Source of the DNA: Longitalea arenae | GTDB taxonomy: Bacteria > Bacteroidota > Bacteroidia > Chitinophagales > Chitinophagaceae | Reading direction: 5' to 3' | DNA length: 64,000 nt | Assembly: GCF_016924755.1 (NCBI RefSeq) | Contig: NZ_JAFFJX010000015.1 | Location: 1 to 64,000 of the forward strand | In this document: piece by piece, positions 1 through 64,000 of the stretch | How the letters are laid out: each line of letters opens with the position of its first letter | Position numbering within the stretch: the first letter of the stretch is position 1 | Position numbers and translations under genes: made by a program | The notes under the pieces: generated by a model | Databases searched by the model: none | Seen by the model: only the letters and a program-made list of their open reading frames with translations | Told to the model about the DNA's origin: nothing

Positions 1-377
1 ATACCTAAAAATCCTTTATTATTCTCCTTTATAGGGCTTGTAACCTGATAAAACTCAAAAAAAGGTCGTCAAACCTTTTATTATCAACCTCTCTTACAAA
101 AAACACTATTTTTACCGGACACCAATGGTTCGCAAGTCACAGTTGGCAGTTGGCAGTTTCCGGTTCCAGGTTACAAGTAACAGGGCTCTTGGTGCAGGCC
201 GATATATTAAATGACGGCTCTTCTAAGTGTTGGGGCCTTGTACCCTGCAACCTGTGACCTGTAACTACTTGCCCGAATTCACCGAACCAGCTATATTCCG
301 GAATGCGGGCGTAAACCAATAGCGATTGTCGTCTCATCATTTAATAATAGCTTTGCCGCCTAATTTTTGAGCAATCT
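1..377. other. Upstream spacer without a gene
   Basis: No convincing coding sequence is present. The first 130 bases are AT-rich; the middle holds an inverted 7-base-period array (138-267, listed separately). A short minus-strand frame crosses this array and has no recognisable protein features. The permease at 378 may be the tail of an ABC operon whose ATPase lies outside the window, but nothing visible here proves it. Confidence 0.6.
138..267. repeat. Heptad array, inverted arms
   Basis: The left arm (138-179) is six 7-base units, starting with the GGCAGTT type and changing to the CCGGTT/CCAGGTT type while keeping exact phase. The right arm (240-267) is four units of the GCAACCT/GTGACCT type, roughly the reverse complement of the left arm. 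The 60-base spacer between them is not repetitive. This is one member of the dispersed array class found throughout the window. Confidence 0.8.
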
Positions 378-1472
378 ATGTCTGGTCAATATAACCAATG
401 GACCGCCATGTGGGCGATATGCAAAGCCACTATGCGGGCCATCTTTAAAAGCCCCCAGGCCATATTCTTCAGCCTTTTCTTTCCCATTGTGCTGATCATG
501 GTCTTTGGCGCCCTGGCGGGGGGTGGCGGAAAAGCCTATGATATTGCCTTCGACGTTAAAAGCGATACCCTGAGTCCCCTTTATTACTGGATAAAAAGCA
601 ACGCCCTGTTCGATGTACATGAGGGCAGCGAGGAAGAACTGCTCGACCGCCTGAAAAAAGGACGGATCACCGCAATGATCGACGTGCACAGGCTTCCGGA
701 ACATACATCTCCTCAATATGAGATCCGGTTAAAGACCACCTCGGCCGGCCAGCGTGAGCTGCCTGCGGTGCGGGAAGTGCTGGAAAGCATTATTGCCCGG
801 GTCACTGCAATTGGTAATGAATACCGGGTGGCTACGATCAGAGTAGAAGAGATCCCCGGACGCCGCTACCGGATGATCGACTTTTATTTGCCCGGTATGC
901 TGGGTTTCTCCCTTATAGGTTCGGCTGTATTTGGAGTAGCGTTCGTCTTTTTTACCCTTCGGGAAACCCTGGTATTAAAACGGATGTTTGCCACCCCGGT
1001 TAAAAAAACTTTTATCGTACTGGGCGAAAGCCTGGCGCGGGTGCTATTTCAGCTAACTACTTCCATTGTATTGATCCTATTCGGCACCTTCTTTTATCAT
1101 TTTACGCTGGCGCATGGGGTTATCACCTTCCTGGAACTACTGGTGCTGAGCTTTTTGGGAATTACCGTGTTTATGGGCTTTGGCTTTATCATCAGCAGCC
1201 TGGCCAAAAACCAGCATGTGATACCGATCTATGCCAACCTGTTCATGTTTCCCCAGTACTTTTTATCAGGCACCTTTTTTCCAAAGGGGTTATTGCCCGA
1301 CAGCCTGCAGGCGATCATCAATTACCTGCCCTTAACGGCGCTGAATGATGCCATGCGGAAAGTGTCATTTGAAGGAATGCACCTGCTGGGGGTAGGTAAG
1401 GAGATCACTATTCTTATTGTTTGGTGCCTGTTGGCCTATAGTGTGCTGATAAGGATCTTCAGGTGGGAGTGA
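378..1472 (+). CDS. ABC-2 type transporter permease
   Basis: A 364-residue inner-membrane permease of the ABC-2 family, the membrane part of an ATP-driven exporter or antibiotic-resistance type transporter. The layout is typical: one transmembrane helix near residues 25-45, a soluble extracytoplasmic domain of about 120 residues, then five or six hydrophobic segments from about residue 170 to the end, including the polar FFPKGLLP loop characteristic of this family. The ATPase partner is not in the window and would be expected upstream. Substrate cannot be told. The downstream spacer is filled by an 8-base-period array. Confidence 0.88.
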   Translation: MSGQYNQWTAMWAICKATMRAIFKSPQAIFFSLFFPIVLIMVFGALAGGGGKAYDIAFDVKSDTLSPLYYWIKSNALFDVHEGSEEELLDRLKKGRITAMIDVHRLPEHTSPQYEIRLKTTSAGQRELPAVREVLESIIARVTAIGNEYRVATIRVEEIPGRRYRMIDFYLPGMLGFSLIGSAVFGVAFVFFTLRETLVLKRMFATPVKKTFIVLGESLARVLFQLTTSIVLILFGTFFYHFTLAHGVITFLELLVLSFLGITVFMGFGFIISSLAKNQHVIPIYANLFMFPQYFLSGTFFPKGLLPDSLQAIINYLPLTALNDAMRKVSFEGMHLLGVGKEITILIVWCLLAYSVLIRIFRWE

Positions 1473-1484
1473 AAAGGTAATTGC

Positions 1485-1682
1485 TGATTTCGGGATGTAC
1501 GATTTCAGGATTACTTTATATGCGACCATCAGAATGAGTGTCAAAATCCCGAAATCTCAAACCCGGAAAACAAGATCCGGGTCCCGGGTTCTTACAATGT
1601 TAAAAATCCGGAATCCAGCAATCAAGAATCCCAAAATCTCAAAATCAAGAAATCCCAAAATCAAGAAATCCTAAAAATTCCC
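1485..1682. repeat. Octad array, inverted arms
   Basis: The left arm (1485-1516) has four 8-base units of the GGATTTCG type. The right side (1541-1564 and about 1606-1682) has units of the reverse-complement type (AAATCCCA, AAATCAAG). Successive ATC triplets on the right side lie 7 or 8 bases apart over about 70 bases. The array ends two bases before the ATG of the next gene. The same unit family occurs after xylA and before the DoxX gene. Confidence 0.8.
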
Positions 1683-1684
1683 GA

Positions 1685-2179
1685 ATGCGATTTATAAAAC
1701 TGGCTATTATCAGTGCGATCATCCTGTCAATTGTCATTTATCTTTTTTCATTGATCATACCATCGCAGGTGCGGGTTTCCCGCGCCATTAATATTTCAGC
1801 GCCTAAAGACAGTTTGCGGGCCGCTCTTGCGGATCTGCGGCAATGGAAAAACTGGAATGAGCTGGTGAACAGTGCAGACCTTACCAATAAGCAATATACC
1901 GATCAGCAGTTTTCGAGCGATCAACTGACAGTCACGAAAAATGCGCTGGTGGGTGATTCTCTGCTTACCAACTGGCAGCAAAAGAATGCGCGCATGCTTT
2001 CCAGTGGGTTTGTATGGCTCGGCGAAGACGGGCAACTGGTGCTGCAATGGTATTTTGATATAAAATTGCGCTGGTACCCCTGGGAAAAATTTGGTAGCAT
2101 AGTTTTTGATAAGCAATTGGGGCCGTCTATGGAGAAATCGCTGGGTAACCTGAAAAAGTTGCTGGAGGAAAATCCATAA
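1685..2179 (+). CDS. SRPBCC-fold membrane-anchored protein
   Basis: A 164-residue protein with an N-terminal hydrophobic helix (residues 5-25) followed by a domain resembling the polyketide-cyclase/START-like SRPBCC superfamily (the VSRAINISAPKDSLRAALADL stretch is the usual first strand and helix). Members bind hydrophobic ligands; no catalytic residues can be assigned from sequence alone. It is probably anchored to the membrane with the domain outside the cytoplasm. The ATG is preceded directly by the 8-base-period array rather than by a recognisable ribosome binding site. Confidence 0.75.
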   Translation: MRFIKLAIISAIILSIVIYLFSLIIPSQVRVSRAINISAPKDSLRAALADLRQWKNWNELVNSADLTNKQYTDQQFSSDQLTVTKNALVGDSLLTNWQQKNARMLSSGFVWLGEDGQLVLQWYFDIKLRWYPWEKFGSIVFDKQLGPSMEKSLGNLKKLLEENP

Positions 2180-2297
2180 AGGCTTATTTTTCATTTATTA
2201 AATCAGGTAGTATAAAGCGGAGCATGATAACTTGTTCTTTTTATCTGCCCGAGGAAATAACTCTCTGACATTTAAAAAACTATAAAAAACATTCCAG

Positions 2298-2810
2298 ATG
2301 AAAAAGTTATTGCTTTTGTCAGCCATAGCATGGATTGCAATGGGCGCACAGGCTCAGGATGATAAATCAAAAAGACCAAGTCCCCCCGCCAAGGTAACAG
2401 AAACAACCAATAGCGGTACCGTTATTACTATCGACTACAGCCAGCCTTCCGTAAAAGGCCGGGAGATCGGAAAGGATATTGCGCCCTATGGCAAAGTATG
2501 GCGTACTGGTGCTAATGAAGCAACCACTTTTGAAGTAAGCAAGGATGTAAAGATTGAAGGCAAATCCCTGCCGGCTGGTAAATATGGTTTATTCACCATT
2601 CCCAATAAAGAAGAATGGGTGATCATTTTCAATAAAACACCCAACCAATGGGGCGCTTACAAATATGCGCAGGGCGATGATGCTTTACGGGTGAATGTAA
2701 AACCCACCAAAGCACCGCAGTTCACGGAGCGTATGACGTTCACCGTTGATAAAAGCGGTAAAGTAGCCTTGTTATGGGGAAATGAGCAAGTGGCTTTCAA
2801 CGTACAATAG
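2298..2810 (+). CDS. DUF2911 domain secreted protein
   Basis: A 170-residue exported protein: a signal peptide (residues 1-19, cleavage after AQA) followed by a single DUF2911 domain. Recognisable family features are the early YSQPSVKGREIG stretch, the APYGKVWRTGANEAT motif, the LPAGKYGLFTIP strand and the NQWGAYKY motif. DUF2911 proteins are common in Bacteroidota and have no established function. It stands alone between two spacers and is followed by a terminator. Confidence 0.9.
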   Translation: MKKLLLLSAIAWIAMGAQAQDDKSKRPSPPAKVTETTNSGTVITIDYSQPSVKGREIGKDIAPYGKVWRTGANEATTFEVSKDVKIEGKSLPAGKYGLFTIPNKEEWVIIFNKTPNQWGAYKYAQGDDALRVNVKPTKAPQFTERMTFTVDKSGKVALLWGNEQVAFNVQ

Positions 2811-2840
2811 GTTTCACGTATAAAAGAGTAAAGTAAGAAA

Positions 2841-2880
2841 GAGCTGTCCTGAGCGTTAGCGAAGGATGGCTCTTTTATTT
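2841..2880 (+). terminator. Intrinsic terminator after DUF2911 gene
   Basis: GAGCTGTCC (2841-2849) pairs, with two wobble pairs, with GGATGGCTC (2864-2872); an inner GC-rich part tightens the stem. A short T-rich tract follows. Confidence 0.65.
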
Positions 2881-2883
2881 TTA

Positions 2884-3042
2884 CCAGTTACCGGTTGCCA
2901 GATACCGGTTGCCGGCTATTTAAGTGATCCCTTTTTGCTTCCAAGAAAGTGTTACAGGTTTCAGGTTAGGTTTCATGCTCCCATTTACTGGCGGCATTTT
3001 ACAAATTTGCAAGGCCCTGGAACCTGTAACCTGGAACAGATG
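2884..3042. repeat. Heptad array, inverted arms
   Basis: Positions 2884-2918 are five consecutive 7-base units alternating CCGGTTG with CCAGTTA/CCAGATA types. A second run (2950-2970, GTTACAG/GTTTCAG) is mirrored by 3016-3036 (CCTGGAA/CCTGTAA units), giving inverted arms about 45 bases apart. Confidence 0.8.
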
Positions 3043-3523
3043 ACTATTGATCGGGAAAATTCAATTGCTTATGTCCAATCGCTTATGCTTTACAGCCTCA
3101 AAAAACCTTAATCTTAGCAAGTTCTGCATGGTTTAGCCGGAAAAGGAGGTATTACTAATTACTTTAATCCTAAAGCTGCATAAAGCCGCAGTGCATTGCT
3201 TTTTGTTTTGGTAATTTGCGTTTTTATGCTGAATTTGGTGTTAACTAACTGTTACGCCATGTTTTACACCTTCAGACAGGCCATTCATTTGCTGGGGCTT
3301 CGCAACCGATCAGGGAAGAAAAACCATCCCTTAAAAGCTACCGGAAATACCTACTCACATATTGATCCAACCGTCACTCCAAAATATTCAATGCCTGCCA
3401 TCAGGCATTAGGATCATGCATTTTCCGGTACCCTACTGTTACTATTACCCGAAAAGTAATGTTTTATAAACCTGTCCTTAGTCCAGTTCATGGTATTTAA
3501 TTATTAATTCGAAAAAAAGGATT
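3043..3523. other. Long leader region upstream of SusC gene
   Basis: Nearly 500 bases without a supported gene. A hydrophobic frame at 3196-3411 has no homology I recognise and no ribosome binding site. A weak -7-like TAATTTG occurs at 3212-3218 and could give a long untranslated leader for the SusC gene, but no -33 element is present at proper spacing. Confidence 0.4.
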
Positions 3524-6500
3524 ATGACCCAAATTTCATTAACGATCAGCCGGCCAGTAAAAGCAGTTGTCTTATTACTGTTCAGCCAGCTGGTAGTGAG
3601 CCTGACCCTTGCACAGGTTCGTATCAGTGGCAAGATCACCGGAGCGGCCAGCCAACCGCTAACCGGCATTTCAGTGACGATCAGGAATACCAATTATGGA
3701 ACCGCTACCGACCCATCGGGTAATTACACTTTATCGGCTCCATTAAAGCCCGGCAACTATGCGCTGGAATTTTCCGGCGTTGGATTTAAGACCACCACGC
3801 AAAATCTGCAGGTAGGCAGCGCCGAAAGTTATACCGTGAGTATTACGCTGTTCGAAGATGCGCTGGGGTTGGATGAAGTGGTAGTAACCGGTACATCGGA
3901 AGGAACCACCCGTAAACAGGTGGGTAGTTATATCAGCACCATTAAGGGCGATGCGCTTAACAAAGGAGCTACGGGTAATGTACTGGCAGCCTTGCAGGGC
4001 AAATCAGCAGGAGCGCAGATCATCCAGAACTCAGGCGACCCCGCCGGCGGCATGTCGGTAAGGCTAAGGGGGATTGGTTCGGTAAACAGCTCTTCAGAGC
4101 CCCTTTATATTGTGGATGGAGTTATCGTAAATAATGCGACCACCCGGGTTACCAATACCCAGAACGGTTATGATGGCGCCAATTTTATTGGCACTATTGG
4201 TCAGAACCGGATGGTGGATATTAACCCGGCCGATATTGACCATATAGAAGTATTGAATGGGGCTGCGGCTTCGGCTATTTATGGCTCCCGCGCCAATAAT
4301 GGTGTTATCCAGATCTTTACCAAACGCGGAAGCACTGGTGCACCGGTAGTGAATTTTTCCACCGGTATTATGATGAGCGAACTGCGTAAAGAACTGGATG
4401 TAAACCAGGCGCCGGTTAAGTTTGGCGGCCCAGCCGATGGTCCGGGCGCTTTAACGCAGGACCTGATCACGGCCGTTGGAACACCCTCCGCCCTGCCTAC
4501 TACTACCACGCCCGTTACACGCTACGATTACCAGGATTATATTTTCCGCACGGGTTTGGGTACCGATAACAATATTTCAGTAAGCGGCGGCAAAGACAAA
4601 ACCAAGTATTATACATCCGCTTCTTACTTCTATAATGAGGGCATTGTCAAGAATACCGATTTCAGACGCTTCAGTTTCCGGGTGAACCTCGACCAGGAAC
4701 TGGCCAAATGGGCAAACCTGAGTGTAGGGTTGAATTATATAAACAGCGCTGCCGATGAGAAGCCCGATGGCAATTCCTTCTTTTCACCCATGAACTCGCT
4801 TACCATCATTGGGAATTTTCACAATATCTGGGAGCGGGATGCTTTAGGGAATCTAAAGGCAGTGGGCGAACGCGGCCGCGTAAACCCTGTATCGGTAATT
4901 GAAGATTTCAAACAAAGGCAGGAAACGAACCGCCTTATTGCCAATGCGAAGTTAAAAGTAAAACCCGCCAAAGGACTGACCTTTGATTATACGATAGGCG
5001 TTGACAACTACGGGCAACGGGGTAATACTTTTATGCCCCCGTTTACCTATAACGTTAACACTGCTTTCTGGGGTGGTGGCGCAACGCTTGATCCTACATT
5101 GAATGGATATGCCAGCACCGGCGCCAATAATTTCTTCCAGATCAACCATGAATTAAACGGTACTTATCAGGCGAATCTCGGGGAAAATTGGGGCTCAACC
5201 ACCCAGGTAGGTTATGCAGTACAATATGAAAAATCTCATTTGAGCATCTTACAGGGCAGGGGCATGACGCCTTTTATTGAATCGGTAAGCAGCGCCAGTA
5301 CGGTATTACCGGGTACGGACACGCGTAGCGAGTTCTCGGTTTCGGGCGCTTACCTGCAACAGAATTTTAAATTCAAGAACCAGCTCTTTGTCACCGGTGC
5401 TGTGCGGGTAGATGGTTCCTCGGCATTTGGTGAAGATGAACGCAGCCAGGTGTATTTAAAAGGAAGCGGTAGCTACCTCTTATCGGAAACTGACTGGTGG
5501 AGCGGACTTGCCATTTCAAAATGGTGGAACGTGGCCAAGCTGCGGGTAGCTTATGGAGAGTCTGGTAATATGACAGGTATTGGTCCCTACGAACGTTTCA
5601 ATTCTTACAGGAGCAGTACATTTTTGGGAAGAACTGCCCTCTATTCTGTCGCCCAACTGGCAAATGTGAATGTGGCGCCGGAAAAACAACAGGAACTGGA
5701 AATGGGTACTGACCTCTCTTTCTTTACGAACCGGCTGAGCTTACAGTTCAACTATTATATTAAGAAAGTGCAGGAACTGCTGATCTCGCGCAATATTGCC
5801 CCAACCAATGGCTATTCCAGCCTGCTCGACAATTTTGGCACCTTGGAGAATAAAGGGTTCGAGATCATGTTAACCGGTTCCCCGGTGCGTAATAAAGACT
5901 GGAACTGGGACATCACTGCTATCTTCAACCGTAACCGGAATAAAGCAGTAGGCATAGGGCAGGCAGCTGCCTTCAGTACCAATGCCGGAGCTCCGGTATA
6001 CCTGATAGAAGGTGCGCCTGCAGGCGTGTTTTACGGAACCTTCTTCGCCAGGGATGGCGGTGGCGGCGAGGTTAAAAATGCATCTGGTTTCCCGCTAACA
6101 GAAAGAGGTACCCAGAATAGTTTCACTTCCTATACACCGCAGCGCGACAACAATGGCTTACCCAGCGGTACTGTTTTGCGGAAGATCATTGGTGATCCCA
6201 ATCCCGATTACACCGGATCCCTCATCAACGAAGTGAGCTTTAAAAAATTGGGGTTGCGGGTGCAGCTTGACGCGGTGCAGGGTTATGATGTATGGAATGC
6301 CGATTTCAGGACCCGGCAGGGCGTTGGTAACGGGAAAGTAGCGGAACAGGAACACCTGGGCGAGCTGCCCCGTGGCTACATCAACAGTGTATACCAGATA
6401 GAAGAATGGCGGGTGGATGATGGTTCGTTTGTGAAACTGCGTGAGGTGAACCTGAGCTACCGTTTCGGCAAAGTGAAGTTCTTTAACGACTTAACGCTGA

Positions 6501-6655
6501 GTGTAAGTGGCCGTAACCTCATTTCCTGGGATGATTACAAAGGATATGATCCTGAAGTGAATGCGGGTGGACAAAGCACCCTGCTGCGGGCAATTGATTT
6601 TGGAACAGTGCCTATTCCCCGGACTTTTAGTTTTAATGTGGCCGCTAAATTCTAA
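3524..6655 (+). CDS. SusC/RagA-family TonB-dependent receptor
   Basis: A 1043-residue outer-membrane importer. After a signal peptide (about residues 1-30) comes a carboxypeptidase-regulatory-like domain (VRISGKITG through about residue 110), the TonB-box-like LDEVVVTGT, a plug domain (about 120-250 with RGIGSVNSSSEPLYIVDG and the ANNGVIQIFTKRG end motif) and a beta barrel to the C-terminus, which ends in a phenylalanine typical of barrel proteins. With the SusD partner 17 bases downstream it forms a SusCD pair that takes up oligosaccharides or peptides using TonB energy. No glycosidase or regulator is next to it, so the ligand cannot be guessed. Confidence 0.96.
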   Translation: MTQISLTISRPVKAVVLLLFSQLVVSLTLAQVRISGKITGAASQPLTGISVTIRNTNYGTATDPSGNYTLSAPLKPGNYALEFSGVGFKTTTQNLQVGSAESYTVSITLFEDALGLDEVVVTGTSEGTTRKQVGSYISTIKGDALNKGATGNVLAALQGKSAGAQIIQNSGDPAGGMSVRLRGIGSVNSSSEPLYIVDGVIVNNATTRVTNTQNGYDGANFIGTIGQNRMVDINPADIDHIEVLNGAAASAIYGSRANNGVIQIFTKRGSTGAPVVNFSTGIMMSELRKELDVNQAPVKFGGPADGPGALTQDLITAVGTPSALPTTTTPVTRYDYQDYIFRTGLGTDNNISVSGGKDKTKYYTSASYFYNEGIVKNTDFRRFSFRVNLDQELAKWANLSVGLNYINSAADEKPDGNSFFSPMNSLTIIGNFHNIWERDALGNLKAVGERGRVNPVSVIEDFKQRQETNRLIANAKLKVKPAKGLTFDYTIGVDNYGQRGNTFMPPFTYNVNTAFWGGGATLDPTLNGYASTGANNFFQINHELNGTYQANLGENWGSTTQVGYAVQYEKSHLSILQGRGMTPFIESVSSASTVLPGTDTRSEFSVSGAYLQQNFKFKNQLFVTGAVRVDGSSAFGEDERSQVYLKGSGSYLLSETDWWSGLAISKWWNVAKLRVAYGESGNMTGIGPYERFNSYRSSTFLGRTALYSVAQLANVNVAPEKQQELEMGTDLSFFTNRLSLQFNYYIKKVQELLISRNIAPTNGYSSLLDNFGTLENKGFEIMLTGSPVRNKDWNWDITAIFNRNRNKAVGIGQAAAFSTNAGAPVYLIEGAPAGVFYGTFFARDGGGGEVKNASGFPLTERGTQNSFTSYTPQRDNNGLPSGTVLRKIIGDPNPDYTGSLINEVSFKKLGLRVQLDAVQGYDVWNADFRTRQGVGNGKVAEQEHLGELPRGYINSVYQIEEWRVDDGSFVKLREVNLSYRFGKVKFFNDLTLSVSGRNLISWDDYKGYDPEVNAGGQSTLLRAIDFGTVPIPRTFSFNVAAKF

Positions 6656-6672
6656 TACGCAAATTTGATTTT

Positions 6673-7977
6673 ATGAAACTACATACAATAAAATATACAA
6701 GCTGTTTTGCCCTGGTTGCGGTGCTGCTGACGACTGTTGGCTGTAAAAAAGAATTTACTGATCCCAATAATGCAGCTGCCGACAGAATTACTTCCGCCGC
6801 AGGTTTAACGGGTGTGGCTATCGGCGTTCAGCGAGCTTATTCAGCCGGCAGGGCCAGCTCTTTATACAACCTGATCACCACCGATGGATTTCTCACCAGG
6901 CAGTTGAATATCATTAACCAGGGTAATACAGCCGAGTACCAGTTCTTTCTGGGCGGCGACCGGGTAGACCCTACCAATACCATGGTGTTATCGTTCTGGA
7001 CCAACAGCAATAAGGTGATTTACGATGCCAATATAGTTTTGAACTATGCCCCTGAGTTGGGCGATAAGAACTATGCCAGTGGGTTAATTGCCTACGCCAG
7101 CATTTTTAAAGCGCTGGCCATCGCCAACATGTCGATGTTCTGGGAGCAGGTGCCTGATACCACGGGCGTTGGCCTACAGGCAGGTTTTGTTGCCAATACC
7201 GAAGGCTTTAACAGGGCTTTGAATGTGGTGAACAATGCGCTGGCGACCGTAAATGCCAATGCCATCAGTCCTTCCTTCCTGTCGAATATTCCGGCTGGAA
7301 TCGATATCGTGAACACACTGCAGGCCCTGAGAGCCCGCTACAGTTTGTTCACCGGCAACTATGCACAGGCGTTAGCTGCGGCGAATGCCGTTGACCTCAC
7401 CAAGAAGTCGACTTTGAACTTCGACCTGGTTACCCTGAACCCGATCTTTGAAACGGCAACTTCTACCAATAACGTGTACCAGCCCATTGATTCCACCATG
7501 GGTTTACCGCAATCGCTGGAACCGAATTTAGCCGATAAACGGGTGCCATTCTATATTGCTATTAATGCCACCACGGCGCCGCGATACCGCATCAGCGGGT
7601 TTGGCGCCACTTCCACCATGGCCATTCCTGTTTATTTACCCGGTGAAATGATCCTGACCAAAGCGGAAGCCTATGCCCGCCAGTCGAACCTGCCGGATGC
7701 GGTGGTGGAGTTGAATAAGGTACTTACCAAGCAGCCGGCTAACGATCCATTTGGGGTAGGCGCCGGCCTGCTGCCGTATACAGGGGCCATTACACAGGCG
7801 GCCATCCTGGAGGAGATCTATCGTCAACGGGCGATAGAACTGTATATGTCGGGTTTGCGACTGATCGACAATCGCCGGTTCAACCGCCCCGTTAGTGAGC
7901 GTAAGCGCAGTTACCTGCCTTATCCGTTCCAGGAACATGATAATAATCCCAATACGCCCACAGACCCCAGTTTTTAA
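6673..7977 (+). CDS. RagB/SusD-family nutrient uptake lipoprotein
   Basis: A 434-residue surface lipoprotein, the lid of the SusC channel encoded just upstream. The lipobox is VGC with Cys24 as the predicted lipidated residue, followed by two lysines. The rest fits the SusD helical fold: tetratricopeptide-like helices in the middle and the C-terminal ILEEIYRQRAIELYMSGLR motif followed by the D-N-R-R-F element that marks SusD C-terminal domains. It is co-transcribed with the SusC gene and closed by a strong terminator. It is somewhat shorter than many SusD proteins, which often exceed 500 residues. Confidence 0.95.
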   Translation: MKLHTIKYTSCFALVAVLLTTVGCKKEFTDPNNAAADRITSAAGLTGVAIGVQRAYSAGRASSLYNLITTDGFLTRQLNIINQGNTAEYQFFLGGDRVDPTNTMVLSFWTNSNKVIYDANIVLNYAPELGDKNYASGLIAYASIFKALAIANMSMFWEQVPDTTGVGLQAGFVANTEGFNRALNVVNNALATVNANAISPSFLSNIPAGIDIVNTLQALRARYSLFTGNYAQALAAANAVDLTKKSTLNFDLVTLNPIFETATSTNNVYQPIDSTMGLPQSLEPNLADKRVPFYIAINATTAPRYRISGFGATSTMAIPVYLPGEMILTKAEAYARQSNLPDAVVELNKVLTKQPANDPFGVGAGLLPYTGAITQAAILEEIYRQRAIELYMSGLRLIDNRRFNRPVSERKRSYLPYPFQEHDNNPNTPTDPSF

Positions 7978-8011
7978 CATTTGTTGATCATACAGTTCGT
8001 TTAAGATTTGA

Positions 8012-8038
8012 CCCTGCTGTTTACAGCAGGGTTTTTTT
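8012..8038 (+). terminator. Intrinsic terminator of SusCD operon
   Basis: A perfect 8-bp stem CCCTGCTG/CAGCAGGG (8012-8019, 8024-8031) with a TTTA loop and seven T residues. Confidence 0.92.
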
Positions 8039-8178
8039 ATGGATTTTGGTTGATGAATATCAAATAATGGGTGCTCACCGGTTTATTTCTCAATACATCT
8101 ATATATTTGAGGGATATCAAAGTAAAATTGTTAAAGTAATTGGAGCTGTCGGAATATGATTCTGTAGTTTTGTTATCT

Positions 8179-8445
8179 ATGGCAATTTCCACTATCGGCA
8201 TGATCGCTGCCCTGCTTACCACAGCGGCTTATATTCCGCAGGCGTATAAAACCATCAGAACGAGATCAACCAAAGATCTTTCACTTGTTACTTTTTCAAT
8301 GCTTTTTATTGGAACCATACTTTGGTTCATTTATGGGTTGTATATTCACGATACGCCTTTAATGTTGGCCAACGGGATCACGGCTACTTTATCGGGTATC
8401 ATATTTTTTCTTAAGATAAGTTCGTCTAAAAAACGACGGAGATAA
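8179..8445 (+). CDS. SemiSWEET-type sugar transporter
   Basis: An 88-residue three-helix membrane protein of the SemiSWEET/MtN3 (PQ-loop) family; such proteins dimerise to form a sugar facilitator. The family marks are visible: the first helix with TTAAYIPQAYKT (the PQ motif), the RSTKDLSL turn, a second helix IGTILWFIYGLYI, and a third starting LANGITATLSG. An upstream TTG at 8140 would give 13 extra residues, but the ATG at 8179 matches the usual length and start of the family, so it is preferred. It lies 9 bases ahead of the GNAT gene and is probably co-transcribed with it. Confidence 0.85.
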   Translation: MAISTIGMIAALLTTAAYIPQAYKTIRTRSTKDLSLVTFSMLFIGTILWFIYGLYIHDTPLMLANGITATLSGIIFFLKISSSKKRRR

Positions 8446-8454
8446 AATTATAAT

Positions 8455-8889
8455 ATGAATTTAAGAGAAGCCCTTGTAACCGATATACCGCAAATGAATG
8501 AGGTTCGTCAGGCCGTAAAAGAAAATGCGTTGTCCAATCCCGGCCTGGCATCTCAACAGGATTATGTTGATTTTTTATCAAAGCGGGGAAAAGGTTGGGT
8601 GTGTGAGATGGATAACCAGGTGGTAGGTTTTGCCATCGGCGACCTGGTACAGCATAATGTGTGGGCGCTGTTTGTGCAGCCCGAATATGAAGGACAGGGC
8701 GTTGGCCGCGAGCTGTTGATCACTTTACTCGACTGGTATTACAGTCAAACCCGCGAGACCATCTGGTTAAGTACCGCCCCTGATACCCGGGCCGCTGATT
8801 TTTACCGAAGCTTTGGTTTTGCAGAGACCGGTAAAATGCCTAATGGCGAGATCCGATTCGAGCTTTCGGCGGATGATTGGGGCGCTTAA
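8455..8889 (+). CDS. GNAT-family N-acetyltransferase
   Basis: A 144-residue acetyl-CoA dependent acetyltransferase. The A motif for acetyl-CoA binding is clear (EYEGQGVGRELL, a Q/R-x-x-G-x-G/A match), preceded by the beta4 strand VWALFVQP and followed by the B-motif AADFYRSFGF. The substrate is unknown; small-molecule or protein N-acetylation are both possible. Its stop codon overlaps the stop codon of the convergent bioA gene inside a CTTAAG palindrome, so there is no terminator space between the two genes. Confidence 0.9.
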   Translation: MNLREALVTDIPQMNEVRQAVKENALSNPGLASQQDYVDFLSKRGKGWVCEMDNQVVGFAIGDLVQHNVWALFVQPEYEGQGVGRELLITLLDWYYSQTRETIWLSTAPDTRAADFYRSFGFAETGKMPNGEIRFELSADDWGA

Positions 8890-10151
8890 GCCTCCAAAAT
8901 ACTGATTATCACTTTATACACTTTTTCCAGCTCCTGTTGTGTGATGCAATAAGGCGGCATTATGTATACGGTATTACCCAAAGGACGTAAATACACACCC
9001 TGTTCAAGCGCTTTGCGGGTGATTTCAAGGCCAATTGCATTCAAATAGCCATCAGGCCCTGATTCTATTTCAAAAGCCATGATGGTTCCCAGTGAACGCA
9101 GATTTTTAATACGCTTGGCAAACCGTATATCGGCCTTTAATTGTTGAACGAAGTTCTTATGCTGATCGGTAATTCGCTCCATATTTAACCGGCAATCCGG
9201 CTGCAGCAGGAGATCCATACTGGCCAGGGCAGCGGCGCAGGCGAGGGGATTGGCGGTAAAGGAATGCCCATGGAAAAAAGTCTTCCGCCGGTCATCGTCT
9301 ACATAAGCGCTGTGGATCTTTTCGGTACAGGCAGTAACTCCCAAAGCCATGGTGCCACCGGTCAACCCTTTTGATAAGCAAATAATATCCGGTTTTTCTT
9401 CCACATATTCACTGGCGAAAAGCCGGCCGGTTCTGCCAAAGCCCGTCATTACTTCATCGGCTATACAAAGCACCCCATGGTCATGGCACTGTTTCATCAA
9501 TTCGTTCAGGGCGGCTGCTTCATACATATTCATGCCTCCGGCGCCCTGTAACAATGGCTCATAGATCATGCAGGCGATCTCGTTCCAGGGAATATTATAA
9601 CCGGTATTACCTTTTTGGGGCGGATCGATGAAAATCACCTCGAATAATTTGTCATGAAAGGCAATATTGAATACACCCCGCTCACTCAGGCTCATGGTGC
9701 CAAAGGTATCGCCATGGTAGCTATGGGTTAACGCCAAAACTTTATTGCGTTGGGTATTACCCCGGTTCCACCAAAATTGTAAGGCCATTTTTACGCCTAC
9801 CTCAACGGCGGTAGAACCATTATCTGAATAGAAGACTTTAGCAAACTGCCCCGGCAAGATATCAAGCAGCCGTTCTGCCAGGCGAACCGCCGGTTCGTGC
9901 GTGAAACCCGCAAATATCACCTGTTCCAGGGTTTTAGCCTGTTCGTATATTTTATCGGCGATATAGCGGTTGGCATGCCCATGAATGGTGACCCACCAGC
10001 TGCTGATGGCGTCGATATAGGCTTTCCCGTTTGCATCAATAATATAAACACCTTCTCCTTTTACGACGGGAATGGGTTCCGGCATCGATTTCTGGGGCGT
10101 ATAGGGGTGCCATACAACCTTTTTATCTCTTTCGGTAAGTGATGTAGCCAT
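8886..10151 (-). CDS. bioA: Adenosylmethionine-8-amino-7-oxononanoate aminotransferase
   Basis: A 421-residue PLP enzyme of biotin synthesis that moves an amino group from S-adenosylmethionine to KAPA to give DAPA. BioA-specific features: the WHPYTPQK start, the SSWWVTIHGH motif, the SDNGSTAVEVGVKMA stretch, the HSYHGDTFGTMSLS motif, the PLP-aspartate region DEVMTGFGRTG and the Schiff-base lysine in LSKGLTGG. It is a stand-alone gene here; no other bio genes are in the window. Its -7 box lies only 8 bases upstream, so the transcript is probably almost leaderless. The stop codon overlaps that of the GNAT gene. Confidence 0.95.
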   Translation of the reverse strand: MATSLTERDKKVVWHPYTPQKSMPEPIPVVKGEGVYIIDANGKAYIDAISSWWVTIHGHANRYIADKIYEQAKTLEQVIFAGFTHEPAVRLAERLLDILPGQFAKVFYSDNGSTAVEVGVKMALQFWWNRGNTQRNKVLALTHSYHGDTFGTMSLSERGVFNIAFHDKLFEVIFIDPPQKGNTGYNIPWNEIACMIYEPLLQGAGGMNMYEAAALNELMKQCHDHGVLCIADEVMTGFGRTGRLFASEYVEEKPDIICLSKGLTGGTMALGVTACTEKIHSAYVDDDRRKTFFHGHSFTANPLACAAALASMDLLLQPDCRLNMERITDQHKNFVQQLKADIRFAKRIKNLRSLGTIMAFEIESGPDGYLNAIGLEITRKALEQGVYLRPLGNTVYIMPPYCITQQELEKVYKVIISILEA

Positions 10152-10159
10152 AAGGGGAG

Positions 10160-10167
10160 CAAAAATA
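10160..10167 (-). promoter_or_regulatory. Candidate -7 box of bioA
   Basis: TATTTTTG on the minus strand matches the Bacteroidota TAnnTTTG element. No TTG -33 element lies at 17-20 bases; the upstream bases belong to the heptad array. Confidence 0.45.
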
Positions 10168-10248
10168 GTTCACAGTTGGCAGTTTTCAGTTGGCAGTTTT
10201 CAATGGAAGGGGGCAAGCGCCAATTGCCAACTGCCTACTGCCTCGCCG
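10165..10248. repeat. Heptad array, inverted arms
   Basis: The left arm (10165-10205) alternates GGCAGTT and TTCAGTT units in strict 7-base phase; the right arm (10221-10248) has CAACTGC/CTACTGC units, its reverse complement. It fills the divergent spacer between bioA and the sigma factor gene and begins inside the bioA -7 box. Confidence 0.82.
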
Positions 10249-10362
10249 GTAATATATATGGAAAAACACGATTTCAATAAAGCCGATAATAATTATAAAA
10301 TTGCTTTTTGTATAACAGGTGCAACGGAAAGGCGTCGGGTATTGTCAACCACATTACAAGAA

Positions 10363-10929
10363 ATGGATTATAACAGGCTGGTAAAAGATTGTTTGAAGGG
10401 GCTGCCGGAGGCCCAACGACAGCTCTACGAGCATTTTGCTGAGAGTATGTTGGGCGTGTGCTATCGTTATACCAAGTCTGTTGCCGATGCAGAGGACGTT
10501 TTGCAGGAAGGGTTTATTAAAATATTCCGCAACCTGCACCAGTTTAAATTTGAGGGAGAACTGGGCGGCTGGATCCGCCGGATCATGGTGAATACGGCTT
10601 TAAATTATCTCAAAAAGAACAGCCGGTATCAAACCGATCTATCCTTTCCTGAAACAAGCCTGCACCCGGTGTCAGATGATAACCCCGAAGTGGCACTGCA
10701 GGCAAAGGACCTGGCCGAGTTGATCCGCCAGTTACCGGCCGGCTATCAAACTGTATTCAATCTGCATGCAGTTGAAGGATTTTCTCATGTAGAAATAGGT
10801 AAAATGCTTGGAATTAATGAGGGAACTTCCCGGTCACAATATGCCCGTGCACGTGCATTATTGATCACCTGGTTAAAAAAAACGACCGTAGAATCAAAAA
10901 AGGAAACGTATGTCCGACCACGAATTTGA
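10363..10929 (+). CDS. ECF-subfamily RNA polymerase sigma factor
   Basis: Extracytoplasmic-function sigma factor. Region 2 is clear (YRYTKSVADAEDVLQEGF with the conserved D-A-E-D-V-x-Q core), as is region 4 with the helix-turn-helix (GFSHVEIGKMLGINEGTSRSQ). The ATG at 10363 gives 188 residues, the usual ECF length; an in-frame ATG at 10258 would add 35 residues with no sigma homology and remains possible. The 3' end overlaps the next gene by 20 bases, so the two are translationally coupled, and that next gene encodes its probable anti-sigma factor. It likely controls genes responding to an envelope signal, possibly including its own operon. Confidence 0.93.
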   Translation: MDYNRLVKDCLKGLPEAQRQLYEHFAESMLGVCYRYTKSVADAEDVLQEGFIKIFRNLHQFKFEGELGGWIRRIMVNTALNYLKKNSRYQTDLSFPETSLHPVSDDNPEVALQAKDLAELIRQLPAGYQTVFNLHAVEGFSHVEIGKMLGINEGTSRSQYARARALLITWLKKTTVESKKETYVRPRI

Positions 10930-12610
10930 GAAACAGGTACATCAGAAGATGCAGGAGCTCAAGCTGCGTCCTTCTGATTCGGTATGGATGGAGGTGGAAA
11001 AAAATATCCGTCTAGGCAAACGCCGCCGCCGCTTTATGTGGTTGTGGATGGCCGCCCTTTTTGTAGGAGTAACTTCCAGCGGTTACTTCCTGTACCACTA
11101 TAGCTGGCAAACCGCATCCGGAACAGAAGTTGCCGAAGCTGCTTCCATGTCTTCTTCAACCCAAAAATCTACTGAATCGACTAATTCTACTTTACCTGCT
11201 ATCCATAAAAATAATACGGCAGCTCAACCTGCAACTGAGCATGTGCAAAGTTCCGGTGAGGGACAGGCAAACGCTTCCTCACCGCAAACCGGCAGCACCC
11301 AACCCGCTACGCAAGATCCGGTAACTGCGCCGCAAGCTGGCGAACAAAGCAGTACGCCGAATGAAATACCACCGTCGCCTGCCATCATCGCCGACAGAAG
11401 GGTTGCTGCTGCACCACTTATCACTAGTCCCAATTTTACCACTAGCCAGAATAATAAGAACAGCATTGAAAAACCCCGGTACAGAAAAAAGAAAGGGACC
11501 GGTACAACTTCTAAACAACAGCATAAACCGGTTCAACAGGAATTGATCACATTTAATGATGTTGAACAATCACCGGAAGCAGAAGCACCTGTTTTGAATA
11601 ATTCACTACCTGCATTGGTTGAAGGACCTTACAATTCAATTGCTACCAATAAAGCGGCGCCAGCACCTTTTGGCAGCCGGTTCACCACTTTGCCGACGCC
11701 CGATTCATTGAGCAGCAGCAAGGCCAATACAGTATCTATTCCGCGGAGGAAAAGCTCTTTATGGCATTGGGGTATCGTTGCAGATGCCGGGTATTCGCGT
11801 ATTTCTGAAAGTAAATTGTTTCAGTTGAGGGGATTACTTGGCCAGGACAAATACTTAGCCGAAGATCTGTCGGCCCGAAGCGCAGCCAGCGTAAATCCGT
11901 CCAACGCTTCTCCCAACTCCCTGATCAACGTTACGGCCAATACGATGGCGGTGAGAAAAGCATCGGCCATTCAACCCGATCTTGCGTTTTCAGCGGGTGT
12001 GTTTGTGCAACGTACTTTATCGCCGCGGCTTAAAATATCGCTCGGACTGGAATATGCATTTATAAGCGTAAATACCCAGGTAGGCAAAAGGTTCGATTCG
12101 GCCATTGACGTTAACATTGGCACGAGTAACCTGAAAGTGGTTCCTCACTATTATGACAGCCCGGGTTATATAGATACGATGCGCGGGGGGGCATCTGCAA
12201 ATTACCAGAGCCAGGACCGGAACAGAGTGTTTTACAGTCAGAAACAACGGTATAAATTTCATTACATTGAAATTCCCTTGCTGTTGAACTGGCAAATAAA
12301 TAAAGGAAGAAGATTACCACCTATTGCCTTTGAAGGCGGCGTTTCTATAGGCCACCTCATTTCTGCACAAGCCTTACATTTTGAAGGTGTAAAGGGCGTG
12401 TACTACGAAGACAACAGTTTGTTGAACAAAACCCAGTTCAATTTTGTGACCGGCCTGAATGTTGGTCTGTTCCAACAGAGCAAACATCCTGTTTGGATTG
12501 GGCCTAACCTGCGATATGCACTCAAGGGCCTGGTTAATAAAGAAGTATCTGCCGGACAATACCTCTGGTCTACCGGACTTAGCGTTAAAATGATGCTGGG
12601 AAGATTGTAA
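10910..12610 (+). CDS. Dual-membrane anti-sigma factor / outer-membrane barrel
   Basis: A 566-residue protein with three parts. Residues 1-41 are a charged cytoplasmic segment suited to bind the sigma factor encoded just upstream. Residues about 42-63 are one transmembrane helix after the RRRR stop. Residues about 66-283 are low-complexity Ser/Thr/Pro/Gln/Asn/Ala sequence, long enough to cross the periplasm. From about 284 to the end is a PorT-like eight-strand barrel domain (WHWGIVADAGYS to LSVKMMLGRL). This matches the architecture described in Bacteroides thetaiotaomicron as dual membrane-spanning anti-sigma factors, which link outer-membrane state to an ECF sigma. There is no cleavable signal peptide. 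That this protein inhibits the sigma factor is inferred from gene order and architecture. Confidence 0.85.
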   Translation: MSDHEFEKQVHQKMQELKLRPSDSVWMEVEKNIRLGKRRRRFMWLWMAALFVGVTSSGYFLYHYSWQTASGTEVAEAASMSSSTQKSTESTNSTLPAIHKNNTAAQPATEHVQSSGEGQANASSPQTGSTQPATQDPVTAPQAGEQSSTPNEIPPSPAIIADRRVAAAPLITSPNFTTSQNNKNSIEKPRYRKKKGTGTTSKQQHKPVQQELITFNDVEQSPEAEAPVLNNSLPALVEGPYNSIATNKAAPAPFGSRFTTLPTPDSLSSSKANTVSIPRRKSSLWHWGIVADAGYSRISESKLFQLRGLLGQDKYLAEDLSARSAASVNPSNASPNSLINVTANTMAVRKASAIQPDLAFSAGVFVQRTLSPRLKISLGLEYAFISVNTQVGKRFDSAIDVNIGTSNLKVVPHYYDSPGYIDTMRGGASANYQSQDRNRVFYSQKQRYKFHYIEIPLLLNWQINKGRRLPPIAFEGGVSIGHLISAQALHFEGVKGVYYEDNSLLNKTQFNFVTGLNVGLFQQSKHPVWIGPNLRYALKGLVNKEVSAGQYLWSTGLSVKMMLGRL

Positions 12611-12685
12611 AAGCGGTCCTGTAAAAATTTCAGGTTATTGCAACGCTTGTTTCATGCAGTTTGTCAGTTATGAAAAGCTAAACTT

Positions 12686-13942
12686 ATGAAACGGCATCCT
12701 AAACTGCTTTTACAGTTAATGGTGACTGTAATACTCATCACCTTTTTTTCTAACTGCGATAAAGAGAAAGCCACCCGCACCTATACATGGTATGAACCGG
12801 TTTATAAAACACTGACTGAAGTACGGGCCGAAATGAAAAGTGGTCCGGCACATGCTCTTAAGAATCCCGGTAAGATCTACATGTATGGAAAATACATATT
12901 TCTGAATGAGCAGAATGAAGGTATTCATATCATTGATAACAGTCAGCCCACAGCGCCCAGAAGAATTTCGTTTATTCCCATCCCCGGCAATGTTGACCTG
13001 GCGGTGAACGGAACTACTTTATATGCCGATGCATATAGCGACCTGGTAACATTCGATATCAGCAATCCGCAGGCTGTAGTGGCCAAAAAATTTACGACCG
13101 ATGCCTTTCCCAATCGGATACCTTATTACAGGAATTATAACACCAGGAATCCTGATTCCATTAAAGTTCCCGTAAGTTGGATCAGGCATGATACAACGCT
13201 TCCTGTAGACCGTTATCCGGGTGGCATTATCGGGCTGGACTATTTCTCGAGCACCGGCGGCCTTGCAAGTGCTGCCACCGGCAAAAGCGGCATTGGCGGA
13301 TCGATGGCCCGCTTTACCTTGTTGAATAATTACCTGTATACGGTAACTGAACGCGAGTTGTATGCGTTCGATGTTTCTGCCCCACAGGATCCGCAGTTCG
13401 TTAAAAAGTCATATATAGATAACCAGACCATCGAAACCATCTATCCGTTCAAGAATAAATTATTCATTGGCTCTACGCAAGGTATGTTCATCTATGATGT
13501 ATCAACGCCGGGCAATCCGATTAAACAGGCGCAGTTCACCCATGCCCGCAGTTGTGACCCCGTGATCGCCGATGACAATACCGCTTATGTTACCCTGCGT
13601 TCGGGTACCTTTTGTGGCGGCAACATAAACCAGTTGGAAGCCATCGATATCACGGATGTTTTTAAGCCTACATTGATCAAGACCTATAGTCTAACCAATC
13701 CTTTCGGGTTAGGGAAAGAAGGGAATATATTGTTCATCTGTGATGGCAAGGCCGGCGTTAAAGTGTACAATGCTGCTGAACCGGCCAACCTGAAACTGAT
13801 AAAGGAGATCAGTGGTATGGAAACCTATGATGTAATTGCCTGGAATAAAAAAGCGCTGGTGGTGGCGAAAGATGGTTTATATCAGTTTGATTATTCCAAT
13901 GTAAATCACATCCGCTTACTCAGTAAAATAAGCCTGAATTAA
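12686..13942 (+). CDS. LVIVD-repeat lipoprotein
   Basis: A 418-residue lipoprotein: N-terminal hydrophobic segment, lipobox FSNC with Cys24, then repeated beta-propeller-like units of the LVIVD type (for example YMYGKYIFLNEQNEGIHIID, the NYLYTVTERELYAFDV unit, and KLFIGSTQGMFIYDV). Each repeat begins with a short strand and ends in a hydrophobic-D-V/I-S sequence. Such proteins form seven-bladed propellers of unknown function. It is the third gene of the sigma/anti-sigma operon, with a 75-base gap before it and 5 bases to the next gene, so a role as target or sensor of that system is plausible but unproven. Confidence 0.85.
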   Translation: MKRHPKLLLQLMVTVILITFFSNCDKEKATRTYTWYEPVYKTLTEVRAEMKSGPAHALKNPGKIYMYGKYIFLNEQNEGIHIIDNSQPTAPRRISFIPIPGNVDLAVNGTTLYADAYSDLVTFDISNPQAVVAKKFTTDAFPNRIPYYRNYNTRNPDSIKVPVSWIRHDTTLPVDRYPGGIIGLDYFSSTGGLASAATGKSGIGGSMARFTLLNNYLYTVTERELYAFDVSAPQDPQFVKKSYIDNQTIETIYPFKNKLFIGSTQGMFIYDVSTPGNPIKQAQFTHARSCDPVIADDNTAYVTLRSGTFCGGNINQLEAIDITDVFKPTLIKTYSLTNPFGLGKEGNILFICDGKAGVKVYNAAEPANLKLIKEISGMETYDVIAWNKKALVVAKDGLYQFDYSNVNHIRLLSKISLN

Positions 13943-13947
13943 CTGAT

Positions 13948-14538
13948 ATGCGCATAAAGATCTTTCTATTAGTTGTTCTCACTGGGTATGTTCTCATAAC
14001 CAGTGCACAGGAAGCAAAACAGGAACGGCCTGCCAGTAAAGGCTGTTCCTGTTCCTTCAGTTCAATAAACCAGGCAGGCGTACTACATGGCGGCCGGGGC
14101 GAGTATTTTCAACTTCAGACGGTTAATGGTATACGGTATAAAACCTGGTTTGCTGGTATAGGGGTGGGGCTTGATCACTATTACCGCCTGGGATTCCCGG
14201 TATTTTTAGACCTGAGGAAGTATGTATTCGATAGACCATCGACCCCCTTCCTGTATGTGGATGGTGGCCTTCATTTCGTTGAGCAAAAAAAACAGCAGCT
14301 GAGTCAATGGTATCATAACAGGTACACCAATGGGTGGTATGCGGATGCCGGTATTGGTTATAAGTTTGGTTTTCAGGGCAAAGGTCATTGGGTGGTAAGC
14401 ACCGGTTATAGCTATAAAAATATAAACCGCTATTATGAATACAGCCCAGCTTGTCCTGCCAGCCGTTGTTATGAATCGTTTGAAACCTACAAAAGCTATT
14501 TGCACCGGTTATCTGTGAAGATCGGCGTGCAGTTATAA
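13948..14538 (+). CDS. Small outer-membrane beta-barrel protein
   Basis: A 196-residue secreted protein with a signal peptide (residues 1-20, ending SAQ). After a short cysteine-containing segment (GCSCS) the sequence is an alternating aromatic/glycine pattern of eight or so strands (VNGIRYKTWFAGIGVGLDHYY, FLYVDGGLHF, GWYADAGIGYKFGF, HWVVSTGYSYKNI, LHRLSVKIGVQL), typical of porin-like barrels. It follows the LVIVD lipoprotein gene by 5 bases and ends the four-gene sigma-factor unit. Function unknown. Two additional cysteines (ACPASRC) near the C-terminus could form a disulfide. Confidence 0.78.
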   Translation: MRIKIFLLVVLTGYVLITSAQEAKQERPASKGCSCSFSSINQAGVLHGGRGEYFQLQTVNGIRYKTWFAGIGVGLDHYYRLGFPVFLDLRKYVFDRPSTPFLYVDGGLHFVEQKKQQLSQWYHNRYTNGWYADAGIGYKFGFQGKGHWVVSTGYSYKNINRYYEYSPACPASRCYESFETYKSYLHRLSVKIGVQL

Positions 14539-14542
14539 GGTC

Positions 14543-14581
14543 TGCCGCACTTACTTAATCGGATGTACAAGAAGTGCGGCA
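14543..14581. terminator. Bidirectional hairpin between convergent genes
   Basis: TGCCGCACTT (14543-14552) and AAGTGCGGCA (14572-14581) form a perfect 10-bp stem with a 19-base loop between the barrel gene and queG. It lacks a strong T tract, so termination efficiency is uncertain. Confidence 0.6.
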
Positions 14582-14586
14582 CAGCT

Positions 14587-15516
14587 TCAACCTTTCAAAA
14601 ATCTTACGTTTCGTTGTATGCCCTGGAATTTGGCGCGTTTTAGTGGGGAATGACGGAAGATCTTTTTGAATGCTTCTTCTGTCAGTGATTCCCATTCTTT
14701 GGTAGTGAAGTTGAGGATCTCGGGTATTGGCGTAAAACCCGTTTCACGGGTAGGCTGGGCGAAGCGGTTCCAGGGACAAACATCCTGGCATACATCACAG
14801 CCAAACATCCAGTCGGCGAACTGGCCTTTTTTATCGTCAGGCAGTAAAAGATCTTTTAATTCTATCGTATAATAAGAAATGCACTGGCTGCCATTGATCA
14901 CTTTGCCTTCCGAAATAGCACCGGTAGGGCAGGCATCGATACAGCGGCGGCAACTCCCGCAATAATCTTTGGCAATGGGATCGTCGTATTCCAGCTCAAG
15001 ATCAACGATGAGGGTGGCAATAAAAAAGAAAGAACCCTGTTGTTTGGTGATCAGGTTACCGTTCTTGCCGATCCAGCCCAGGCCGCTGCGCTGGGCCCAG
15101 CTTCTTTCGAGTACCGGTGCTGAATCCACAAAACCTCTTCCCTGTACTTCCCCGATATGTTCATTGATAAGCGCCAGCAGGGTATGCAGCTTTTTTTTGA
15201 TCACTTCGTGGTAATCTGCTCCATAGGCATATTTTGAAATACGGGGTGTGCCGCTTGTTTGTTGTTGCTGCGGAAAGTAGTTCAGCAATACAGTGATCAC
15301 CGATTGGGCGCCCGGCACCAGTTTGGTGGGGTCGATGCGCAGGTCGAAATAATTTTCCATATACTGCATGTTGCCATGCAGGCCTTGTTGCAGCCATTGC
15401 TCGAGCCGCCGGGCATCCTCTTCCAGGCGCTGTGCCCGGGCTATGCCGCAAAAGTCGAAACCCAGTTCACGAACGAAGGACTTAATTTGTTCGGTATGTT
15501 TAAGTTTGTGGTTTAT
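14587..15516 (-). CDS. queG: Epoxyqueuosine reductase QueG, no standard start codon
   Basis: Cobalamin and iron-sulfur enzyme that performs the last step of queuosine synthesis, reducing epoxyqueuosine in tRNA. Seen: SGLGWIGKNGNLIT, two ferredoxin-type cysteine clusters (CGSCRRCIDACPTG and CDVCQDVCPWN) and the C-terminal RHSPLKRAKFQGIQRN motif. From the first ATG (15369) the protein is 260 residues and lacks its N-terminus, yet the frame continues upstream with typical QueG sequence (ELGFDFCGIARA, RRLEQWLQQGLHGNM) to a stop at 15520-15522. No ATG, GTG, TTG or CTG lies in that stretch. The best start by position is ATA at 15514-15516, inside a 7-base-period array. The true start is unresolved. 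Confidence 0.85.
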   Translation of the reverse strand: MNHKLKHTEQIKSFVRELGFDFCGIARAQRLEEDARRLEQWLQQGLHGNMQYMENYFDLRIDPTKLVPGAQSVITVLLNYFPQQQQTSGTPRISKYAYGADYHEVIKKKLHTLLALINEHIGEVQGRGFVDSAPVLERSWAQRSGLGWIGKNGNLITKQQGSFFFIATLIVDLELEYDDPIAKDYCGSCRRCIDACPTGAISEGKVINGSQCISYYTIELKDLLLPDDKKGQFADWMFGCDVCQDVCPWNRFAQPTRETGFTPIPEILNFTTKEWESLTEEAFKKIFRHSPLKRAKFQGIQRNVRFLKG

Positions 15517-15597
15517 TGTTTATAGTTTATGTTGTTATTGTCGCCTTCGGCGTTTTTCGTTCAGCATTTAGCTTTCCGCATTCAGTATTCTGAATTC
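15499..15597. repeat. Two heptad arrays joining queG start and AraC end
   Basis: On the minus strand, 15499-15534 has units of the ATAAACT/ATAAACC type leading into queG; 15558-15597 has units of the GAATTCA/GAATGCG type covering the last nine sense codons of the AraC gene plus its stop. A small GCC-TTC-GGC hairpin lies between them. Confidence 0.75.
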
Positions 15598-16467
15598 ATC
15601 CTGTAAATAATCTTCCTGCTCCTGGATGCGGAACTTTTTACGGAAACCAGATGGGGTAAGCTGTTTCAGCTTTAAGAACTGTTTGTTGAAATTAGCCAGG
15701 GTATTAAAACCACTTTCAATACTGATCTCCAGTACAGTCTTTTGGGTATCGATCAACAGCTTACAGGCATGCCCAATGCGTACTTCATTTAAGAAATCGA
15801 CATAGGTCTTCTTGGTGCATTTTTTAAAGTAACTGCAAAAGGCCGGAATGCTCATACCGGCGGTAGCCGCTACATCACAAAGGGCGATCGGTTCCTGGAA
15901 ATTATCAATGGTGAATTGGAAGATCCGGTCGATGCGGTCCTTATTTTTTGCCTGAAAGGTCTTCACTTCCTGGGTAGAGACCGTTTCATATTCATGAGCG
16001 GCGGCTATGGCCTGCAGGCATTCGCAGAGCCGGATGATGCGGGCGAAGCCTTCCAGGTATTCCAGCTCAATTAATAAGGGTCTCAGTTGCTGCCGGGTGG
16101 CGCCTTTTATCTTCAGGCCCTGCATGGCCGCGGCGAATAATTTCTGAATGCTTTTGCTTTCGGGCAAATGCATAAAATCCGGTCCCCAGAAATCGTCGGT
16201 GAACTGCACCACCACAGCAGCCGTGATAAGGTCTTTATGGGCTTTTTGAAAGGTATGCGGCAGGTTGCTGCCCAGGAAAAAAACATCATCGGTCTTGAAT
16301 TCGCCAATATAATTCCCGATAAAGGCGGTGCCTTCGCCTTCAATGAACAGGATCAGCTCGTATTCAATATGCTGGTGCCAGGGCACTTCAAAATGCGGCG
16401 TACGATAGGTGCGCGCTACAAATGAGGTGTTCTGGGAAAGCGGTAATTTTTCAACTAAAGGTTTCAT
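15568..16467 (-). CDS. AraC-family transcriptional regulator, probable xylose regulator
   Basis: A 299-residue regulator: an N-terminal cupin-like ligand-binding domain (HFEVPWHQHIEYELILFIEGEGTAF, histidines and glycine turn visible) and a C-terminal double helix-turn-helix of about 100 residues (IALCDVAATAGMSIPAFCSYFKKCT and VLEISIESGFNTLANFNKQF, then LTPSGFRKKF). It is divergent from xylB-xylA-symporter across a 257-base spacer, so it most likely senses xylose or a related sugar and controls that cluster; this is inference from position. The last nine residues (EFRILNAES) are encoded by a 7-base-period array and are outside the domain. Confidence 0.9.
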   Translation of the reverse strand: MKPLVEKLPLSQNTSFVARTYRTPHFEVPWHQHIEYELILFIEGEGTAFIGNYIGEFKTDDVFFLGSNLPHTFQKAHKDLITAAVVVQFTDDFWGPDFMHLPESKSIQKLFAAAMQGLKIKGATRQQLRPLLIELEYLEGFARIIRLCECLQAIAAAHEYETVSTQEVKTFQAKNKDRIDRIFQFTIDNFQEPIALCDVAATAGMSIPAFCSYFKKCTKKTYVDFLNEVRIGHACKLLIDTQKTVLEISIESGFNTLANFNKQFLKLKQLTPSGFRKKFRIQEQEDYLQDEFRILNAES

Positions 16468-16497
16468 GCCTTAGCCCCTCCGTTACACTATTTTAAG

Positions 16498-16505
16498 CAA
16501 AAATA
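16498..16505 (-). promoter_or_regulatory. Candidate -7 box of AraC gene
   Basis: TATTTTTG on the minus strand, 30 bases before the ATG, matches TAnnTTTG. The -33 position has no TTG. Confidence 0.4.
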
Positions 16506-16724
16506 AACATATTGTATATCAGTTATATTAAAATAGTTTATGTTTTCGAAAATAAAGTGGAAGGCTAATTTATTATTATCTAATAATTTCGATTCTTCGA
16601 TAAAGGTTTTTGGTTAACAGGGCAGCAGGTGTAGGGCGTAGAATCAGAACTATCTCGAGCTTGCTGCCTTTTATGGATCCTGCAATTATTTTTCTCACAT
16701 AGAAATCAGAAATTAAGCTGCCAT
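16506..16724. promoter_or_regulatory. Divergent AraC-xylB control region
   Basis: An AT-rich spacer with the palindrome TTTTCGAAAA at 16543-16552 and clusters of AGTTATAT/TAGTTTAT sequence. An AraC-type operator and the xylB promoter should lie here, but no direct repeat clear enough to name as the binding site was found. Confidence 0.35.
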
Positions 16725-18203
16725 ATGTTATTGCTTGGAATTGATGTAGGCACATCCTCTATCAAAGTTTCTGTTGTAGATGCCCAAACACAAACCGTAA
16801 AAGCATCTGCTCAATATCCCGAAACAGAGTCTCCTATTATATCACCGCAACCTGGCTGGGCCGAGCAATCGCCCGACATGTGGTGGGAACACGTGCAACT
16901 GGCTATTAAAAAAGCACATGCAAGCCAGGCGTATAATCCCGCTGATATTGGCGCCATTGGTATTTCTTACCAGATGCATGGGCTGGTTATGGTTGATGCT
17001 GACCAGAAAGCTTTGCGCAATTCCATTATCTGGTGCGATAGCCGCGCTGTTGAAATAGGCGATAAAGCTTTTGAAGCCATTGGTAAGGAAAAGAGCCTGT
17101 CACATCTGCTGAACTCGCCCGGTAATTTTACCGCTTCGAAACTGGCCTGGGTAAAGGAAGCTGAACCGGCTACCTATAATAAAGCCGTTAAGATCATGCT
17201 GCCCGGTGATTTTATTGCCATGAAAATGACAGGAAACATCACTACCAGCATTTCTGCGTTATCGGAAGGTATCTTCTGGGATTTCAGGAACGACAGTATC
17301 AGTAAAGATGTAATGGATCAATTTGCATTTGACGGCAAGCTGATACCCGAGGTGCAAAATGTATTTTCCGATCATGGCCGCTTAACGGAAAGTATTGCGG
17401 CTGTTTTATCCTTACAGCCGGGAATTCCCGTTACCTATAAAGCCGGTGATCAGCCCAATAATGCATTGTCGTTAAATGTGCTGGAGCCCGGTGAAGTGGC
17501 AGCAACGGCGGGTACATCAGGTGTTATTTACGGAGTGAGCGATGAGCTTACCTATGATCCTGAATCGCGCGTGAACACCTTTGCGCACGTTAATTACACC
17601 AATGAAAAGAAGCGACTGGGTGTATTGTTATGTATAAACGGCACGGGTATATTGAACCGCTGGGTTAAAAATATCTTCACGCCGGCTATCAGTTATTCGC
17701 AAATGAACAATGAAGCGTCGAAAGTGCCTGTAGGCGCCGATGGCCTGCGGGTATTGCCCTTTGGCAATGGTGCAGAACGTATGCTGAAAAACCAGATCAT
17801 CGGCGTACACTTCCATCATATTGACCTGAACCTGCATTCGCAGGCCCATTTATTCCGCGCTGCCCAGGAGGGCATTGCCTGTGCATTCCGGTATGGACTG
17901 GACATTATGCGGGAGAACGGTATGAACCCCCAGGTGATCAGGGCCGGAAAAGCCAATCTCTTCCTGAGCGATCTTTTTATAGAAGCATTTGTAAATACCA
18001 CGCATGTACCGGTTGAATTATACAACTGCGATGGCAGTGTAGGGGCAGCTATCGGCGCTGGTATTGGCGCCGGCGTATATAAAACACCGAAAGAAGCATT
18101 CACCCAGGTAAAGCCCCTGACGGTCATTGAGCCTACAAAGAAGAACGAGTATAAAGCGGTTTATGAGGAATGGAAGGAACTCTTAGACAATGTGCTAATG
18201 TGA
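16725..18203 (+). CDS. xylB: Xylulokinase
   Basis: A 492-residue FGGY-family kinase that phosphorylates D-xylulose to xylulose 5-phosphate, feeding the pentose phosphate pathway. Seen: the N-terminal phosphate loop GIDVGTSSIKVSVVD, the substrate region GWAEQSPDMWW and SYQMHGLVMVD, the IWCDSRA motif, and the C-terminal ATP-binding part (AGTSGVIYGVSDE, VIRAGKANLFLSDLF, YNCDGSVGAAIGAGIGAG). It is first in the cluster xylB-xylA-symporter, a layout common in Bacteroidota. Related sugar kinases share the fold, but the neighbour xylA makes xylulokinase the clear choice. Confidence 0.95.
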   Translation: MLLLGIDVGTSSIKVSVVDAQTQTVKASAQYPETESPIISPQPGWAEQSPDMWWEHVQLAIKKAHASQAYNPADIGAIGISYQMHGLVMVDADQKALRNSIIWCDSRAVEIGDKAFEAIGKEKSLSHLLNSPGNFTASKLAWVKEAEPATYNKAVKIMLPGDFIAMKMTGNITTSISALSEGIFWDFRNDSISKDVMDQFAFDGKLIPEVQNVFSDHGRLTESIAAVLSLQPGIPVTYKAGDQPNNALSLNVLEPGEVAATAGTSGVIYGVSDELTYDPESRVNTFAHVNYTNEKKRLGVLLCINGTGILNRWVKNIFTPAISYSQMNNEASKVPVGADGLRVLPFGNGAERMLKNQIIGVHFHHIDLNLHSQAHLFRAAQEGIACAFRYGLDIMRENGMNPQVIRAGKANLFLSDLFIEAFVNTTHVPVELYNCDGSVGAAIGAGIGAGVYKTPKEAFTQVKPLTVIEPTKKNEYKAVYEEWKELLDNVLM

Positions 18204-18244
18204 TAGACCTGACTGAAGCCGGGACGAGTTCGGCTAAATAAAAT

Positions 18245-18300
18245 GAACGCAGGCACAACTTGTAAAATGTTTATTACACCCTAAGCGTTCAGCGTTCTGC
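18245..18300. repeat. Short heptad inverted repeat
   Basis: Two tandem AGCGTTC units (18284-18297) with an inverted partner GAACGCA at 18245-18251. A minimal member of the array class in the xylB-xylA spacer. Confidence 0.5.
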
Positions 18301-18331
18301 AAAAAAAATCAAGTAAATAACTATAACGCAT

Positions 18332-19660
18332 ATGAAAATCATAACAGGAGAAAAAGAATACTTCAAAGGTATTGGTTCCATCAAATACGAAGGTGTGGAA
18401 AGCGACAATCCACTGGCCTTTAAATGGTATGATGAAAATAAGGTAATAGCCGGCAAAACGATGAAAGAACATTTACGGTTTGCAGTGTGTTACTGGCATA
18501 CCTTCTGTAACACCGGCGCCGATCCTTTTGGTCCAGGCACAAAACATTTTCCCTGGGATGCAGCCGGCGATGCCAACCAACGTGCGAAAGACAAAATGGA
18601 TGCAGCCTTTGAATTCATTACCAAACTGGGCGTTCCCTACTATTGCTTTCACGATATTGACCTGGTTGATGAAGGGGCTAACTTAAAAGAATATGAAAGC
18701 CGCCTGCAAAATATTGTGGACTATGCCAAACAAAAACAACAGGCAAGCGGCGTGAAATTATTGTGGGGTACAGCCAACGTGTTTTCAAATCCCCGTTATA
18801 TGAATGGAGCTTCCACCAACCCTGACTTTGCTGCCGTGGCTTATGCCGGTACACAGGTAAAAAATGCATTGGATGCTACCATTGCGCTGGGCGGTGAAAA
18901 TTATGTCTTCTGGGGTGGCCGGGAAGGTTATATGAGCCTGCTGAACACCAATATGAAACGGGAGCTCGATCACCTGGGCCGTTTCCTCACGATGGCGCGC
19001 GACTATGCCCGCAAACAGGGATTCAAGGGCGTATTCTTCATTGAACCCAAACCCTGCGAGCCTACCAAACACCAATACGATTTTGACTGCGCTACCGTGA
19101 TCGGTTTTCTGCGTCATTACGGGCTTGATAAAGACTTTAAAATAAATATTGAGGTAAACCACGCTACCCTGGCCGGACATACCTTCCAGCACGAATTACA
19201 GGTAGCTGCCGATGCCGGCATGCTGGGAAGCATCGATGCCAACAGGGGCGATGATCAGAATGGCTGGGATACCGACCAGTTCCCCATTGACCTGAATGAA
19301 TTAGTAGAAAGCATGCTCATCATCCTGGAAGCCGGTGGCTTTGCGGGAGGCGGGGTAAACTTCGACGCGAAAACGCGCCGTAATTCTACTGACCTGGAGG
19401 ATATCTTTATTGCACATATCGGTGGTATGGATGCATTTGCCCGCGCGCTGACGATCGCTGACCGGGTATTGCAGAAATCGCCTTACCTGAAATTCCGTAA
19501 AGACCGCTATGCTTCATTCGACAGTGGTAAAGGAAAAGAGTTTGAGACCGGCGCCCTGAAGCTGGAAGACCTGCGCGAGTACGCCCTGTCAAACGGCGAG
19601 CCCAAACAGATCAGCGGTAAACAGGAGTGGCTGGAGAACATCATCAATCAATACATTTAG
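18332..19660 (+). CDS. xylA: Xylose isomerase
   Basis: A 442-residue enzyme converting D-xylose to D-xylulose, with two divalent metal sites. The class II type signature is strong: HDIDL with the catalytic histidine near residue 108, [28 protein letters not shown] with metal ligand Glu and the active-site Lys, [22 protein letters not shown] and the [13 protein letters not shown] end. It lies 128 bases after xylB and is followed by the transporter gene. The last base of its stop codon is also the first base of an 8-base-period array. Confidence 0.97.
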
Positions 19661-19787
19661 GATCTTCGGATGTTGCGATCTCGGGATATTGGGATTCCGG
19701 GATCTATGGATTTTGGGTTTTGAGATTTGTCCGGGTGTTCAAACATCAACAAATCTCAAAATCTTAAATCCCGAGATCAGAAATCCC
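19660..19787. repeat. Octad array, inverted arms, starts in xylA stop codon
   Basis: The left arm from 19660 has nine consecutive 8-base units of the GGATCTTC/GGATATTG type; the right arm (19740-19787) has six reverse-complement units (CAAAATCT type). The two arms are separated by under 10 bases, so a long imperfect hairpin is possible. The first G is the last base of the TAG of xylA. Confidence 0.85.
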
Positions 19788-19862
19788 CGCCTGGTTTACT
19801 AACACATGCCATATTCACAAGGAAACCGGGTATAACGATTGTAAAAACAAAACGCTTGCCAT

Positions 19863-21488
19863 ATGCAATTTCTTGGTCCAATCGATTGGCTCTTCATAGG
19901 CCTGTACATGGCTGTGATTGCAGCGATCTCCATTTGGTCAATCAAAAAAGCAAAAGACTCTCCGTCTGATTATTTTCTGGCTAACCGTAACCTGGGCTGG
20001 TTTGTGATAGGCGCCTCTATACTGGCTTCCAACGTAGGTTCTGAACATATCGTGGGTTTGGCCGGAACTGCCGCCAACAGTGGGGTGGTGATGGGGCATT
20101 ACGAATTGCACTCCTGGATCATCCTTACGCTGGGTTGGGTATTTGTACCCTTTTATATGCGAAGTATGGTGTACACCATGCCTGAGTTCCTGGAAAGACG
20201 GTTTAATGCCAAAGCAAGATGGCTCTTGTCGATCATTCAGCTGATCAGTTATGTGATCGCCAAAGCGGCGGTAACCATCTATGCAGGCGCATTGGTATTT
20301 AATTCGCTGCTGGGGGTCGACTTCTGGACGGGCGCCATCATCCTGGTGGTGGTTACCGGGGTATATACCATTTTTGGTGGATTGCATGCTGTAATGTATA
20401 CCGAAGCCATACAGGCCATTGTTTTATTATTGGGTTCGGCAGTGCTATTGTTTATGGGACTGGATAAAGTGGGCGGCTGGAATGCGCTGATGAGTGCGCT
20501 GCCTAAAGGAAAAGTAAATATGTTCCCGCCGTTATCAGACCCTGATTTCCCCTGGGCCGGAATTTTGTTTGCCTCGCCGATTGTGGGTATCTGGTACTGG
20601 TGTACCGACCAGCATATTGTGCAACGTTGCCTGGCGGCGCGCAACGAAAAGGAAGCCAGACGCGGAACCATTTTCGCTGCTTATTTAAAGCTGCTTCCTT
20701 TCTTTATCTTCATGATCCCGGGATTGATCGCCTATGTGTTACATCAGCAGGGCAAGTTAAACATGTCAGATACAGACACTGCCTTTCCAACCCTGGTAAA
20801 GGCGCTTATGCCGGTAGGGCTGAGAGGACTGCTGGCGGGTGGCTTGCTGGCTGCCTTAATGAGCTCGCTGGCTTCGGTATATAATGCCTGCTCAACTTTA
20901 TTTACCATGGATATTTATCAGAAAATGAAACCACATGCCAGCAGCCACGAGTTGGTGCGGGTTGGCCGGATTGCAACCGGTATTGTGGTGCTGCTGGGTA
21001 TGATCTGGATCCCGTTGATGAAGAACATTTCAAAAGGATTGTATGGGTACCTGCAAAGCGTACAATCGTACCTGGCGCCGCCTATTGCAGCTGCCTTCCT
21101 GTTGGGCGTTTTTTCAAAACGCATTAATGCAAGAGGAGCATATACTGCTATGGTAGCAGGATTTATCATTGGTATTTTGAAGCTGGTGTTCGAACTGATG
21201 AAAGGAAGCCTCTCGGGCATTCTGTACGATTTCGCCACCATGAACTTTTTATACTTCTGTATCGCCTTGTTTGCGTTTTCAGTGGTATTGATGATCGCTG
21301 TAAGTCTGGCTTCACCGCCACCCAATGAAAAGCAGATAAAAGGATTGACCTTTGCTACTACAGTGGCAGAAGACAAAGCCGCTTCAAGAGCAAGCTGGAA
21401 TCAGAAGGATGTAATATTAACGCTGATCGTGTTGTTGTTTATCATTGCCGCCTTTATGTACTTCTCGCCCATGGGAATAGCAAAATAG
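19863..21488 (+). CDS. Sodium/solute symporter (SSS family), probable xylose uptake
   Basis: A 541-residue inner-membrane transporter with about 14 hydrophobic segments. The SSS fold is recognised from ASILASNVGSEHIVGLAGTAANSG (sodium-binding helix), the YTIFGGLHAVMYTEAIQAIVLLLGS segment and GLRGLLAGGLLAALMSSLASVYNACSTLFTMDIY. The closest relatives are SGLT-type sugar symporters such as the Vibrio galactose transporter. The position right after xylA suggests it imports xylose with sodium; the substrate is an inference. Gene start at ATG 19863, 75 bases after the array. Confidence 0.92.
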   Translation: MQFLGPIDWLFIGLYMAVIAAISIWSIKKAKDSPSDYFLANRNLGWFVIGASILASNVGSEHIVGLAGTAANSGVVMGHYELHSWIILTLGWVFVPFYMRSMVYTMPEFLERRFNAKARWLLSIIQLISYVIAKAAVTIYAGALVFNSLLGVDFWTGAIILVVVTGVYTIFGGLHAVMYTEAIQAIVLLLGSAVLLFMGLDKVGGWNALMSALPKGKVNMFPPLSDPDFPWAGILFASPIVGIWYWCTDQHIVQRCLAARNEKEARRGTIFAAYLKLLPFFIFMIPGLIAYVLHQQGKLNMSDTDTAFPTLVKALMPVGLRGLLAGGLLAALMSSLASVYNACSTLFTMDIYQKMKPHASSHELVRVGRIATGIVVLLGMIWIPLMKNISKGLYGYLQSVQSYLAPPIAAAFLLGVFSKRINARGAYTAMVAGFIIGILKLVFELMKGSLSGILYDFATMNFLYFCIALFAFSVVLMIAVSLASPPPNEKQIKGLTFATTVAEDKAASRASWNQKDVILTLIVLLFIIAAFMYFSPMGIAK

Positions 21489-21511
21489 GTAGCCTGGCTA
21501 TACATTATGAG

Positions 21512-21538
21512 TGCCATCCTGATAATATCGGGGTGGCA
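21512..21538. terminator. Bidirectional hairpin between convergent genes
   Basis: TGCCATCCTGAT (21512-21523) pairs with ATCGGGGTGGCA (21527-21538), 12 bp with wobble pairs and a three-base loop, between the symporter gene and the convergent CAP gene. An AT-rich tract follows. Confidence 0.65.
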
Positions 21539-21556
21539 TTTATTATATATGATGTT

Positions 21557-22132
21557 CTACCAGTTGTGTTTGGCTATAATGATACAGATATAGGATTGAT
21601 ATTTACCACCGTCGCATTTGACAAAGCCGATGCCCACATCTTTAAGGGTAGCATCCCATTTGCCGATGCCCAGCAAATGATCGCGGTGGCCTTTGCCAGG
21701 GTCTTCTGCATCGATGATCAGGGATTTTATGGCCTCTACACCCGAATCGTGCCCGGAGCCAATGGATTCAAAAAAATTCTCTTTTTTATCTTTCAGCCAG
21801 TCGGCATTGAGCGTATAACCACTTTGGTGAATGAAATAATTAATGCCGTAACCCTCGGGATTAACATGGTCGAAATAATTGCGTTTGGCCATATCCATGG
21901 CCTTGGCTTCCGCTACCCTGGCCAGCGTGTCGTTCCAGCGCAAGGGCGTTTTGGTGACAGGCAATTTTGCATCGAGGTGTAATTCCCTGTAATATTTTGC
22001 CGGGTTGTTTCGAATAGCGTTCAATAATTGAAAAGCCTGTTGAGCTTCCTCTTTAACGATAAAGGGGTTGTTATTGTAAAGAAAGGATAATAATAACATC
22101 ACAACTGGCACCATATAAGAGATTGCTTTCAT
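21557..22132 (-). CDS. CAP-domain (SCP/PR-1 type) secreted protein
   Basis: A 191-residue protein with an N-terminal signal or anchor segment (residues 1-20) and one CAP domain. The core is visible: LLNAIRNNPAKYY (helix 1), LRWNDTLARVAEAKAMDMAKRNYFDHVNPEG (the histidine of the CAP cleft in the FDH motif), NFFESIGSG and the GHRDHLLG motif with the second cleft histidine, ending VGIGFVKCDGGKYQSYICIIIA. Bacterial CAP proteins are secreted and of mostly unknown function. Monocistronic. Confidence 0.88.
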   Translation of the reverse strand: MKAISYMVPVVMLLLSFLYNNNPFIVKEEAQQAFQLLNAIRNNPAKYYRELHLDAKLPVTKTPLRWNDTLARVAEAKAMDMAKRNYFDHVNPEGYGINYFIHQSGYTLNADWLKDKKENFFESIGSGHDSGVEAIKSLIIDAEDPGKGHRDHLLGIGKWDATLKDVGIGFVKCDGGKYQSYICIIIAKHNW

Positions 22133-22290
22133 AAGAGTACGGTCTGGTTCGGAAATATAGCTGATTAATTAAATATAAGCATATCCGGCCGGTTTTGCAA
22201 GCGCCCGGAATGCGGAATTACATGGATTTAACAATACAGGTAGTTAAGAGTGCGGGGATGGTGAATGGTCACAGGGGCGCGCAGAAGCAG

Positions 22291-22322
22291 TTATCACATC
22301 GTCACATTATCAATGATCACAT
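22291..22322. repeat. Octad array
   Basis: Four units of the TTATCACA/TCGTCACA/GATCACAT type in 8-base phase. Same unit family as the arrays before clpB, before queD and after the RmlD-like gene. Confidence 0.65.
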
Positions 22323-22478
22323 TGTTTATTACTAGTTGTATTAAGTGGTTTTGTGTATTTGCCATTTTTGTAATCTCAGCTACTCCTCCAGGTTACCAAG
22401 AGTGATTATTTTTCCGCCCCAAAGCAGTATAATAAACTGAACTCCTCATAACCGAATTACGACTGATGATGAACACCT

Positions 22479-22509
22479 GGGTGTTCCGGAAACCGGAATG
22501 CCCTTTTTT
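22479..22509 (+). terminator. Orphan intrinsic terminator
   Basis: GGGTGTTCCGG (22479-22489) and CCGGAATGCCC (22493-22503) form an 11-bp stem with two wobble pairs, an AAA loop and six T residues on the plus strand. Both flanking genes are on the minus strand. Confidence 0.7.
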
Positions 22510-22530
22510 AATTAGCTAATGTGATCATGA

Positions 22531-23583
22531 CTATTTACAGCCACCACCAACCACGCCATCAACAGCGTTCTTAAATTGCATTACAAGCTCTTTCTTCTGT
22601 TCTCCTAACAACGATTTCACAAAAACGATAGCGGCATAGTTGCGGCATTTATCAATATAAGGCCAGGTGCCGAATAAACCAGGGCTGCTTACTACTGTGC
22701 TATTGCCATTGGCATCCTCTTCCTGGATCCATTCGCCTAATCCATAGTGATAACCTTCGGCCACCTTGGGCGTATATTTTACAGGCAGGTTGGTGAACTG
22801 GGGTTTCTGCATTTCTTCTATGGCTTTTTCACTCAGGATCCTTTTGCCTTCAAACATTCCCTTGTTCAGGATCATGGATAAAAAGTTCATGTAGTCATTC
22901 GCGGTACTGCGGGCGCCACCGGAGGGATTGGGTGCATAACCGTTCTCATTCATGAACGATGTGGCCCTCATTTTCAGCGGACGTAATAGCTTTTCCTGTA
23001 TAAGGCGGTCGAATGGTTTCTTGGCGATCACCTCCAAGACCCGGCCGGCGACGTTGAGCCCAATGGTCCCATAATGGAACTCCGTTCCTGCATTGTTTGA
23101 GATCTCTTTGGCCGCAAAGGCGTTCACTTCTTCTTCGAGGTTCATGTATTTGCTGCGTTGCATGATCTTCAATAAACTGCCTTTATCGTTCTCAATACCG
23201 GTAGTATGCGCCAGGCACTGCCGGATGGTTACATAACTCTTCATGTATTTATCAAATACGGGCAGGTACTTACTTACGGGCGCATCCAGGTCAAGCTTGC
23301 CCTCATCGACAAAGATCATTACCAGCGCAGCGGTCAGCCATTTACTGGCGCTGGCGATAGGAGCCGGGGTTTTGGCATTGAACTCACCCAGTTCTTTGGT
23401 GTAAATGAGCTTGCCATCTTTATATACCAGGGCAACAAGGTCGTTACCCAACAATTTCTGATTCTTTTTCAGCAGCGCATCAACCTGGCTGAAATCGGAT
23501 TGGGCGATAGAAAACTGAAAGATTAACAGGAATAGGGTTAAAAGACTGCAACTGAGGCAGATGGATTTAGTTTTTAGTGACAT
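22531..23583 (-). CDS. Serine hydrolase, beta-lactamase class C-like
   Basis: A 350-residue exported protein of the class C beta-lactamase/esterase superfamily. The ATG at 23583 (MSLKTKSICL) starts a proper signal peptide ending FSIAQ; an upstream ATG at 23748 would add sequence encoded by repeats and is rejected. The nucleophile motif SxxK is S78-A-S-K81. The second motif, normally Y-x-N, reads Y-G-T (HYGTIGLN), so the asparagine is replaced. The third region contains YHYGLGEW. Likely an esterase, peptidase-like or D-amino-acid hydrolase rather than a true resistance enzyme. Monocistronic, divergent from clpB. Confidence 0.88.
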   Translation of the reverse strand: MSLKTKSICLSCSLLTLFLLIFQFSIAQSDFSQVDALLKKNQKLLGNDLVALVYKDGKLIYTKELGEFNAKTPAPIASASKWLTAALVMIFVDEGKLDLDAPVSKYLPVFDKYMKSYVTIRQCLAHTTGIENDKGSLLKIMQRSKYMNLEEEVNAFAAKEISNNAGTEFHYGTIGLNVAGRVLEVIAKKPFDRLIQEKLLRPLKMRATSFMNENGYAPNPSGGARSTANDYMNFLSMILNKGMFEGKRILSEKAIEEMQKPQFTNLPVKYTPKVAEGYHYGLGEWIQEEDANGNSTVVSSPGLFGTWPYIDKCRNYAAIVFVKSLLGEQKKELVMQFKNAVDGVVGGGCK

Positions 23584-23735
23584 AAATGCATAAATTTTTG
23601 GCCTGGATTGTGATTTGCAGGTAATGTACAGCATAATTGAATATGATGGCCCCGGTAAAAAACCGGATCGTTGATTTTTACGTTGAGCATGGGTAAAGGG
23701 TTGGAAAAAACAGCAGGATGAATTGGTTGGATTGT

Positions 23736-23783
23736 ATTCAATTATCAAATGATCACATTATCAAATCATCACATTAATCATAT
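23736..23783. repeat. Octad array abutting clpB start codon
   Basis: Six units in 8-base phase, alternating ATCAAATG/ATCACATT types, ending AATCATAT with the last two bases being the first two of the clpB ATG. Confidence 0.8.
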
Positions 23784-26394
23784 GAACTTAGGAAATTTTA
23801 CCATAAAGGCGGCAGAGGCTTTTCAACAGGCGCAGCAACTGGCCTTTAATTCACAAAGTCCGAATATTGAAACGGAGCATTTGTTGAAGGCATTGCTCGA
23901 CCAGGAGGATTCTCCGGTTGAGTACCTTTTGAAAAAGAACAATGTGACCGTAAACCTGCTCGAAAACAAGTTGCAGGAGTCTATAGGTAAATTGCCCAAA
24001 ACAACGGGCGATGCGGCACAGACGGTTAGCCGGGAAACGAACAACGTGGTATTAAGGGCTGGTGCGGCATTGAAGCAGTTCAATGATGAATTTATTACCC
24101 CCGAGCATTTGTTGCTGGCTATAGTCCAGGGCAATGATTCCACCGCCCGCTTGTTGAAAGAGGCGGGACTAAGCGAGAAAGGCCTTATAACAGCTATTAA
24201 AGAGTTACGCAAGGGCGCCACTGTGAACTCGCAAACGCAGGAAACCCAATTCAATGCCCTGAATAAATATGCGCGGAATCTGAATGATCTGGCGCGCCGT
24301 GGCAAATTAGACCCGGTTATAGGCCGCGATGAAGAGATCCGCAGAACATTGCACATCTTATCACGCCGCACCAAGAACAACCCGATCCTGGTAGGTGAAC
24401 CGGGCGTGGGTAAAACGGCTATTGCCGAAGGAATTGCCCACCGGATCGTCAATGGCGACGTTCCGGAGAACCTGAAAACAAAGGTGATCTATGCGCTGGA
24501 TATGGGACAACTGATCGCCGGCGCCAAATATAAAGGGGAGTTTGAGGAAAGGCTGAAAGGTGTAGTGAAAGAAGTGACCGAGAGCAACGGCGAGATCGTT
24601 CTGTTCATCGATGAGATTCATACCCTGGTAGGCGCCGGTGGCGGTGAAGGCGCTATGGATGCCGCCAATATCCTGAAACCCGCCCTGGCGCGGGGTGAAT
24701 TGCGGGCCATTGGCGCTACTACCCTGAATGAATACCAGAAGTTTTTTGAAAAGGATAAAGCCCTTGAGCGCAGGTTCCAGAAAGTAATGATAGATGAACC
24801 ATCGGTTGAGGATGCGATATCAATTCTGCGTGGGTTGAAAGACCGTTATGAAACCCACCATCATGTGCGCATTAAAGATGAAGCGATCATTTCTGCCGTG
24901 GAATTGTCGACCCGTTATATTACCGACCGGTTCCTGCCCGATAAGGCGATTGACCTGATCGATGAAGCTGCCGCGAAATTGCGGCTCGAAATGAACTCCA
25001 TGCCCGAAGAGCTGGATCATTTGATACGGCAAATACGCCAGCTGGAGATTGAACGCGAGGCTATTAAACGGGAGAACGACGAAGAGAAGCTGAAAGCGCT
25101 GAATACCGAAATAGCCAACCTGAGTGTGGAACGGGATACTGTAAAAGCCAAATGGCAGGAAGAAAAAGAACTGGTTGATAAAGTGCAGGATGCCAAGGCA
25201 AAAGTCGAACAGTTGAAGCAACAGGCCGAGCAGGCGGAAAGGAATGGTGATTATGGTACGGTGGCAGAGATCCGTTACGGTAAAATAAAAGAACAGGAGC
25301 AGCTGATCAACGAGTATTCAAACCAATTGAATGCCATCAGCGAGAACAAACGGTTGATGAAAGAAGAAGTGGATGCAGAAGATATTGCCGAAACAATCGC
25401 TAAAGCTACCGGCATACCGGTGAGCCGTATGTTGCAGAGTGATAGAGAGAAGCTGTTGTACCTGGAAGAAAAGCTGCACGAGCGTGTGGTAGGACAAGAC
25501 GAAGCAATTACGGCGGTAGCGGATGCCATTCGCAGAAGCCGCGCGGGATTGCATGATCCCAAAAAGCCGATAGGTTCATTTATTTTCCTGGGAACTACCG
25601 GTGTTGGTAAAACTGAGCTGGCAAAAGCACTGGCCGATTACCTGTTCGACGATGAAAGCATGATGACCCGTATAGATATGAGCGAATACCAGGAAAAACA
25701 TACCGTGAGCCGTTTGGTGGGTGCGCCTCCCGGATATGTAGGATATGAAGAAGGCGGGCAACTTACCGAGGCGGTTCGTCGTAAACCATATAGTGTGGTC
25801 TTGCTCGATGAAATTGAAAAAGCGCATCCTGACGTATGGAACGTGCTCTTGCAGGTACTGGACGATGGCCGCCTGACCGATGCCAAGGGCCGGGTGGTGA
25901 ATTTCAAGAATACCATTATCATCATGACCAGCAATATTGGCAGCCACCTTATACAGGAGGCGTTTGAGGATGTAAAGGAAAATGCGGTAGACGAAGCGAC
26001 TGAAAGGGCCAGAGTGGAAGTGATGAATTTGCTGCGGCAAACCATAAGACCGGAATTCCTGAACAGGGTAGATGAGATCATCATGTTCCAGCCATTGCTG
26101 AAGAAACAGATCATTGGTATTGTGCAGATCCAGTTGAATCACCTGAAAAAGCAGGTGCTTCAAAATGGGATCGATCTCCGGTTCAGCGATTATGCGCTCG
26201 AATACCTGGCCGAGCAGGGCTTTGATATACAATTTGGCGCCCGGCCTTTGAAGCGGCTGATCCAGAAGGAGATCGTTAACCCCCTGAGTAAAAAGATCCT
26301 GGCCGCCGACATCGATAAGTCGAAACCAGTCATGGTCGACGTATTTGATGGAGTAGTGGTGTTCAGGAATGAGGCGCCGGAAAGAGTGAAATAA
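23782..26394 (+). CDS. clpB: ATP-dependent chaperone ClpB
   Basis: An 870-residue Hsp100 disaggregase that works with DnaK to rescue aggregated proteins. Domain order: N-terminal Clp-N repeats (about 1-145), first AAA+ domain with Walker [14 protein letters not shown] and Walker [15 protein letters not shown], the coiled-coil middle domain (about 405-520, rich in E/K/Q/L), second AAA+ domain with [13 protein letters not shown] and [13 protein letters not shown], sensor 2 region [10 protein letters not shown]. The start at 23782 ([14 protein letters not shown]) agrees with the family; an in-frame ATG 33 bases upstream lies in the repeat array. No CIRCE-type operator was seen. Confidence 0.97.
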
Positions 26395-26531
26395 GCAAAG
26401 TGGTAATAATATGACAGGAGATGTTGGTAGAATTTTTAATGAATCGTTAAAAGAATGGGATTTGCCGCCAGCTGAGAACTATATGATCGAGATGATGTTA
26501 TTTAATGTGAGTGAGAGAAAACATGTGAACA

Positions 26532-26587
26532 AAAACCTGTCAGGTCCATTACGAGGTAAAGATTTTGGGGTAGACCTGACAGGTTTT
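26532..26587. terminator. Hairpin of CCTGTCAGG family after clpB
   Basis: A perfect 15-bp stem: left arm 26532-26546 (AAAACCTGTCAGGTC), right arm 26573-26587, with a 26-base loop. A and T tracts at the two ends make it symmetrical. The same stem core occurs after glnS. Confidence 0.75.
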
Positions 26588-26632
26588 GTATGAACAGGTG
26601 AATTTGAGGAATTATTAGTTAGTTGAGACCAG

Positions 26633-26664
26633 GCCACTCTGCTGTAAGTAGAGTGGCTTTTTTT
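26633..26664 (+). terminator. Intrinsic terminator upstream of DsbA-like gene
   Basis: GCCACTCT (26633-26640) and AGAGTGGC (26650-26657), a 9-base loop and seven T residues. It probably closes clpB transcription before the DsbA-like gene. Confidence 0.85.
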
Positions 26665-26709
26665 CGTCGATCCATAAAAGCAAAAAAACAATACAAAGAG
26701 GAGCGATAT

Positions 26710-27267
26710 ATGCCTGTAAAAAATGATAAAAACAAGGATATCATTTCAACCAAAGGGCTGTGGGCTGGTGAGCCGGATGCGCCGGTAAGTCTCGTTTTAT
26801 ATGGCGATTATGAAAGTGAGGAATGTGCCAAAGTACATAAGGTGATTGTAAAACTGCTCGATTCGCATGGCAAAAAGATCAGATTCAATTACCGGCATTT
26901 TCCAATGACCCAGATCCATCAGCATGCGCATAAAGCGGCTGAAGCCGCAGTGGCAGCCGCCCAGGAAGGTAAATTCTGGGAAATGCACAATCTGTTGTAT
27001 GCGCACCATCGCCGGCTGGGCACCATCAGCTTACGGGAGTATGCCCGGGAAGCGGGAGTGACCAGTAAGAATTTTTTGCCCGACCTGGTAGAAAGTAAAT
27101 ACGGCTGGACCGTGCGGACTGACCTGTTGGAAGGATTGAATAAAGGGGTTCGCAATGTACCTACCTTGTTTATTAATGACCGGGTGTACCATGGCAGGCT
27201 TAGCCAGCCCGAATTAGCAAGGGCCATTGAGGAAGAATGCCATACTGTTAAGCGTAAAAGGGCTTAA
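26710..27267 (+). CDS. DsbA-family thioredoxin-fold protein, altered active site
   Basis: A 185-residue protein of the DsbA/thioredoxin_4 group. The ATG at 26710 is chosen because GAGGAG sits 6 bases ahead of it; this is one of the few clear Shine-Dalgarno sequences here. The first strand and active-site helix read LYGDYESEECAKVHK: where relatives have C-P-x-C there is S36-E-E-C39, so only the second cysteine remains. The cis-proline region is RNVPTLFIND. There is no signal peptide, so it is cytoplasmic. It may act as a glutathione-type or binding protein rather than a dithiol oxidase. Confidence 0.85.
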   Translation: MPVKNDKNKDIISTKGLWAGEPDAPVSLVLYGDYESEECAKVHKVIVKLLDSHGKKIRFNYRHFPMTQIHQHAHKAAEAAVAAAQEGKFWEMHNLLYAHHRRLGTISLREYAREAGVTSKNFLPDLVESKYGWTVRTDLLEGLNKGVRNVPTLFINDRVYHGRLSQPELARAIEEECHTVKRKRA

Positions 27268-27362
27268 CTATACTTACAGACCATGAATAAAGGCCGGTAA
27301 GCGATCGGTGGATAAAGAAAACATTAGTGAGAAACGGATGGTGGTCTGGGTGAAGTGTACGT

Positions 27363-27392
27363 AAAAAGGTGTTGTGAATACAGCACCTTTTT
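27363..27392. terminator. Terminator after DsbA-like gene
   Basis: AAAAAGGTG (27363-27371) and CACCTTTTT (27384-27392), symmetrical A and T tracts, so usable on both strands. Confidence 0.8.
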
Positions 27393-27741
27393 GCTTTTTA
27401 TTCCCTTTTTTTACCAAAAAGCAGGCTTTGAAGCGCCCTTTTAAAAAAAAATTAAAATTATTTTTCGCAGACATTGAATTTCCAATGGATAGTAAAAAGC
27501 TAAAGAATTCACGTGAATTTCTGCCACACTAAAGCATTTTTGAGTTGAGATCACGAGAATATGGCCTCAATTTGCAGGTGGAGATGAATTCAGCAATCAG
27601 AAACAAAACATGATATTTTATTTAATATAATGCCTGCAGGCTCGTTGCGGCGCCAAATTCCGCACTAACACTTGTTTGATTGGCGAGAAAAAAGAAACTT
27701 TGGTTAATCATTTAAATTATAACGATTGCCTGTTCATACAT

Positions 27742-27766
27742 GCTCCCGGTTCCGGGAGCTTTTTTT
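27742..27766 (+). terminator. Orphan strong intrinsic terminator
   Basis: A perfect 8-bp GC-rich stem GCTCCCGG/CCGGGAGC with a TT loop and seven T residues. No plus-strand gene precedes it within 350 bases other than the already terminated DsbA-like gene. Confidence 0.85.
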
Positions 27767-27846
27767 ATGCCCGTACAAAAAGAAGGCAGTGTAGAAACAC
27801 CGCCCTGAATGAATGAATGAATGATTGCTTGCCATATGAAAAACAG

Positions 27847-27917
27847 CAGTTACGGGTGGATTCGAACCACCGTAAGAGGGTTTGCTAGCCTCCGCCTTCC
27901 CCCTCGGCCACGTAACT
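27847..27917 (-). tRNA. tRNA-like gene with irregular anticodon arm
   Basis: On the minus strand: a 7-bp acceptor stem (AGTTACG/CGTAACT, all paired), U8-G9, a D arm GCC...GGC with A14, G18-G19 and A21 in place, a 4-base variable region, and a perfect T arm (GGTGG, TTCGAAT, CCACC), G at position 73. The anticodon arm is odd: in the standard 17-base layout position 33 is A instead of U, pair 31-39 is C-C, and positions 34-36 read GCA (Cys), although G73 does not suit cysteine. A Ser-type reading would need the missing long variable arm. It may be a tRNA pseudogene or an unusual tRNA. The length is 71 bases and CCA is not encoded. Confidence 0.6.
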
Positions 27918-27946
27918 CATGTAAGAAATAGTGAACTTGAAGCACT

Positions 27947-29182
27947 TTATTGCTCGCCTTTAACGGATGGAGGGTAGATGCATCTCAAATACCAGATCCT
28001 GATATCGTCAAAATAGTAAGTGAATATGATCGCAGCAGCCGGTATCAGCCATACGATATACCATCCGGTTGAATAGGCGATCATTACTCCAATGGTAACA
28101 GTTAACAATCGCAGGAATTCGACATGAACCACCCATTGTTTCTGTTCCATTATAGCCCCGCAATTGATCAGCGTGAGCAATAAAGCCAGCGTGATAAGTA
28201 ACTGTTGATGCAGGGGCAGGTATCGTTCAAAAAGAATGAACACAAACAGCAACACGATACTCAATACGATCTGCCATACCACATACCTGTTAAGCGGTTT
28301 ATCAACCGGAATATCATTCTTTCGTACCAGCAGTTTTGCTTCCGCCTGGTCGCGAAAGCGGTGATCTATACAATCGGGTTTGCCAAAGAGCAGTTTCACT
28401 TTATTTACAATTCCTTTGGTTTTGCGGGCAGCTAACAGCAATTCAGCAATGAAATGGAAATGCTGCCACAGAAAGCTATAACTTTTAAGCGGATGGGTTA
28501 GCCCGTATTGAATAGTTATATCATCCTCTTCTTTTTGAAATGTACCGAACAGTTTATCCCAGATAATGAATACATCGCCATAGTTTTTATCGAGGTAATG
28601 TTCATTGCTGGCATGGTGTACCCGATGGTGTGAAGGAGTTACCAGGATATATTCCAGTATGCCCAGTTTTCCGATCAATTGTGTATGAATAAAGAAAGGG
28701 TACAACCCATGTACCAGCAGAATGCTGGTGATCATGGATGCCGGAAAACCCAGTATAGGCAATACTGCCCAGAAGCCGGTGCGTACAAAAGCCTGGAACA
28801 CGGTTATCCGGGCTGAAACGGTGTAATTGAAATCTTCACTCTGGTGATGCACAACATGTACGGCCCAAAACAAATTGATCTCATGCGCCAGCCGGTGATA
28901 CCAGTACCAGAGAAAATCGGTACATAACAACAGTACGATCCATAACAGGATGCCCGGTTGAATGGTGAACAGCCCGAATTTTTTCTGCAAATAATCATAT
29001 ATAAAAAAGAACAAACCGGTAACCCATACATCCAGCAGCCGTTCTGCAATTCCTACGCTGATATTCGCAATGGAATGGTGCAGATTAAAAACGGGCTTCT
29101 TTTTTTGCCGTGCTATAAAAAACTCAAGGGCCATGAAAACAACAAAAAAGGGCACTGCCAGTGCCAGCAGGTTCAATTTCAT
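27947..29182 (-). CDS. Sterol desaturase/fatty acid hydroxylase family protein
   Basis: A 411-residue integral membrane di-iron oxygenase. The histidine boxes are complete: HRLAH (about residue 96), HVVHHQS (about 110), and HRVHH (about 185) preceding the NYGDVFIIWD motif with the DKLFGTF sequence that is typical of this family. Hydrophobic segments flank these, and four additional helices follow in the C-terminal 130 residues. Related proteins hydroxylate lipids or cleave alkylglycerol ethers (alkylglycerol monooxygenase has the same extended C-terminus). The substrate here is unknown. The gene for a small secreted protein lies upstream on the same strand, 30 bases away. Confidence 0.9.
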   Translation of the reverse strand: MKLNLLALAVPFFVVFMALEFFIARQKKKPVFNLHHSIANISVGIAERLLDVWVTGLFFFIYDYLQKKFGLFTIQPGILLWIVLLLCTDFLWYWYHRLAHEINLFWAVHVVHHQSEDFNYTVSARITVFQAFVRTGFWAVLPILGFPASMITSILLVHGLYPFFIHTQLIGKLGILEYILVTPSHHRVHHASNEHYLDKNYGDVFIIWDKLFGTFQKEEDDITIQYGLTHPLKSYSFLWQHFHFIAELLLAARKTKGIVNKVKLLFGKPDCIDHRFRDQAEAKLLVRKNDIPVDKPLNRYVVWQIVLSIVLLFVFILFERYLPLHQQLLITLALLLTLINCGAIMEQKQWVVHVEFLRLLTVTIGVMIAYSTGWYIVWLIPAAAIIFTYYFDDIRIWYLRCIYPPSVKGEQ

Positions 29183-29212
29183 AACCGGTAAAAATTGGTG
29201 CGGATATTTGCT

Positions 29213-29536
29213 TTATTGTTTCGGATCCAGTTTTATTAGTTGATACTGCGATGCATCTGTTATCCGGATCTTCTTTTTATTATATACAGGATGCTCTATT
29301 GATAAAGTGACCGGTAATTCCTGCCAGGTTGAAACCGTAAAAGCGCCTTTGTTATTTGAAAGGGCTTCTTCTTCCCCCGAAGTCACATAGATATACGCGT
29401 TCTCAATGTATTTCCCTGTAGCACTATTCTTAACAGCACCTTCTATTCTATATGGTTTGGCCGGAAAAACAGCTGATGTAAGCAAAATAAGAGCCGGTAA
29501 CGCAATCAACCAGCTATTGCGATATATGCGATTCAT
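29213..29536 (-). CDS. Small secreted carboxypeptidase-regulatory-like protein
   Basis: A 107-residue protein with a signal peptide (about residues 1-26) and one beta-sandwich domain of the carboxypeptidase D regulatory type (YRIEGAVKNSATGKYIENAYIYVTSGEEEALSNNKGAFTV, where the T-x-x-x-G-A-F ending is diagnostic). It would face the periplasm or cell surface. It sits just upstream of the membrane hydroxylase gene and could be co-transcribed. No specific role can be assigned. Confidence 0.7.
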   Translation of the reverse strand: MNRIYRNSWLIALPALILLTSAVFPAKPYRIEGAVKNSATGKYIENAYIYVTSGEEEALSNNKGAFTVSTWQELPVTLSIEHPVYNKKKIRITDASQYQLIKLDPKQ

Positions 29537-30076
29537 GCGTCGATATTTAATGATGAAAAATATATACCCCTAAGGTTATAGGATCAACATCGTGCTTTTG
29601 AATAATAAAGTCGCATGGTGGTCTATTTCATCACAATGATACATCAATTTACTAAGTCTACAAAAAAGGTGGACTAAAAATATTTATTAAAAAGAAGCGG
29701 CCGGCAGTAGAGGGTAGACTGTTAATTTATCAGAAGGTTTGATCAGCAGGTTGTTTATGGATGGTAATCGGATAATTTTTTCAAAAAAAGCAGTGTGCGT
29801 TACAGACAGTATTTAGTTGGATATGTGAATACATTTATAGGTACAATTTTCGAGTACAGATGCATAAGAATTTTAAACGCTGCTGAATTGTTTTTGATTC
29901 AAAGCAAACCAATCGAAAATGAAATCAATGGAAACCTTTTTATGTATGTAAGGATTGGTGCCCTGGGCCCAATATATTTATATACATGTGCCAGGGATCA
30001 ATCAGCGATACTTCAACTGCTGGCAGCATCGGTTGCCAGGTATTTTATCGTCCAGGGTGAATGGTGAATAGGATTA

Positions 30077-30100
30077 ATGATCAAATTATCACATTAGTAC
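30077..30100. repeat. Short octad array upstream of queD
   Basis: Three units in 8-base phase (ATGATCAA, ATTATCAC, ATTAGTAC) of the ATCAAATT family, ending 8 bases before the -7 box of queD. Confidence 0.55.
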
Positions 30101-30108
30101 AATATTCT

Positions 30109-30116
30109 TACCTTTG
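30109..30116 (+). promoter_or_regulatory. Candidate -7 box of queD
   Basis: TACCTTTG, eight bases before the queD ATG, followed by CGG as often seen in the phylum. Such spacing predicts a nearly leaderless mRNA. No -33 TTG is visible. Confidence 0.5.
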
Positions 30117-30124
30117 CGGCTCCT

Positions 30125-30481
30125 ATGCTGCTTTATAAAGAATTTACATTTGATTCAGCTCATTTTTTGCCCAATGTGCCCGAGGGACATAAGTGCAAGA
30201 ACATTCATGGCCATACTTATCGTTTGCGTGTGTGGCTGAAAGGCAAACCAGACCCCAGGCTGGGTTGGATCATTGATTTTGCTGAACTGAAAAAGATCAT
30301 CAAACCGGTGGTGACACAGCTCGATCACAAGCTTATGAACGATATTCCCGGTTTGGAAAACCCTACCTGCGAGCTGATTGCCGTATGGATCTGGGATCAA
30401 CTGAAACCAGCATTGCCGGCCATGCATCGCATTGAACTGCATGAAACGCCCACTTCAGGCGTTATCTATGAGGGAGAATAG
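30125..30481 (+). CDS. queD: 6-carboxytetrahydropterin synthase QueD
   Basis: A 118-residue enzyme of queuosine synthesis: converts dihydroneopterin triphosphate to 6-carboxytetrahydropterin. The zinc ligands are seen in FDSAHFLP (His), and HGHTYRL (two His), with the catalytic cysteine in HKCKNIHGH. The active-site D-H pair is LDHKLMND and the glutamate is in LHETPTSG. The length is standard. With queG it is the second queuosine gene in this window, though they lie 15 kb apart. It shares the 6-pyruvoyltetrahydropterin synthase fold, so a PTPS function is the alternative, less likely in bacteria. Confidence 0.93.
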   Translation: MLLYKEFTFDSAHFLPNVPEGHKCKNIHGHTYRLRVWLKGKPDPRLGWIIDFAELKKIIKPVVTQLDHKLMNDIPGLENPTCELIAVWIWDQLKPALPAMHRIELHETPTSGVIYEGE

Positions 30482-30522
30482 TTAAGTAGAGCTTCTGTGC
30501 TAAGATTAGGGTGATTTCTTTC

Positions 30523-30655
30523 TGATTTCGGGATTGCGAGATGTTGTGATTCACTGGAGTGAACTTTCCGGCAAATCTCAATAAGCGCATGATTGGGAAA
30601 CCTAAGATTTTCAGATCTCGAAATCCCGAAATCCCGCAATCTCAAAATCGAATTA
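30523..30655. repeat. Octad array, inverted arms, ends in DoxX stop codon
   Basis: The left arm (30523-30554) has four units of the TGATTTCG/GGATTGCG type; the right arm (30616-30655) has five of the TCCCGAAA type. The last three bases are the stop codon of the convergent DoxX gene. Confidence 0.82.
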
Positions 30656-31084
30656 AGCTTCGTGTTTGCTGAAGAAGTTGTCGAGCGAAATTGGCCCGCC
30701 TCCTTCCACCAGGAATAATATAAGTAACAACAATACGATGAAGGCAAAGGGCAATTCAAAATTGCCAAAGGCATCCCGTTGGGTGTTAATGAAAATAATG
30801 GCGCCCATTAATATTGGTATATTCAGTAAAGCAGCCCACCGCGTCAGCAATCCGATGATTATCAAAAAGCCACCCAGCAGGTGCGACCAGGTGATAAAAA
30901 TAACCAGCCAGTCAGACCGGTTGGCAACAAGACTCCCCTTTACCAGTTCTTCCAAGGTACTCGTATTTACAAGAAAGAAAATGCCTTTAACAAAGAGACA
31001 GATGCCCAAAGCTACCCGCAGCACTACCAGCCAACGGGGATGATGTGTAAGGCTCCACTGATGAATTTGTTGAAGCGTACCCAT
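30653..31084 (-). CDS. DoxX family membrane protein
   Basis: A 143-residue protein with four predicted transmembrane helices and the DoxX features (LRVALGICLFVKGIFFL start, the SHLLGGFLIIIGLLTRWAALLNIPILMGAIIFIN segment). DoxX proteins are small integral membrane proteins linked in some bacteria to thiol or quinone redox processes; the function here is unknown. The ATG at 31084 (MGTLQQIH) is preferred over one 51 bases upstream because it better matches the length of the family. Convergent with queD. Confidence 0.85.
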   Translation of the reverse strand: MGTLQQIHQWSLTHHPRWLVVLRVALGICLFVKGIFFLVNTSTLEELVKGSLVANRSDWLVIFITWSHLLGGFLIIIGLLTRWAALLNIPILMGAIIFINTQRDAFGNFELPFAFIVLLLLILFLVEGGGPISLDNFFSKHEA

Positions 31085-31377
31085 GGCAGGACATTTTAAA
31101 GTTTGTAAAATGCTAATGGGTAAACCCGCTAACATAGTAACCGGATCAACCCGCTAACTGTTAACGTACTATAAAGTTACACTTGAAATTTTTATATCAG
31201 GCCATGCCAGCCTAAAATTTCAAAATGTAAAGAGACTGCTAAATCAATCAGCTGCTAAAATATATTCACATATAAGGCGTTGTTAACAAATTACCCGATC
31301 TTTACCCCCTTTCTGTAGAGTAACTTATGAATTACCAAAATAAGGCCTGGTGGCCTTCTGTTAAAAAATCAATTACC

Positions 31378-32430
31378 ATGAAGAAATCTGCCCGTATTTG
31401 GTCAGGCGCACTATTCGTACTCTCCGTTTCCGCGTTATCTTTCAGTATGTGTAAACCAGGCGATGCCAAGGGACAGCCAGGCCTGGCAGGGGACAGTGGC
31501 AAATTGGCTGTAAAAAGTGATACAGACGTTGTAAAACCTTCCATACCACCACTGGATACGGCATTATATGAGGCAAAACTGCTAAAGAACGCCAATGGCG
31601 ACTCAAGCGGCAAATGGCCGGTAAAAGGTGTTTATCCAAAACCAGGTGCTATTTTCCCCTTTAAACGTGTTATAGCCTATTATGGTAATTTCTATTCCAA
31701 AAAAATGGGTGTATTGGGAGAATATGCTGAGGATGTGGTTATCGATAAATTAAATGGCGAAGTAAAAAAATGGCAGGCAGCTGATACTTCGGTCGAAGTG
31801 ATCCCAGCGATACATTATATAGCCGTAACGGCCCAGGGCAGCCCCGGTGAAACCGGTAAATACCGGCTACGCATGCCTGCTTCTCATATTGAAAGGGCGA
31901 TCAATATGGCGAAGAAAATGAACGCACTGGTCTTCCTCGATATTCAAATAGCTTTAAGCACGCTGCAGGAAGAAGTGCCACAGCTCGAGAAATACCTGAA
32001 AATGCCGAATGTGCACCTGGGTATTGATCCTGAATTCTCGATGAAAACGGGTAAAAAGCCTGGTTCCGTGATCGGCACTATGGATGCCGCCGACATCAAT
32101 TACACCACCGACTACCTGGCCAAACTGGTGAAAGCCCATAACCTGCCACCCAAGATCCTGGTAGTGCACCGCTTTACCCAGGGTATGGTAACTAATTACA
32201 AACAGATCAAATTACAGCCTGAAGTTCAGATCGTTATGGATATGGATGGTTGGGGACACCAGGCTCGCAAATTCAACACCTATAAACAATTCGTTTATAA
32301 AGAACCCGTACAGTTCACTGGTTTTAAGATATTCTACAAGAACGACCTGCGCGAGGCCAACAGCCATGTGTTGCAACCCGCAGAAGTCTTGAAACTGAAA
32401 CCACAGCCTATCTACATTCAATACCAATAG
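31378..32430 (+). CDS. Unrecognised lipoprotein, possible alpha/beta barrel
   Basis: A 350-residue exported lipoprotein; the ATG at 31378 gives a signal peptide with the lipobox FSMC (Cys25). An ATG 51 bases upstream adds no useful sequence. After a low-complexity stretch (about 26-80) the remaining 270 residues look like an alternating beta/alpha fold: AYYGNF near the start, a VIPAIHYIAVT strand, ALVFLDIQIALS, HLGIDPEFSM with acidic residues, KILVVHRFT, QIVMDMDGWG and FKIFYKND. The acidic residues at the ends of the strands resemble a glycoside-hydrolase-type barrel, but I do not recognise the family. Monocistronic with its own terminator. Confidence 0.75.
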   Translation: MKKSARIWSGALFVLSVSALSFSMCKPGDAKGQPGLAGDSGKLAVKSDTDVVKPSIPPLDTALYEAKLLKNANGDSSGKWPVKGVYPKPGAIFPFKRVIAYYGNFYSKKMGVLGEYAEDVVIDKLNGEVKKWQAADTSVEVIPAIHYIAVTAQGSPGETGKYRLRMPASHIERAINMAKKMNALVFLDIQIALSTLQEEVPQLEKYLKMPNVHLGIDPEFSMKTGKKPGSVIGTMDAADINYTTDYLAKLVKAHNLPPKILVVHRFTQGMVTNYKQIKLQPEVQIVMDMDGWGHQARKFNTYKQFVYKEPVQFTGFKIFYKNDLREANSHVLQPAEVLKLKPQPIYIQYQ

Positions 32431-32449
32431 CAGTATCACCATATTTGCT

Positions 32450-32486
32450 GAATGGCATCTCTAAATGAGGTGCCATTCTGATTTTT
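32450..32486 (+). terminator. Intrinsic terminator after lipoprotein gene
   Basis: GAATGGCATCTC (32450-32461) and GAGGTGCCATTC (32467-32478), a 12-bp stem with one wobble pair, then a T run at 32482-32486. Confidence 0.85.
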
Positions 32487-32542
32487 GGCCGTTAGCACCG
32501 GTGAGCCATATTTTTTTAAGTGTGGCAGAAGTCTTTAAAACG

Positions 32543-32579
32543 GCAAGTGGCGGGTAGGACAGTCCCACTCGCCACTTGC
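32543..32579. terminator. Long hairpin 3' of pyk
   Basis: An 18-base inverted repeat (32543-32560 and 32562-32579) with one wobble and one A-C mismatch, GC-rich, just past the pyk stop on the minus strand. On that strand a short T run follows. Confidence 0.65.
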
Positions 32580-32598
32580 TGTTTACAACACTTTTGTA

Positions 32599-34092
32599 TT
32601 AATCTACTTTCGTGATCTTGAGTACGTTGGTCGGTATATGCAGGTGTACCGGTGTACTACCAGTGTTCACCACCACATCGCCGGTTTTCAGGAAGCCTCT
32701 TTCTTTCAGGATCCTGATCTGGTCGAACATGATATCATCAAGGCTTTCCTCTTCGTCATAGAAGAAGGCCCGAACCCCCCAGCTTAAGCTCAGCTGGTTT
32801 ACCAGTGTTCTTTCCTTGGTAAAGATGTACAGGGGCGAATAGGGGCGATAGCTGCTGAGCACAAAAGCGGTATAACCACTTTGCGTCATACCTATCAGTG
32901 CATCCGCCTTGGTATCCTTAGCCAGTTTACAACCATTATAACAGATAGCGTCGCTTAAGAAAGAAGGTGAGTGCGGCAGCGGTTTCAGGTCCTCTTCGCG
33001 GTTATAGCGGTATTCTGTGCGTTCTACTTCGAGGATGATCTTGCGCATGGTCTCTACTACCAGGGCCGGGTGTTTACCGGTGGCGGTTTCACCACTCAGC
33101 ATCACCGCATCGGCGCCTTCGAGCACGGCATTGGCCACGTCGGTGATCTCACTGCGGTTGGGTTTTACGCGGTCGATCATACTTTCCATCATTTGGGTTG
33201 CGACGATAACCGGTTTGGCGCGGTGGATACATTTGCGAATGATGTCGCGTTGCGCCAACGGTACTTTTTCAACCGGTAGCTCAACACCCAGGTCGCCACG
33301 GGCCACCATTACACCATCTGATTCCAGAATAATATTGCGCAGGTCGGCCAGGGCCGAAGGCATTTCAATTTTGGCAATAACTTTTGATTTGCTGTTGCGG
33401 TCGAGCAGTCTTTTCTTCAGGTCGATGATATCATCCACTTTCCGCACAAACGACAGGGCCACCCAATCTACTTTCTGGTCGATTATAAAGTCGAGGTCAA
33501 CCAGGTCTTTTTCGGTTAATGCCGGAAGAGAGATCTTGGTATCTGGCAGGTTAACGCCTTTTTTAGGCAGTAACATTCCGCCATATGTTACCTGTACTTT
33601 TACATCACCGGCTTTTGTAACGTCAACTACTACCACTTCCAGTTTGCCATCGTCGATGAGGATCTTGTTGCCTGGTTGCACATCTTCGTGCAGGTTAGGG
33701 TAGGAGACATAGATCTTTTCCTTGGTGCCAACTACTTTTTCCTTGGAAGTGAATGTGAGGATATCGCCGGGTTCAATCAGCAGGGCGCCGTTCTCGATTT
33801 CACCAACCCGTAATTTCGGGCCCTGCAGGTCGGCCAGTATGGAAATATTATAAGGCTCTTTAGAGTTGATAGCACGGATATGTTCAATGATCTGTGCTTT
33901 GTTTTCATGCGTACCGTGCGAAAAATTCAGGCGGAAAATATTAACCCCTGCTTTTACCAGCTCCAGCAATTTTTCATAGGTGTCACAGGCAGGCCCTACG
34001 GTAGCTACAATTTTGGTTCTATGCGTACTATGTTGAATGCCTGCTTCCTTATCCATTTCATTATGCAGGTACTTGGTAATATCTCGTGCCAT
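32599..34092 (-). CDS. pyk: Pyruvate kinase
   Basis: A 497-residue glycolytic enzyme converting phosphoenolpyruvate and ADP to pyruvate and ATP. Seen: KIVATVGPA, FRLNFSHG (substrate-binding Arg and Asn), the metal-binding MVARGDLGVELP and the active-site IVATQMMESMI, with the C-terminal alpha/beta domain (TKADALIGMTQSGYTAFVLSSYRP). The N-terminal extension MARDITKYLHNEMDKEAG is family-consistent. It is next to pfkA, 65 bases downstream of it on the same strand, so the two key irreversible steps of glycolysis are probably co-expressed. Confidence 0.97.
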   Translation of the reverse strand: MARDITKYLHNEMDKEAGIQHSTHRTKIVATVGPACDTYEKLLELVKAGVNIFRLNFSHGTHENKAQIIEHIRAINSKEPYNISILADLQGPKLRVGEIENGALLIEPGDILTFTSKEKVVGTKEKIYVSYPNLHEDVQPGNKILIDDGKLEVVVVDVTKAGDVKVQVTYGGMLLPKKGVNLPDTKISLPALTEKDLVDLDFIIDQKVDWVALSFVRKVDDIIDLKKRLLDRNSKSKVIAKIEMPSALADLRNIILESDGVMVARGDLGVELPVEKVPLAQRDIIRKCIHRAKPVIVATQMMESMIDRVKPNRSEITDVANAVLEGADAVMLSGETATGKHPALVVETMRKIILEVERTEYRYNREEDLKPLPHSPSFLSDAICYNGCKLAKDTKADALIGMTQSGYTAFVLSSYRPYSPLYIFTKERTLVNQLSLSWGVRAFFYDEEESLDDIMFDQIRILKERGFLKTGDVVVNTGSTPVHLHIPTNVLKITKVD

Positions 34093-34157
34093 TGTATTTG
34101 TTTCTTGTTTCTAAAATTCAGGTTTAATCGATGCAGGTATATGGTATATAACAATGA

Positions 34158-35141
34158 TCAGCTGGCCAGGATCTTTACGATCTTGATCCATTCTTCACTG
34201 ATCTTTTGTTTAGATTTTACCGCTCTTTCCAGCAAGGTGTAGTGCATCCGGTTATTCAGGATGCCCACCATTACATTGTGCCGGCCTTCCAGCAATGATT
34301 CAACAGCAGCATAACCCATGCGGCTGGCAATGAGGCGGTCGAGACAGGTTGGCGAACCACCCCGTTGAATATGACCCAGGATACAAACCCTGGTATCGGT
34401 GAACGGCAGGCGTTCTTTTACCACTTTGGCTACTTCATTAGCGCCCCCGAATTCATCACCTTCGGCCACTACCACCATATTCACCAGCTTTTTACGGCGT
34501 TCTTTTTCCTGAAGCGAAGCTACCAGCTCTTCAATATCCGTTTTACGTTCAGGTATTAAAATATGTTCGGCACCGGTGGCAATACCACTGTGCAGGGCAA
34601 TATAGCCGGCATCGCGGCCCATTACTTCAATAATGAACAAACGGTCGTGTGCATCGGCCGTATCGCGGATCTTATCAATTGCTTCCACCGCAGTATTTAC
34701 GGCTGTATCGAAACCGATGGTAAAATCGGTTCCGGCAATATCTTTATCGATGGTACCGGGTAAACCAATACAGGGAATGTCGAATTCACGGCTGAAAATG
34801 TCGGCGCCTCTGAAAGAGCCGTCGCCGCCAATGATCACCAGGCCGTCGATGCCCAGTTTTTTAAGATTTTGATAAGCTTTCTGACGTCCTTCGGGTTGAA
34901 AGAATTCCTTGCAGCGGGCTGTTTTCAAGATCGTTCCACCCCGTTGAATAATATTGGCTACGCTGCGCGAGTGCATGGGTACAATATCATTTTCAATAAT
35001 ACCGCTATAACCGCGCATGATACCAAACACATCCAATCCATAATAATTTCCGGTTCTCACAACTGCCCGTATGGCGGCGTTCATACCCGGAGAATCACCT
35101 CCCGAGGTAAGGACACCGATTTTAGTCACCTTTTTTGCCAT
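34158..35141 (-). CDS. pfkA: ATP-dependent 6-phosphofructokinase
   Basis: A 327-residue enzyme phosphorylating fructose 6-phosphate. The PfkA motifs are present: GVLTSGGDSPGMNAAIRAVV (ATP), GGDGSFRGA, PGTIDKDIAGTDFTIGFDTAVNT (with the catalytic aspartate of the TIDKD motif), EVMGRDAGYIAL and ILGHIQRGGSPTCLDR. The glycine of GGDGS is the usual mark of an ATP-using rather than pyrophosphate-using enzyme. The gene starts at ATG 35141 and leads the pfkA-pyk unit. Confidence 0.97.
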   Translation of the reverse strand: MAKKVTKIGVLTSGGDSPGMNAAIRAVVRTGNYYGLDVFGIMRGYSGIIENDIVPMHSRSVANIIQRGGTILKTARCKEFFQPEGRQKAYQNLKKLGIDGLVIIGGDGSFRGADIFSREFDIPCIGLPGTIDKDIAGTDFTIGFDTAVNTAVEAIDKIRDTADAHDRLFIIEVMGRDAGYIALHSGIATGAEHILIPERKTDIEELVASLQEKERRKKLVNMVVVAEGDEFGGANEVAKVVKERLPFTDTRVCILGHIQRGGSPTCLDRLIASRMGYAAVESLLEGRHNVMVGILNNRMHYTLLERAVKSKQKISEEWIKIVKILAS

Positions 35142-35581
35142 GAATAAAATCTGTTTTATTTATAAATCTTCGAATCTGCAAAGGAAATCGATAAAGGCTG
35201 TTTACCAGTTTTTTGAAAGGCGGCCCAAAAATAAGGTTTTGTTTTGATACACGTATTAAGTACACGCTGACTCAAAAAAACACTAAAATTGTTTTATAAA
35301 TTGATGTTTTTTTTGCGAAACACTATTTTTTTTATCCATTATTGTGGTTTTATTAAGGAAACGGGTTTAGGGTATGCGGTTGAAGCTGAACGCCTTTTCG
35401 AGGTTCAAGATAGTAAATGTGTGAGAAAGAAATGCTTAATAAATTAAGCAACCGTATGCCTGCGGTTACAGCGCCTGTTGAATGAAAGCAAACGAAATAT
35501 TGTAAAGGAATATGAAACGCCCAGAGCCTGCATTTGATTATCATCCGGCGGGTATCTGGTTAAACGCAATAATAATTTTTA
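35142..35581. other. Divergent spacer pfkA / RmlD-like gene
   Basis: A 440-base AT-rich spacer, rich in poly-T and poly-A tracts around 35280-35350, with no gene or repeat array. It must contain the pfkA and reductase promoters. A near-match to the -7 box (TTCCTTTG, minus strand, about 35177-35184) lies ahead of pfkA. Confidence 0.4.
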
Positions 35582-36466
35582 ATGAAAGTATTGATCACCG
35601 GAGCTAATGGATTATTAGGTCAGCATTTGACCAAATTATTACTTGATAAGCACTATCAGGTAGTGGCAACAAGCCGGGGCGAATCGCGATTGCCATTTGA
35701 ACCATCAGCCAACTATACCTATCATCCAATGGATATTGCCGATGGAATGGAAACTGCTGCAATCATGAACCTCGAACGACCCGATGTAGTAGTGCATGCC
35801 GCAGCTATGACCCAGGTAGATGAATGTGAGCTGCGCCCGCAACAATGCGAACGGGTGAATGTGCAGGGTACTTCGCAGGTGCTTACAGATGCTGAAACTT
35901 TTAGCAGTCACTTCATTTATATTTCAACCGATTTTGTTTTTGATGGCGAGCGGGGAAATTATGCCGAAGAGGATGATACAAAACCGATCAGTTTATACGG
36001 CTTTACCAAACTGCAGGCTGAAAGTATGGTTGAAACCAGCGAGATCCCCTTCGCTATCGTGCGTACATGCCTCGTATATGGTAACCTGTTGAAAGGCACC
36101 CGCAGCAATATTGTAAGCTGGGTGAAACAAAGTCTTGAACAGAACAAAACCATTCAGGTAGTCAGCGATCAGCTGCGCACGCCCACCTATGTGGGAGACC
36201 TGGCAAAAGGCATTGCCCTGATCATTGAAAAAAAGGCGACCGGCATTTATCACATTTCGGGGAAGGACTGGTTAACGCCCTATGATATCGCTATTAAAAC
36301 GGCCCACAAATTCAAGCTCGATGCCAGCAAGATCGTGAAGGTGGATGCTTCTACCTTCAAACAACCTGGCCGCCGGCCATTGAAAACAGGGTTTGTTATA
36401 GAAAAAGCAAGAAAAGAATTAGGCTATGAACCTATGTCGTTTGATGAAGCGCTGAATTTAATTTGA
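35582..36466 (+). CDS. RmlD-like SDR family oxidoreductase
   Basis: A 294-residue NAD(P)-dependent extended SDR with the nucleotide-binding start GANGLLGQHL, the VHAAAMTQVDECE stretch, ISTDFVFDGERGNYAEED, and the active-site Y-x-x-x-K as YGFTKLQAE. The overall pattern is that of dTDP-4-dehydrorhamnose reductases (RmlD), which make dTDP-L-rhamnose. No other rhamnose genes are nearby, so a related sugar-nucleotide or general reductase function remains possible. The stop codon is embedded in an 8-base-period array. Confidence 0.85.
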   Translation: MKVLITGANGLLGQHLTKLLLDKHYQVVATSRGESRLPFEPSANYTYHPMDIADGMETAAIMNLERPDVVVHAAAMTQVDECELRPQQCERVNVQGTSQVLTDAETFSSHFIYISTDFVFDGERGNYAEEDDTKPISLYGFTKLQAESMVETSEIPFAIVRTCLVYGNLLKGTRSNIVSWVKQSLEQNKTIQVVSDQLRTPTYVGDLAKGIALIIEKKATGIYHISGKDWLTPYDIAIKTAHKFKLDASKIVKVDASTFKQPGRRPLKTGFVIEKARKELGYEPMSFDEALNLI

Positions 36467-36568
36467 CAATTTGATAATTTGATAATTCGATAATGTGATA
36501 ATGCCTTTTTCGATAACCCTGGTTTAATCAGCAAATCAGCACATCAGCAAATCAGCACATCAGAACAC
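36461..36568. repeat. Octad arrays across two convergent stop codons
   Basis: The left arm (36461-36500) has five units of the ATTTGATA type, beginning at the last sense codon of the RmlD-like gene. The right arm (36529-36568) has five units alternating CAGCAAAT and CAGCACAT and covers the stop codon of the convergent CtlX gene. The arms are in opposite orientation. Confidence 0.85.
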
Positions 36569-37459
36569 TTCTGCCATCATACACCTTGCACTGCCGCCGC
36601 CATTGGTTTCAATGGTGGTCAACGGCGCATGCAGTATGCGGTTATAAGTTTCCAGCTTTTTGATCTGCTCGGCACGTAACGACTGGTATGCCTGGGTAGA
36701 CATTACCAGCAGTTTTTCTCCGGCCCTGTTCTGCACCTGCAACATATTACCGGCAAAATGATTCATTTGTTCAAAGCTGATGGAGATCAGTTCTTTGCCC
36801 GTTTTACCGACATATTCCTGCACCATTTGAAACTCTGCATGGTTCGGCAGCGATTCCAGACAAATGACCACATACCGGTCAGCCACGCACATCATCACGT
36901 TGGTATGGTAAATGGCTTTACCGGCCCCATCCACCGCGGTGAACAAAACCGGGCGGTAACCCATCTTTTTACAGAAATCATCCAGTACGGTTTGGTTCGT
37001 GCGGGGCGAGAGGCAGGCATAGGCTATTTTATGATCGCGGTCGAGCACCATACTGCCAGTACCCTCCAGGAAAAGCTGTTCCTGCTCATAGCCCGACAGA
37101 TCAATTGTATTGGTGATCGCAAAGATTTCCTGCAGTTGTTTGATCACGGGCGGCTTACGTTCCTGTCGCCGGTTCTCGGCAAACATGGGATATAAACAAA
37201 TGGTGCCTTGTTCATGAAAGGAGATCCAGTTATTGGGAAAAACAGAATCCGGTGTATGCGGTTCGGGTGTATCGTCGATAACGGTGACAATTACGCCATT
37301 TTCACGCAACAGGGTCACAAAATTATCAAACTCTGCCTGGGCCTTTTCCTGAGCGGCTGCATCGGCGCCTGCCACCTGGAAAGCATTGTTCACCGCTGTT
37401 TGGGCATTGAAGCCGAAATTCACCGGCCTTATCATCAGAATGTGTGAAGTCGTTTGCAT
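36560..37459 (-). CDS. ctlX: Citrulline-utilisation hydrolase CtlX-like
   Basis: A 299-residue member of the amidinotransferase/deiminase superfamily (pentein fold) matching the CtlX type. Visible: MIRPVNFGFNAQTAVNN at the start, the DSVFPNNWISFHEQGTICLYPM motif, LFLEGTGSMVLDR, HTNVMMCVADRYVVICLESL with the active-site histidine, and the C-terminal GGGSARCMMAEV with the nucleophilic cysteine. CtlX proteins have been linked to citrulline breakdown. It follows the deiminase gene with a 6-base gap in one operon. The stop codon lies in an 8-base-period array. Confidence 0.85.
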   Translation of the reverse strand: MQTTSHILMIRPVNFGFNAQTAVNNAFQVAGADAAAQEKAQAEFDNFVTLLRENGVIVTVIDDTPEPHTPDSVFPNNWISFHEQGTICLYPMFAENRRQERKPPVIKQLQEIFAITNTIDLSGYEQEQLFLEGTGSMVLDRDHKIAYACLSPRTNQTVLDDFCKKMGYRPVLFTAVDGAGKAIYHTNVMMCVADRYVVICLESLPNHAEFQMVQEYVGKTGKELISISFEQMNHFAGNMLQVQNRAGEKLLVMSTQAYQSLRAEQIKKLETYNRILHAPLTTIETNGGGSARCMMAEVF

Positions 37460-37465
37460 AACGCA

Positions 37466-38917
37466 TTAATTTATATCTTCCCGAAGTAAAGGCATGCTCA
37501 TACAATGAAAACCACCGCGCGCCCGGGATAATTCGGCCGATGGAATCAATATCAGGGTGTTTTCCAGGTCGTCGGGCATCACTTCTTCCTTTTCAAACTG
37601 GTCGAGCAGCTCTTTTACATGTACGATCGTAAAACCTGCTTCCCGGAAAGCTTCTATGGTTTTATCGTTGCGATCGTAACCAAGTACCACGCCTTCCTTT
37701 AATGCCAGCAGGTTACAACTATCCGTCCATTGTTCACGGCTGTCGAAGGGGAACTGGTTGTTGCCGGAATAAATGAATTTTACTTTTGACTTGCATTCCA
37801 GGTCGTTCTCACTGATATCGATCAGCAGATCTTCGAGGTTATCGAAATACACCGGGTTTTCCGGGGCTTTCTTCCTGAACTGTATGATCCTGATCTTCTC
37901 TTCTCTTTTACTGCCTTCCAGGATGCGTTCTACCGCATCCGCCCCCTCGTGTTTAATTACTTTCTTGCTGAAGGACCCCAGCATTACCCACACGTTGCGT
38001 TTTACCTGGGTAAAGATGGTATCGATGTGCATATAATCGCGCCGGCGGGGTATTTTGATCACCGAGATCTTCTTCACGATGTTCTTTTCAAACAACATGT
38101 TTATCAGCAGGTGAACGGCTTCCATGGTGGTGCGTTCGCTTATACCAACCAGCAGGTGCTCTTTGTGTACGACCATTACATCTCCGCCTTCAAGCGTTAC
38201 TTTTTTTTCTTCACCGTCACCGGGCAACAGGAAATGGTGCACAATATCAGGTATCTCCAGGATATTGTCGCGATAGGCTGCAAAAAGCGGATGATTGAAG
38301 AAAATGTACTTGGCCAGCAGGGCTTCCCGGAAGCGGGCCGTTTTAGCCGGTTTGTTCAATAATACATATTCATTGATAACAATGCCAATGTCCCGGGTAA
38401 AAATAAAGTTGGGGATCGGCGGAAAGATCAGGTGATCGTCATCGATGCTGCCACTGATAATGGCCTTTGACAATAAAGGGGGCGATAGTTTCAACAACTG
38501 ATTCTCGGTGGCATAAGAACAGCCTTCCACCGCACAAACCGCCGAAACGATCTTCAGCTTTATCTCCTGGTCCTGCAGAATGTCGGCCAGCAACCACTCC
38601 AGTTCAACCACCTTATCTGACCCATAAAATGCTGAATTGCCTGGTTTGTAAAAGTCCCGGCTGCTTTCGGCGGCGTCTATTTCCCGCAGGCGGCCCCTGA
38701 TCTTTTGCGGATCCAGGAAATACAATAATATTTTGGTGTAATAATCATACTCTTTTTTACGCATGGTTTCCAGGTGCACAATGTCTTCAAACAACCAGTC
38801 CTGGGCTTTCGAAGGCACCACCTTGCCTACACCACTATCCGGACTATGTACTAATAATCGTCGCAGACGGCCGATCTCTGAACTAACCTGAACTATTTTC
38901 TTTTCTTTATGCGACAT
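37466..38917 (-). CDS. Arginine deiminase-family protein
   Basis: A 483-residue pentein-fold protein related to arginine deiminase. Signs are EIGRLRRLLVHSPD at the start, TRDIGIVINEY, LEGGDVMVVHKEHLLVGISERT (acidic guanidino-binding region), MHIDTIFTQV with the active-site histidine and the C-terminal RGGFHCMSMPL with the catalytic cysteine, matching the arginine deiminase family CMSMPL signature. It would turn arginine or a related guanidine compound into citrulline plus ammonia; the next gene would then degrade citrulline. The catalytic residues are intact but substrate choice is not provable from sequence. Confidence 0.85.
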   Translation of the reverse strand: MSHKEKKIVQVSSEIGRLRRLLVHSPDSGVGKVVPSKAQDWLFEDIVHLETMRKKEYDYYTKILLYFLDPQKIRGRLREIDAAESSRDFYKPGNSAFYGSDKVVELEWLLADILQDQEIKLKIVSAVCAVEGCSYATENQLLKLSPPLLSKAIISGSIDDDHLIFPPIPNFIFTRDIGIVINEYVLLNKPAKTARFREALLAKYIFFNHPLFAAYRDNILEIPDIVHHFLLPGDGEEKKVTLEGGDVMVVHKEHLLVGISERTTMEAVHLLINMLFEKNIVKKISVIKIPRRRDYMHIDTIFTQVKRNVWVMLGSFSKKVIKHEGADAVERILEGSKREEKIRIIQFRKKAPENPVYFDNLEDLLIDISENDLECKSKVKFIYSGNNQFPFDSREQWTDSCNLLALKEGVVLGYDRNDKTIEAFREAGFTIVHVKELLDQFEKEEVMPDDLENTLILIPSAELSRARGGFHCMSMPLLREDIN

Positions 38918-38974
38918 AGATCTATTAATTTTTTGCTGGTCTTTAATTAGTTATGCAGGGAAAAACAAGGGCAT

Positions 38975-38982
38975 CAAATATA
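38975..38982 (-). promoter_or_regulatory. Candidate -7 box of deiminase operon
   Basis: TATATTTG on the minus strand, 57 bases ahead of the ATG; no clear -33. Confidence 0.35.
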
Positions 38983-39045
38983 CCGAATCCGGCTTAACAG
39001 ATGAAAATTAATACGAACAAATGTTAGTTTTGTGATCAATTCCGT

Positions 39046-39053
39046 TATTTTTG
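39046..39053 (+). promoter_or_regulatory. Candidate -7 box of acyl-CoA dehydrogenase gene
   Basis: TATTTTTG followed by CGG, 23 bases before the ATG. A TTG at 39030-39032 is only 13 bases upstream, shorter than usual, so the -33 is doubtful. Confidence 0.45.
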
Positions 39054-39076
39054 CGGCCAAGTATTAAATTCGTGAT

Positions 39077-40231
39077 ATGCAATTTCAACTTACTGAAGAA
39101 CATTTAATGATCCAACAGGCTGCCCGCGATTTCGCCCAGAACGAGTGCCTGCCGGGGGTCATCGAACGTGATGAGCACCAGAAATTTCCCCGGGAACAGG
39201 TATTGAAACTGGCCGAACTGGGCTTTATGGGCATGATGGTGAGCCCCGATTATGGTGGATCGGGTATGGACACCATCAGTTATGTACTGGCCATGGAAGA
39301 GATCAGTAAGATTGATGCCAGCGTTAGCGTGTGTATGAGTGTAAACAATAGCCTGGTTTGCTGGGGGCTTGAAAAATTCGGATCGGAAGAACAAAAGCAA
39401 AAATACTTAACGCCGCTCGCACAGGGCCGGAAGAACGGAGAGCTGTTTATCGGGGCTTTCCTCTTAAGTGAACCGGAAGCCGGCAGCGACGCCACCTCGC
39501 AACGCACTTATGCCGAAGATAAAGGCGATCATTATGTATTGAACGGTACCAAGAATTGGATCACCAATGGGTCTTCTGCTTCCGTTTACCTGGTGATGGC
39601 GCAGACAGATATTTCCAAAGGAAGTAAAGGCATCAATGCATTTATTGTAGAAAAAAGCTGGCCGGGAGTAGCAGTGGGCGCCAAGGAAAATAAGCTGGGC
39701 ATTCGCGGCAGCGATACCCATTCCATCAGTTTTACGGATGTAAAAGTACCGAAAGAGAACAGGATTGGCGGCGATGGCTTCGGTTTTACGTTTGCCATGA
39801 AGACCCTGGCAGGGGGCCGTATTGGAATTGCGGCACAGGCATTGGGCATTGCCGGCGGAGCCTATGAGCTGTCTTTAAAATATTCGAAGGAAAGAAAGGC
39901 ATTTGGTAAGGAGATCATGCATCACCAGGCCATTCAGTTTAAGCTGGCCGATATGGCTACCCGCATCGAATGCGCCCGTTTATTGTGTTTAAAAGCCGCC
40001 TGGGAAAAAGACCAGCACCTCGATTATACATTAAGTTCATCCATGGCCAAAGTATTTGCCAGTGAAACAGCCATGTGGGTAACGGTGGAAGCCGTACAGG
40101 TACATGGCGGCTATGGCTATGTAAAAGAATACCACGTAGAACGCCTGATGCGGGATGCCAAGATCACCCAGATCTACGAAGGCACCAGCGAAGTGCAACG
40201 TATTGTAATCAGCCGCTCCATATTAAAGTAA
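39077..40231 (+). CDS. Acyl-CoA dehydrogenase
   Basis: A 384-residue FAD enzyme that puts a double bond into acyl-CoA in beta-oxidation or branched amino-acid breakdown. The family is plain from LSEPEAGSD (substrate and FAD contact), YVLNGTKNWITNG, the GRIGIAAQALGIA region, and QIYEGTSEVQRIVISR, in which the glutamate is the catalytic base. The composition resembles short-chain (butyryl-CoA) enzymes, but chain length preference is not proven. Monocistronic with its own terminator; the -7 box is 23 bases upstream. Confidence 0.94.
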   Translation: MQFQLTEEHLMIQQAARDFAQNECLPGVIERDEHQKFPREQVLKLAELGFMGMMVSPDYGGSGMDTISYVLAMEEISKIDASVSVCMSVNNSLVCWGLEKFGSEEQKQKYLTPLAQGRKNGELFIGAFLLSEPEAGSDATSQRTYAEDKGDHYVLNGTKNWITNGSSASVYLVMAQTDISKGSKGINAFIVEKSWPGVAVGAKENKLGIRGSDTHSISFTDVKVPKENRIGGDGFGFTFAMKTLAGGRIGIAAQALGIAGGAYELSLKYSKERKAFGKEIMHHQAIQFKLADMATRIECARLLCLKAAWEKDQHLDYTLSSSMAKVFASETAMWVTVEAVQVHGGYGYVKEYHVERLMRDAKITQIYEGTSEVQRIVISRSILK

Positions 40232-40260
40232 GGGCATTATTATTTACCGTCAATCAATGT

Positions 40261-40290
40261 ACCTTTGCCGCTCATAAGGCAAAGGTTTTT
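40261..40290 (+). terminator. Terminator after acyl-CoA dehydrogenase gene
   Basis: ACCTTTGCC (40261-40269) and GGCAAAGGT (40278-40286) form a perfect 9-bp stem with an 8-base loop, followed by T residues. A TACCTTTG inside it resembles a -7 box but is better read as stem. Confidence 0.75.
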
Positions 40291-40314
40291 ATCATTGAAT
40301 AAATTGAACTCTTG

Positions 40315-40995
40315 ATGGCGGTCAATAGAGAAGCTTACTTGGAAATTAAGGAACAGTTGCAGGCAAAAAAAGTAACCCTGGTTGCTGTATCCAAAACCAA
40401 ACCGGTTGCAGATATCCAGGAATTATATGACCAGGGGCATCGTGATTTCGGCGAGAACTATGTACAGGAACTGGCCGAAAAACAGCTGGTGCTGCCCAAT
40501 GATATCCGCTGGCATTTCATAGGACACCTGCAATCGAACAAGGTCAAATACATTGCTCCTTTCGTTCACATGGTACATGGCGTAGACAGCTATAAATTAT
40601 TGCTGGAAATAGATAAGCAGGCGCGTAAATCCGACCGGGTGATCAACTGCCTGTTACAGGTACACGTAGCCCAGGAAGAAACCAAGTTCGGTTTTAATGA
40701 AATAGAACTGGTGCAGGTCATCGATGCAGTGCATAAGTATAAACATGTAGGTGAGCTTCGGCATGTGCAGGTAAGGGGCCTGATGGGCATGGCTTCGCTT
40801 ACCGATGACATGGAGCAGGTACGCAGAGAATTCACTTATCTTAAAATGCTGTTCGACCATTTTGCTACTTTACCGGGTAACGCCGCTTTTGATACTCTAT
40901 CGATGGGTATGAGCAGTGATTACCAGCTGGCTATTGAAGAAGGAAGCAATATGGTTCGCATTGGCAGCCTGTTATTTGGCGCCCGCCAAAAATAG
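40315..40995 (+). CDS. YggS-family PLP-binding protein
   Basis: A 226-residue pyridoxal phosphate homeostasis protein (PROSC/YggS group), a carrier of PLP with no firm enzymatic activity. The PLP-linked lysine is in LVAVSKTKP, followed by RDFGENYVQELAEK, HFIGHLQSNKVK, LLQVHVAQEETKFGF and the C-terminal FDTLSMGMSSDYQLAIEEGSNMVRIGSLLFG. The ATG at 40315 is preferred over the TTG three bases upstream. It is monocistronic and closed by a terminator at 41131. Confidence 0.92.
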   Translation: MAVNREAYLEIKEQLQAKKVTLVAVSKTKPVADIQELYDQGHRDFGENYVQELAEKQLVLPNDIRWHFIGHLQSNKVKYIAPFVHMVHGVDSYKLLLEIDKQARKSDRVINCLLQVHVAQEETKFGFNEIELVQVIDAVHKYKHVGELRHVQVRGLMGMASLTDDMEQVRREFTYLKMLFDHFATLPGNAAFDTLSMGMSSDYQLAIEEGSNMVRIGSLLFGARQK

Positions 40996-41130
40996 CTTAT
41001 CGGATATTCCGGCATATTCATCGGGGTTTTATATTCAAACATCGAATTGATTATGAAGCAGGCACTGCACTGTATATCTTTGACTTACATAATTAAATAG
41101 TGTTTTTCATAGGTTATTGATTAATGGTAA

Positions 41131-41155
41131 AGGGCTGTTTCTACAGCTCTTTTTT
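41131..41155 (+). terminator. Terminator after YggS-family gene
   Basis: AGGGCTGT/ACAGCTCT stem (one wobble pair), TTCT loop, then T residues at 41151-41155. Confidence 0.75.
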
Positions 41156-41244
41156 CTTTTCCCCCAAACCGCATTTCATCAAGCAAACAGTGCAGTACCT
41201 GTAAGAGTTTATCCCACGCCGATTTTGTATATTTATTTAGCGGT

Positions 41245-42264
41245 ATGAATACGGCTGGTTTAATACAACGTTATTACCTGCATCATTTGCTTGGCTGGGG
41301 ACTGCTGTTCTTCGGATGGCATTTTTTCCGGTACCAGGATTATCCCCCCGGTAAAGGATGGTATATTACCTTTATAAAAGTGGCCGACCTGGCCCTGATG
41401 GTGTACCTCACCAATTACCTGCTTATTCCCCGTTTGCTGTATAAGAAAAGATACTTTCTGTTTGTCCTGCTATTTACTGCGCTGGTTTTTACGTTCAGCA
41501 TTGGCAAGATGTATATAGAAGCAGCCCTGCTGCAAAGCTCTTTTGACATCTGGGACCGGTTTAAAGTTCGGGTGTACGACAATGTGATCCCGCATTTTTT
41601 GCTGGTAAGCACCGGCGCAGCCATTAAACTGTTAACCGATCATGCGCATGCCCAGCGGCGGCTGGGTGAGATGGCTAAAGAAAAAGCCGAAACGGAATTG
41701 AATTTCTTGAGATCACAGATGAATCCGCACTTTTTATTCAATTCACTGAACACTATCTATTTTTTGATCGATAAACAGAATACAGAAGCCCGTACCACTT
41801 TATTGCAAATGGCCGGCCTGCTGCGTTACCAGTTGTATGATTGTAACCGCCATACCATAGAAATAGAAAAAGAAGTTCATTACCTGCAGGATTATATCCG
41901 CCTGCAGGAACTTCGAAAGGATAATCAATATGAAGTAGGCATCAGGGTAGGGGAGCAGGTAAAAGGCTTTCGTATCACGCCCCTGTTGCTGATTCCATTT
42001 GTTGAAAATGCGTTCAAGCATATTTCACACGACAGCCAGGAAAAGAATTTTATCAGGGTTGATCTGGAACGGCAAAACGGAACCTTTACTTTTATCGTTG
42101 AGAACTCGAAAGACGATCAGCAGCGCAGCACAGAACCAACAGGCGGCATCGGCTTAACGAATGTAAAGCGAAGGCTGGAATTATTGTATCCGGGTAAACA
42201 TGGCTTACAGATATTGAACAGTGCCCATAGATTTAAAATTGAACTGAACCTGCTGTTAACATGA
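41245..42264 (+). CDS. LytS-type sensor histidine kinase
   Basis: A 339-residue sensor kinase of the LytS/YehU family. The first 130 residues hold four hydrophobic segments. The signature RSQMNPHFLFNSLNTIYFL includes the phosphoacceptor histidine. A degenerate ATPase domain follows, with the N-box-like LLLIPFVENAFKH and the G-box GGIGLTNVKRRLELLY. Its stop codon overlaps the start of the LytTR regulator by four bases, so it is translationally coupled. Bacteroidota LytS/LytTR pairs control a few membrane or transport genes; the target is unknown here. Confidence 0.92.
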   Translation: MNTAGLIQRYYLHHLLGWGLLFFGWHFFRYQDYPPGKGWYITFIKVADLALMVYLTNYLLIPRLLYKKRYFLFVLLFTALVFTFSIGKMYIEAALLQSSFDIWDRFKVRVYDNVIPHFLLVSTGAAIKLLTDHAHAQRRLGEMAKEKAETELNFLRSQMNPHFLFNSLNTIYFLIDKQNTEARTTLLQMAGLLRYQLYDCNRHTIEIEKEVHYLQDYIRLQELRKDNQYEVGIRVGEQVKGFRITPLLLIPFVENAFKHISHDSQEKNFIRVDLERQNGTFTFIVENSKDDQQRSTEPTGGIGLTNVKRRLELLYPGKHGLQILNSAHRFKIELNLLLT

Positions 42265-42980
42265 TCCTCCGCTGCGTTATAATCGATGATGAACCTATCG
42301 CCCGGAAAGGGTTGAAGGAGTATATGCAGGATGCATCGTTCCTGCAGCTGGCGGGGGAATTTGATAATCCGTTAAAGGCAGCCGAGCTGTTGACGAAAGA
42401 AAAGATCGACCTCTTGTTCCTCGACATACAAATGCCCAGGATGACGGGGCTGGAATTTCTAAAGACCCTGGTTTACCCACCCATGGTGATATTCACTACG
42501 GCTTATCCGCAATATGCCGTGGAAGGTTTTGAGTGGAATGCCATCGATTACCTGTTGAAACCATTTTCGTTTGACCGTTTCTGGAAGGCGGTATCGAAAG
42601 CGCGTAATATGCATGAAGCCATAACCCAACCTGGGGGCAGAACTCACGAAGATCCGGGTTACTTTTTTATAAAAGCGGATAATAAGCTGGTGAAGATCCA
42701 GTACGATGATATTTTATTTATAGAAGCATTGGAGAATTATGTAGCAGTGCATACAACAACGAAAAAGTATATCACTTATCTCACTTTTCACAGCATTGAA
42801 AGCCATTTACCTGCCAGCCGTTTCATTCGTACGCATAAATCATATATTGTGGCAGCCGCAAAGGTCGAAAGCATTGAAGGGAATGAAATAAGTATTGGAG
42901 CACACCATATTCCCATCAGCCGCACCGAACGGGAAGCTGTACTGCAACAATTGATACAGAACCGGTTACTGCGGCGATGA
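42261..42980 (+). CDS. LytTR-family response regulator
   Basis: A 239-residue regulator partnered with the LytS-type kinase. The receiver domain has DDEPIARKG at the start, the phosphoacceptor aspartate in LLFLDIQMPRMTG, and the conserved lysine of YLLKPFS. The C-terminal LytTR DNA-binding domain (about 135-235) is typical: FIKADNKLVKIQYDDILFIEALENYVAVHT then the FHSIESHLPASRFIRTHKSYIV region. It overlaps the kinase gene by four bases. Confidence 0.94.
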   Translation: MILRCVIIDDEPIARKGLKEYMQDASFLQLAGEFDNPLKAAELLTKEKIDLLFLDIQMPRMTGLEFLKTLVYPPMVIFTTAYPQYAVEGFEWNAIDYLLKPFSFDRFWKAVSKARNMHEAITQPGGRTHEDPGYFFIKADNKLVKIQYDDILFIEALENYVAVHTTTKKYITYLTFHSIESHLPASRFIRTHKSYIVAAAKVESIEGNEISIGAHHIPISRTEREAVLQQLIQNRLLRR

Positions 42981-43044
42981 TATTACCAAAATATTATTTT
43001 AGTCACAATCCATACGTTTGGGTTACCTTTTTCCGTTTTTTGTA

Positions 43045-43052
43045 TAAATTTG
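43045..43052 (+). promoter_or_regulatory. Candidate -7 box of small secreted protein gene
   Basis: TAAATTTG, with a TTG at 43018-43020 (24 bases upstream, slightly long). The ATG is 142 bases downstream, implying a long untranslated leader. Confidence 0.4.
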
Positions 43053-43194
43053 CAACAGAATTAATCGTTCTTTTAACTCCTTCCACTCAACGCTGCTTGC
43101 CTTCTCTGGTTAATCAGCCGCTTGCCAAGCTTGCCTAGTTTATAAACGATTTGCTTTCATATTAATAATTTTTGTATCTAAAAACAAAACGAAT

Positions 43195-43602
43195 ATGAAA
43201 TCAATCATGCTTAATGCTATTTCTTCAGGAAAGAAATCAGCTTTATTACTGGTGGCGGTTTTAATAACCCTCACATCTGCGTCAGCGAAAGTTGCTGATT
43301 CTACGATCGATGATGAAAATGCTACTGTATCGTGCCTTAAAATGGAAGAAGGCCAGATCTACTTTAATGTTAAGTTCGAGAACGCTGACGGTGGCCGTTT
43401 CGATGTACTGGTAAATGACGTTAATGGCGACAACCTGTACCGGGCTACTTTCAACGGCAAGAATTTCAGTAAAGTATTCAGAGCGCCGGTTGAAAATGGT
43501 AAACTGGTGATCATCATCCGTGACAGCAACAACAAAAGCCACAAATTTGAGCTGGCCACTGAATCGAAAATGGTTCAACAGATCTATGTAAAAAGAATGT
43601 AG
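43195..43602 (+). CDS. Small secreted protein of unknown function
   Basis: A 135-residue protein with a long N-terminal segment and signal peptide ending about SASA (residue 31). The mature part (about 100 residues) has a beta-sandwich-like pattern (EEGQIYFNVKFENADGGRFDVLVNDVNGDNLYRATFNGKNFSKVF, then KLVIIIRDSNNKSHKFELAT). One cysteine is present. I do not recognise a family, though short secreted proteins of this kind are common in Chitinophagaceae. The gene is preceded by a clear -7 box and a long leader, so it is likely expressed. Confidence 0.65.
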   Translation: MKSIMLNAISSGKKSALLLVAVLITLTSASAKVADSTIDDENATVSCLKMEEGQIYFNVKFENADGGRFDVLVNDVNGDNLYRATFNGKNFSKVFRAPVENGKLVIIIRDSNNKSHKFELATESKMVQQIYVKRM

Positions 43603-43682
43603 TAACTGACGCTTTTGCGCAGTATGGCTATAATCGAGGATCTTACACTGAACACGAATTTGTTTTGTCATAGCTGCCCTTA

Positions 43683-43713
43683 AGTTTCATTCCGGTTTAA
43701 TCGGAATGAAACT
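43683..43713. repeat. Perfect 12-bp inverted repeat before glnS
   Basis: AGTTTCATTCCG (43683-43694) and CGGAATGAAACT (43702-43713) are exact reverse complements with a 7-base loop. No T tract follows; instead a GC-rich segment with eight consecutive G (43721-43728). It lies in the spacer between the small secreted protein gene and glnS. It could be a weak terminator or an RNA hairpin. It does not belong to the 7/8-base arrays. Confidence 0.6.
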
Positions 43714-43844
43714 CGCCGGAGGGGGGGGCGATTTGTCCCTAATAAGCCAAAGCGTTTCGCACGCTGCAGTGGCTGACCGGCGAAAAAAAATCCAATCCCT
43801 GCGAGAAGGATCGTTTGCACTCCCACTAAGCCGCCAGAATTACG

Positions 43845-43852
43845 TAAATTTG
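43845..43852 (+). promoter_or_regulatory. Candidate -7 box of glnS
   Basis: TAAATTTG, 21 bases before the glnS ATG. A TTTG at 43814-43817 lies too far upstream for a usual -33. Confidence 0.4.
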
Positions 43853-43873
43853 CCAAATTCAATTTATTGAGTT

Positions 43874-45556
43874 ATGGCAGAGATCACCACACCGGAAGAA
43901 AAAAGTCTGAATTTTATTGAAGAGATCATTGAAGAGGATCTGAGATCGGGCAAGTACAAGTCTATTGTCACCCGTTTTCCGCCCGAGCCCAATGGCTACC
44001 TGCATATTGGTCATGCTTCGAGTATCTGTTTAAATTTCGGGCTCACCCAAAAATATCCCGGTTATACCAATCTCCGGTTCGATGATACCAACCCGGTAAC
44101 GGAAGATACTGAATATGTCGAAAGCATAAAAGATGATATCCGCTGGCTCGGTTTTAAGTGGAAGAATGAATTATATGCCTCTGACTACTTCGATAAAATG
44201 TATGAATTCGCTGTTACGCTTATCAAAAAAGGACTGGCGTATGTGGATGATTCTACTTCAGAACAGATCGCTGCCATGAAAGGTACGCCTACCGAACCCG
44301 GTAAGGACAGTCCCTTTCGCACCCGCTCAGTAGAGGAAAATCTCGACCTCTTTGCCCGCATGAAAAACGGTGAATTTCCCGATGGCTCGCGTACCCTGCG
44401 GGCCAAGATCGATATGACGCATGCCAATATGTTAATGCGCGACCCCGTATTATACCGCATTAAACATGCGCATCACCACCGTACCGGTGACAAATGGTGC
44501 ATTTATCCCATGTACGACATGGCGCACGGTCAAAGCGATTCTATTGAAAATGTTACCCATTCCATTTGTACGCTGGAGTTTGTGCCACATCGTGAGCTGT
44601 ATGACTGGCTGATCGAAAAACTGGAAATATATCCTTCGCATCAATATGAATTTGCCCGCCGCAATATGAATTACACTGTTACCAGCAAAAGAAAATTGCT
44701 GCAACTGGTGAACGATAAATTTGTAAGCGGCTGGGATGATCCCCGCATGCCAACCATCTCGGGTTTACGCCGGGCGGGTTATACACCCGAAAGCATCAGG
44801 GAGTTTTGCGATCGAATAGGGATTGCCAAACGCGAGAATATGATCGATGTATCGCTGCTTGAGTTCTGTGTGCGTGAACACCTGAACAAGATCGCGCTGC
44901 GCCGCATGGTCGTGTTTGATCCCGTGAAAGTGGTGCTTACGAACTATCCGGCCGATGGTTCATTTGAGATCGTCAAAAGCGAGGACAATCCAGAAGATCC
45001 GAACACAAGCCACCGCGAAATACCTTTTGGCCGGGAGATCTATATCGAGCGGGAAGATTTCATGGAGAATCCGCCCAAAAAGTTCTTCCGCCTGGCGCCC
45101 GGACAAATGGTCCGTCTCAAAAGCGCTTATATCATCCGCTGTGATGAAGTTGTTAAAGACAGCAACGGAAAAATAACGGAATTGCATTGTACTTACCTGC
45201 CTGAAAGTAAAAGCGGAGCTGATACCTCAGGCATACATGTAAAAGGTACTTTGCATTGGGTGAGCGTGGCGCAGGCCATTAATGTGGAAGTACGCCTCTA
45301 CGACCGTTTATTCCGCGTAGAAGACCCCACCAGCGAAGAAGGCGATTTTAAAGATTATATCAATCCCAATTCTTTACAGGTGATCAGCTCTGCCTATGCA
45401 GAACCATCTTTGAAGAATATCCGTTTCAGCGACCGCTGCCAGTTCCTGCGTAAAGGTTATTTCTGTTTGGATAAAGACACATCTGAAGAGAAAATGGTGT
45501 TTAACAGAACGGTTACCCTGAAAGATACCTGGGCAAAGGAGCAGAAGAAGGCTTAA
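43874..45556 (+). CDS. glnS: Glutaminyl-tRNA synthetase
   Basis: A 560-residue class I synthetase that charges tRNA-Gln. Seen: PEPNGYLHIGHASSI (the HIGH element), TNLRFDDTNPVTEDTEYV, the acceptor-end-binding region GHSDSIENV-like AHGQSDSIENVTHSICTLEF, and the KMSKS equivalent VTSKRKLLQL. The C-terminal anticodon-binding beta barrels (about 330-555) are complete. Presence of GlnRS means tRNA-Gln can be charged directly rather than through GatCAB. Monocistronic, followed by a terminator of the CCTGTCAGG type. Confidence 0.96.
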   Translation: MAEITTPEEKSLNFIEEIIEEDLRSGKYKSIVTRFPPEPNGYLHIGHASSICLNFGLTQKYPGYTNLRFDDTNPVTEDTEYVESIKDDIRWLGFKWKNELYASDYFDKMYEFAVTLIKKGLAYVDDSTSEQIAAMKGTPTEPGKDSPFRTRSVEENLDLFARMKNGEFPDGSRTLRAKIDMTHANMLMRDPVLYRIKHAHHHRTGDKWCIYPMYDMAHGQSDSIENVTHSICTLEFVPHRELYDWLIEKLEIYPSHQYEFARRNMNYTVTSKRKLLQLVNDKFVSGWDDPRMPTISGLRRAGYTPESIREFCDRIGIAKRENMIDVSLLEFCVREHLNKIALRRMVVFDPVKVVLTNYPADGSFEIVKSEDNPEDPNTSHREIPFGREIYIEREDFMENPPKKFFRLAPGQMVRLKSAYIIRCDEVVKDSNGKITELHCTYLPESKSGADTSGIHVKGTLHWVSVAQAINVEVRLYDRLFRVEDPTSEEGDFKDYINPNSLQVISSAYAEPSLKNIRFSDRCQFLRKGYFCLDKDTSEEKMVFNRTVTLKDTWAKEQKKA

Positions 45557-45560
45557 CGAA

Positions 45561-45709
45561 GTCAGAAATCGGAAGTACATACATAAAAAAACCTGTCAGG
45601 AACGAAATCGGTATAGTGATGTTGAATGACCGATAGAGCCTGACAGGTTTTTTATTTAAATCTCCGACTGCTGATTTCCATTTACTTCCTACTTCCGACC
45701 TCTTAGTTC
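45561..45709. repeat. Heptad array around terminator, enters M20 peptidase gene
   Basis: From 45661 to 45709 there are seven 7-base units of the TTACTTC/CTACTTC type; the inverted partner on the left is short (around 45561-45580, CGGAAGTA type). The arms flank the CCTGTCAGG terminator. The right arm covers the stop and the last six codons (ELRGRK) of the convergent M20 peptidase gene. Confidence 0.72.
45585..45653. terminator. Hairpin of CCTGTCAGG family between glnS and M20 gene
   Basis: AAAAAACCTGTCAGG (45586-45600) and CCTGACAGGTTTTTT (45639-45653), 15 bp perfect, 38-base loop. Symmetrical A and T tracts serve both convergent genes. The core stem is the same as in 26532-26587. Confidence 0.88.
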
Positions 45710-47020
45710 GGAATGGGCCCTCGCATAATCGAAAACAAGATTACAAAACGCCTTCACACCCACATCGAGCCGGCTGTCATCAATGAAAAAATCAGGTGTA
45801 TGATGCGGTGGCGCTTTTGATCTGTCAGCGCCTTTGGGCATACCACCGAAATAGATAAAAAACACCGGCGCCTTCTCACCATAATATGAAAAATCTTCCG
45901 AGCCGGTCACCCATGCACGTTCCCTTACATTTTCCTTACCTGCCGTTCTTTCGAGTGTAGGCAGCATCATTTTAACCAGGGCAGGATCGTTATAGGTGAC
46001 CAGGGTTTTGGTATCGATCGTAACTTCTGCCTTAGCGTCCATCGCCGAGGCAATGGTCGTGGCTATTTTACGGATGCGTTCATGTGTTTCCTGCTGCATC
46101 TTGCTGTCGAGGGCCCGGATGGTTCCCTGCAGCACTGCTTCTTCCGGAATTATGTTGGGCCGAACCCCACTATGAAATTTGCCAACGGTAATAACAACCG
46201 GTGCCTTCGTAAGCTCCGATTGACGGCTTACAATGGTTTGCAGGGCGTTCACAATTTCAGTGCCTGCTACGATGGGATCAACGCCTTTCCAGGGTTGTGA
46301 GCCATGGCTTTGTTTACCTTTTATGTGAATGGTAAACCAGTCGGAAGAGGCCATGAATGCGCCGGACTTGTATTCAAAGTTCCCCACTTCAATATCCGAT
46401 TCAATATGCATTCCGAAAACGGCATCTACTTTGGGATTCTCCATACAACCTTCTTTCACCATCAAAGGCGCTCCGCCTTCTTCATCACCGGGCGGACCTT
46501 CTTCTGCTGGTTGAAAGAAGAACTTGACCGTACCGGGAACGTCTTTCTTCATAGAAGCCAGTATTTCTGCAGCACCCATTAACATAGCTACATGACTATC
46601 GTGGCCACAGGCATGCATGACGGATACCGTGTCGCCCATGTATTCGGCTCTTACGGTAGATTTAAACGGAAGGTCCACACGTTCTTTTACCGGCAACGCA
46701 TCCATGTCGGCCCGCAAGGCCACTACAGGTCCCGGTTGACCGCCCCGTAATATGGCCACGATACCGGTTTTTGCAATGCCTGTTTGTACTTCGAGGCCCA
46801 GCTTTTTTAAATGAGCGGCAACATATTCAGCCGTTTTAAATTCGCGGTTCGATAATTCGGGATGCTGGTGCAAATACCGGCGCCATTCAATGACCCTCGG
46901 CAGCATAGCGGCTGCCTGTTTATCGACGAGCGCCTGGCCTTTTTGCTGTGCCTGAACGCCGGTGATCAGGAAGAGTAGAAGAGGTTGCAGGATCCATCGA
47001 ATTGACTGTTTTAGTGGCAT
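45689..47020 (-). CDS. M20-family amidohydrolase
   Basis: A 443-residue exported metallohydrolase of the M20 family, subgroup of amidohydrolases (hippurate or N-acyl amino acid hydrolases). The ATG at 47020 (MPLKQSIRW) gives a signal peptide ending GVQA. Metal-binding sequence includes MHACGHDSHVAML, FQPAEEGPPGDEEGG, and FGMHIESDIEVG, with the final HHTPDFFID. The dimerisation domain (about 215-325) is present. Substrates would be acylated amino acids or short peptides in the periplasm. The last residues come from a 7-base-period array. Confidence 0.92.
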   Translation of the reverse strand: MPLKQSIRWILQPLLLFLITGVQAQQKGQALVDKQAAAMLPRVIEWRRYLHQHPELSNREFKTAEYVAAHLKKLGLEVQTGIAKTGIVAILRGGQPGPVVALRADMDALPVKERVDLPFKSTVRAEYMGDTVSVMHACGHDSHVAMLMGAAEILASMKKDVPGTVKFFFQPAEEGPPGDEEGGAPLMVKEGCMENPKVDAVFGMHIESDIEVGNFEYKSGAFMASSDWFTIHIKGKQSHGSQPWKGVDPIVAGTEIVNALQTIVSRQSELTKAPVVITVGKFHSGVRPNIIPEEAVLQGTIRALDSKMQQETHERIRKIATTIASAMDAKAEVTIDTKTLVTYNDPALVKMMLPTLERTAGKENVRERAWVTGSEDFSYYGEKAPVFFIYFGGMPKGADRSKAPPHHTPDFFIDDSRLDVGVKAFCNLVFDYARAHSELRGRK

Positions 47021-47200
47021 GCTGGATTGTTTTTCTGAATGTAGAAAAAAATTATGAGTTGCCACCCCGACTAAACATATGATTTTTAATCTACTTTATA
47101 TGGTACTTATATTGTTTATAATCGATTGACGGCCATACGTGTAATAAGCAAATATATTTATCGTTTATTAAGTGTTTTAATCCCGAAAACCCGTTCCGAA

Positions 47201-48364
47201 ATGCACTTTGCCCTACCCAGAACTGCCATAACCCATGGCAGGCTTTTCCGGTTTTTAACCCTATGCGGTGCACTCCTGCTTACATTTACCACCATACCCT
47301 GTTTCTCACAACCTGTCGGTAACTGGACCTTTACCGGTTCAACCAATGGCACGGGCGGCACCTTTAATACCGTTTCGCCTGCAGATTTCAGTACGGCTAT
47401 TCCTACCAAAGTGTATCATGGCGCTTCCGAGTATTATGGCGAAGATGGTTGGCCGGCCGGCGCTGCTGATCCTGCCGTTTATTTGCAGTTTACTATCAGT
47501 CCGAACACCGGTTACCAACTCGATCTTACCAGTGTTATTCTGCGCATCCGCCGAAGCACTACCGGGGCTTCGGGATCAGGACCTACTTCATGGAGCCTGC
47601 GGTCGAGCCTGGACGGCTACACTTCAAATCTTGGTTCAAACAGCTTAACCACCAGTTATAATGATTATACGGTTAATCTAGGCAGTGGTTTTTTGCATGT
47701 GTATACACCCGTGACTTTCCGTTTATATGGATACAATGCCATTGTATCGGGCGGTGGCGGGCTTAGCCGTTTAGTGTTGGATAATATCAGTATTCAGGGG
47801 ATTGGAGCTGTACTGCCGGCAAGGGTAAATAACATACAGGCGCTGCGCAATAATACCAATGGAATTGAGCTGAAATGGCAGATGAGCCATGTGCAGGCGG
47901 GAACTGTTTTTGAGGTGCAGCGTTCGACAAACGGCACCGATTTTACCACTGTCAATAATTACAAGGAAAAAGAATACAAGGCTACGAATTCCTACACCTG
48001 TTCCGACCAGCATGTACCGGCTGTTTTTTCAAAGTTGTATTACCGCATCCAGGGTATTAGGCCAGATGGAAGCAGCTTTCTGTCGCCGGTAGTTACCGTA
48101 AATAACGGTACTGTTACAAAGCCGATGATCGATCATACAAGTGTACAGGGTGAATCATTAATTACCTCCTTGCAAGTGCCTGAAAAAGGTGTATACATGC
48201 TTTCGGTATTTTCGCTGAATGGCGTGGTACTGCAGCAAATAAAAGTTGACCGCCAGGCCGGGGTACACCTGGTTAGATTGCCGCTGGGCTCATTAGCGCA
48301 TGGACTGTATGTGATCCGGCTTGCGGGTAACGGAGTAACTGATAGTAAGAAGTTTATCTGGTAA
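47201..48364 (+). CDS. Secreted protein with T9SS C-terminal sorting domain
   Basis: A 387-residue cargo of the type IX secretion system. The ATG at 47201 (MHFALPRT) is the best start; a longer in-frame start at 47126 exists. A signal peptide (to about CFSQ, residue 36) is followed by a first beta domain (GNWTFTGSTNGTGG and a DNISIQGIGA ending, about 40-205), then a fibronectin-like domain (about 215-300) and the type A sorting domain (about 305-387: VPEKGVYMLSVFSLNGVVLQQIKVDRQAGVHLVRLPLGSLAHGLYVIRLAGNG, SKKFIW). It is probably surface-exposed or released; no catalytic domain is seen. Confidence 0.85.
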   Translation: MHFALPRTAITHGRLFRFLTLCGALLLTFTTIPCFSQPVGNWTFTGSTNGTGGTFNTVSPADFSTAIPTKVYHGASEYYGEDGWPAGAADPAVYLQFTISPNTGYQLDLTSVILRIRRSTTGASGSGPTSWSLRSSLDGYTSNLGSNSLTTSYNDYTVNLGSGFLHVYTPVTFRLYGYNAIVSGGGGLSRLVLDNISIQGIGAVLPARVNNIQALRNNTNGIELKWQMSHVQAGTVFEVQRSTNGTDFTTVNNYKEKEYKATNSYTCSDQHVPAVFSKLYYRIQGIRPDGSSFLSPVVTVNNGTVTKPMIDHTSVQGESLITSLQVPEKGVYMLSVFSLNGVVLQQIKVDRQAGVHLVRLPLGSLAHGLYVIRLAGNGVTDSKKFIW

Positions 48365-48369
48365 ACTTT

Positions 48370-48439
48370 ATAGTTCACAGTTCTGAGTTCACCGTTGACA
48401 CCGGCTGCTAAAAACTTAGAACTTTAAACTTAGAACTTA
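48370..48439. repeat. Heptad array, inverted arms, ends in mutase stop codon
   Basis: The left arm (48370-48397) has units ATAGTTC, ACAGTTC, TGAGTTC in 7-base phase; the right arm (48411-48438) alternates AAAACTT/AGAACTT/TAAACTT and includes the first two bases of the mutase stop codon (48437-48439). Confidence 0.85.
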
Positions 48440-49996
48440 TTTGTATTCCCCAAACACTTCCCGCAATGTATCGGCAATTTCGCCGAGCGTACATTTTTGC
48501 TCAACAGCTTCAATAACGGTGGGCATAATATTTTCACCGGAAGTCGCTTTGTCAGACAGATACTGCAATACCTGGTCGCATTTGGCCGGGTCGCGGTCAT
48601 TGCGCAGTTTGGCCAGTTGCTGGGTCTGTACATGGCGAATGGAGTCATCTATCTTAAAGACGGGGGTGTTATCTTTTTCGGCCGACTGAAATTTATTAAC
48701 GCCTACAATGATCTTTTCTCCGTTCTCAATTTTACGCTGGTATTCATACGAGCTGCGGGCAATGGCATCCTGGATGAATCCCTCTTCAATGGCCGATACG
48801 CTGCCGCCCATGGCATCGATGGTCGCTATCAGCTCATAGGCTTTTTGTTCAATTTCACTGGTCAGCGCTTCCACATAGTAAGAGCCGGCCAGGGGATCAA
48901 CCGTGTCGGCTGCGCCGCTTTCAAAAGCAACGATCTGCTGGGTGCGTAACGCTATACGGGCTGCTTCTTCGGTGGGCAGGCTCAATGCTTCGTCGTAGCC
49001 ATTCGTGTGCAGGGACTGTGTACCGCCCAGTACAGCGGCCAGGGTTTGTACCGTTACCCGGCTGATATTGTTTTGTGGTTGCTGGGCGGTGAGTGTGCTG
49101 CCACCGGTCTGGGTATGAAAGCGCAGCATCATGGCTTTAGGATCTGTAGCGCCCAGTTCCTTCATGATATTGGCCCACATGCGCCGGGCAGCCCTGAACT
49201 TGGCTATTTCTTCAAACAGGTTATTATGTGCATTAAAAAAGAAAGAAAGGCGCCGGCCAAATACGTTGATGTCTAGTCCTTTTGCCAGTGCTGCCTTTAC
49301 ATAGGCTTTGCCATTGCTCAACGTAAAAGCAATTTCCTGAACCGCTGTGCTGCCGGCTTCGCGTATGTGATAACCTGAAATCGAGATCGTATTCCATTTG
49401 GGCAGTTCCCTGCTGCACCATTCGAATATATCGGTAATGATACGCATGGAAGGCTGCGGGGGATAGATATAAGTGCCCCGGGCGGCGTATTCTTTCAGAA
49501 TGTCATTTTGAATAGTGCCGGTGATCTTTTTCAGATCGGCGCCCTGTTGTTTGGCCAACGCTACATAGAACGAAAGCAGAATATAAGCGGTGGCATTGAT
49601 GGTCATGGAGGTGGACACTTCTTCCAGCTTAATGCCTCCGAACAGGGTTTGCATGTCTTCAATGCTGTCGATGGCCACACCTACTTTTCCTACCTCACCT
49701 TCAGCGAGCGGATGATCACTGTCGTACCCGATCTGGGTGGGCAGGTCAAAGGCCACGCTCAATCCCATTACGCCCTGCGACAACAGGTAATGATATCGTT
49801 TATTACTTTCTTCTGCCGTACTGAAGCCCGCATACTGACGCATGGTCCATAATTTCCCGCGATACATATCTTCCTGCACGCCCCGGGTGAAAGGGAACTG
49901 ACCAGGCATTTCGTGATGGGCAGCGGGTACATCGGCAGCGGTGTACACCTGTTTTATTTCAATGGCGCTATCGGTATATAGTTTTTTTTCTGGCAT
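48437..49996 (-). CDS. Acyl-CoA mutase large subunit, methylmalonyl-CoA mutase type
   Basis: A 519-residue catalytic subunit of a coenzyme B12-dependent acyl-CoA mutase. The TIM-barrel part is recognised from [86 protein letters not shown] and [39 protein letters not shown]. No B12-binding domain is present, so a separate small subunit is needed and is not in the window. Where methylmalonyl-CoA mutases have GPYxTMY, this protein reads GVQEDMY, lacking the substrate tyrosine, so the substrate may be another acyl-CoA. It is downstream of a membrane protein gene on the same strand. Confidence 0.9.
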
Positions 49997-50016
49997 GACC
50001 GTTTTTTACTCGTTTC

Positions 50017-50550
50017 CTAGACCATCAGTTTTTTCGCTTCATAGCTGAGCACATCCGCTACCACATTGTGCAGCGAGGCCTTGGGTGATTGCATTAACAT
50101 TTCCAGAATGCTGCGGCTAAGGTCCTGGCCAGTGGCATCGGCCGGTAAAAACGAAGCGATCTGATTAATTATCAAGATATTCTGATCTTTCAGGTTGCGC
50201 ACAGCTTCCCATGATTCCTGCGAAACATAGATCTGCTGGGTAACATTGTATTCAAACTCCTGGCGGATCTGCTGGGTTAACAGTGCCTGCATATCGCGGG
50301 CGCTTAATCCGGCCTGGCTGGTACGGCTGATGATATTGGGCAATGCAATCCGGTCTACCAGTAACATCAAACGCTCATAAGCTTGTAATTGAAGGGGTTG
50401 TGCAGAAGGCGCCGCTGCCTTTTGTTTTTCGTGCTTATCCAGCAGTTCTTTGGCTTCTTTCCGTTGTTTCCACAATGCATAAGCCAGGCCGCCGCCGAGG
50501 GTAAGGGCAATTACAATGGAAAGTACCATTTGAGTGGTAGTAAGTTGCAT
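50017..50550 (-). CDS. Conserved membrane-anchored protein next to mutase
   Basis: A 177-residue protein with an N-terminal transmembrane helix (residues 8-27) and a cytoplasmic part: a charged stretch (KQRKEAKELLDKHEKQK), a linker, then a conserved helical region LQAYERLMLLVDRIALPNIISR, followed by DMQALLTQQIRQEFEYNVTQQIYVSQESWEAV. I recognise it as a family frequent in Bacteroidota with no known function (domain of unknown function, DUF7935-like). It lies 20 bases upstream of the mutase gene and is co-transcribed with it. Confidence 0.7.
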   Translation of the reverse strand: MQLTTTQMVLSIVIALTLGGGLAYALWKQRKEAKELLDKHEKQKAAAPSAQPLQLQAYERLMLLVDRIALPNIISRTSQAGLSARDMQALLTQQIRQEFEYNVTQQIYVSQESWEAVRNLKDQNILIINQIASFLPADATGQDLSRSILEMLMQSPKASLHNVVADVLSYEAKKLMV

Positions 50551-50569
50551 TCAATAGGTTTTAGGTGAA

Positions 50570-50577
50570 CAAAAATA
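50570..50577 (-). promoter_or_regulatory. Candidate -7 box of membrane protein-mutase operon
   Basis: TATTTTTG on the minus strand, 19 bases ahead of the ATG. The sequence upstream of it is a heptad array, just as at bioA. Confidence 0.42.
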
Positions 50578-50609
50578 GTTCTTAGTTTTAAGTTCTTAGT
50601 AATAAGTTA
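50575..50609. repeat. Heptad array adjoining -7 box
   Basis: Five units (ATAGTTC, TTAGTTT, TAAGTTC, TTAGTAA, TAAGTTA) in strict 7-base phase, sharing bases with the -7 box of the minus-strand operon. Confidence 0.75.
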
Positions 50610-50660
50610 TTTAAACGAAAAGCCGGGGGTTACAGTATATAAAACAAATGTTCCCCGGTA

Positions 50661-50762
50661 CCAGTTGCCTGTTGCCGGTTTTCAGGCATTGCAACAAGTT
50701 CTGTTAAATCACATCAAAGACAGCTATGCTGTTCAAACCGGTGACCGGTAACTGGCACCCGG
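50661..50762. repeat. Heptad array, inverted arms, in divergent spacer
   Basis: The left arm (50661-50681) has units CCAGTTG, CCTGTTG, CCGGTTT; the right arm (50735-50762) has AAACCGG, TGACCGG, TAACTGG, CACCCGG. It precedes the IscA-type gene. Confidence 0.8.
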
Positions 50763-50777
50763 TAAGCCCTTTTATCG

Positions 50778-50785
50778 TAATTTTG
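50778..50785 (+). promoter_or_regulatory. Candidate -7 box of IscA-type gene
   Basis: TAATTTTG, followed by CAA, 19 bases before the ATG. No -33 TTG at proper distance; the upstream bases are array. Confidence 0.42.
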
Positions 50786-50804
50786 CAATATAAAAGATCG
50801 AAGT

Positions 50805-51149
50805 ATGGAAATGACAATGACCGTTCCTGTGAGTTTTACTGCCGGCGCCCTGGCCGAGATCCGTCGCCTCATGAACGCTCCGGACTTTGACAGTTCCAAA
50901 TTCCTGCGCGTTGGTGTAAAAGGCGGGGGATGTTCAGGCCTTTCTTACATCTTAGGTTTCGATGATAAACAGGCCGACGACGAGGTATTTGAATTCGAGG
51001 GACAGACCTTTATCATGAACAGATCGCATGGCATCTACCTGATGGGAATGCAGATCGACTGGGCGGATGGCTTGAACGCCCGTGGCTTTACCTTTAATAA
51101 TCCCAATGCCAGCAAAACCTGCGGCTGCGGAACCTCCTTTGCCGTTTAG
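50805..51149 (+). CDS. HesB/IscA-family iron-sulfur assembly protein
   Basis: A 114-residue A-type carrier that binds an iron-sulfur cluster or iron and hands it to target proteins. The three conserved cysteines are visible: one in GGGCSGLSY and two in the C-terminal KTCGCGTSF. The usual start of the domain (ALAEIRRLM) and FTFNNPNASKTCGCG end are present. Either of two ATG codons six bases apart may be used. Monocistronic, divergent from the mutase operon; a GCC-GAA-GGC hairpin element follows the stop. Confidence 0.94.
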   Translation: MEMTMTVPVSFTAGALAEIRRLMNAPDFDSSKFLRVGVKGGGCSGLSYILGFDDKQADDEVFEFEGQTFIMNRSHGIYLMGMQIDWADGLNARGFTFNNPNASKTCGCGTSFAV

Positions 51150-51231
51150 GCAGAATCCGCCGAAGGCGGGAGGCGCACAACGCAAAAAAACTTACGTATT
51201 TTCTTCATCGACCTGCTGATCCACTCAGGCA

Positions 51232-51543
51232 ATGGTTACTATTGATGCTTTCAAACAACTGGTGCTTTCGTTGAACGGCGTTGAAGAACTGCCTCACTTT
51301 GAAAAGACTTCTTTCAGGGTGAAGAAAAAGATCTTTGCCACTCATGCTCCCGGCAGCGATATTATTTGTGTAAAGCTGTCGGAAGTGGATCAATCCGTTT
51401 TTTGCGCCATTGACAAAACCATGATTTACCCGGTTGATAATAAATGGGGCAAACAGGGCTGGACACTCGTGAACCTGAAGAAAGTGCGAAAAACGATCTT
51501 GAAAGATATTGTTACCACCGCGTACAATGAAGTTGCCTGCTAG
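51232..51543 (+). CDS. MmcQ/YjbR-family protein
   Basis: A 103-residue protein of the YjbR/CyaY-like fold. Visible features are the DAFKQLVLSLNGVEELPHFEKTSFRVKKKIFATH start and the WGKQGWTLVNL and DIVTTAYNEVA end. These are cytoplasmic proteins with a DNA-binding-like fold and no well-defined role. It starts 82 bases after the IscA-type gene and is convergent with the response regulator gene. Confidence 0.87.
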   Translation: MVTIDAFKQLVLSLNGVEELPHFEKTSFRVKKKIFATHAPGSDIICVKLSEVDQSVFCAIDKTMIYPVDNKWGKQGWTLVNLKKVRKTILKDIVTTAYNEVAC

Positions 51544-51584
51544 TTGGCAATACGAGCTTCAAAAATGTGCCATCGAATGCACAT

Positions 51585-51625
51585 GAGCCGGTAGACGGTA
51601 GCCGGTAACCGGCATCTACAGGCTA
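51585..51625. repeat. Heptad array ending in response regulator stop codon
   Basis: Units GAGCCGG, TAGACGG, TAGCCGG, TAACCGG and CATCTAC in 7-base phase; the end coincides with the stop codon (51623-51625) of the minus-strand regulator. Confidence 0.7.
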
Positions 51626-52321
51626 ACTTACTGCTGCATTGAACCGGAATCCCACCCCGTGAATGGTTTCAAGCATGATATTGGGATCGGCTTTAAAGTA
51701 TTTACGCAGTTTGGTCATGAACACATCCATGCTTCTGCCAAGGAAGTAATCGTCTTTACCCCACACGTTCAACAAGACTTCATCACGTTTTAAGATATGG
51801 TTGGCATGTTCGCAGAGGAATTTCAGTAAGTCAGCCTCCTTTTGAGTGAGGGTAAAGGTTTCTGCCGGTGCATGCAGTTTCAGATCGGTATAGGAGAACT
51901 TCATGTTACCGATACTGAATTCCTGAATGTTGTCGGCATGCAGTTTACGCGAACGGCGTACGAATACATCCATGCGCAGCAACAGTTCCTGCATGCTGAA
52001 AGGTTTGGTAATATAATCATCGGCGCCGGTGAGGAACCCCTTGATCTTATCTTCTTCCATTGATTTGGCGGTGAGGAACAGGATCGGGATCATGTCGCTC
52101 TGCTGACGGATCTTACGGGCAACAGTGAAGCCATCTTTATTGGGCATCATCACGTCGAGTAAACAAATATCATATTGCGTTTTATCGAATTGATCGATGG
52201 CAGCTTGTCCGTCGGGACATAACACCACTTCATAACCTGCATCCTGCAGATTGTCTTTTATGACATATCCTAATGACAGATCGTCTTCGGCCAGTAGTAC
52301 TTTCACTTTTTTTGTTAGCAT
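51623..52321 (-). CDS. OmpR-family response regulator, RprY-like
   Basis: A 232-residue two-component regulator. The receiver domain has LAEDDLSLGYVIKDNL, the phosphoacceptor aspartate in ICLLDVMMPNKDG, and the conserved lysine in ADDYITKPFSMQEL. The C-terminal winged helix (about 130-230) follows the OmpR/PhoB pattern, ending TKLRKYFKADPNIMLETIHGVGFRF. It resembles RprY of Bacteroides in sequence pattern. It starts two bases after the stop of the histidine kinase gene, so both are in one operon. Confidence 0.93.
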   Translation of the reverse strand: MLTKKVKVLLAEDDLSLGYVIKDNLQDAGYEVVLCPDGQAAIDQFDKTQYDICLLDVMMPNKDGFTVARKIRQQSDMIPILFLTAKSMEEDKIKGFLTGADDYITKPFSMQELLLRMDVFVRRSRKLHADNIQEFSIGNMKFSYTDLKLHAPAETFTLTQKEADLLKFLCEHANHILKRDEVLLNVWGKDDYFLGRSMDVFMTKLRKYFKADPNIMLETIHGVGFRFNAAVS

Positions 52322-52323
52322 GA

Positions 52324-53640
52324 TCAGCTATTTAAGGTTGCTGGAAGAATAAGCCTGAACTCGGTTCCTATTCCGGGCAGGCTGTTTATTTTAATGGTGC
52401 CGTGATGGGCATCGATGATCCGTTTTACAAAGTTCAATCCCAATCCAAATCCTTTAACATTATGCACGTCGCCGGTGGGCACGCGGTAAAATTTCTGGAA
52501 GAGGCGTTTCTGGTATTTTTTTTCAATGCCAATGCCGTTGTCTTTAATAGAAATGTAAATATTACCCTCTTCTTCGCCAATGGAAACGATAATATGTGGC
52601 TTGGCCGAAAACTTCAGGGCATTCTCGAGCAGGTTAACAATGGCCAGCTCCAGGTGGGCGCGGTCTGCAGAAAGCGCTATGTTTTGCAGCTCTTCATCGA
52701 CCTGGATATTGACTTCTGCTTTTTTCTCATCGATCAGGGGTTGCACTTTCGCAACGGCCTGCTCAATGAGGTCTTTCAGCGCTACCTGTTTTTTCTCAAT
52801 GGGCAGGTCCTTTCTGTCTGATCGCGCGATCTGCAGGAGCCTTTCCACCTGGTCTTGCAGATGCTGCGTTTGATTTTCTATGATGGTGGCATATTTCCGT
52901 AACCGGTCGGGCTGGGCGGTGATCTTATCCTGCAACAAAACTTCTGCGGAGATTTTCATGACCGCCAGCGGGGTTTTGAATTCGTGGGTGAAATTGTTCA
53001 CGAAGTCTTTCTGGATCTCTGCCAGGAAACGCTGCCGGTAGAAAAAGAACAGGATAACGGCCAGTCCGATCAGCACCACGAACACGATAGCGCTGCTGAT
53101 GAACCAGAAATTCATTTGTTGCAGCACATATTTATTGCGGTGCGGAAAATACAGCAATACATAGCTGAAATTGCGATGGTAAACAGCCAGGTTGATGATG
53201 CTGGGCGGATAGCGCGATGCCGCTGCCGTGATATAGGTTGTGTCCTTATAGGAAGTTCTTCCGGCGTCGTAGTAAGCAATATATACATCGGTCAATACAT
53301 CAAAATCATTGAGCTCATGCTGCAGGTAATAGGCGATAGAGTCTTCGGTATGAAAATTATCGACGCGAAATAAAAAATAATCGGTGCTCGGATGTTCGAT
53401 AAGGTCTTGCAGGTGGTGAACGCGGGTGTCAACCAGGTCAAGGTCTTCATACAGGCCGCGGATGCTTTTAACTACGTTTGTATTGAAGGTCTTCTGTTCG
53501 AATGAATACACTTTATTAAGCCAGAACAGCTGCACGGTCATGATCAGCATTATTAAAATACTGGCCAATAATACCAGCCATCTGAGTGTTGATGATCGCA
53601 TATAATCTGATAAACTTCTGTAGGCAAATTTGCTACCCAT
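52324..53640 (-). CDS. Sensor histidine kinase, RprX-like
   Basis: A 438-residue kinase. Two transmembrane helices (about 17-38 and 172-195) enclose a sensor domain of about 130 residues outside the membrane. The dimerisation region has FVNNFTHEFKTPLAVMKIS with the phosphoacceptor histidine, then the ATPase domain: N-box NLLENALKFS, D-box IKDNGIGIE, F-box and the G-box VKGFGLGLNFVKRIIDAHHG. It is cotranscribed with the OmpR-family regulator. The signal is not known. Confidence 0.93.
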   Translation of the reverse strand: MGSKFAYRSLSDYMRSSTLRWLVLLASILIMLIMTVQLFWLNKVYSFEQKTFNTNVVKSIRGLYEDLDLVDTRVHHLQDLIEHPSTDYFLFRVDNFHTEDSIAYYLQHELNDFDVLTDVYIAYYDAGRTSYKDTTYITAAASRYPPSIINLAVYHRNFSYVLLYFPHRNKYVLQQMNFWFISSAIVFVVLIGLAVILFFFYRQRFLAEIQKDFVNNFTHEFKTPLAVMKISAEVLLQDKITAQPDRLRKYATIIENQTQHLQDQVERLLQIARSDRKDLPIEKKQVALKDLIEQAVAKVQPLIDEKKAEVNIQVDEELQNIALSADRAHLELAIVNLLENALKFSAKPHIIVSIGEEEGNIYISIKDNGIGIEKKYQKRLFQKFYRVPTGDVHNVKGFGLGLNFVKRIIDAHHGTIKINSLPGIGTEFRLILPATLNS

Positions 53641-53976
53641 TATGTTTAGATTTTTTGCAATCTGGTTAACTGCTTGTTAAGGAAAGTTACGAAGCTTGTT
53701 ACAGATGGTCAAGGTTATAATGATTGTTAATCGCCGGTTAAGCAGGCCGTAAAATTTTTCCCGGGCAACTCATTTGAATACTTTCACAGTGTCAATACGA
53801 TTCAGCCAGCTGCAAGATTCACTGATACCACAGATCATAATAAACACAGCTCAAGCATCAAAGAAGGTCGGTTTCTTTAGGGTTTAAACGTCGCTCCGGG
53901 TGGGCGGCGTTTTTTTATGCCTCAGGCCGATCGATCATTGCCATTGCCAATTATCTATTGGCATTTACCCATTGCA
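53641..53976. other. Spacer with orphan plus-strand terminator
   Basis: No gene. The stretch before the terminator (53887-53916) has no coding frame on the plus strand, so a short non-coding transcript could end there. A heptad array covers the end before the DUF1003 stop codon. The kinase promoter must be in the left part. Confidence 0.4.
53887..53916 (+). terminator. Orphan intrinsic terminator
   Basis: AACGTCGC (53887-53894) and GCGGCGTT (53904-53911), 8 bp with one wobble pair, 9-base loop, and seven T residues on the plus strand. No plus-strand gene precedes it. Confidence 0.8.
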
Positions 53977-53979
53977 TTA
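53934..53979. repeat. Heptad array at DUF1003 stop codon
   Basis: Units of the CCATTGC/CAATTAT/CTATTGG/CATTTAC type in 7-base phase. An inner inverted repeat TGCCAAT/ATTGGCA is present. The array ends at the stop codon (53977-53979) of the DUF1003 gene. Confidence 0.65.
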
Positions 53980-54537
53980 CTTATGGTTATTGCGCTTCAA
54001 TTCCCTGATGATCATTTCCAGCAGTTTGATCTGTTCGGCCTGGGACTCTATCAGCTTTTTAAATTGTTCCTGTATGAGCAGGTCCATTTTCTGGTGAAGG
54101 GCCCTGATCTCGATCTCAGCTTTCAGGTTCACCACATAATCATTCTCATTGCGTTTCCGGTCTTTTTCCTCCTGCCGGTTCTGGCTCATCATGATCACCG
54201 GCGCCTGAATGGCTGCCAAACAGGACAGCAGCAGGTTCAGTAAAATGAAAGGGTAGGGGTCGAACCGGTGGCGGCCTGCCAGCACCAGGTTAATACCGAT
54301 CCAGACGCAGAGCAGCAATGCAAACCAGGAAATGAATTTCCAGCTGCCACCAAAACGCGCCACCCGGTCGGCCAGGCGCTGTCCCAGGCTGAGCTGTTCC
54401 TCCTGCTGTTCAGCCATTCTCTGCAGTAATGAGTTTTCCTGTTCTATCGATTGTAGCACTATTTCATTCAGTTTATTCAGGTGTTCATTCTCGGTATCGA
54501 GCAGGCTGGTGATGTATTTGACTTTAGCAGGATGCAT
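53977..54537 (-). CDS. DUF1003 domain membrane protein
   Basis: A 186-residue protein with the DUF1003 pattern: a basic first helix, RVARFGGSWKFISWFALLLCVWIGIN, then a short loop with FDPYPFILLNLLLSCLAAIQAPVIMMSQNRQEEKDRKRNENDY, two transmembrane helices in total. The N- and C-terminal parts are coiled-coil-like (rich in E, Q, L, K). Function unknown. Standing alone on the minus strand, about 75 bases before the end of the large polysaccharide enzyme gene. Confidence 0.9.
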   Translation of the reverse strand: MHPAKVKYITSLLDTENEHLNKLNEIVLQSIEQENSLLQRMAEQQEEQLSLGQRLADRVARFGGSWKFISWFALLLCVWIGINLVLAGRHRFDPYPFILLNLLLSCLAAIQAPVIMMSQNRQEEKDRKRNENDYVVNLKAEIEIRALHQKMDLLIQEQFKKLIESQAEQIKLLEMIIRELKRNNHK

Positions 54538-54614
54538 AATTGAAAAGTTTTTTTGATAAGTTTAGGTTTGTTACCTGAGTAGCGGGCCATGGTTCCAACC
54601 ACGGCCGGGTTGGC

Positions 54615-57600
54615 CTACCTGCCGGGCACAAGCTCATAGGAGGCATTCTCTTTTTGCAGACTTCCTGTTCGTTTCAGCACACCCCAGCCCTGTAATTCGC
54701 CTTTAATGGCTTTCAGCATCGCTTTGAACAGTACTATCAGCATCAGCCAGCGGTAAATGAGCCGTTGGGGCAGTAACCATAATAGGCGTGATTTCTTTTC
54801 CCCCTCGAAATGAAAGGCCAGTATGGATACTGCAGCATCTACCAGCATGAATAATCCATAATAGAACAACATATGAGCTGCATGGCCGGTGAAGCAACCG
54901 ATAAGCATGAAAAGATCAGCTAAGGGCGCAAAACCGGGTATAATGAACTGGAAGAGCAGGATGTTGGGGAAGGCTGCCCAACCGAGTGCTTTATACCGTT
55001 TGCTGAACAGCAGCTCCCGATGCTTCCAGAAGGTTTGCATGATGCCGAAGCTCCACCGGAAGCGTTGTTTGATGAACATGGTCACCGTTTCGGGGGCCTC
55101 GGTAAATGCGAGGGCCTGGTGTTCATTCGTTATGGTGTACCCCTGGCGCAGGATGCGAATGGTGAGGTCGCAATCTTCTGCCAGCGTATCGGTGGTAAAA
55201 CCGCCGGCAGCCAGCACGGCTTCTTTACGGAAAGCGCCAATGGCGCCGGGTACAACGGTAATAGCGTTAAGCGAGGCAAAAGCTTTACGGTCGAAATTCT
55301 GGCTGGTGATGTATTCGATGCTTTGCCAGCGGGTGAGCGGGTTCACCAGGTTGCCCACTTTTACATTGCCGGCCACGGCGCCGATGGTTCCTGTGCGGCA
55401 GGGCCCGCCCTGAACAACACCCGGGCAAGTGTTCGTTGCCATAAAATGCCGCATCATTTTCGGAATGGCGTCGTGGTGCAGGCGGGTGTCGGCATCAATG
55501 CAAACCACATAATCTGCCTTCGACTCCCGGATCCCAAAATTCAAAGCCGATGCTTTTCCGCCATTCGCTTTGGTAAACACCTTTACCGCCGGATGTTTAT
55601 GAAAGGCATTGTATACTTTTTCATAGGTGCCATCTTTGCTGCCATCATCAACAAAGATGATCTCGGTGTTGGGCCAGTTCGTCTTTAACAGATTATTTAT
55701 GGAATCAACCGCATGCACCGATTCATTATAAGCCGGCACGATCACCGATACCAGCGGCTGTTCACGGCATGCCTCGTTTTCGGGGCCCGCGTCTGCGAAT
55801 GGCAGCAGCTTTTCTTTGCGTCGTTGCCGGTTGGCGAGCCAGGCAAGGAAGACCAGCCGGGCCATGGATAATACCATGAATGCAACAAAGAGGAAGAACA
55901 AGAGCTTGCCGGCCCAGTAGCCCGATTCTGCGAGCAGGTAATTGAACTGTACCAGGTAATATCCTTTCCCTCTGGGTACGGCAGGCATCAGCTCGGTCTT
56001 TTGTTTTCCCAGCAGGCCGGCAATTGTAGTGAACTGGTAGCCCTGTTTTTTAAAATACTGTATAATGCGCGGTAATGCCGCGATGGTGGCGCTGCGGGTA
56101 TTGCCACCGGCATCGTGCAGTAAAATAACGTTGCCGCTCAGGCCAGCGGCGGTGAGCGCCTGTTTACGCCGGATGGTCCGGGCTACAATGCTGTCTGCGG
56201 AAATACCGGGCTCCCAGTCGAGTGGATCAATCGATTCGCCTACATCCAGATAATTTTTAGTGCGGGCGATGGCCACTGGCAGCAGCTCTTCCATTTTCTC
56301 CGGCTCAAAATCGGCATTGTATGGCGCCCTGAACAAAACGGTAGAGTGACCGGTGATGCATTCCAGCAAGAGCCGGGTGCTTTCCATTTCCAGCAAGGCC
56401 CGCCTGGGTGAAATACTGGCTATGTCAGGATGGGTGAAGGTATGGTTGCCCAGTTCATAACCTTCGCGATACATGCGTTTTATGAGCGGGATATTTTGTT
56501 CGGCATTCATTCCCACCACGAAAAAAGCGGCAGGTACATTTTCTTTTTTTAAGATGTCAAGTACTTTGGGCGTCCACACCGGATCGGGACCATCATCAAA
56601 AGTGAGCACCAGTTTCTTTGCGTCGGCTTTTCCGTATTTCCTGACGACGAACATACTGGGCAAACTGTCGTAATGTTCTTCGCTGATAAGCATATCGGTG
56701 CTGTCCATTTCGGGCCTGATCCGTCCATTAACGGGTGTAGAAAGAATATCGAGTACTTCCCCTTCGCCGAGATAATCTACGTCATTGCTCGCCTGTACGG
56801 TGGTGATGTTTTTGAGATTGAAAGTGGCCAGGGCCTGTTTTCGCATATCCCGGTTATAAAATTTCCAGATGCGGCTGTCTTCACTGCCCAGCCGCCACAA
56901 AGCGGTTCCGGCCAAACCGTATTCAGCGGCAAAACGCAGGCTGTTAAAAGTGGTGGCAGCGTCAGTAAAATATACCTCATGCGGTTTGTCGTTATCGTCG
57001 TAATAACGGTAATGCAGATTATAGGAGTCATTGTCAAAATCTATGCTGCCCTCCGACTCGCGGGCGGTGGTCAGGGCCTGCTGATATGTGATGCTGGTAG
57101 CTGCGCTGTGCTGAGGCCAGTCGTACCCATACGCTGCCAGTGAGAGTACCAGTTTCTTCGATGGAATATAGCGGGCTACTTTATCTACCGCTGCTTCAAT
57201 CCATTGCTGGTGGGCAATGGGACCTGGATCGGTATTTTCGGCATGCTGATCATAGGCCATTAAAAACAGGTAATCGTTGTACTTTGCCAGTTGCCCGTAA
57301 TTGTAATCTGCATTGAAGGGCATTATGTCCTGGGTCACAAGAAGGCCTTTTTCATGTAGGCGGGTATATAATTCTTTTTGAAAAGCAATGAGTACTTCGT
57401 CGGAGCGTTCCTCCAGCTCTTCAAAGTCGACATTCACGCCAATGAACTGGTTCTTTTGCAAAATATTTATAACGTCATTGATCAGCCGTTCTTTTTTCCT
57501 GGGATCGGTTAAAATGCGGTGCACCGGTGCGCCCAGGAAGCGGGTTTGATAATTGTTCGACAGGATGGGCATTATCGGCACTCCGCTTTTTTTCATGATG

Positions 57601-58109
57601 GCGAGGGCCCGTTCATCAACCTGCGTATAAACGGTATCCGCCTTTGGATCAATGAACATCCATTCCGGGATCACGAGGTTCAACTGGGAAATATTCCGTT
57701 GCAGCGAGAAAAAAGATTGCGGGTCCCAGGCTACATAGAATGCTGACCGGATGCCGCACCCTAAGCCTGCCTCCCGCTGAAAGGGCAGGAGGCCAACGCC
57801 TGTGCTGTCGGCTCCCGCAGGCTTGCTGCGTAATGCGTTACCAGGTTTAGTTCCTTTCTTTTCTTTATTAATGATATACTGCTGAAAGCCCGGCGCCAGT
57901 TCCTTACACGACAGGTTGCTATGCGTCCCGGGTTGCCAGTCTGATAAGTTCGTTATATGGTTATTCAACCGCGGCAGGGCAGGTGTATATACCTGTCGTA
58001 AGGCCACGATCAGAGCCGCCACAGCTATAAAGATGAACAACAGCAGAAAACTGATGATCCATTTGAAGCGCTTCCACCGGGTGGAAGAATTGGTTTGAAA
58101 AACTTGCAT
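54615..58109 (-). CDS. GH18 / polysaccharide deacetylase / GT2 three-domain protein
   Basis: An 1164-residue membrane protein joining three enzyme types. After a transmembrane anchor (18-38) comes a GH18-like domain (about 120-435) with NVDFEE at the catalytic position (E about 230), then a NodB deacetylase (about 505-700: TFDDGPDP, HTFTHP, RAPY and LLHDAGG), a second membrane segment, and a GT2 processive glycosyltransferase (about 800-1050: VSVIVPAYNE, DDGSKDG, DADTRL, AEDCD, QRFRW) with further C-terminal helices. It probably makes, deacetylates and trims an N-acetylglucosamine-type exopolysaccharide, a role split over PgaB and PgaC elsewhere. The ATG at 58109 is preferred over 58154. Confidence 0.9.
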   Translation of the reverse strand: MQVFQTNSSTRWKRFKWIISFLLLFIFIAVAALIVALRQVYTPALPRLNNHITNLSDWQPGTHSNLSCKELAPGFQQYIINKEKKGTKPGNALRSKPAGADSTGVGLLPFQREAGLGCGIRSAFYVAWDPQSFFSLQRNISQLNLVIPEWMFIDPKADTVYTQVDERALAIMKKSGVPIMPILSNNYQTRFLGAPVHRILTDPRKKERLINDVINILQKNQFIGVNVDFEELEERSDEVLIAFQKELYTRLHEKGLLVTQDIMPFNADYNYGQLAKYNDYLFLMAYDQHAENTDPGPIAHQQWIEAAVDKVARYIPSKKLVLSLAAYGYDWPQHSAATSITYQQALTTARESEGSIDFDNDSYNLHYRYYDDNDKPHEVYFTDAATTFNSLRFAAEYGLAGTALWRLGSEDSRIWKFYNRDMRKQALATFNLKNITTVQASNDVDYLGEGEVLDILSTPVNGRIRPEMDSTDMLISEEHYDSLPSMFVVRKYGKADAKKLVLTFDDGPDPVWTPKVLDILKKENVPAAFFVVGMNAEQNIPLIKRMYREGYELGNHTFTHPDIASISPRRALLEMESTRLLLECITGHSTVLFRAPYNADFEPEKMEELLPVAIARTKNYLDVGESIDPLDWEPGISADSIVARTIRRKQALTAAGLSGNVILLHDAGGNTRSATIAALPRIIQYFKKQGYQFTTIAGLLGKQKTELMPAVPRGKGYYLVQFNYLLAESGYWAGKLLFFLFVAFMVLSMARLVFLAWLANRQRRKEKLLPFADAGPENEACREQPLVSVIVPAYNESVHAVDSINNLLKTNWPNTEIIFVDDGSKDGTYEKVYNAFHKHPAVKVFTKANGGKASALNFGIRESKADYVVCIDADTRLHHDAIPKMMRHFMATNTCPGVVQGGPCRTGTIGAVAGNVKVGNLVNPLTRWQSIEYITSQNFDRKAFASLNAITVVPGAIGAFRKEAVLAAGGFTTDTLAEDCDLTIRILRQGYTITNEHQALAFTEAPETVTMFIKQRFRWSFGIMQTFWKHRELLFSKRYKALGWAAFPNILLFQFIIPGFAPLADLFMLIGCFTGHAAHMLFYYGLFMLVDAAVSILAFHFEGEKKSRLLWLLPQRLIYRWLMLIVLFKAMLKAIKGELQGWGVLKRTGSLQKENASYELVPGR

Positions 58110-58217
58110 ACACGTCGGTTTAAGAAAGGGCGGTACTGCTGTTATGGAAGTCAACTATTGTGTTTGCAAGTACCGCCCTTACTGATGTGACTGCAAAGTT
58201 GGGGCGATGATAAACGG

Positions 58218-58262
58218 CCGGGGGCTCATTAACCCCCGGTTAACGGTTAACCGATTGTTAAG
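58218..58262. repeat. Hairpin plus heptad array
   Basis: A CCGGGGG/CCCCCGG stem (58218-58224, 58233-58239) runs into 7-base units of the CCGGTTA/ACGGTTA/ACCGATT type to 58262. It lies between the MFS gene end and the polysaccharide gene start. Confidence 0.6.
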
Positions 58263-58308
58263 CGTTCATCTTTAGGAATGGTTGGCCGGTTTTTATCACT
58301 TAACTCAA

Positions 58309-59550
58309 TTATTGTCTGGCTGAATGGCGGCGGTCGCTCAATGCAAGGAATACTGTGATTAATCCTAATAAAAAAAAACTGATCACAAGCGGCAACACGC
58401 CATGGTGTAATAACTGGCTGATAAACGATCCCAGGCTTGCACCTATAAAGAAGAAAGATGTTCCGTAGATGGAAGATGCCATACCCGCCATATTGCCCAT
58501 TTGTTCCAGCGCTAAAGCGCTGCTGTTGGGCTCAACCGCTAGGTTGATGCCCAGCAGGAGGGCACAGGCAATAAAAAATACAACGATATTGGGCGGATCA
58601 CCGAACAGGAATGTGCACAGCAGTAACAGGGCTCCCGTCAATGTGTAGCTGCTCAGTAGCCATTTTATGACCCGGTGTGCTCCGTACTTCAACGATAAAC
58701 GGGCATTCAGTAAGGTGCAAAGCGACATCACCAACCCGATACCAGCAAAGATCCAGGCAAATAAATGCGGCTGGCCGTAAATCTCGCCAACTATGTATTC
58801 GGAGCTGGCTACGTAAGAACTTAAGGCAGTGAAAAGAATGGTAGTAATTGCGGTATACCGGAGAAAGGACCGGTTGCTGAAAACTTTCCGTACAGAACGC
58901 CCGGTGTTTATCCATTCGAGCTGTACGCGTTGCTCCCGGGGCAGTGATTCTTCCAGCCTGAGCGACCAAAGAAATACGATCACCGCAAACAGGGGTGGGG
59001 TAAGGAATACCGCCTGCCAGGAGGAAACAGAAAGAATGGCCACTCCCAAAAAAGGTGCAATAACCGGGGTGCACAAAAAGATCGTAAAGATCAGCGACAT
59101 GATGCGCGCCATCCTGTTGCCTACGAAGCGATCGCGAACGCCGGCAATGGTGGCCATAAATACGGCTGAGGCGCCCATGCCGGCTGCAAAACGTGCTGCC
59201 AGCATGATCTCCAGGCGGGGCGCAAGGGCCGCAACTATTCCGCCAATGATGTAGAGTGGAAACCCAACCCGCAGTATGGGCAAACGGCCGTATCGATCCG
59301 ACAGTACGCCAAAAATGATCTGTGCTATCTGCCCCATGAAAAAGAAGGAAATGATCTTTGCGGTAGCGGTGGAATCAGCAGGAAGCCCCAGGTGCACACG
59401 CAGCTGGGCAAAGGCAGGAAGCATGATGTCGATGCCCAGGGCTGTCAGCATCATGGTGCAGGCAGACAGGCTGATAAATTCAGCTGGTTTCATTGTCATT
59501 CGGCTTTCAGCAGGCGTTTCCACCACCGCGCGGGAATCATTACTTTTCAT
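58309..59550 (-). CDS. MFS transporter, Bcr/CflA-type multidrug exporter
   Basis: A 413-residue transporter with 12 hydrophobic segments. The DHA1 pattern is visible: DIMLPAFAQL in helix 1, GQIAQIIFGVLSDRYGRLPIL (loop 2-3 motif with D-R-x-G-R), and the family member VFMATIAGVRDRF and TPVIAPFLGVAIL motif C-like segment. Bcr/CflA proteins export drugs or metabolites such as bicyclomycin by proton antiport; the substrate here is unknown. Gene alone, with a well-formed promoter 22 bases upstream of the start. Confidence 0.9.
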   Translation of the reverse strand: MKSNDSRAVVETPAESRMTMKPAEFISLSACTMMLTALGIDIMLPAFAQLRVHLGLPADSTATAKIISFFFMGQIAQIIFGVLSDRYGRLPILRVGFPLYIIGGIVAALAPRLEIMLAARFAAGMGASAVFMATIAGVRDRFVGNRMARIMSLIFTIFLCTPVIAPFLGVAILSVSSWQAVFLTPPLFAVIVFLWSLRLEESLPREQRVQLEWINTGRSVRKVFSNRSFLRYTAITTILFTALSSYVASSEYIVGEIYGQPHLFAWIFAGIGLVMSLCTLLNARLSLKYGAHRVIKWLLSSYTLTGALLLLCTFLFGDPPNIVVFFIACALLLGINLAVEPNSSALALEQMGNMAGMASSIYGTSFFFIGASLGSFISQLLHHGVLPLVISFFLLGLITVFLALSDRRHSARQ

Positions 59551-59571
59551 AACGGAGCTTTGATTTCATGG

Positions 59572-59599
59572 CAAAGCTATTGGCTGAATGGCAGAGCAA
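59572..59599 (-). promoter_or_regulatory. Promoter of MFS gene, complete -33/-7
   Basis: On the minus strand TTG (59597-59599), 17 bases, then TAGCTTTG (59572-59579). This is the one full match to the Bacteroidota consensus found, with the ATG 21 bases further on. Confidence 0.6.
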
Positions 59600-59713
59600 C
59601 CGGGGGTGAAACAGACAAATTGGTGGGTAGATCTGGCCAAACTCCTGGCTCTCCAATGATGACCCTATATTAACTCGGTCAAAGCTATCAACTTATGAGC
59701 GCATCCTGAAAAC

Positions 59714-59738
59714 AAAAAGCCCTCCGTTAACGGAGGGC
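59714..59738 (-). terminator. Intrinsic terminator of secDF
   Basis: On the minus strand GCCCTCCG, TTAA loop, CGGAGGGC, then five T residues (A tract 59714-59718). It lies 26 bases after the secDF stop codon. Confidence 0.92.
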
Positions 59739-59763
59739 CTTGCTATAATGAAAGATTAATTTA

Positions 59764-62700
59764 TTAAGCTTTCTTGGCCAGTGCCGGTTTTTGAGCGGTA
59801 CTGCTTGCTTTTGGCTCAGGAGCGGGTTCACCCAGTGGTTTGTTTTTGGCAAAGTCGATCAGGATCGGCGCTGCCACAAAGATGGATGAATAAGTACCGG
59901 TAATAACACCGATCAACATCGCAAAGGCGAAACCTTTGGTAACCTCGCCGCCGACCAGGAAGAGGATGAGGATGGTGAGGAATACCGTGAGCGAGGTCAT
60001 GATGGTACGGCTCAGGGTCTCGTTGATCGCTTTGTTGATGATAGTTGTTTTATCGGCCCCGTGCATGGTATGACTGTATTCGCGGATACGGTCGTACACG
60101 ATCACCGTATCGTTCATTGAGAAACCGATCACGGTCAGGATCGCAGCAATGAAGTGCTGGTCAATTTCAAGCGGGAAAGGCACCACATCTTTGAGGAAGG
60201 AGAATACCGCCATGGTAACCAGTACGTCGTGCAGCAGGGCAATGATGGTTCCCACAGAATATCTCCAGTCGCGGAAACGGATGAAGATATAAATAGCGAT
60301 GATCAGCATTGACCAGAAAGTTGCCCATTGGGCGCCTGCTTTCAGGTCATCGGAAATGGTGGGGTTCACCTTGTTGCTACCTTCCAGCAAACGGTTATTG
60401 AAATCCTGCTGGGTGGTTGCTTCCGGCAGGAAAGGTTTCAAACCGCTATACAGGGTGCTTTGCACGGCTGAGTCAACGCTTAGGCCGGTTTCTGCTACCC
60501 GGTAATCAGTAGTTATATTCAGTTTACTGGTGCCGCCGTACGTTTTAATAACCGGCGTGCTTCCAAATGTTTTCTCCAGTGCATTCCGTACTTCTTCTGC
60601 ATTCACTTCTTTACCAAAGTTCACCACATAACTTCTACCACCACTGAATTCAACACCATATCTGAAACCATGGAAGAAAGAAGCTATACCCACTAACAAT
60701 ACGACTGCTGAGATCACGTAAGCGATCTTCCGGTATTGGATGAATTTGAAAGCAGCGTGTTTGAAGATGCGTTTTGATAAAGCGGTAAAATATTTAAAAT
60801 GCCTGTTCTTATTGGTATAGAAGTCTGTGATCAGGCGTGATACCAGGATACCGCAGAACAACGATAACAAAATACCGAGGATCTGGGTGGTAGCGAAACC
60901 TAATACAGGGCCTAAACCGTAAATGAACAGGATGATCGCCGTTAACAGGGTGGTGATGTGTGCATCCAGTACCGGAGGTAATGAACGCAGGTACCCGGTT
61001 TTCACCGCCTGCGCGTAATTGCTGCCTTTCGACAGTTCCTCCTTGATACGCTCAAAGATGATCACGTTCGTGTCTACCGCCATACCAATGGTCAATACCA
61101 GACCGGCAATACCGGGTGCGGTTAAGGTGGCATTCAGGGCGCTCAGTACGCCGATGGTAAACAACAGGTTCAATATCAGGGCGATGTTGGCAACAATACC
61201 TGCGGTATTGTAGTAAACCAGCATCAAAATGAATATTACGATAAATGAAATGGCGAAGGCCATGATACCGCCGTTTACGGCTTGTTCACCGAGGGTGGGA
61301 CCAACCACCTGCTCCTGAACGATGATGGCGGGGGCTTCGAGTTTACCGGCTTTCAGGATGTTGGCCAGGTCATTGGCTTCTTCGATCACCAGTTGCTGGT
61401 TTTTACCACCTGAACCCATGGTAATGCGGGAGTTGCCGCCTTCGATCTTTTGAATAACGTTGGGTGCGCTATAAACAATGTCATCGAGCACAATGGCGAT
61501 GGGTTTGCCAACATTCTTTTCTGTCATGCGGGCCCAGTTCTTGGCGCCACTGGCATTCATTTCCATGGCCACAGCCACTTCGTTGGTAACCTGGTCAAAT
61601 TCCTGGCGGGCGTCTACGATCGCATCGCCTTCCAGTTCTGCGCGGTCTCTTCCGGGAACGGTCTTAATGGCGTAGAGTCTGAGGAAATTGCTCAGTTTTC
61701 CATCGTCGTCACGGTCTTGTTTGCCCCAGAGGAATTTAACGTTGGCAGGGAAACTGTTGCGAACAGCAGGAATGCTCAGGTATCTGTTCACGGTACCGGT
61801 ATCAGCCAGGAGGGCCAAACCAATAGAAGGAGAGTAGCTCACCTTGCCGGTGTTGGGATCCTGCTGCGGCGGAATGAATTTTATTTTGCTGGCCAGAATG
61901 TTACGGCTGGCGGCAGAAGTATCTTTTTGGGTAGAATCGATAGCACCGGTAGAATCGAGCTTTGTATATGACAGGTAGTCATCGAGCGCTTTAGAGGCGT
62001 TCATTACTGAGCTGGAAAGTTCCTCAAGGGTGTACACTTCCCAGAATTGCAGGTTGGCGGTTGATTGCAGGTATTTACGAACCCTTTCAGGATCGCTGGC
62101 GCCGGCCAGTTCTACGGTGATGATACCTTTATTTTCGTCAAGGCTGATATTGGGCTGGGCTACACCGAACTTGTCAATACGTTTACGCAGCACCTGGAAG
62201 GTCTGTTTCATGGCGGCATTGGCCTGTTCGTGGATGTAGTCTAATACCCTGTTATCGGAAGCGGTTGCGCTCAGTTTGTTGTTGGCGTTCGCGAACAGGG
62301 GAGCCAGTTTGTTGGCGCTGTTCTGCTCACGGTAGGCGTTGGCAAACAGATCGATAAAGTTTTGATCGCTGGTTAATTTCCGTCTTTGGGCTTCAGCGAT
62401 CGCTTTCAGTAACTGGGGGTCTTTGGGATTGTTAGCCAGGCCTTTGATGAGACCGTCGAGGGCTATATCCATTGTTACGTTGATACCACCTTGCAGGTCG
62501 AGACCCAGCAACAGTTCGCTTTCTTTAGCTTTCTGGTAGGACTGACCCCACCAGGTAATTTTTTTGTCTCTTGAAGCAGTCAGCAAGCTATCGAGGAAAG
62601 CGTCGCGTGCATTGTCCACGGTGTCTTTGTATAAGGCCCGGGCTTCGGTGTTGGTGGGATACTTTTGGGCAGGAGTAAGGGGATAGGTCCGTTTAACATA

Positions 62701-62817
62701 GGCATCTGCTTTTTTACCCATTTCTTTTTCGTGCTGGTTAACAAACCAGGTAAACGAAAGCTGGTATAAAGAGATCAGGATCAACAGACCTGCAAAAATG
62801 CTAACCAGTGCTCTCAT
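59764..62817 (-). CDS. secDF: Protein translocase subunit SecDF (fused)
   Basis: A 1017-residue fusion of SecD and SecF, the proton-driven helper of Sec protein export. The SecD half has helix 1 at the start, the ELLLGLDLQGGINVTMDI motif, a long periplasmic domain (about 120-500) and the helices with VVGPTLGEQAVNGG, LTIGMAVDTNVIIFERIKEEL. The SecF half begins near residue 690 with FHGFRYGVEFSGGRSYVV and ends with VIGFSMNDTVIVYDRIRE and the LTVFLTILILFLVGGEVTKGFAFAMLIG helices. Twelve transmembrane segments are expected. The periplasmic domain is larger than in many SecDs, with an insertion rich in polar residues around 290-330. Confidence 0.97.
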   Translation of the reverse strand: MRALVSIFAGLLILISLYQLSFTWFVNQHEKEMGKKADAYVKRTYPLTPAQKYPTNTEARALYKDTVDNARDAFLDSLLTASRDKKITWWGQSYQKAKESELLLGLDLQGGINVTMDIALDGLIKGLANNPKDPQLLKAIAEAQRRKLTSDQNFIDLFANAYREQNSANKLAPLFANANNKLSATASDNRVLDYIHEQANAAMKQTFQVLRKRIDKFGVAQPNISLDENKGIITVELAGASDPERVRKYLQSTANLQFWEVYTLEELSSSVMNASKALDDYLSYTKLDSTGAIDSTQKDTSAASRNILASKIKFIPPQQDPNTGKVSYSPSIGLALLADTGTVNRYLSIPAVRNSFPANVKFLWGKQDRDDDGKLSNFLRLYAIKTVPGRDRAELEGDAIVDARQEFDQVTNEVAVAMEMNASGAKNWARMTEKNVGKPIAIVLDDIVYSAPNVIQKIEGGNSRITMGSGGKNQQLVIEEANDLANILKAGKLEAPAIIVQEQVVGPTLGEQAVNGGIMAFAISFIVIFILMLVYYNTAGIVANIALILNLLFTIGVLSALNATLTAPGIAGLVLTIGMAVDTNVIIFERIKEELSKGSNYAQAVKTGYLRSLPPVLDAHITTLLTAIILFIYGLGPVLGFATTQILGILLSLFCGILVSRLITDFYTNKNRHFKYFTALSKRIFKHAAFKFIQYRKIAYVISAVVLLVGIASFFHGFRYGVEFSGGRSYVVNFGKEVNAEEVRNALEKTFGSTPVIKTYGGTSKLNITTDYRVAETGLSVDSAVQSTLYSGLKPFLPEATTQQDFNNRLLEGSNKVNPTISDDLKAGAQWATFWSMLIIAIYIFIRFRDWRYSVGTIIALLHDVLVTMAVFSFLKDVVPFPLEIDQHFIAAILTVIGFSMNDTVIVYDRIREYSHTMHGADKTTIINKAINETLSRTIMTSLTVFLTILILFLVGGEVTKGFAFAMLIGVITGTYSSIFVAAPILIDFAKNKPLGEPAPEPKASSTAQKPALAKKA

Positions 62818-62848
62818 TGGATTGTGTCATTTATTTTTTTAGAGTTGG

Positions 62849-62856
62849 CAAAGATA
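62849..62856 (-). promoter_or_regulatory. Candidate -7 box of secDF
   Basis: TATCTTTG on the minus strand followed by CC, 31 bases before the ATG. The -33 is not evident. Confidence 0.45.
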
Positions 62857-62930
62857 GTGTTTTCGGTCAGAAACCAGGTAGTTTGTTGCGTTTAACTCGC
62901 TACTGGCGGCCATTTTCCGGAAATTCCGTC

Positions 62931-63022
62931 ACCGGTTACCTGATGCCGGTTACCGGGCGCTGAATTTCAGGGTTTCGGACCGGTTTTCTGGTCCCCTGTA
63001 ACCGGTGACCGGGAACCGGGAA
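62931..63022. repeat. Heptad array, inverted arms
   Basis: The left arm (62931-62958) has units ACCGGTT, ACCTGAT, GCCGGTT, ACCGGGC; the right arm (62995-63022) has CCTGTAA, CCGGTGA, CCGGGAA twice. It lies in the divergent spacer between secDF and the aminotransferase gene. Confidence 0.85.
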
Positions 63023-63101
63023 CCCATGTCTCTGATACATCGAAAACCAATAACGTTTCACTTACATTTAAATTTTAGAAATTCTGCAATTTCAAATTAA
63101 C

Positions 63102-63109
63102 TACTTTTG
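63102..63109 (+). promoter_or_regulatory. Candidate -7 box of aminotransferase gene
   Basis: TACTTTTG followed by CGG, 32 bases before the ATG. No TTG at proper distance. Confidence 0.45.
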
Positions 63110-63141
63110 CGGCACAAAAAAATTACCAACCTAATTTTAGT

Positions 63142-64000
63142 ATGCAACTATCATCCCGTTTACAGTTATTCAACGAGCCGGAAACCCTGAAGATGGCTAA
63201 GTTGGGCCGTGAATTGCGCGCCAAAGGAATTGATGTGATCGACCTGAGCCTGGGCGAACCAGATTTTGATACCCCCGAGCATATTAAGGAAGCTGCCAAG
63301 AAGGCAATTGACGACAACTGGAGCCACTATACACCTGTAGCCGGTTATCCTGAACTGCGTGAAGCGGTTTGTACCAAGCTGAAGCGTGATAATAACCTGA
63401 ACTATAAACCCGAAAATATTATTGCTTCTACCGGCGCCAAGCACAGCCTGGCGAATGCGGTATTTGCAACTGTGAGCAAAGGCGATGAAGTGATCATCCC
63501 CACTCCTTACTGGGTTACTTATTCCGAGATCGTGAAACTGGGTGAAGGCGTTGTGAAACTGGTGCCTACTTCCTTGAAGAACAAATACAAGATCACGCCC
63601 CAGGAGCTGGAAGCCGCCATCAGCGACAAAACCAGGCTGTTCATTTTCTCTTCTCCCTGTAACCCCAGCGGAAGCGTGTACAGCAAAGCCGAGCTGGAAG
63701 GCCTGGCCAATGTATTCAAGAAATATCCAAACTGTTATATCCTGTCTGACGAAATTTATGAATACATCAATTTCGTTGGCAAACACGAGAGCATTGCGCA
63801 GTTCGAAGAACTGAAAGACCGCGTGATCGTTCTGAACGGTTTGAGTAAAGGTTTTGCCATGACCGGTTACCGCTTAGGTTACCTGGCGGCGCATCCTGAT
63901 GTGATCAAAGCGTGTGAAAAATTACAGGGCCAGTTCACCAGTGGTACCAACAGTATCACCCAGCGTGCTGCCATCACGGCGCTGACCACCGATCTGAAGC
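63142..64000 (+). CDS. PLP-dependent aminotransferase (class I/II), 3' end outside window
   Basis: The first 286 residues of an aspartate-aminotransferase-like enzyme of fold type I. The sequence begins MQLSSRLQLFNEPETLKMAKLG, then DLSLGEPDFDTPEHI (substrate loop), WSHYTPVAGYPELREAV, NIIASTGAKHSLANAV, the FSSPCNPSGSVYSKAEL region with the conserved Asn, LSDEIYEYINF with the PLP-binding Asp and Tyr, and the Schiff-base lysine in LNGLSKGFAMTGYRLGY. Most like AspC/AspB of group Igamma, which make aspartate or related amino acids, though family members vary in substrate. The reading frame is open at the end of the window. Confidence 0.92.
   Translation, partial: MQLSSRLQLFNEPETLKMAKLGRELRAKGIDVIDLSLGEPDFDTPEHIKEAAKKAIDDNWSHYTPVAGYPELREAVCTKLKRDNNLNYKPENIIASTGAKHSLANAVFATVSKGDEVIIPTPYWVTYSEIVKLGEGVVKLVPTSLKNKYKITPQELEAAISDKTRLFIFSSPCNPSGSVYSKAELEGLANVFKKYPNCYILSDEIYEYINFVGKHESIAQFEELKDRVIVLNGLSKGFAMTGYRLGYLAAHPDVIKACEKLQGQFTSGTNSITQRAAITALTTDLK

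Follow-up and report, generated by a model that had tools for sequence, protein, structure and literature searches.

What are the short periodic arrays that lie between the genes of Longitalea arenae? In a stretch of 64,000 nucleotides of this genome (referred to here as the window), a preliminary description had reported spacers in which degenerate units follow one another with a period of 7 or 8, and had suggested a copying process that conserves length and not sequence. The periodic arrays are confirmed. A total of 789 spacers (184.8 kb), taken from 1.26 of the 7.28 Mb of the genome, contained 187 lag-7 segments against 9.7 in shuffles and 118 lag-8 segments against 7.0 (three shuffles), and 190 of these spacers carry arrays. 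Segments at lags 4, 5, 6 and 12 stay at chance level (11, 11, 11 and 12), and a two- to fourfold excess was found at lags 9 (21 vs 8), 10 (10 vs 6), 11 (24 vs 6) and 13 (17 vs 8). Autocorrelation was also computed for 265 spacers (63.9 kb), with 100 dinucleotide-preserving shuffles as the reference, and gave z values of 13.6 at lag 7, 8.2 at lag 14 and 7.4 at lag 21, with 6.3 at lag 8 and 4.0 at lag 16; lags 9-12 lie between -0.4 and 1.6, and lags 3, 4 and 6 are also raised (6.3, 5.2 and 3.1). The null named in the preliminary description, no excess over shuffled spacers, is thus not what we found.

Coding sequence is nearly without arrays, with four lag-7 segments and one lag-8 segment at threshold 11 in the first sample. 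This agrees with neutral mutation as the origin of the arrays, where slippage favours units of 7-8 nt, template switching gives rise to inverted arms and arrays gather in unconstrained spacers. In most genomes with many long simple repeats, heptanucleotides are reported to be the commonest category, and slippage has been proposed for these (Mrazek 2007, as described in PMC4679880). The arrangement of the arrays bears on this reading in several ways.

An inverted partner was found for 109 of 295 arms at a score of at least 11 (best of five shuffles, 11) and for 76 arms at a score of at least 13, where the shuffles gave none. The earlier statement that a second arm is usually present is therefore borne out for about 37% of the arms. 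Among 121 pairs of arms sharing both spacer and period, sixty are more alike when inverted and 61 when direct, a count in which long arrays split by the detector enter as direct. The left arm contains more G than C in 55 of 67 two-arm elements, more C than G in nine and equal amounts in three. It is purine-richer in just 35 of the 67, so the polarity rule is one of G over C and a purine/pyrimidine polarity was discarded. Copying as register-exact palindromes was also rejected, as the identity at the best offset is 0.665 against 0.640 one unit off (145 arms), so the resemblance between arms lies more in their family than in a correspondence of single units; a median of 23% of the arms at other loci equal an arm's own partner in their match to it.

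Unit sequence is not arbitrary. The 295 arms include 250 that group into twelve families of three or more members, each recurring at several to dozens of loci, so sequence is retained within a family; conservation of length without sequence is better replaced by turnover of several families at the same sites together with drift of units within a family. Independent slippage produces neither a fixed arm polarity nor the recurrence of one unit family at dozens of loci. The arrays do form one architectural class distinct from microsatellites: most of those displayed have internally varying units, unlike simple-sequence repeats (LSSR) with their fixed perfect unit. The TAACTGA heptamers of Beggiatoaceae, Cyanobacteria and some Bacteroidetes are likewise intergenic tandem heptamers, and their reverse complement contains GTTA, as do some of the present units (MacGregor 2015, PMC4679880). 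They differ in having one fixed unit, mostly upstream of start codons in the main genome of that study, with one inverted case, and the passages describing them name no link to the S23p genes considered below (PMC4679880). A few of our arrays are nearly pure, for example one of CCCATTG.

The arrays adjoin genes of one family, PF05635 (23S_rRNA_IVP, S23p or TIGR02436), whose product is a four-helix-bundle protein. We located 109 PF05635 genes in 112 loci; the three further loci lack either the PF05635 gene (L312, a region from the RAYT list) or any ORF (L322 and L345). In an HMM-based count of their flanks, arrays occur on both sides of 85 genes, on one side of nineteen and on neither side of five, i.e., at least one arm lies beside 104 of the 109. 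Control ORFs in the first 80 loci have arrays on both sides in one of 61 cases and on one side in eleven. The G/C polarity is specific to the side of the gene, with 52 to 11 on the left and 60 to 5 on the right (in the first 79). Adjacency to a single gene family is not expected from slippage. Whole units are probably gained or lost by slippage, whereas neutral mutation as the sole cause of the arrays is hard to keep and appears very improbable to us.

This arrangement resembles the intervening sequences (IVSs) of 23S rRNA genes, some of which, as in Coxiella, hold an S23p ORF between complementary borders able to form a stem-loop; they are small and have been termed selfish or parasitic (PMC4990558). 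Like them, gene-bearing copies enclose an S23p ORF, which has at least one arm in 104 of 109 cases, and are bounded by complementary arms, present on both sides in 85. However, known IVSs lie within rRNA genes and the present elements between protein genes, with tandem 7/8-mer arms and many geneless copies per family. Short geneless copies with inverted ends beside rare gene-bearing ones are also a feature of MITEs, from which the elements differ as their gene is no DDE transposase and their ends are tandem units varying between families. The protein Avd of diversity-generating retroelements (DGR) is like PF05635 in sequence and structure (PMC10053308); one of four proteins matched NCBIfam NF033474 (E=6.5e-8, below the cut-off of that model). 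No RT, TR or VR came to notice within the present elements.

The L. arenae genome (G000) holds six PF05635 genes. Their arms match dispersed families, a different one for each gene, with 60, 58, 43, 23, 14 and 11 arms and median scores of 12 to 24.5, and these are six of the eight largest unit families of the genome; for the other two (14 and 13 arms), no S23p is resident. At the match cut of 12, which was chosen after seeing the six genes, S23p arms match a family of this genome in 8/26 cases from the rest of the genus and 4/43 from other genera; of the 69 above-cut-off PF05635 places in the genus, all but three in G004 and one in G007 were included. Six random elements would fall into six different families with a probability of 0.05, so this result alone is only moderate support. 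It weighs against the reading that S23p genes are passengers, their ORFs captured in the loops of hairpin arrays that arise alone, with no role in the spread. Close S23p pairs share both flanks in 25 of 29 cases, so jumps are not frequent, and this synteny fits a passenger, as do the existence of nested elements and the known IVSs that replace tetraloops of 23S rRNA helices (PMC4990558). On the other hand, the period follows the protein lineage: nearest S23p neighbours share a period of 7 or 8 in 68 of 75 cases (shuffled mean 52), partly by linkage. Arms match in 91% of the 34 S23p pairs with a protein identity of at least 0.7, only four of which span different genera, and in 0-2% of those below 0.35. 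Gene and arms are linked, so the unit match between orthologous loci is partly trivial.

All fourteen places named in the preliminary description contain units of the kind it described, as judged from the sequence and from assignment of units to families of S23p arms. Our spacer detector at its lowest threshold also picked fourteen spacers, among them 27268-27946, a TGAA tract; it misses 138-267, which precedes the first called gene, and 45661-45709, which is below threshold. The left arm of the former (score 14) and the latter (score 20) match S23p-arm families. The window arrays sit in spacers between protein genes and not inside an rRNA gene. Five of the places have 8-mer units; left arms are on the + strand and right arms on the - strand. 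Three of them match the own-genome S23p locus L299: a left arm of GATTTCGG type at 1485-1512 (+; seen in the sequence, GATTTTGA group, score 11-12) with a right arm of AAATCCCA type at 1612-1676 (-; TRF, same group, score 27.5); GATTTTGG at 19660-19730 (+; spacer detector, score 27) with AAATCTCA at 19749-19787 (-; score 20.5), a two-arm element; and GATTTCGG at 30523-30560 (+; score 15.5) with AAATCCCG at 30604-30650 (-; TRF, spacer detector, score 30), also a two-arm element. The other two, both found by TRF and the spacer detector, fall in the AATGTGCT group, with ATTATCAA / GATCACAT units at 23736-23783 (-; own locus L298, score 23.5) and arms of AATTTGAT at 36461-36503 (+; best match an arm of sister species G003, 27.5, own L298 12.5) and AATCAGCA at 36526-36568 (-; L298, score 30).

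The remaining places have 7-mer units. Those of the GTTACCG group include the left arm at 138-186 (+; CAGTTGG / AGGTTAC type, TRF 140-158, best match L297, score 14), whose reverse-oriented right arm ACCTGTG ACCTGTA at 234-267 (-; seen in the sequence) has a weak match only (226-267: best 12.0, own genome 9.5), and an arm at 2884-2918 (+; GTTACCG type, TRF, spacer detector, own locus L297, score 18.5), which is followed by a two-arm element with a loop of 50, formed by GTTACAG-type units at 2951-2965 (+) and CCTGTAA-type units at 3016-3042 (-; TRF, spacer detector). Also of this group are the two-arm element with a loop of 55 formed by GTTGCCG at 50654-50684 (+) and ACCGGTA at 50735-50762 (-; spacer detector, L297 score 15), and weakly (12.5) the AGCCGGT array at 51585-51625 (+; TRF, spacer detector). 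A further two-arm element consists of GTTACCG at 62928-62958 (+; L297 score 15) and CCGGTGA CCGGGAA at 62994-63024 (-; TRF, spacer detector, S23p-arm unit assignment). AGTTC-like units occur at 10165-10203 (+; CAGTTGGC / AGTTCAC, AGTTC group best), the left arm of a two-arm element (loop 24) with GCCAACT at 10215-10248 (-; GGCAATA group best), both arms detected by TRF and the spacer detector. They occur again in the left arm AGTTCAC at 48367-48400 (+; spacer detector, own locus L284, score 15), which faces AACTTAG at 48408-48439 (-; TRF, spacer detector, L284 score 17), and in the AAGTTCT array at 50575-50612 (+; TRF, spacer detector, S23p-arm unit assignment). The GTTTATA array at 15499-15533 (+; TRF, spacer detector) belongs to the GTTTATG group (own locus L293, score 20.5). 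Groups of relatives are matched best by the GAATGCT-type array at 15560-15600 (-; seen in the sequence, GAATATT group, score 15) and by the weak CTTACTTCC-type array at 45661-45709 (-; GAAGTAG group, score 20). The window had no Rfam match at gathering score; its arrays contain no S23p gene, and no S23p remnant was hit in the window or in orthologous spacers above 300 b across the genus.

Across genomes, the arrays tend to go with the S23p genes that are present. Resident S23p groups account for 210 of 295 assigned arrays (349 tried, with L. arenae represented by 150 of its arms), against 127 expected from the set of another genome; G007 shows no excess over chance (18/36 against 16.8). In 149 genomes, array hits correlate with PF05635 gene number (rho 0.58), and the partial correlation is 0.45 once genome size and RAYT genes are taken into account; eight of the 26 genomes without PF05635 still show hits. 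AAGCT-type hits number 178, 40, 94, 10 and 4 in five genomes having that S23p group and 2, 0, 0, 0 and 0 in five without it, where overlapping matches within one array are included, so pattern hits are not numbers of arrays. GTTGACA hits are less regular, with 31 in G006 (61% complete), whose single detected S23p belongs to another group, and only three in G004, where the group is present with a unit that has drifted; no arms were detected at the G007 gene of this group. The drift test has a mean of 0.652, with 19 of 30 combinations above 0.5 and seven below, G004 (0.05) and GTTACCG in G007 (0.22) being clear opposites. The resident-group excess and the correlation beyond genome size both speak against passengers, and we regard that reading as unlikely.

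In RAYT/REPIN (TnpA-REP) systems, few vertically kept genes coexist with many short palindromic spacer elements in the same genome. The six PF05635 genes set against 190 array-bearing spacers, together with the synteny of S23p loci, resemble such a system, in which action in trans would be a further likeness. S23p, however, is a four-helix bundle and not a Y1/HUH transposase, and the arms of the elements are tandem 7/8-mers between which the centres vary. RAYT genes (PF01797) themselves are widespread in the order, being present in 112 of 149 genomes (two in L. arenae), and their raw correlation with array hits is 0.42, yet the partial correlation given size and PF05635 is 0.09 (permutation p 0.31), and the unit architecture is unlike the tagged palindromes of 20-40 bp (PMC3733652). 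On this correlation the arrays are not explained by RAYTs, and the preliminary description had set them apart from REP elements by their fixed short period; a helper role proposed from the raw correlation was rejected, and RAYT-driven REP/REPIN elements are an exceedingly improbable identity for them.

Comparison of orthologous spacers, as proposed in the preliminary description, revealed an architecture kept at the site and a changing sequence. Between two species with 91.6% identical flanks, 42 of 142 shared array sites were scored as replaced, of which roughly a third of those displayed are drift by eye. Another inverted repeat occupies 19 of 29 'array-less' counterparts, against 18/65 array-free spacers and 1/29 shuffled ones. 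The cases listed among these 29 present/absent sites (spacers up to 600 b) include no clean empty site with target duplication, and no movement of an array was seen. The centre is inverted in three of 35 conserved-arm pairs (25 direct, seven unrelated), one of them weakly (16 vs threshold 13.2), and by eye in one more that the test did not pick (A1:135184); inversion was therefore rejected as a general cause of differing centres. Nesting as a frequent mode of insertion was also rejected, with strict counts of one in the L. arenae sample, one in G158 and none in G159 (spacers up to 900 b); a further nested element was seen by eye at A1:176951.

Sites that persist while families change could also reflect selection for hairpins as bidirectional terminators or 3'-end stabilisers, one being kept per site regardless of family. 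Arrays occur in 45 of 122 convergent spacers against 109 of 525 tandem and 36 of 142 divergent ones, and the RNA folding z has a median of -4.7 in 59 elements (preselected for inverted arms), both in keeping with such a function. A run of four or more T after the right arm, as in an intrinsic terminator, follows only 8 of 67 elements (background 0.13), thirteen of the 67 lie in divergent spacers, where no called gene ends, and S23p is left unexplained. We consider selected function to have very little chance of accounting for the arrays.

We find it probable that S23p and hairpin repeats akin to rRNA IVSs form a partnership like that of RAYTs and REPINs, in which S23p may promote copying. The arrays would form the paired arms of short, IVS-like elements that fold into hairpins and are located between genes, the full-length copies having one central PF05635 gene and most copies being short and geneless. 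Every S23p lineage would have a unit sequence and a unit length (7 or 8) peculiar to it; its gene would usually stay at one chromosomal place by vertical inheritance, and short copies with the same units would occupy numerous spacers and displace each other, like REPINs around a RAYT gene. The data display directly the architecture, the S23p gene at the centre, the agreement in units of resident S23p loci with dispersed families, the correlation across genomes, replacement at sites and inversion of centres; binding, dispersal in trans, the copying enzyme and the derivation of short copies are inferences. Short copies may derive from full-length ones; the inner flanks of gene-bearing and short elements show a faint resemblance only, which does not serve as proof that the latter are deletion products. 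An S23p ring would bind the repeated units that make up the arms, either as RNA or as single-stranded DNA. We know of no catalytic motif in S23p, so another enzyme would be needed; S23p and host enzymes may together promote copying of the hairpin elsewhere, preferably onto existing hairpins, while whole-unit slippage and recombination between arms, inverting the centre, would reshape the copies.

A bolder version, which we offer tentatively and think doubtful, has S23p proteins mobilise, in a sequence-specific manner, a nucleic-acid parasite of a new kind. Here, each subunit of the ring would read a single 7- or 8-nt unit of the array, and the ring would drive copying of hairpins to the tips of other hairpins through RNA or single-stranded DNA; rRNA IVSs would be landings in rRNA helices, and Avd a branch that teamed with a reverse transcriptase.

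PF05635, in a 2024 description a functionally uncharacterised domain (PMC11270868), gains a nucleic-acid partner through its link to a large and fast-turning class of intergenic repeats, and the same link offers a reason for the dominance of 7 and 8. It brings heptamer repeats and REPIN-like populations together with rRNA intervening sequences in a common, testable framework, for which the many S23p lineages, differing in the sequence and length of their units, provide a natural experiment.

Intergenic spacers carry a strict period of 7 or 8 bases that is real and specific, as the preliminary description had claimed from the window alone. Spacers were defined from in-house gene calls (hexamer score) in a sample of approximately 17% (1.26 Mb) of the genome containing the window, which comprises 7.28 Mb in 40 contigs. 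In 265 spacers (63.9 kb), autocorrelation reached a z of 13.6 at lag 7 and 6.3 at lag 8, with harmonics at 14, 16 and 21. The larger set of 789 spacers (184.8 kb) contained 187 segments at lag 7 and 118 at lag 8, whereas three shuffles gave about 10 and 7 respectively; lags 4, 5, 6 and 12 gave counts at chance level, while lags 9, 10, 11 and 13 were two- to fourfold above the shuffles with 10-24 segments. Almost no lag-7/8 segments occur in coding sequence. Arrays were observed in 190 of the 789 spacers: 45 out of 122 between convergent genes, 109 out of 525 between tandem genes and 36 out of 142 between divergent genes.

Two more 8-mer arrays (ATTATCAA type), absent from the clear members listed earlier, lie at 22288-22313 and 30076-30104 of the window. 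At 45557-45688, an A-tract/stem/T-tract inverted repeat (AAAAAAACCTGTCAGG...CCTGACAGGTTTTTT) flanked by two weak array arms resembles a bidirectional terminator. Unusually long and nearly pure heptamer arrays, far exceeding the usual 3-9 units, were seen in two other genomes of the genus (AAGCTGA at G002:C1:1236880-1237079 and AAGCTGTAAGCTAT at G001:C8:131577-131882).

Heptamer repeats as such are already known, and slippage has been proposed for them (Mrazek 2007, as cited in PMC4679880). Independent slippage as the source of the present arrays is disfavoured by the clustering of 250 of the 295 arms into 12 families of at least three arms. The largest families are AATGTGCT (8-mer, 60 arms), GTTACCG (7-mer, 58), ATTGCCA (7-mer, 43) and AAATCTCA (8-mer, 23), followed by families of 14, 14, 13 and 11 arms. 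An inverted partner was detected for 109 of the 295 arms at a score of at least 11, a level that no more than 11 arms reached in any of five shuffles, and for 76 at a score of at least 13, which no shuffled arm attained. Among 67 two-arm elements, G outnumbers C in the left arm of 55, C outnumbers G in 9 and the two are equal in 3, and partnerless arms mostly obey the same polarity in tandem, convergent and divergent spacers alike. Matches to AATTTGAA in two Pinibacter-type genomes run mostly plus then minus, as judged by eye among the matches listed. The consistent polarity of the arms therefore gives the elements a defined inside and outside.

Inside some of these elements lies a gene. A small ORF in a Pinibacter spacer (G158 A1:85529), which we take to encode an S23p-like protein, is flanked by two GTTGTTAG arms and is matched by an HMM from such loci with an E-value of 1.4e-43. 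From 112 loci, 109 genes of the S23p family PF05635 were located, with 7/8-mer arrays on both sides of 85, on one side of 19 and on neither side of 5; these loci were top-ranked or hand-picked from lists with no random draw (within the genus, 65 of the 69 above-threshold places being covered) and are non-independent, with about 21 ortholog groups within the genus and mostly one or two loci per genome in other genera. Among 61 other ORFs taken as controls at the first 80 loci, a single one had arrays at either end and 11 had them at one end. The polarity persists next to the gene: around the first 79 S23p genes the left arm was G-rich in 52 cases against 11 and the right arm C-rich in 60 against 5.

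All four PF05635 proteins tried from the genome of the window show the TIGR02436 four helix bundle, and the protein is homologous to PDB 2gsc and 2rld. The first of these structures (XCC0516) is a ring of five four-helix bundles according to PMC4990558, and PF05635 resembles Avd, a protein of diversity-generating retroelements (DGR; PMC10053308). PF05635 is frequently regarded as a passenger ORF. Across 99 aligned proteins (loci L237-L348), four residues, namely Q, S and two E, vary little or not at all (96-100%), which hints at a conserved active or binding site. No published tie between PF05635 and tandem 7/8-mer arrays was found among the matches listed, which cover titles and abstract starts, with subscription papers and preprints outside their scope.

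Six genes of PF05635 reside in the genome of the window; one is interrupted by an internal stop, and for one no right arm was detected. Each gene's arms match a dispersed family of their own, six in all, at median scores of 12 to 24.5 and with a clear gap to the next-best family except in the related pair F3/F8. The sample includes one of these loci, so that its own arms are counted among its family's 60. At the same cut, foreign S23p arms matched families of this genome at 4 of 43 loci from other genera and 8 of 26 from the same genus. In the window, the arrays at 19660-19787, 30604-30650 and 1612-1676 match S23p locus L299, those at 36526-36568 and 23736-23783 match L298, and those at 2884-2918, 50735-50762 and 62931-63024 match L297, with 15499-15533 matching L293 and 48370-48439 matching L284. 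The best match of the array at 45661-45709 is an S23p group of relatives that is absent from this genome, and other arrays match S23p-arm groups weakly.

Within S23p groups of the genus, unit type and period are mostly constant from species to species, with some drift (AAGCTGC to AAGGCTAAAGC, AGTGGCT to AGGGCAG). In the AGTTC group both arms consist of 8-mers (TTAAGTTA type) at L270 in G005 and of 7-mers at the other six members, a period change of both arms at a single locus. Five genomes holding the AAGCTGC group have 178, 40, 94, 10 and 4 AAGCT-type matches against 2, 0, 0, 0 and 0 in five genomes outside it, the latter including G003 (one S23p gene unread) and G006 (61% complete); such counts overlap inside long arrays and are not array numbers. 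GTTGACA-type matches are common in the group holders G002, G005, G007 and G009 and rare in G000, G001, G003 and G008, the exceptions being G006 (31 matches without a detected gene) and G004 (3 matches with a gene, the unit having drifted).

Of 349 arrays tried, with G000 represented by 150 of its arms, 295 could be assigned, 210 of them to an S23p group present in their own genome where 127 were expected; G007 shows no such excess (18 of 36 against 16.8). On average, dispersed arrays also favour the gene arms of their own species over those of other species (mean 0.652 for 311 arrays; of the combinations, 19 exceed 0.5, 7 fall short of it and 4 equal it), with the preference clearly reversed in G004 and in one G007 family. 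Across 149 genomes of the order, with kinship ignored, the PF05635 count correlates with array matches (rho 0.58, or 0.45 as a partial correlation that allows for genome size and RAYT), and the RAYT count gives 0.42 raw and 0.09 partial. Of the 123 genomes that have PF05635, 101 show array matches, as do 8 of the 26 that lack it; the array measure throughout is one pattern and its mirror, with overlapping matches counted and other units missed.

The comparison of orthologous spacers proposed in the preliminary description shows sites kept and families often replaced. Arrays occupy shared sites in six species with family often differing, 8-mers in one species facing 7-mers in another, and they co-occur with Fisher p values of 2e-5 to 0.08 over 15 species pairs, uncorrected for spacer length. 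Some spacers of several hundred bases are array-free across all species compared. Those at window 7978-8454 (orthologues in 2 species), 26395-26709 and 35142-35581 (6 each) have no Rfam match and are perhaps leader or regulatory DNA; shorter spacers nearby often bear arrays.

A closer pair, Pinibacter aurantiacus (L065, G158) and strain 26-R-25 (L071, G159), has a flank identity of 91.6% and provided 251 orthologous spacers out of 271, with arrays in both species at 142, in one at 29 and in neither at 80. The 142 shared sites were scored as 100 conserved and 42 replaced, 12 of the latter switching between periods 7 and 8; the score is crude, as 8 of 26 replaced sites examined by eye hold the same family drifted or rearranged, and genuine changes are nearer two thirds of the 42. 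At 19 of the 29 one-sided sites the other species carries a different inverted repeat (shuffled, 1; array-free spacers, 18 of 65). In several places, further dispersed inverted repeats of longer or irregular units (AACGCAGATTTTCATGATTGTCATGATT; GCACACAGATGACACGGATT) occupy sites at which the other species has a 7/8-mer element, for example at A1:162626 and A1:41128 (loci L197-L216 in G158 and L217-L236 in G159). Three pairs with conserved arms, including one weak case, have their centres in opposite orientation in the two species, as does a further pair judged by eye (A1:135184), which points to recombination between arms. None of these comparisons, all above strain level, captured an insertion in progress.

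Arms, central gene, unit match, correlations, turnover and inversions are all direct observations; the mechanism proposed for dispersal goes further. Most likely, S23p would bind the tandem units of the arms, and copying of the short elements would depend on it, while an enzyme of the host or of another element would make the copy. One unit per S23p subunit is our guess, suggested by the ring of five and the arrays of three to nine units. New elements often occupy the place of a former one, which suggests hairpins as their targets. This placement is similar to that of rRNA intervening sequences, which replace tetraloops of rRNA helices (PMC4990558).

Both flanks are shared in 25 of 29 close S23p pairs (identity at least 0.7, flanks long enough), and inheritance of the gene is mostly vertical. 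The gene is therefore steady and the short elements restless, which is the likeness to RAYT/REPIN, where a gene likewise stands beside a restless population of short elements, although the protein here is S23p, a four helix bundle of the TIGR02436 type and another protein than RAYT.
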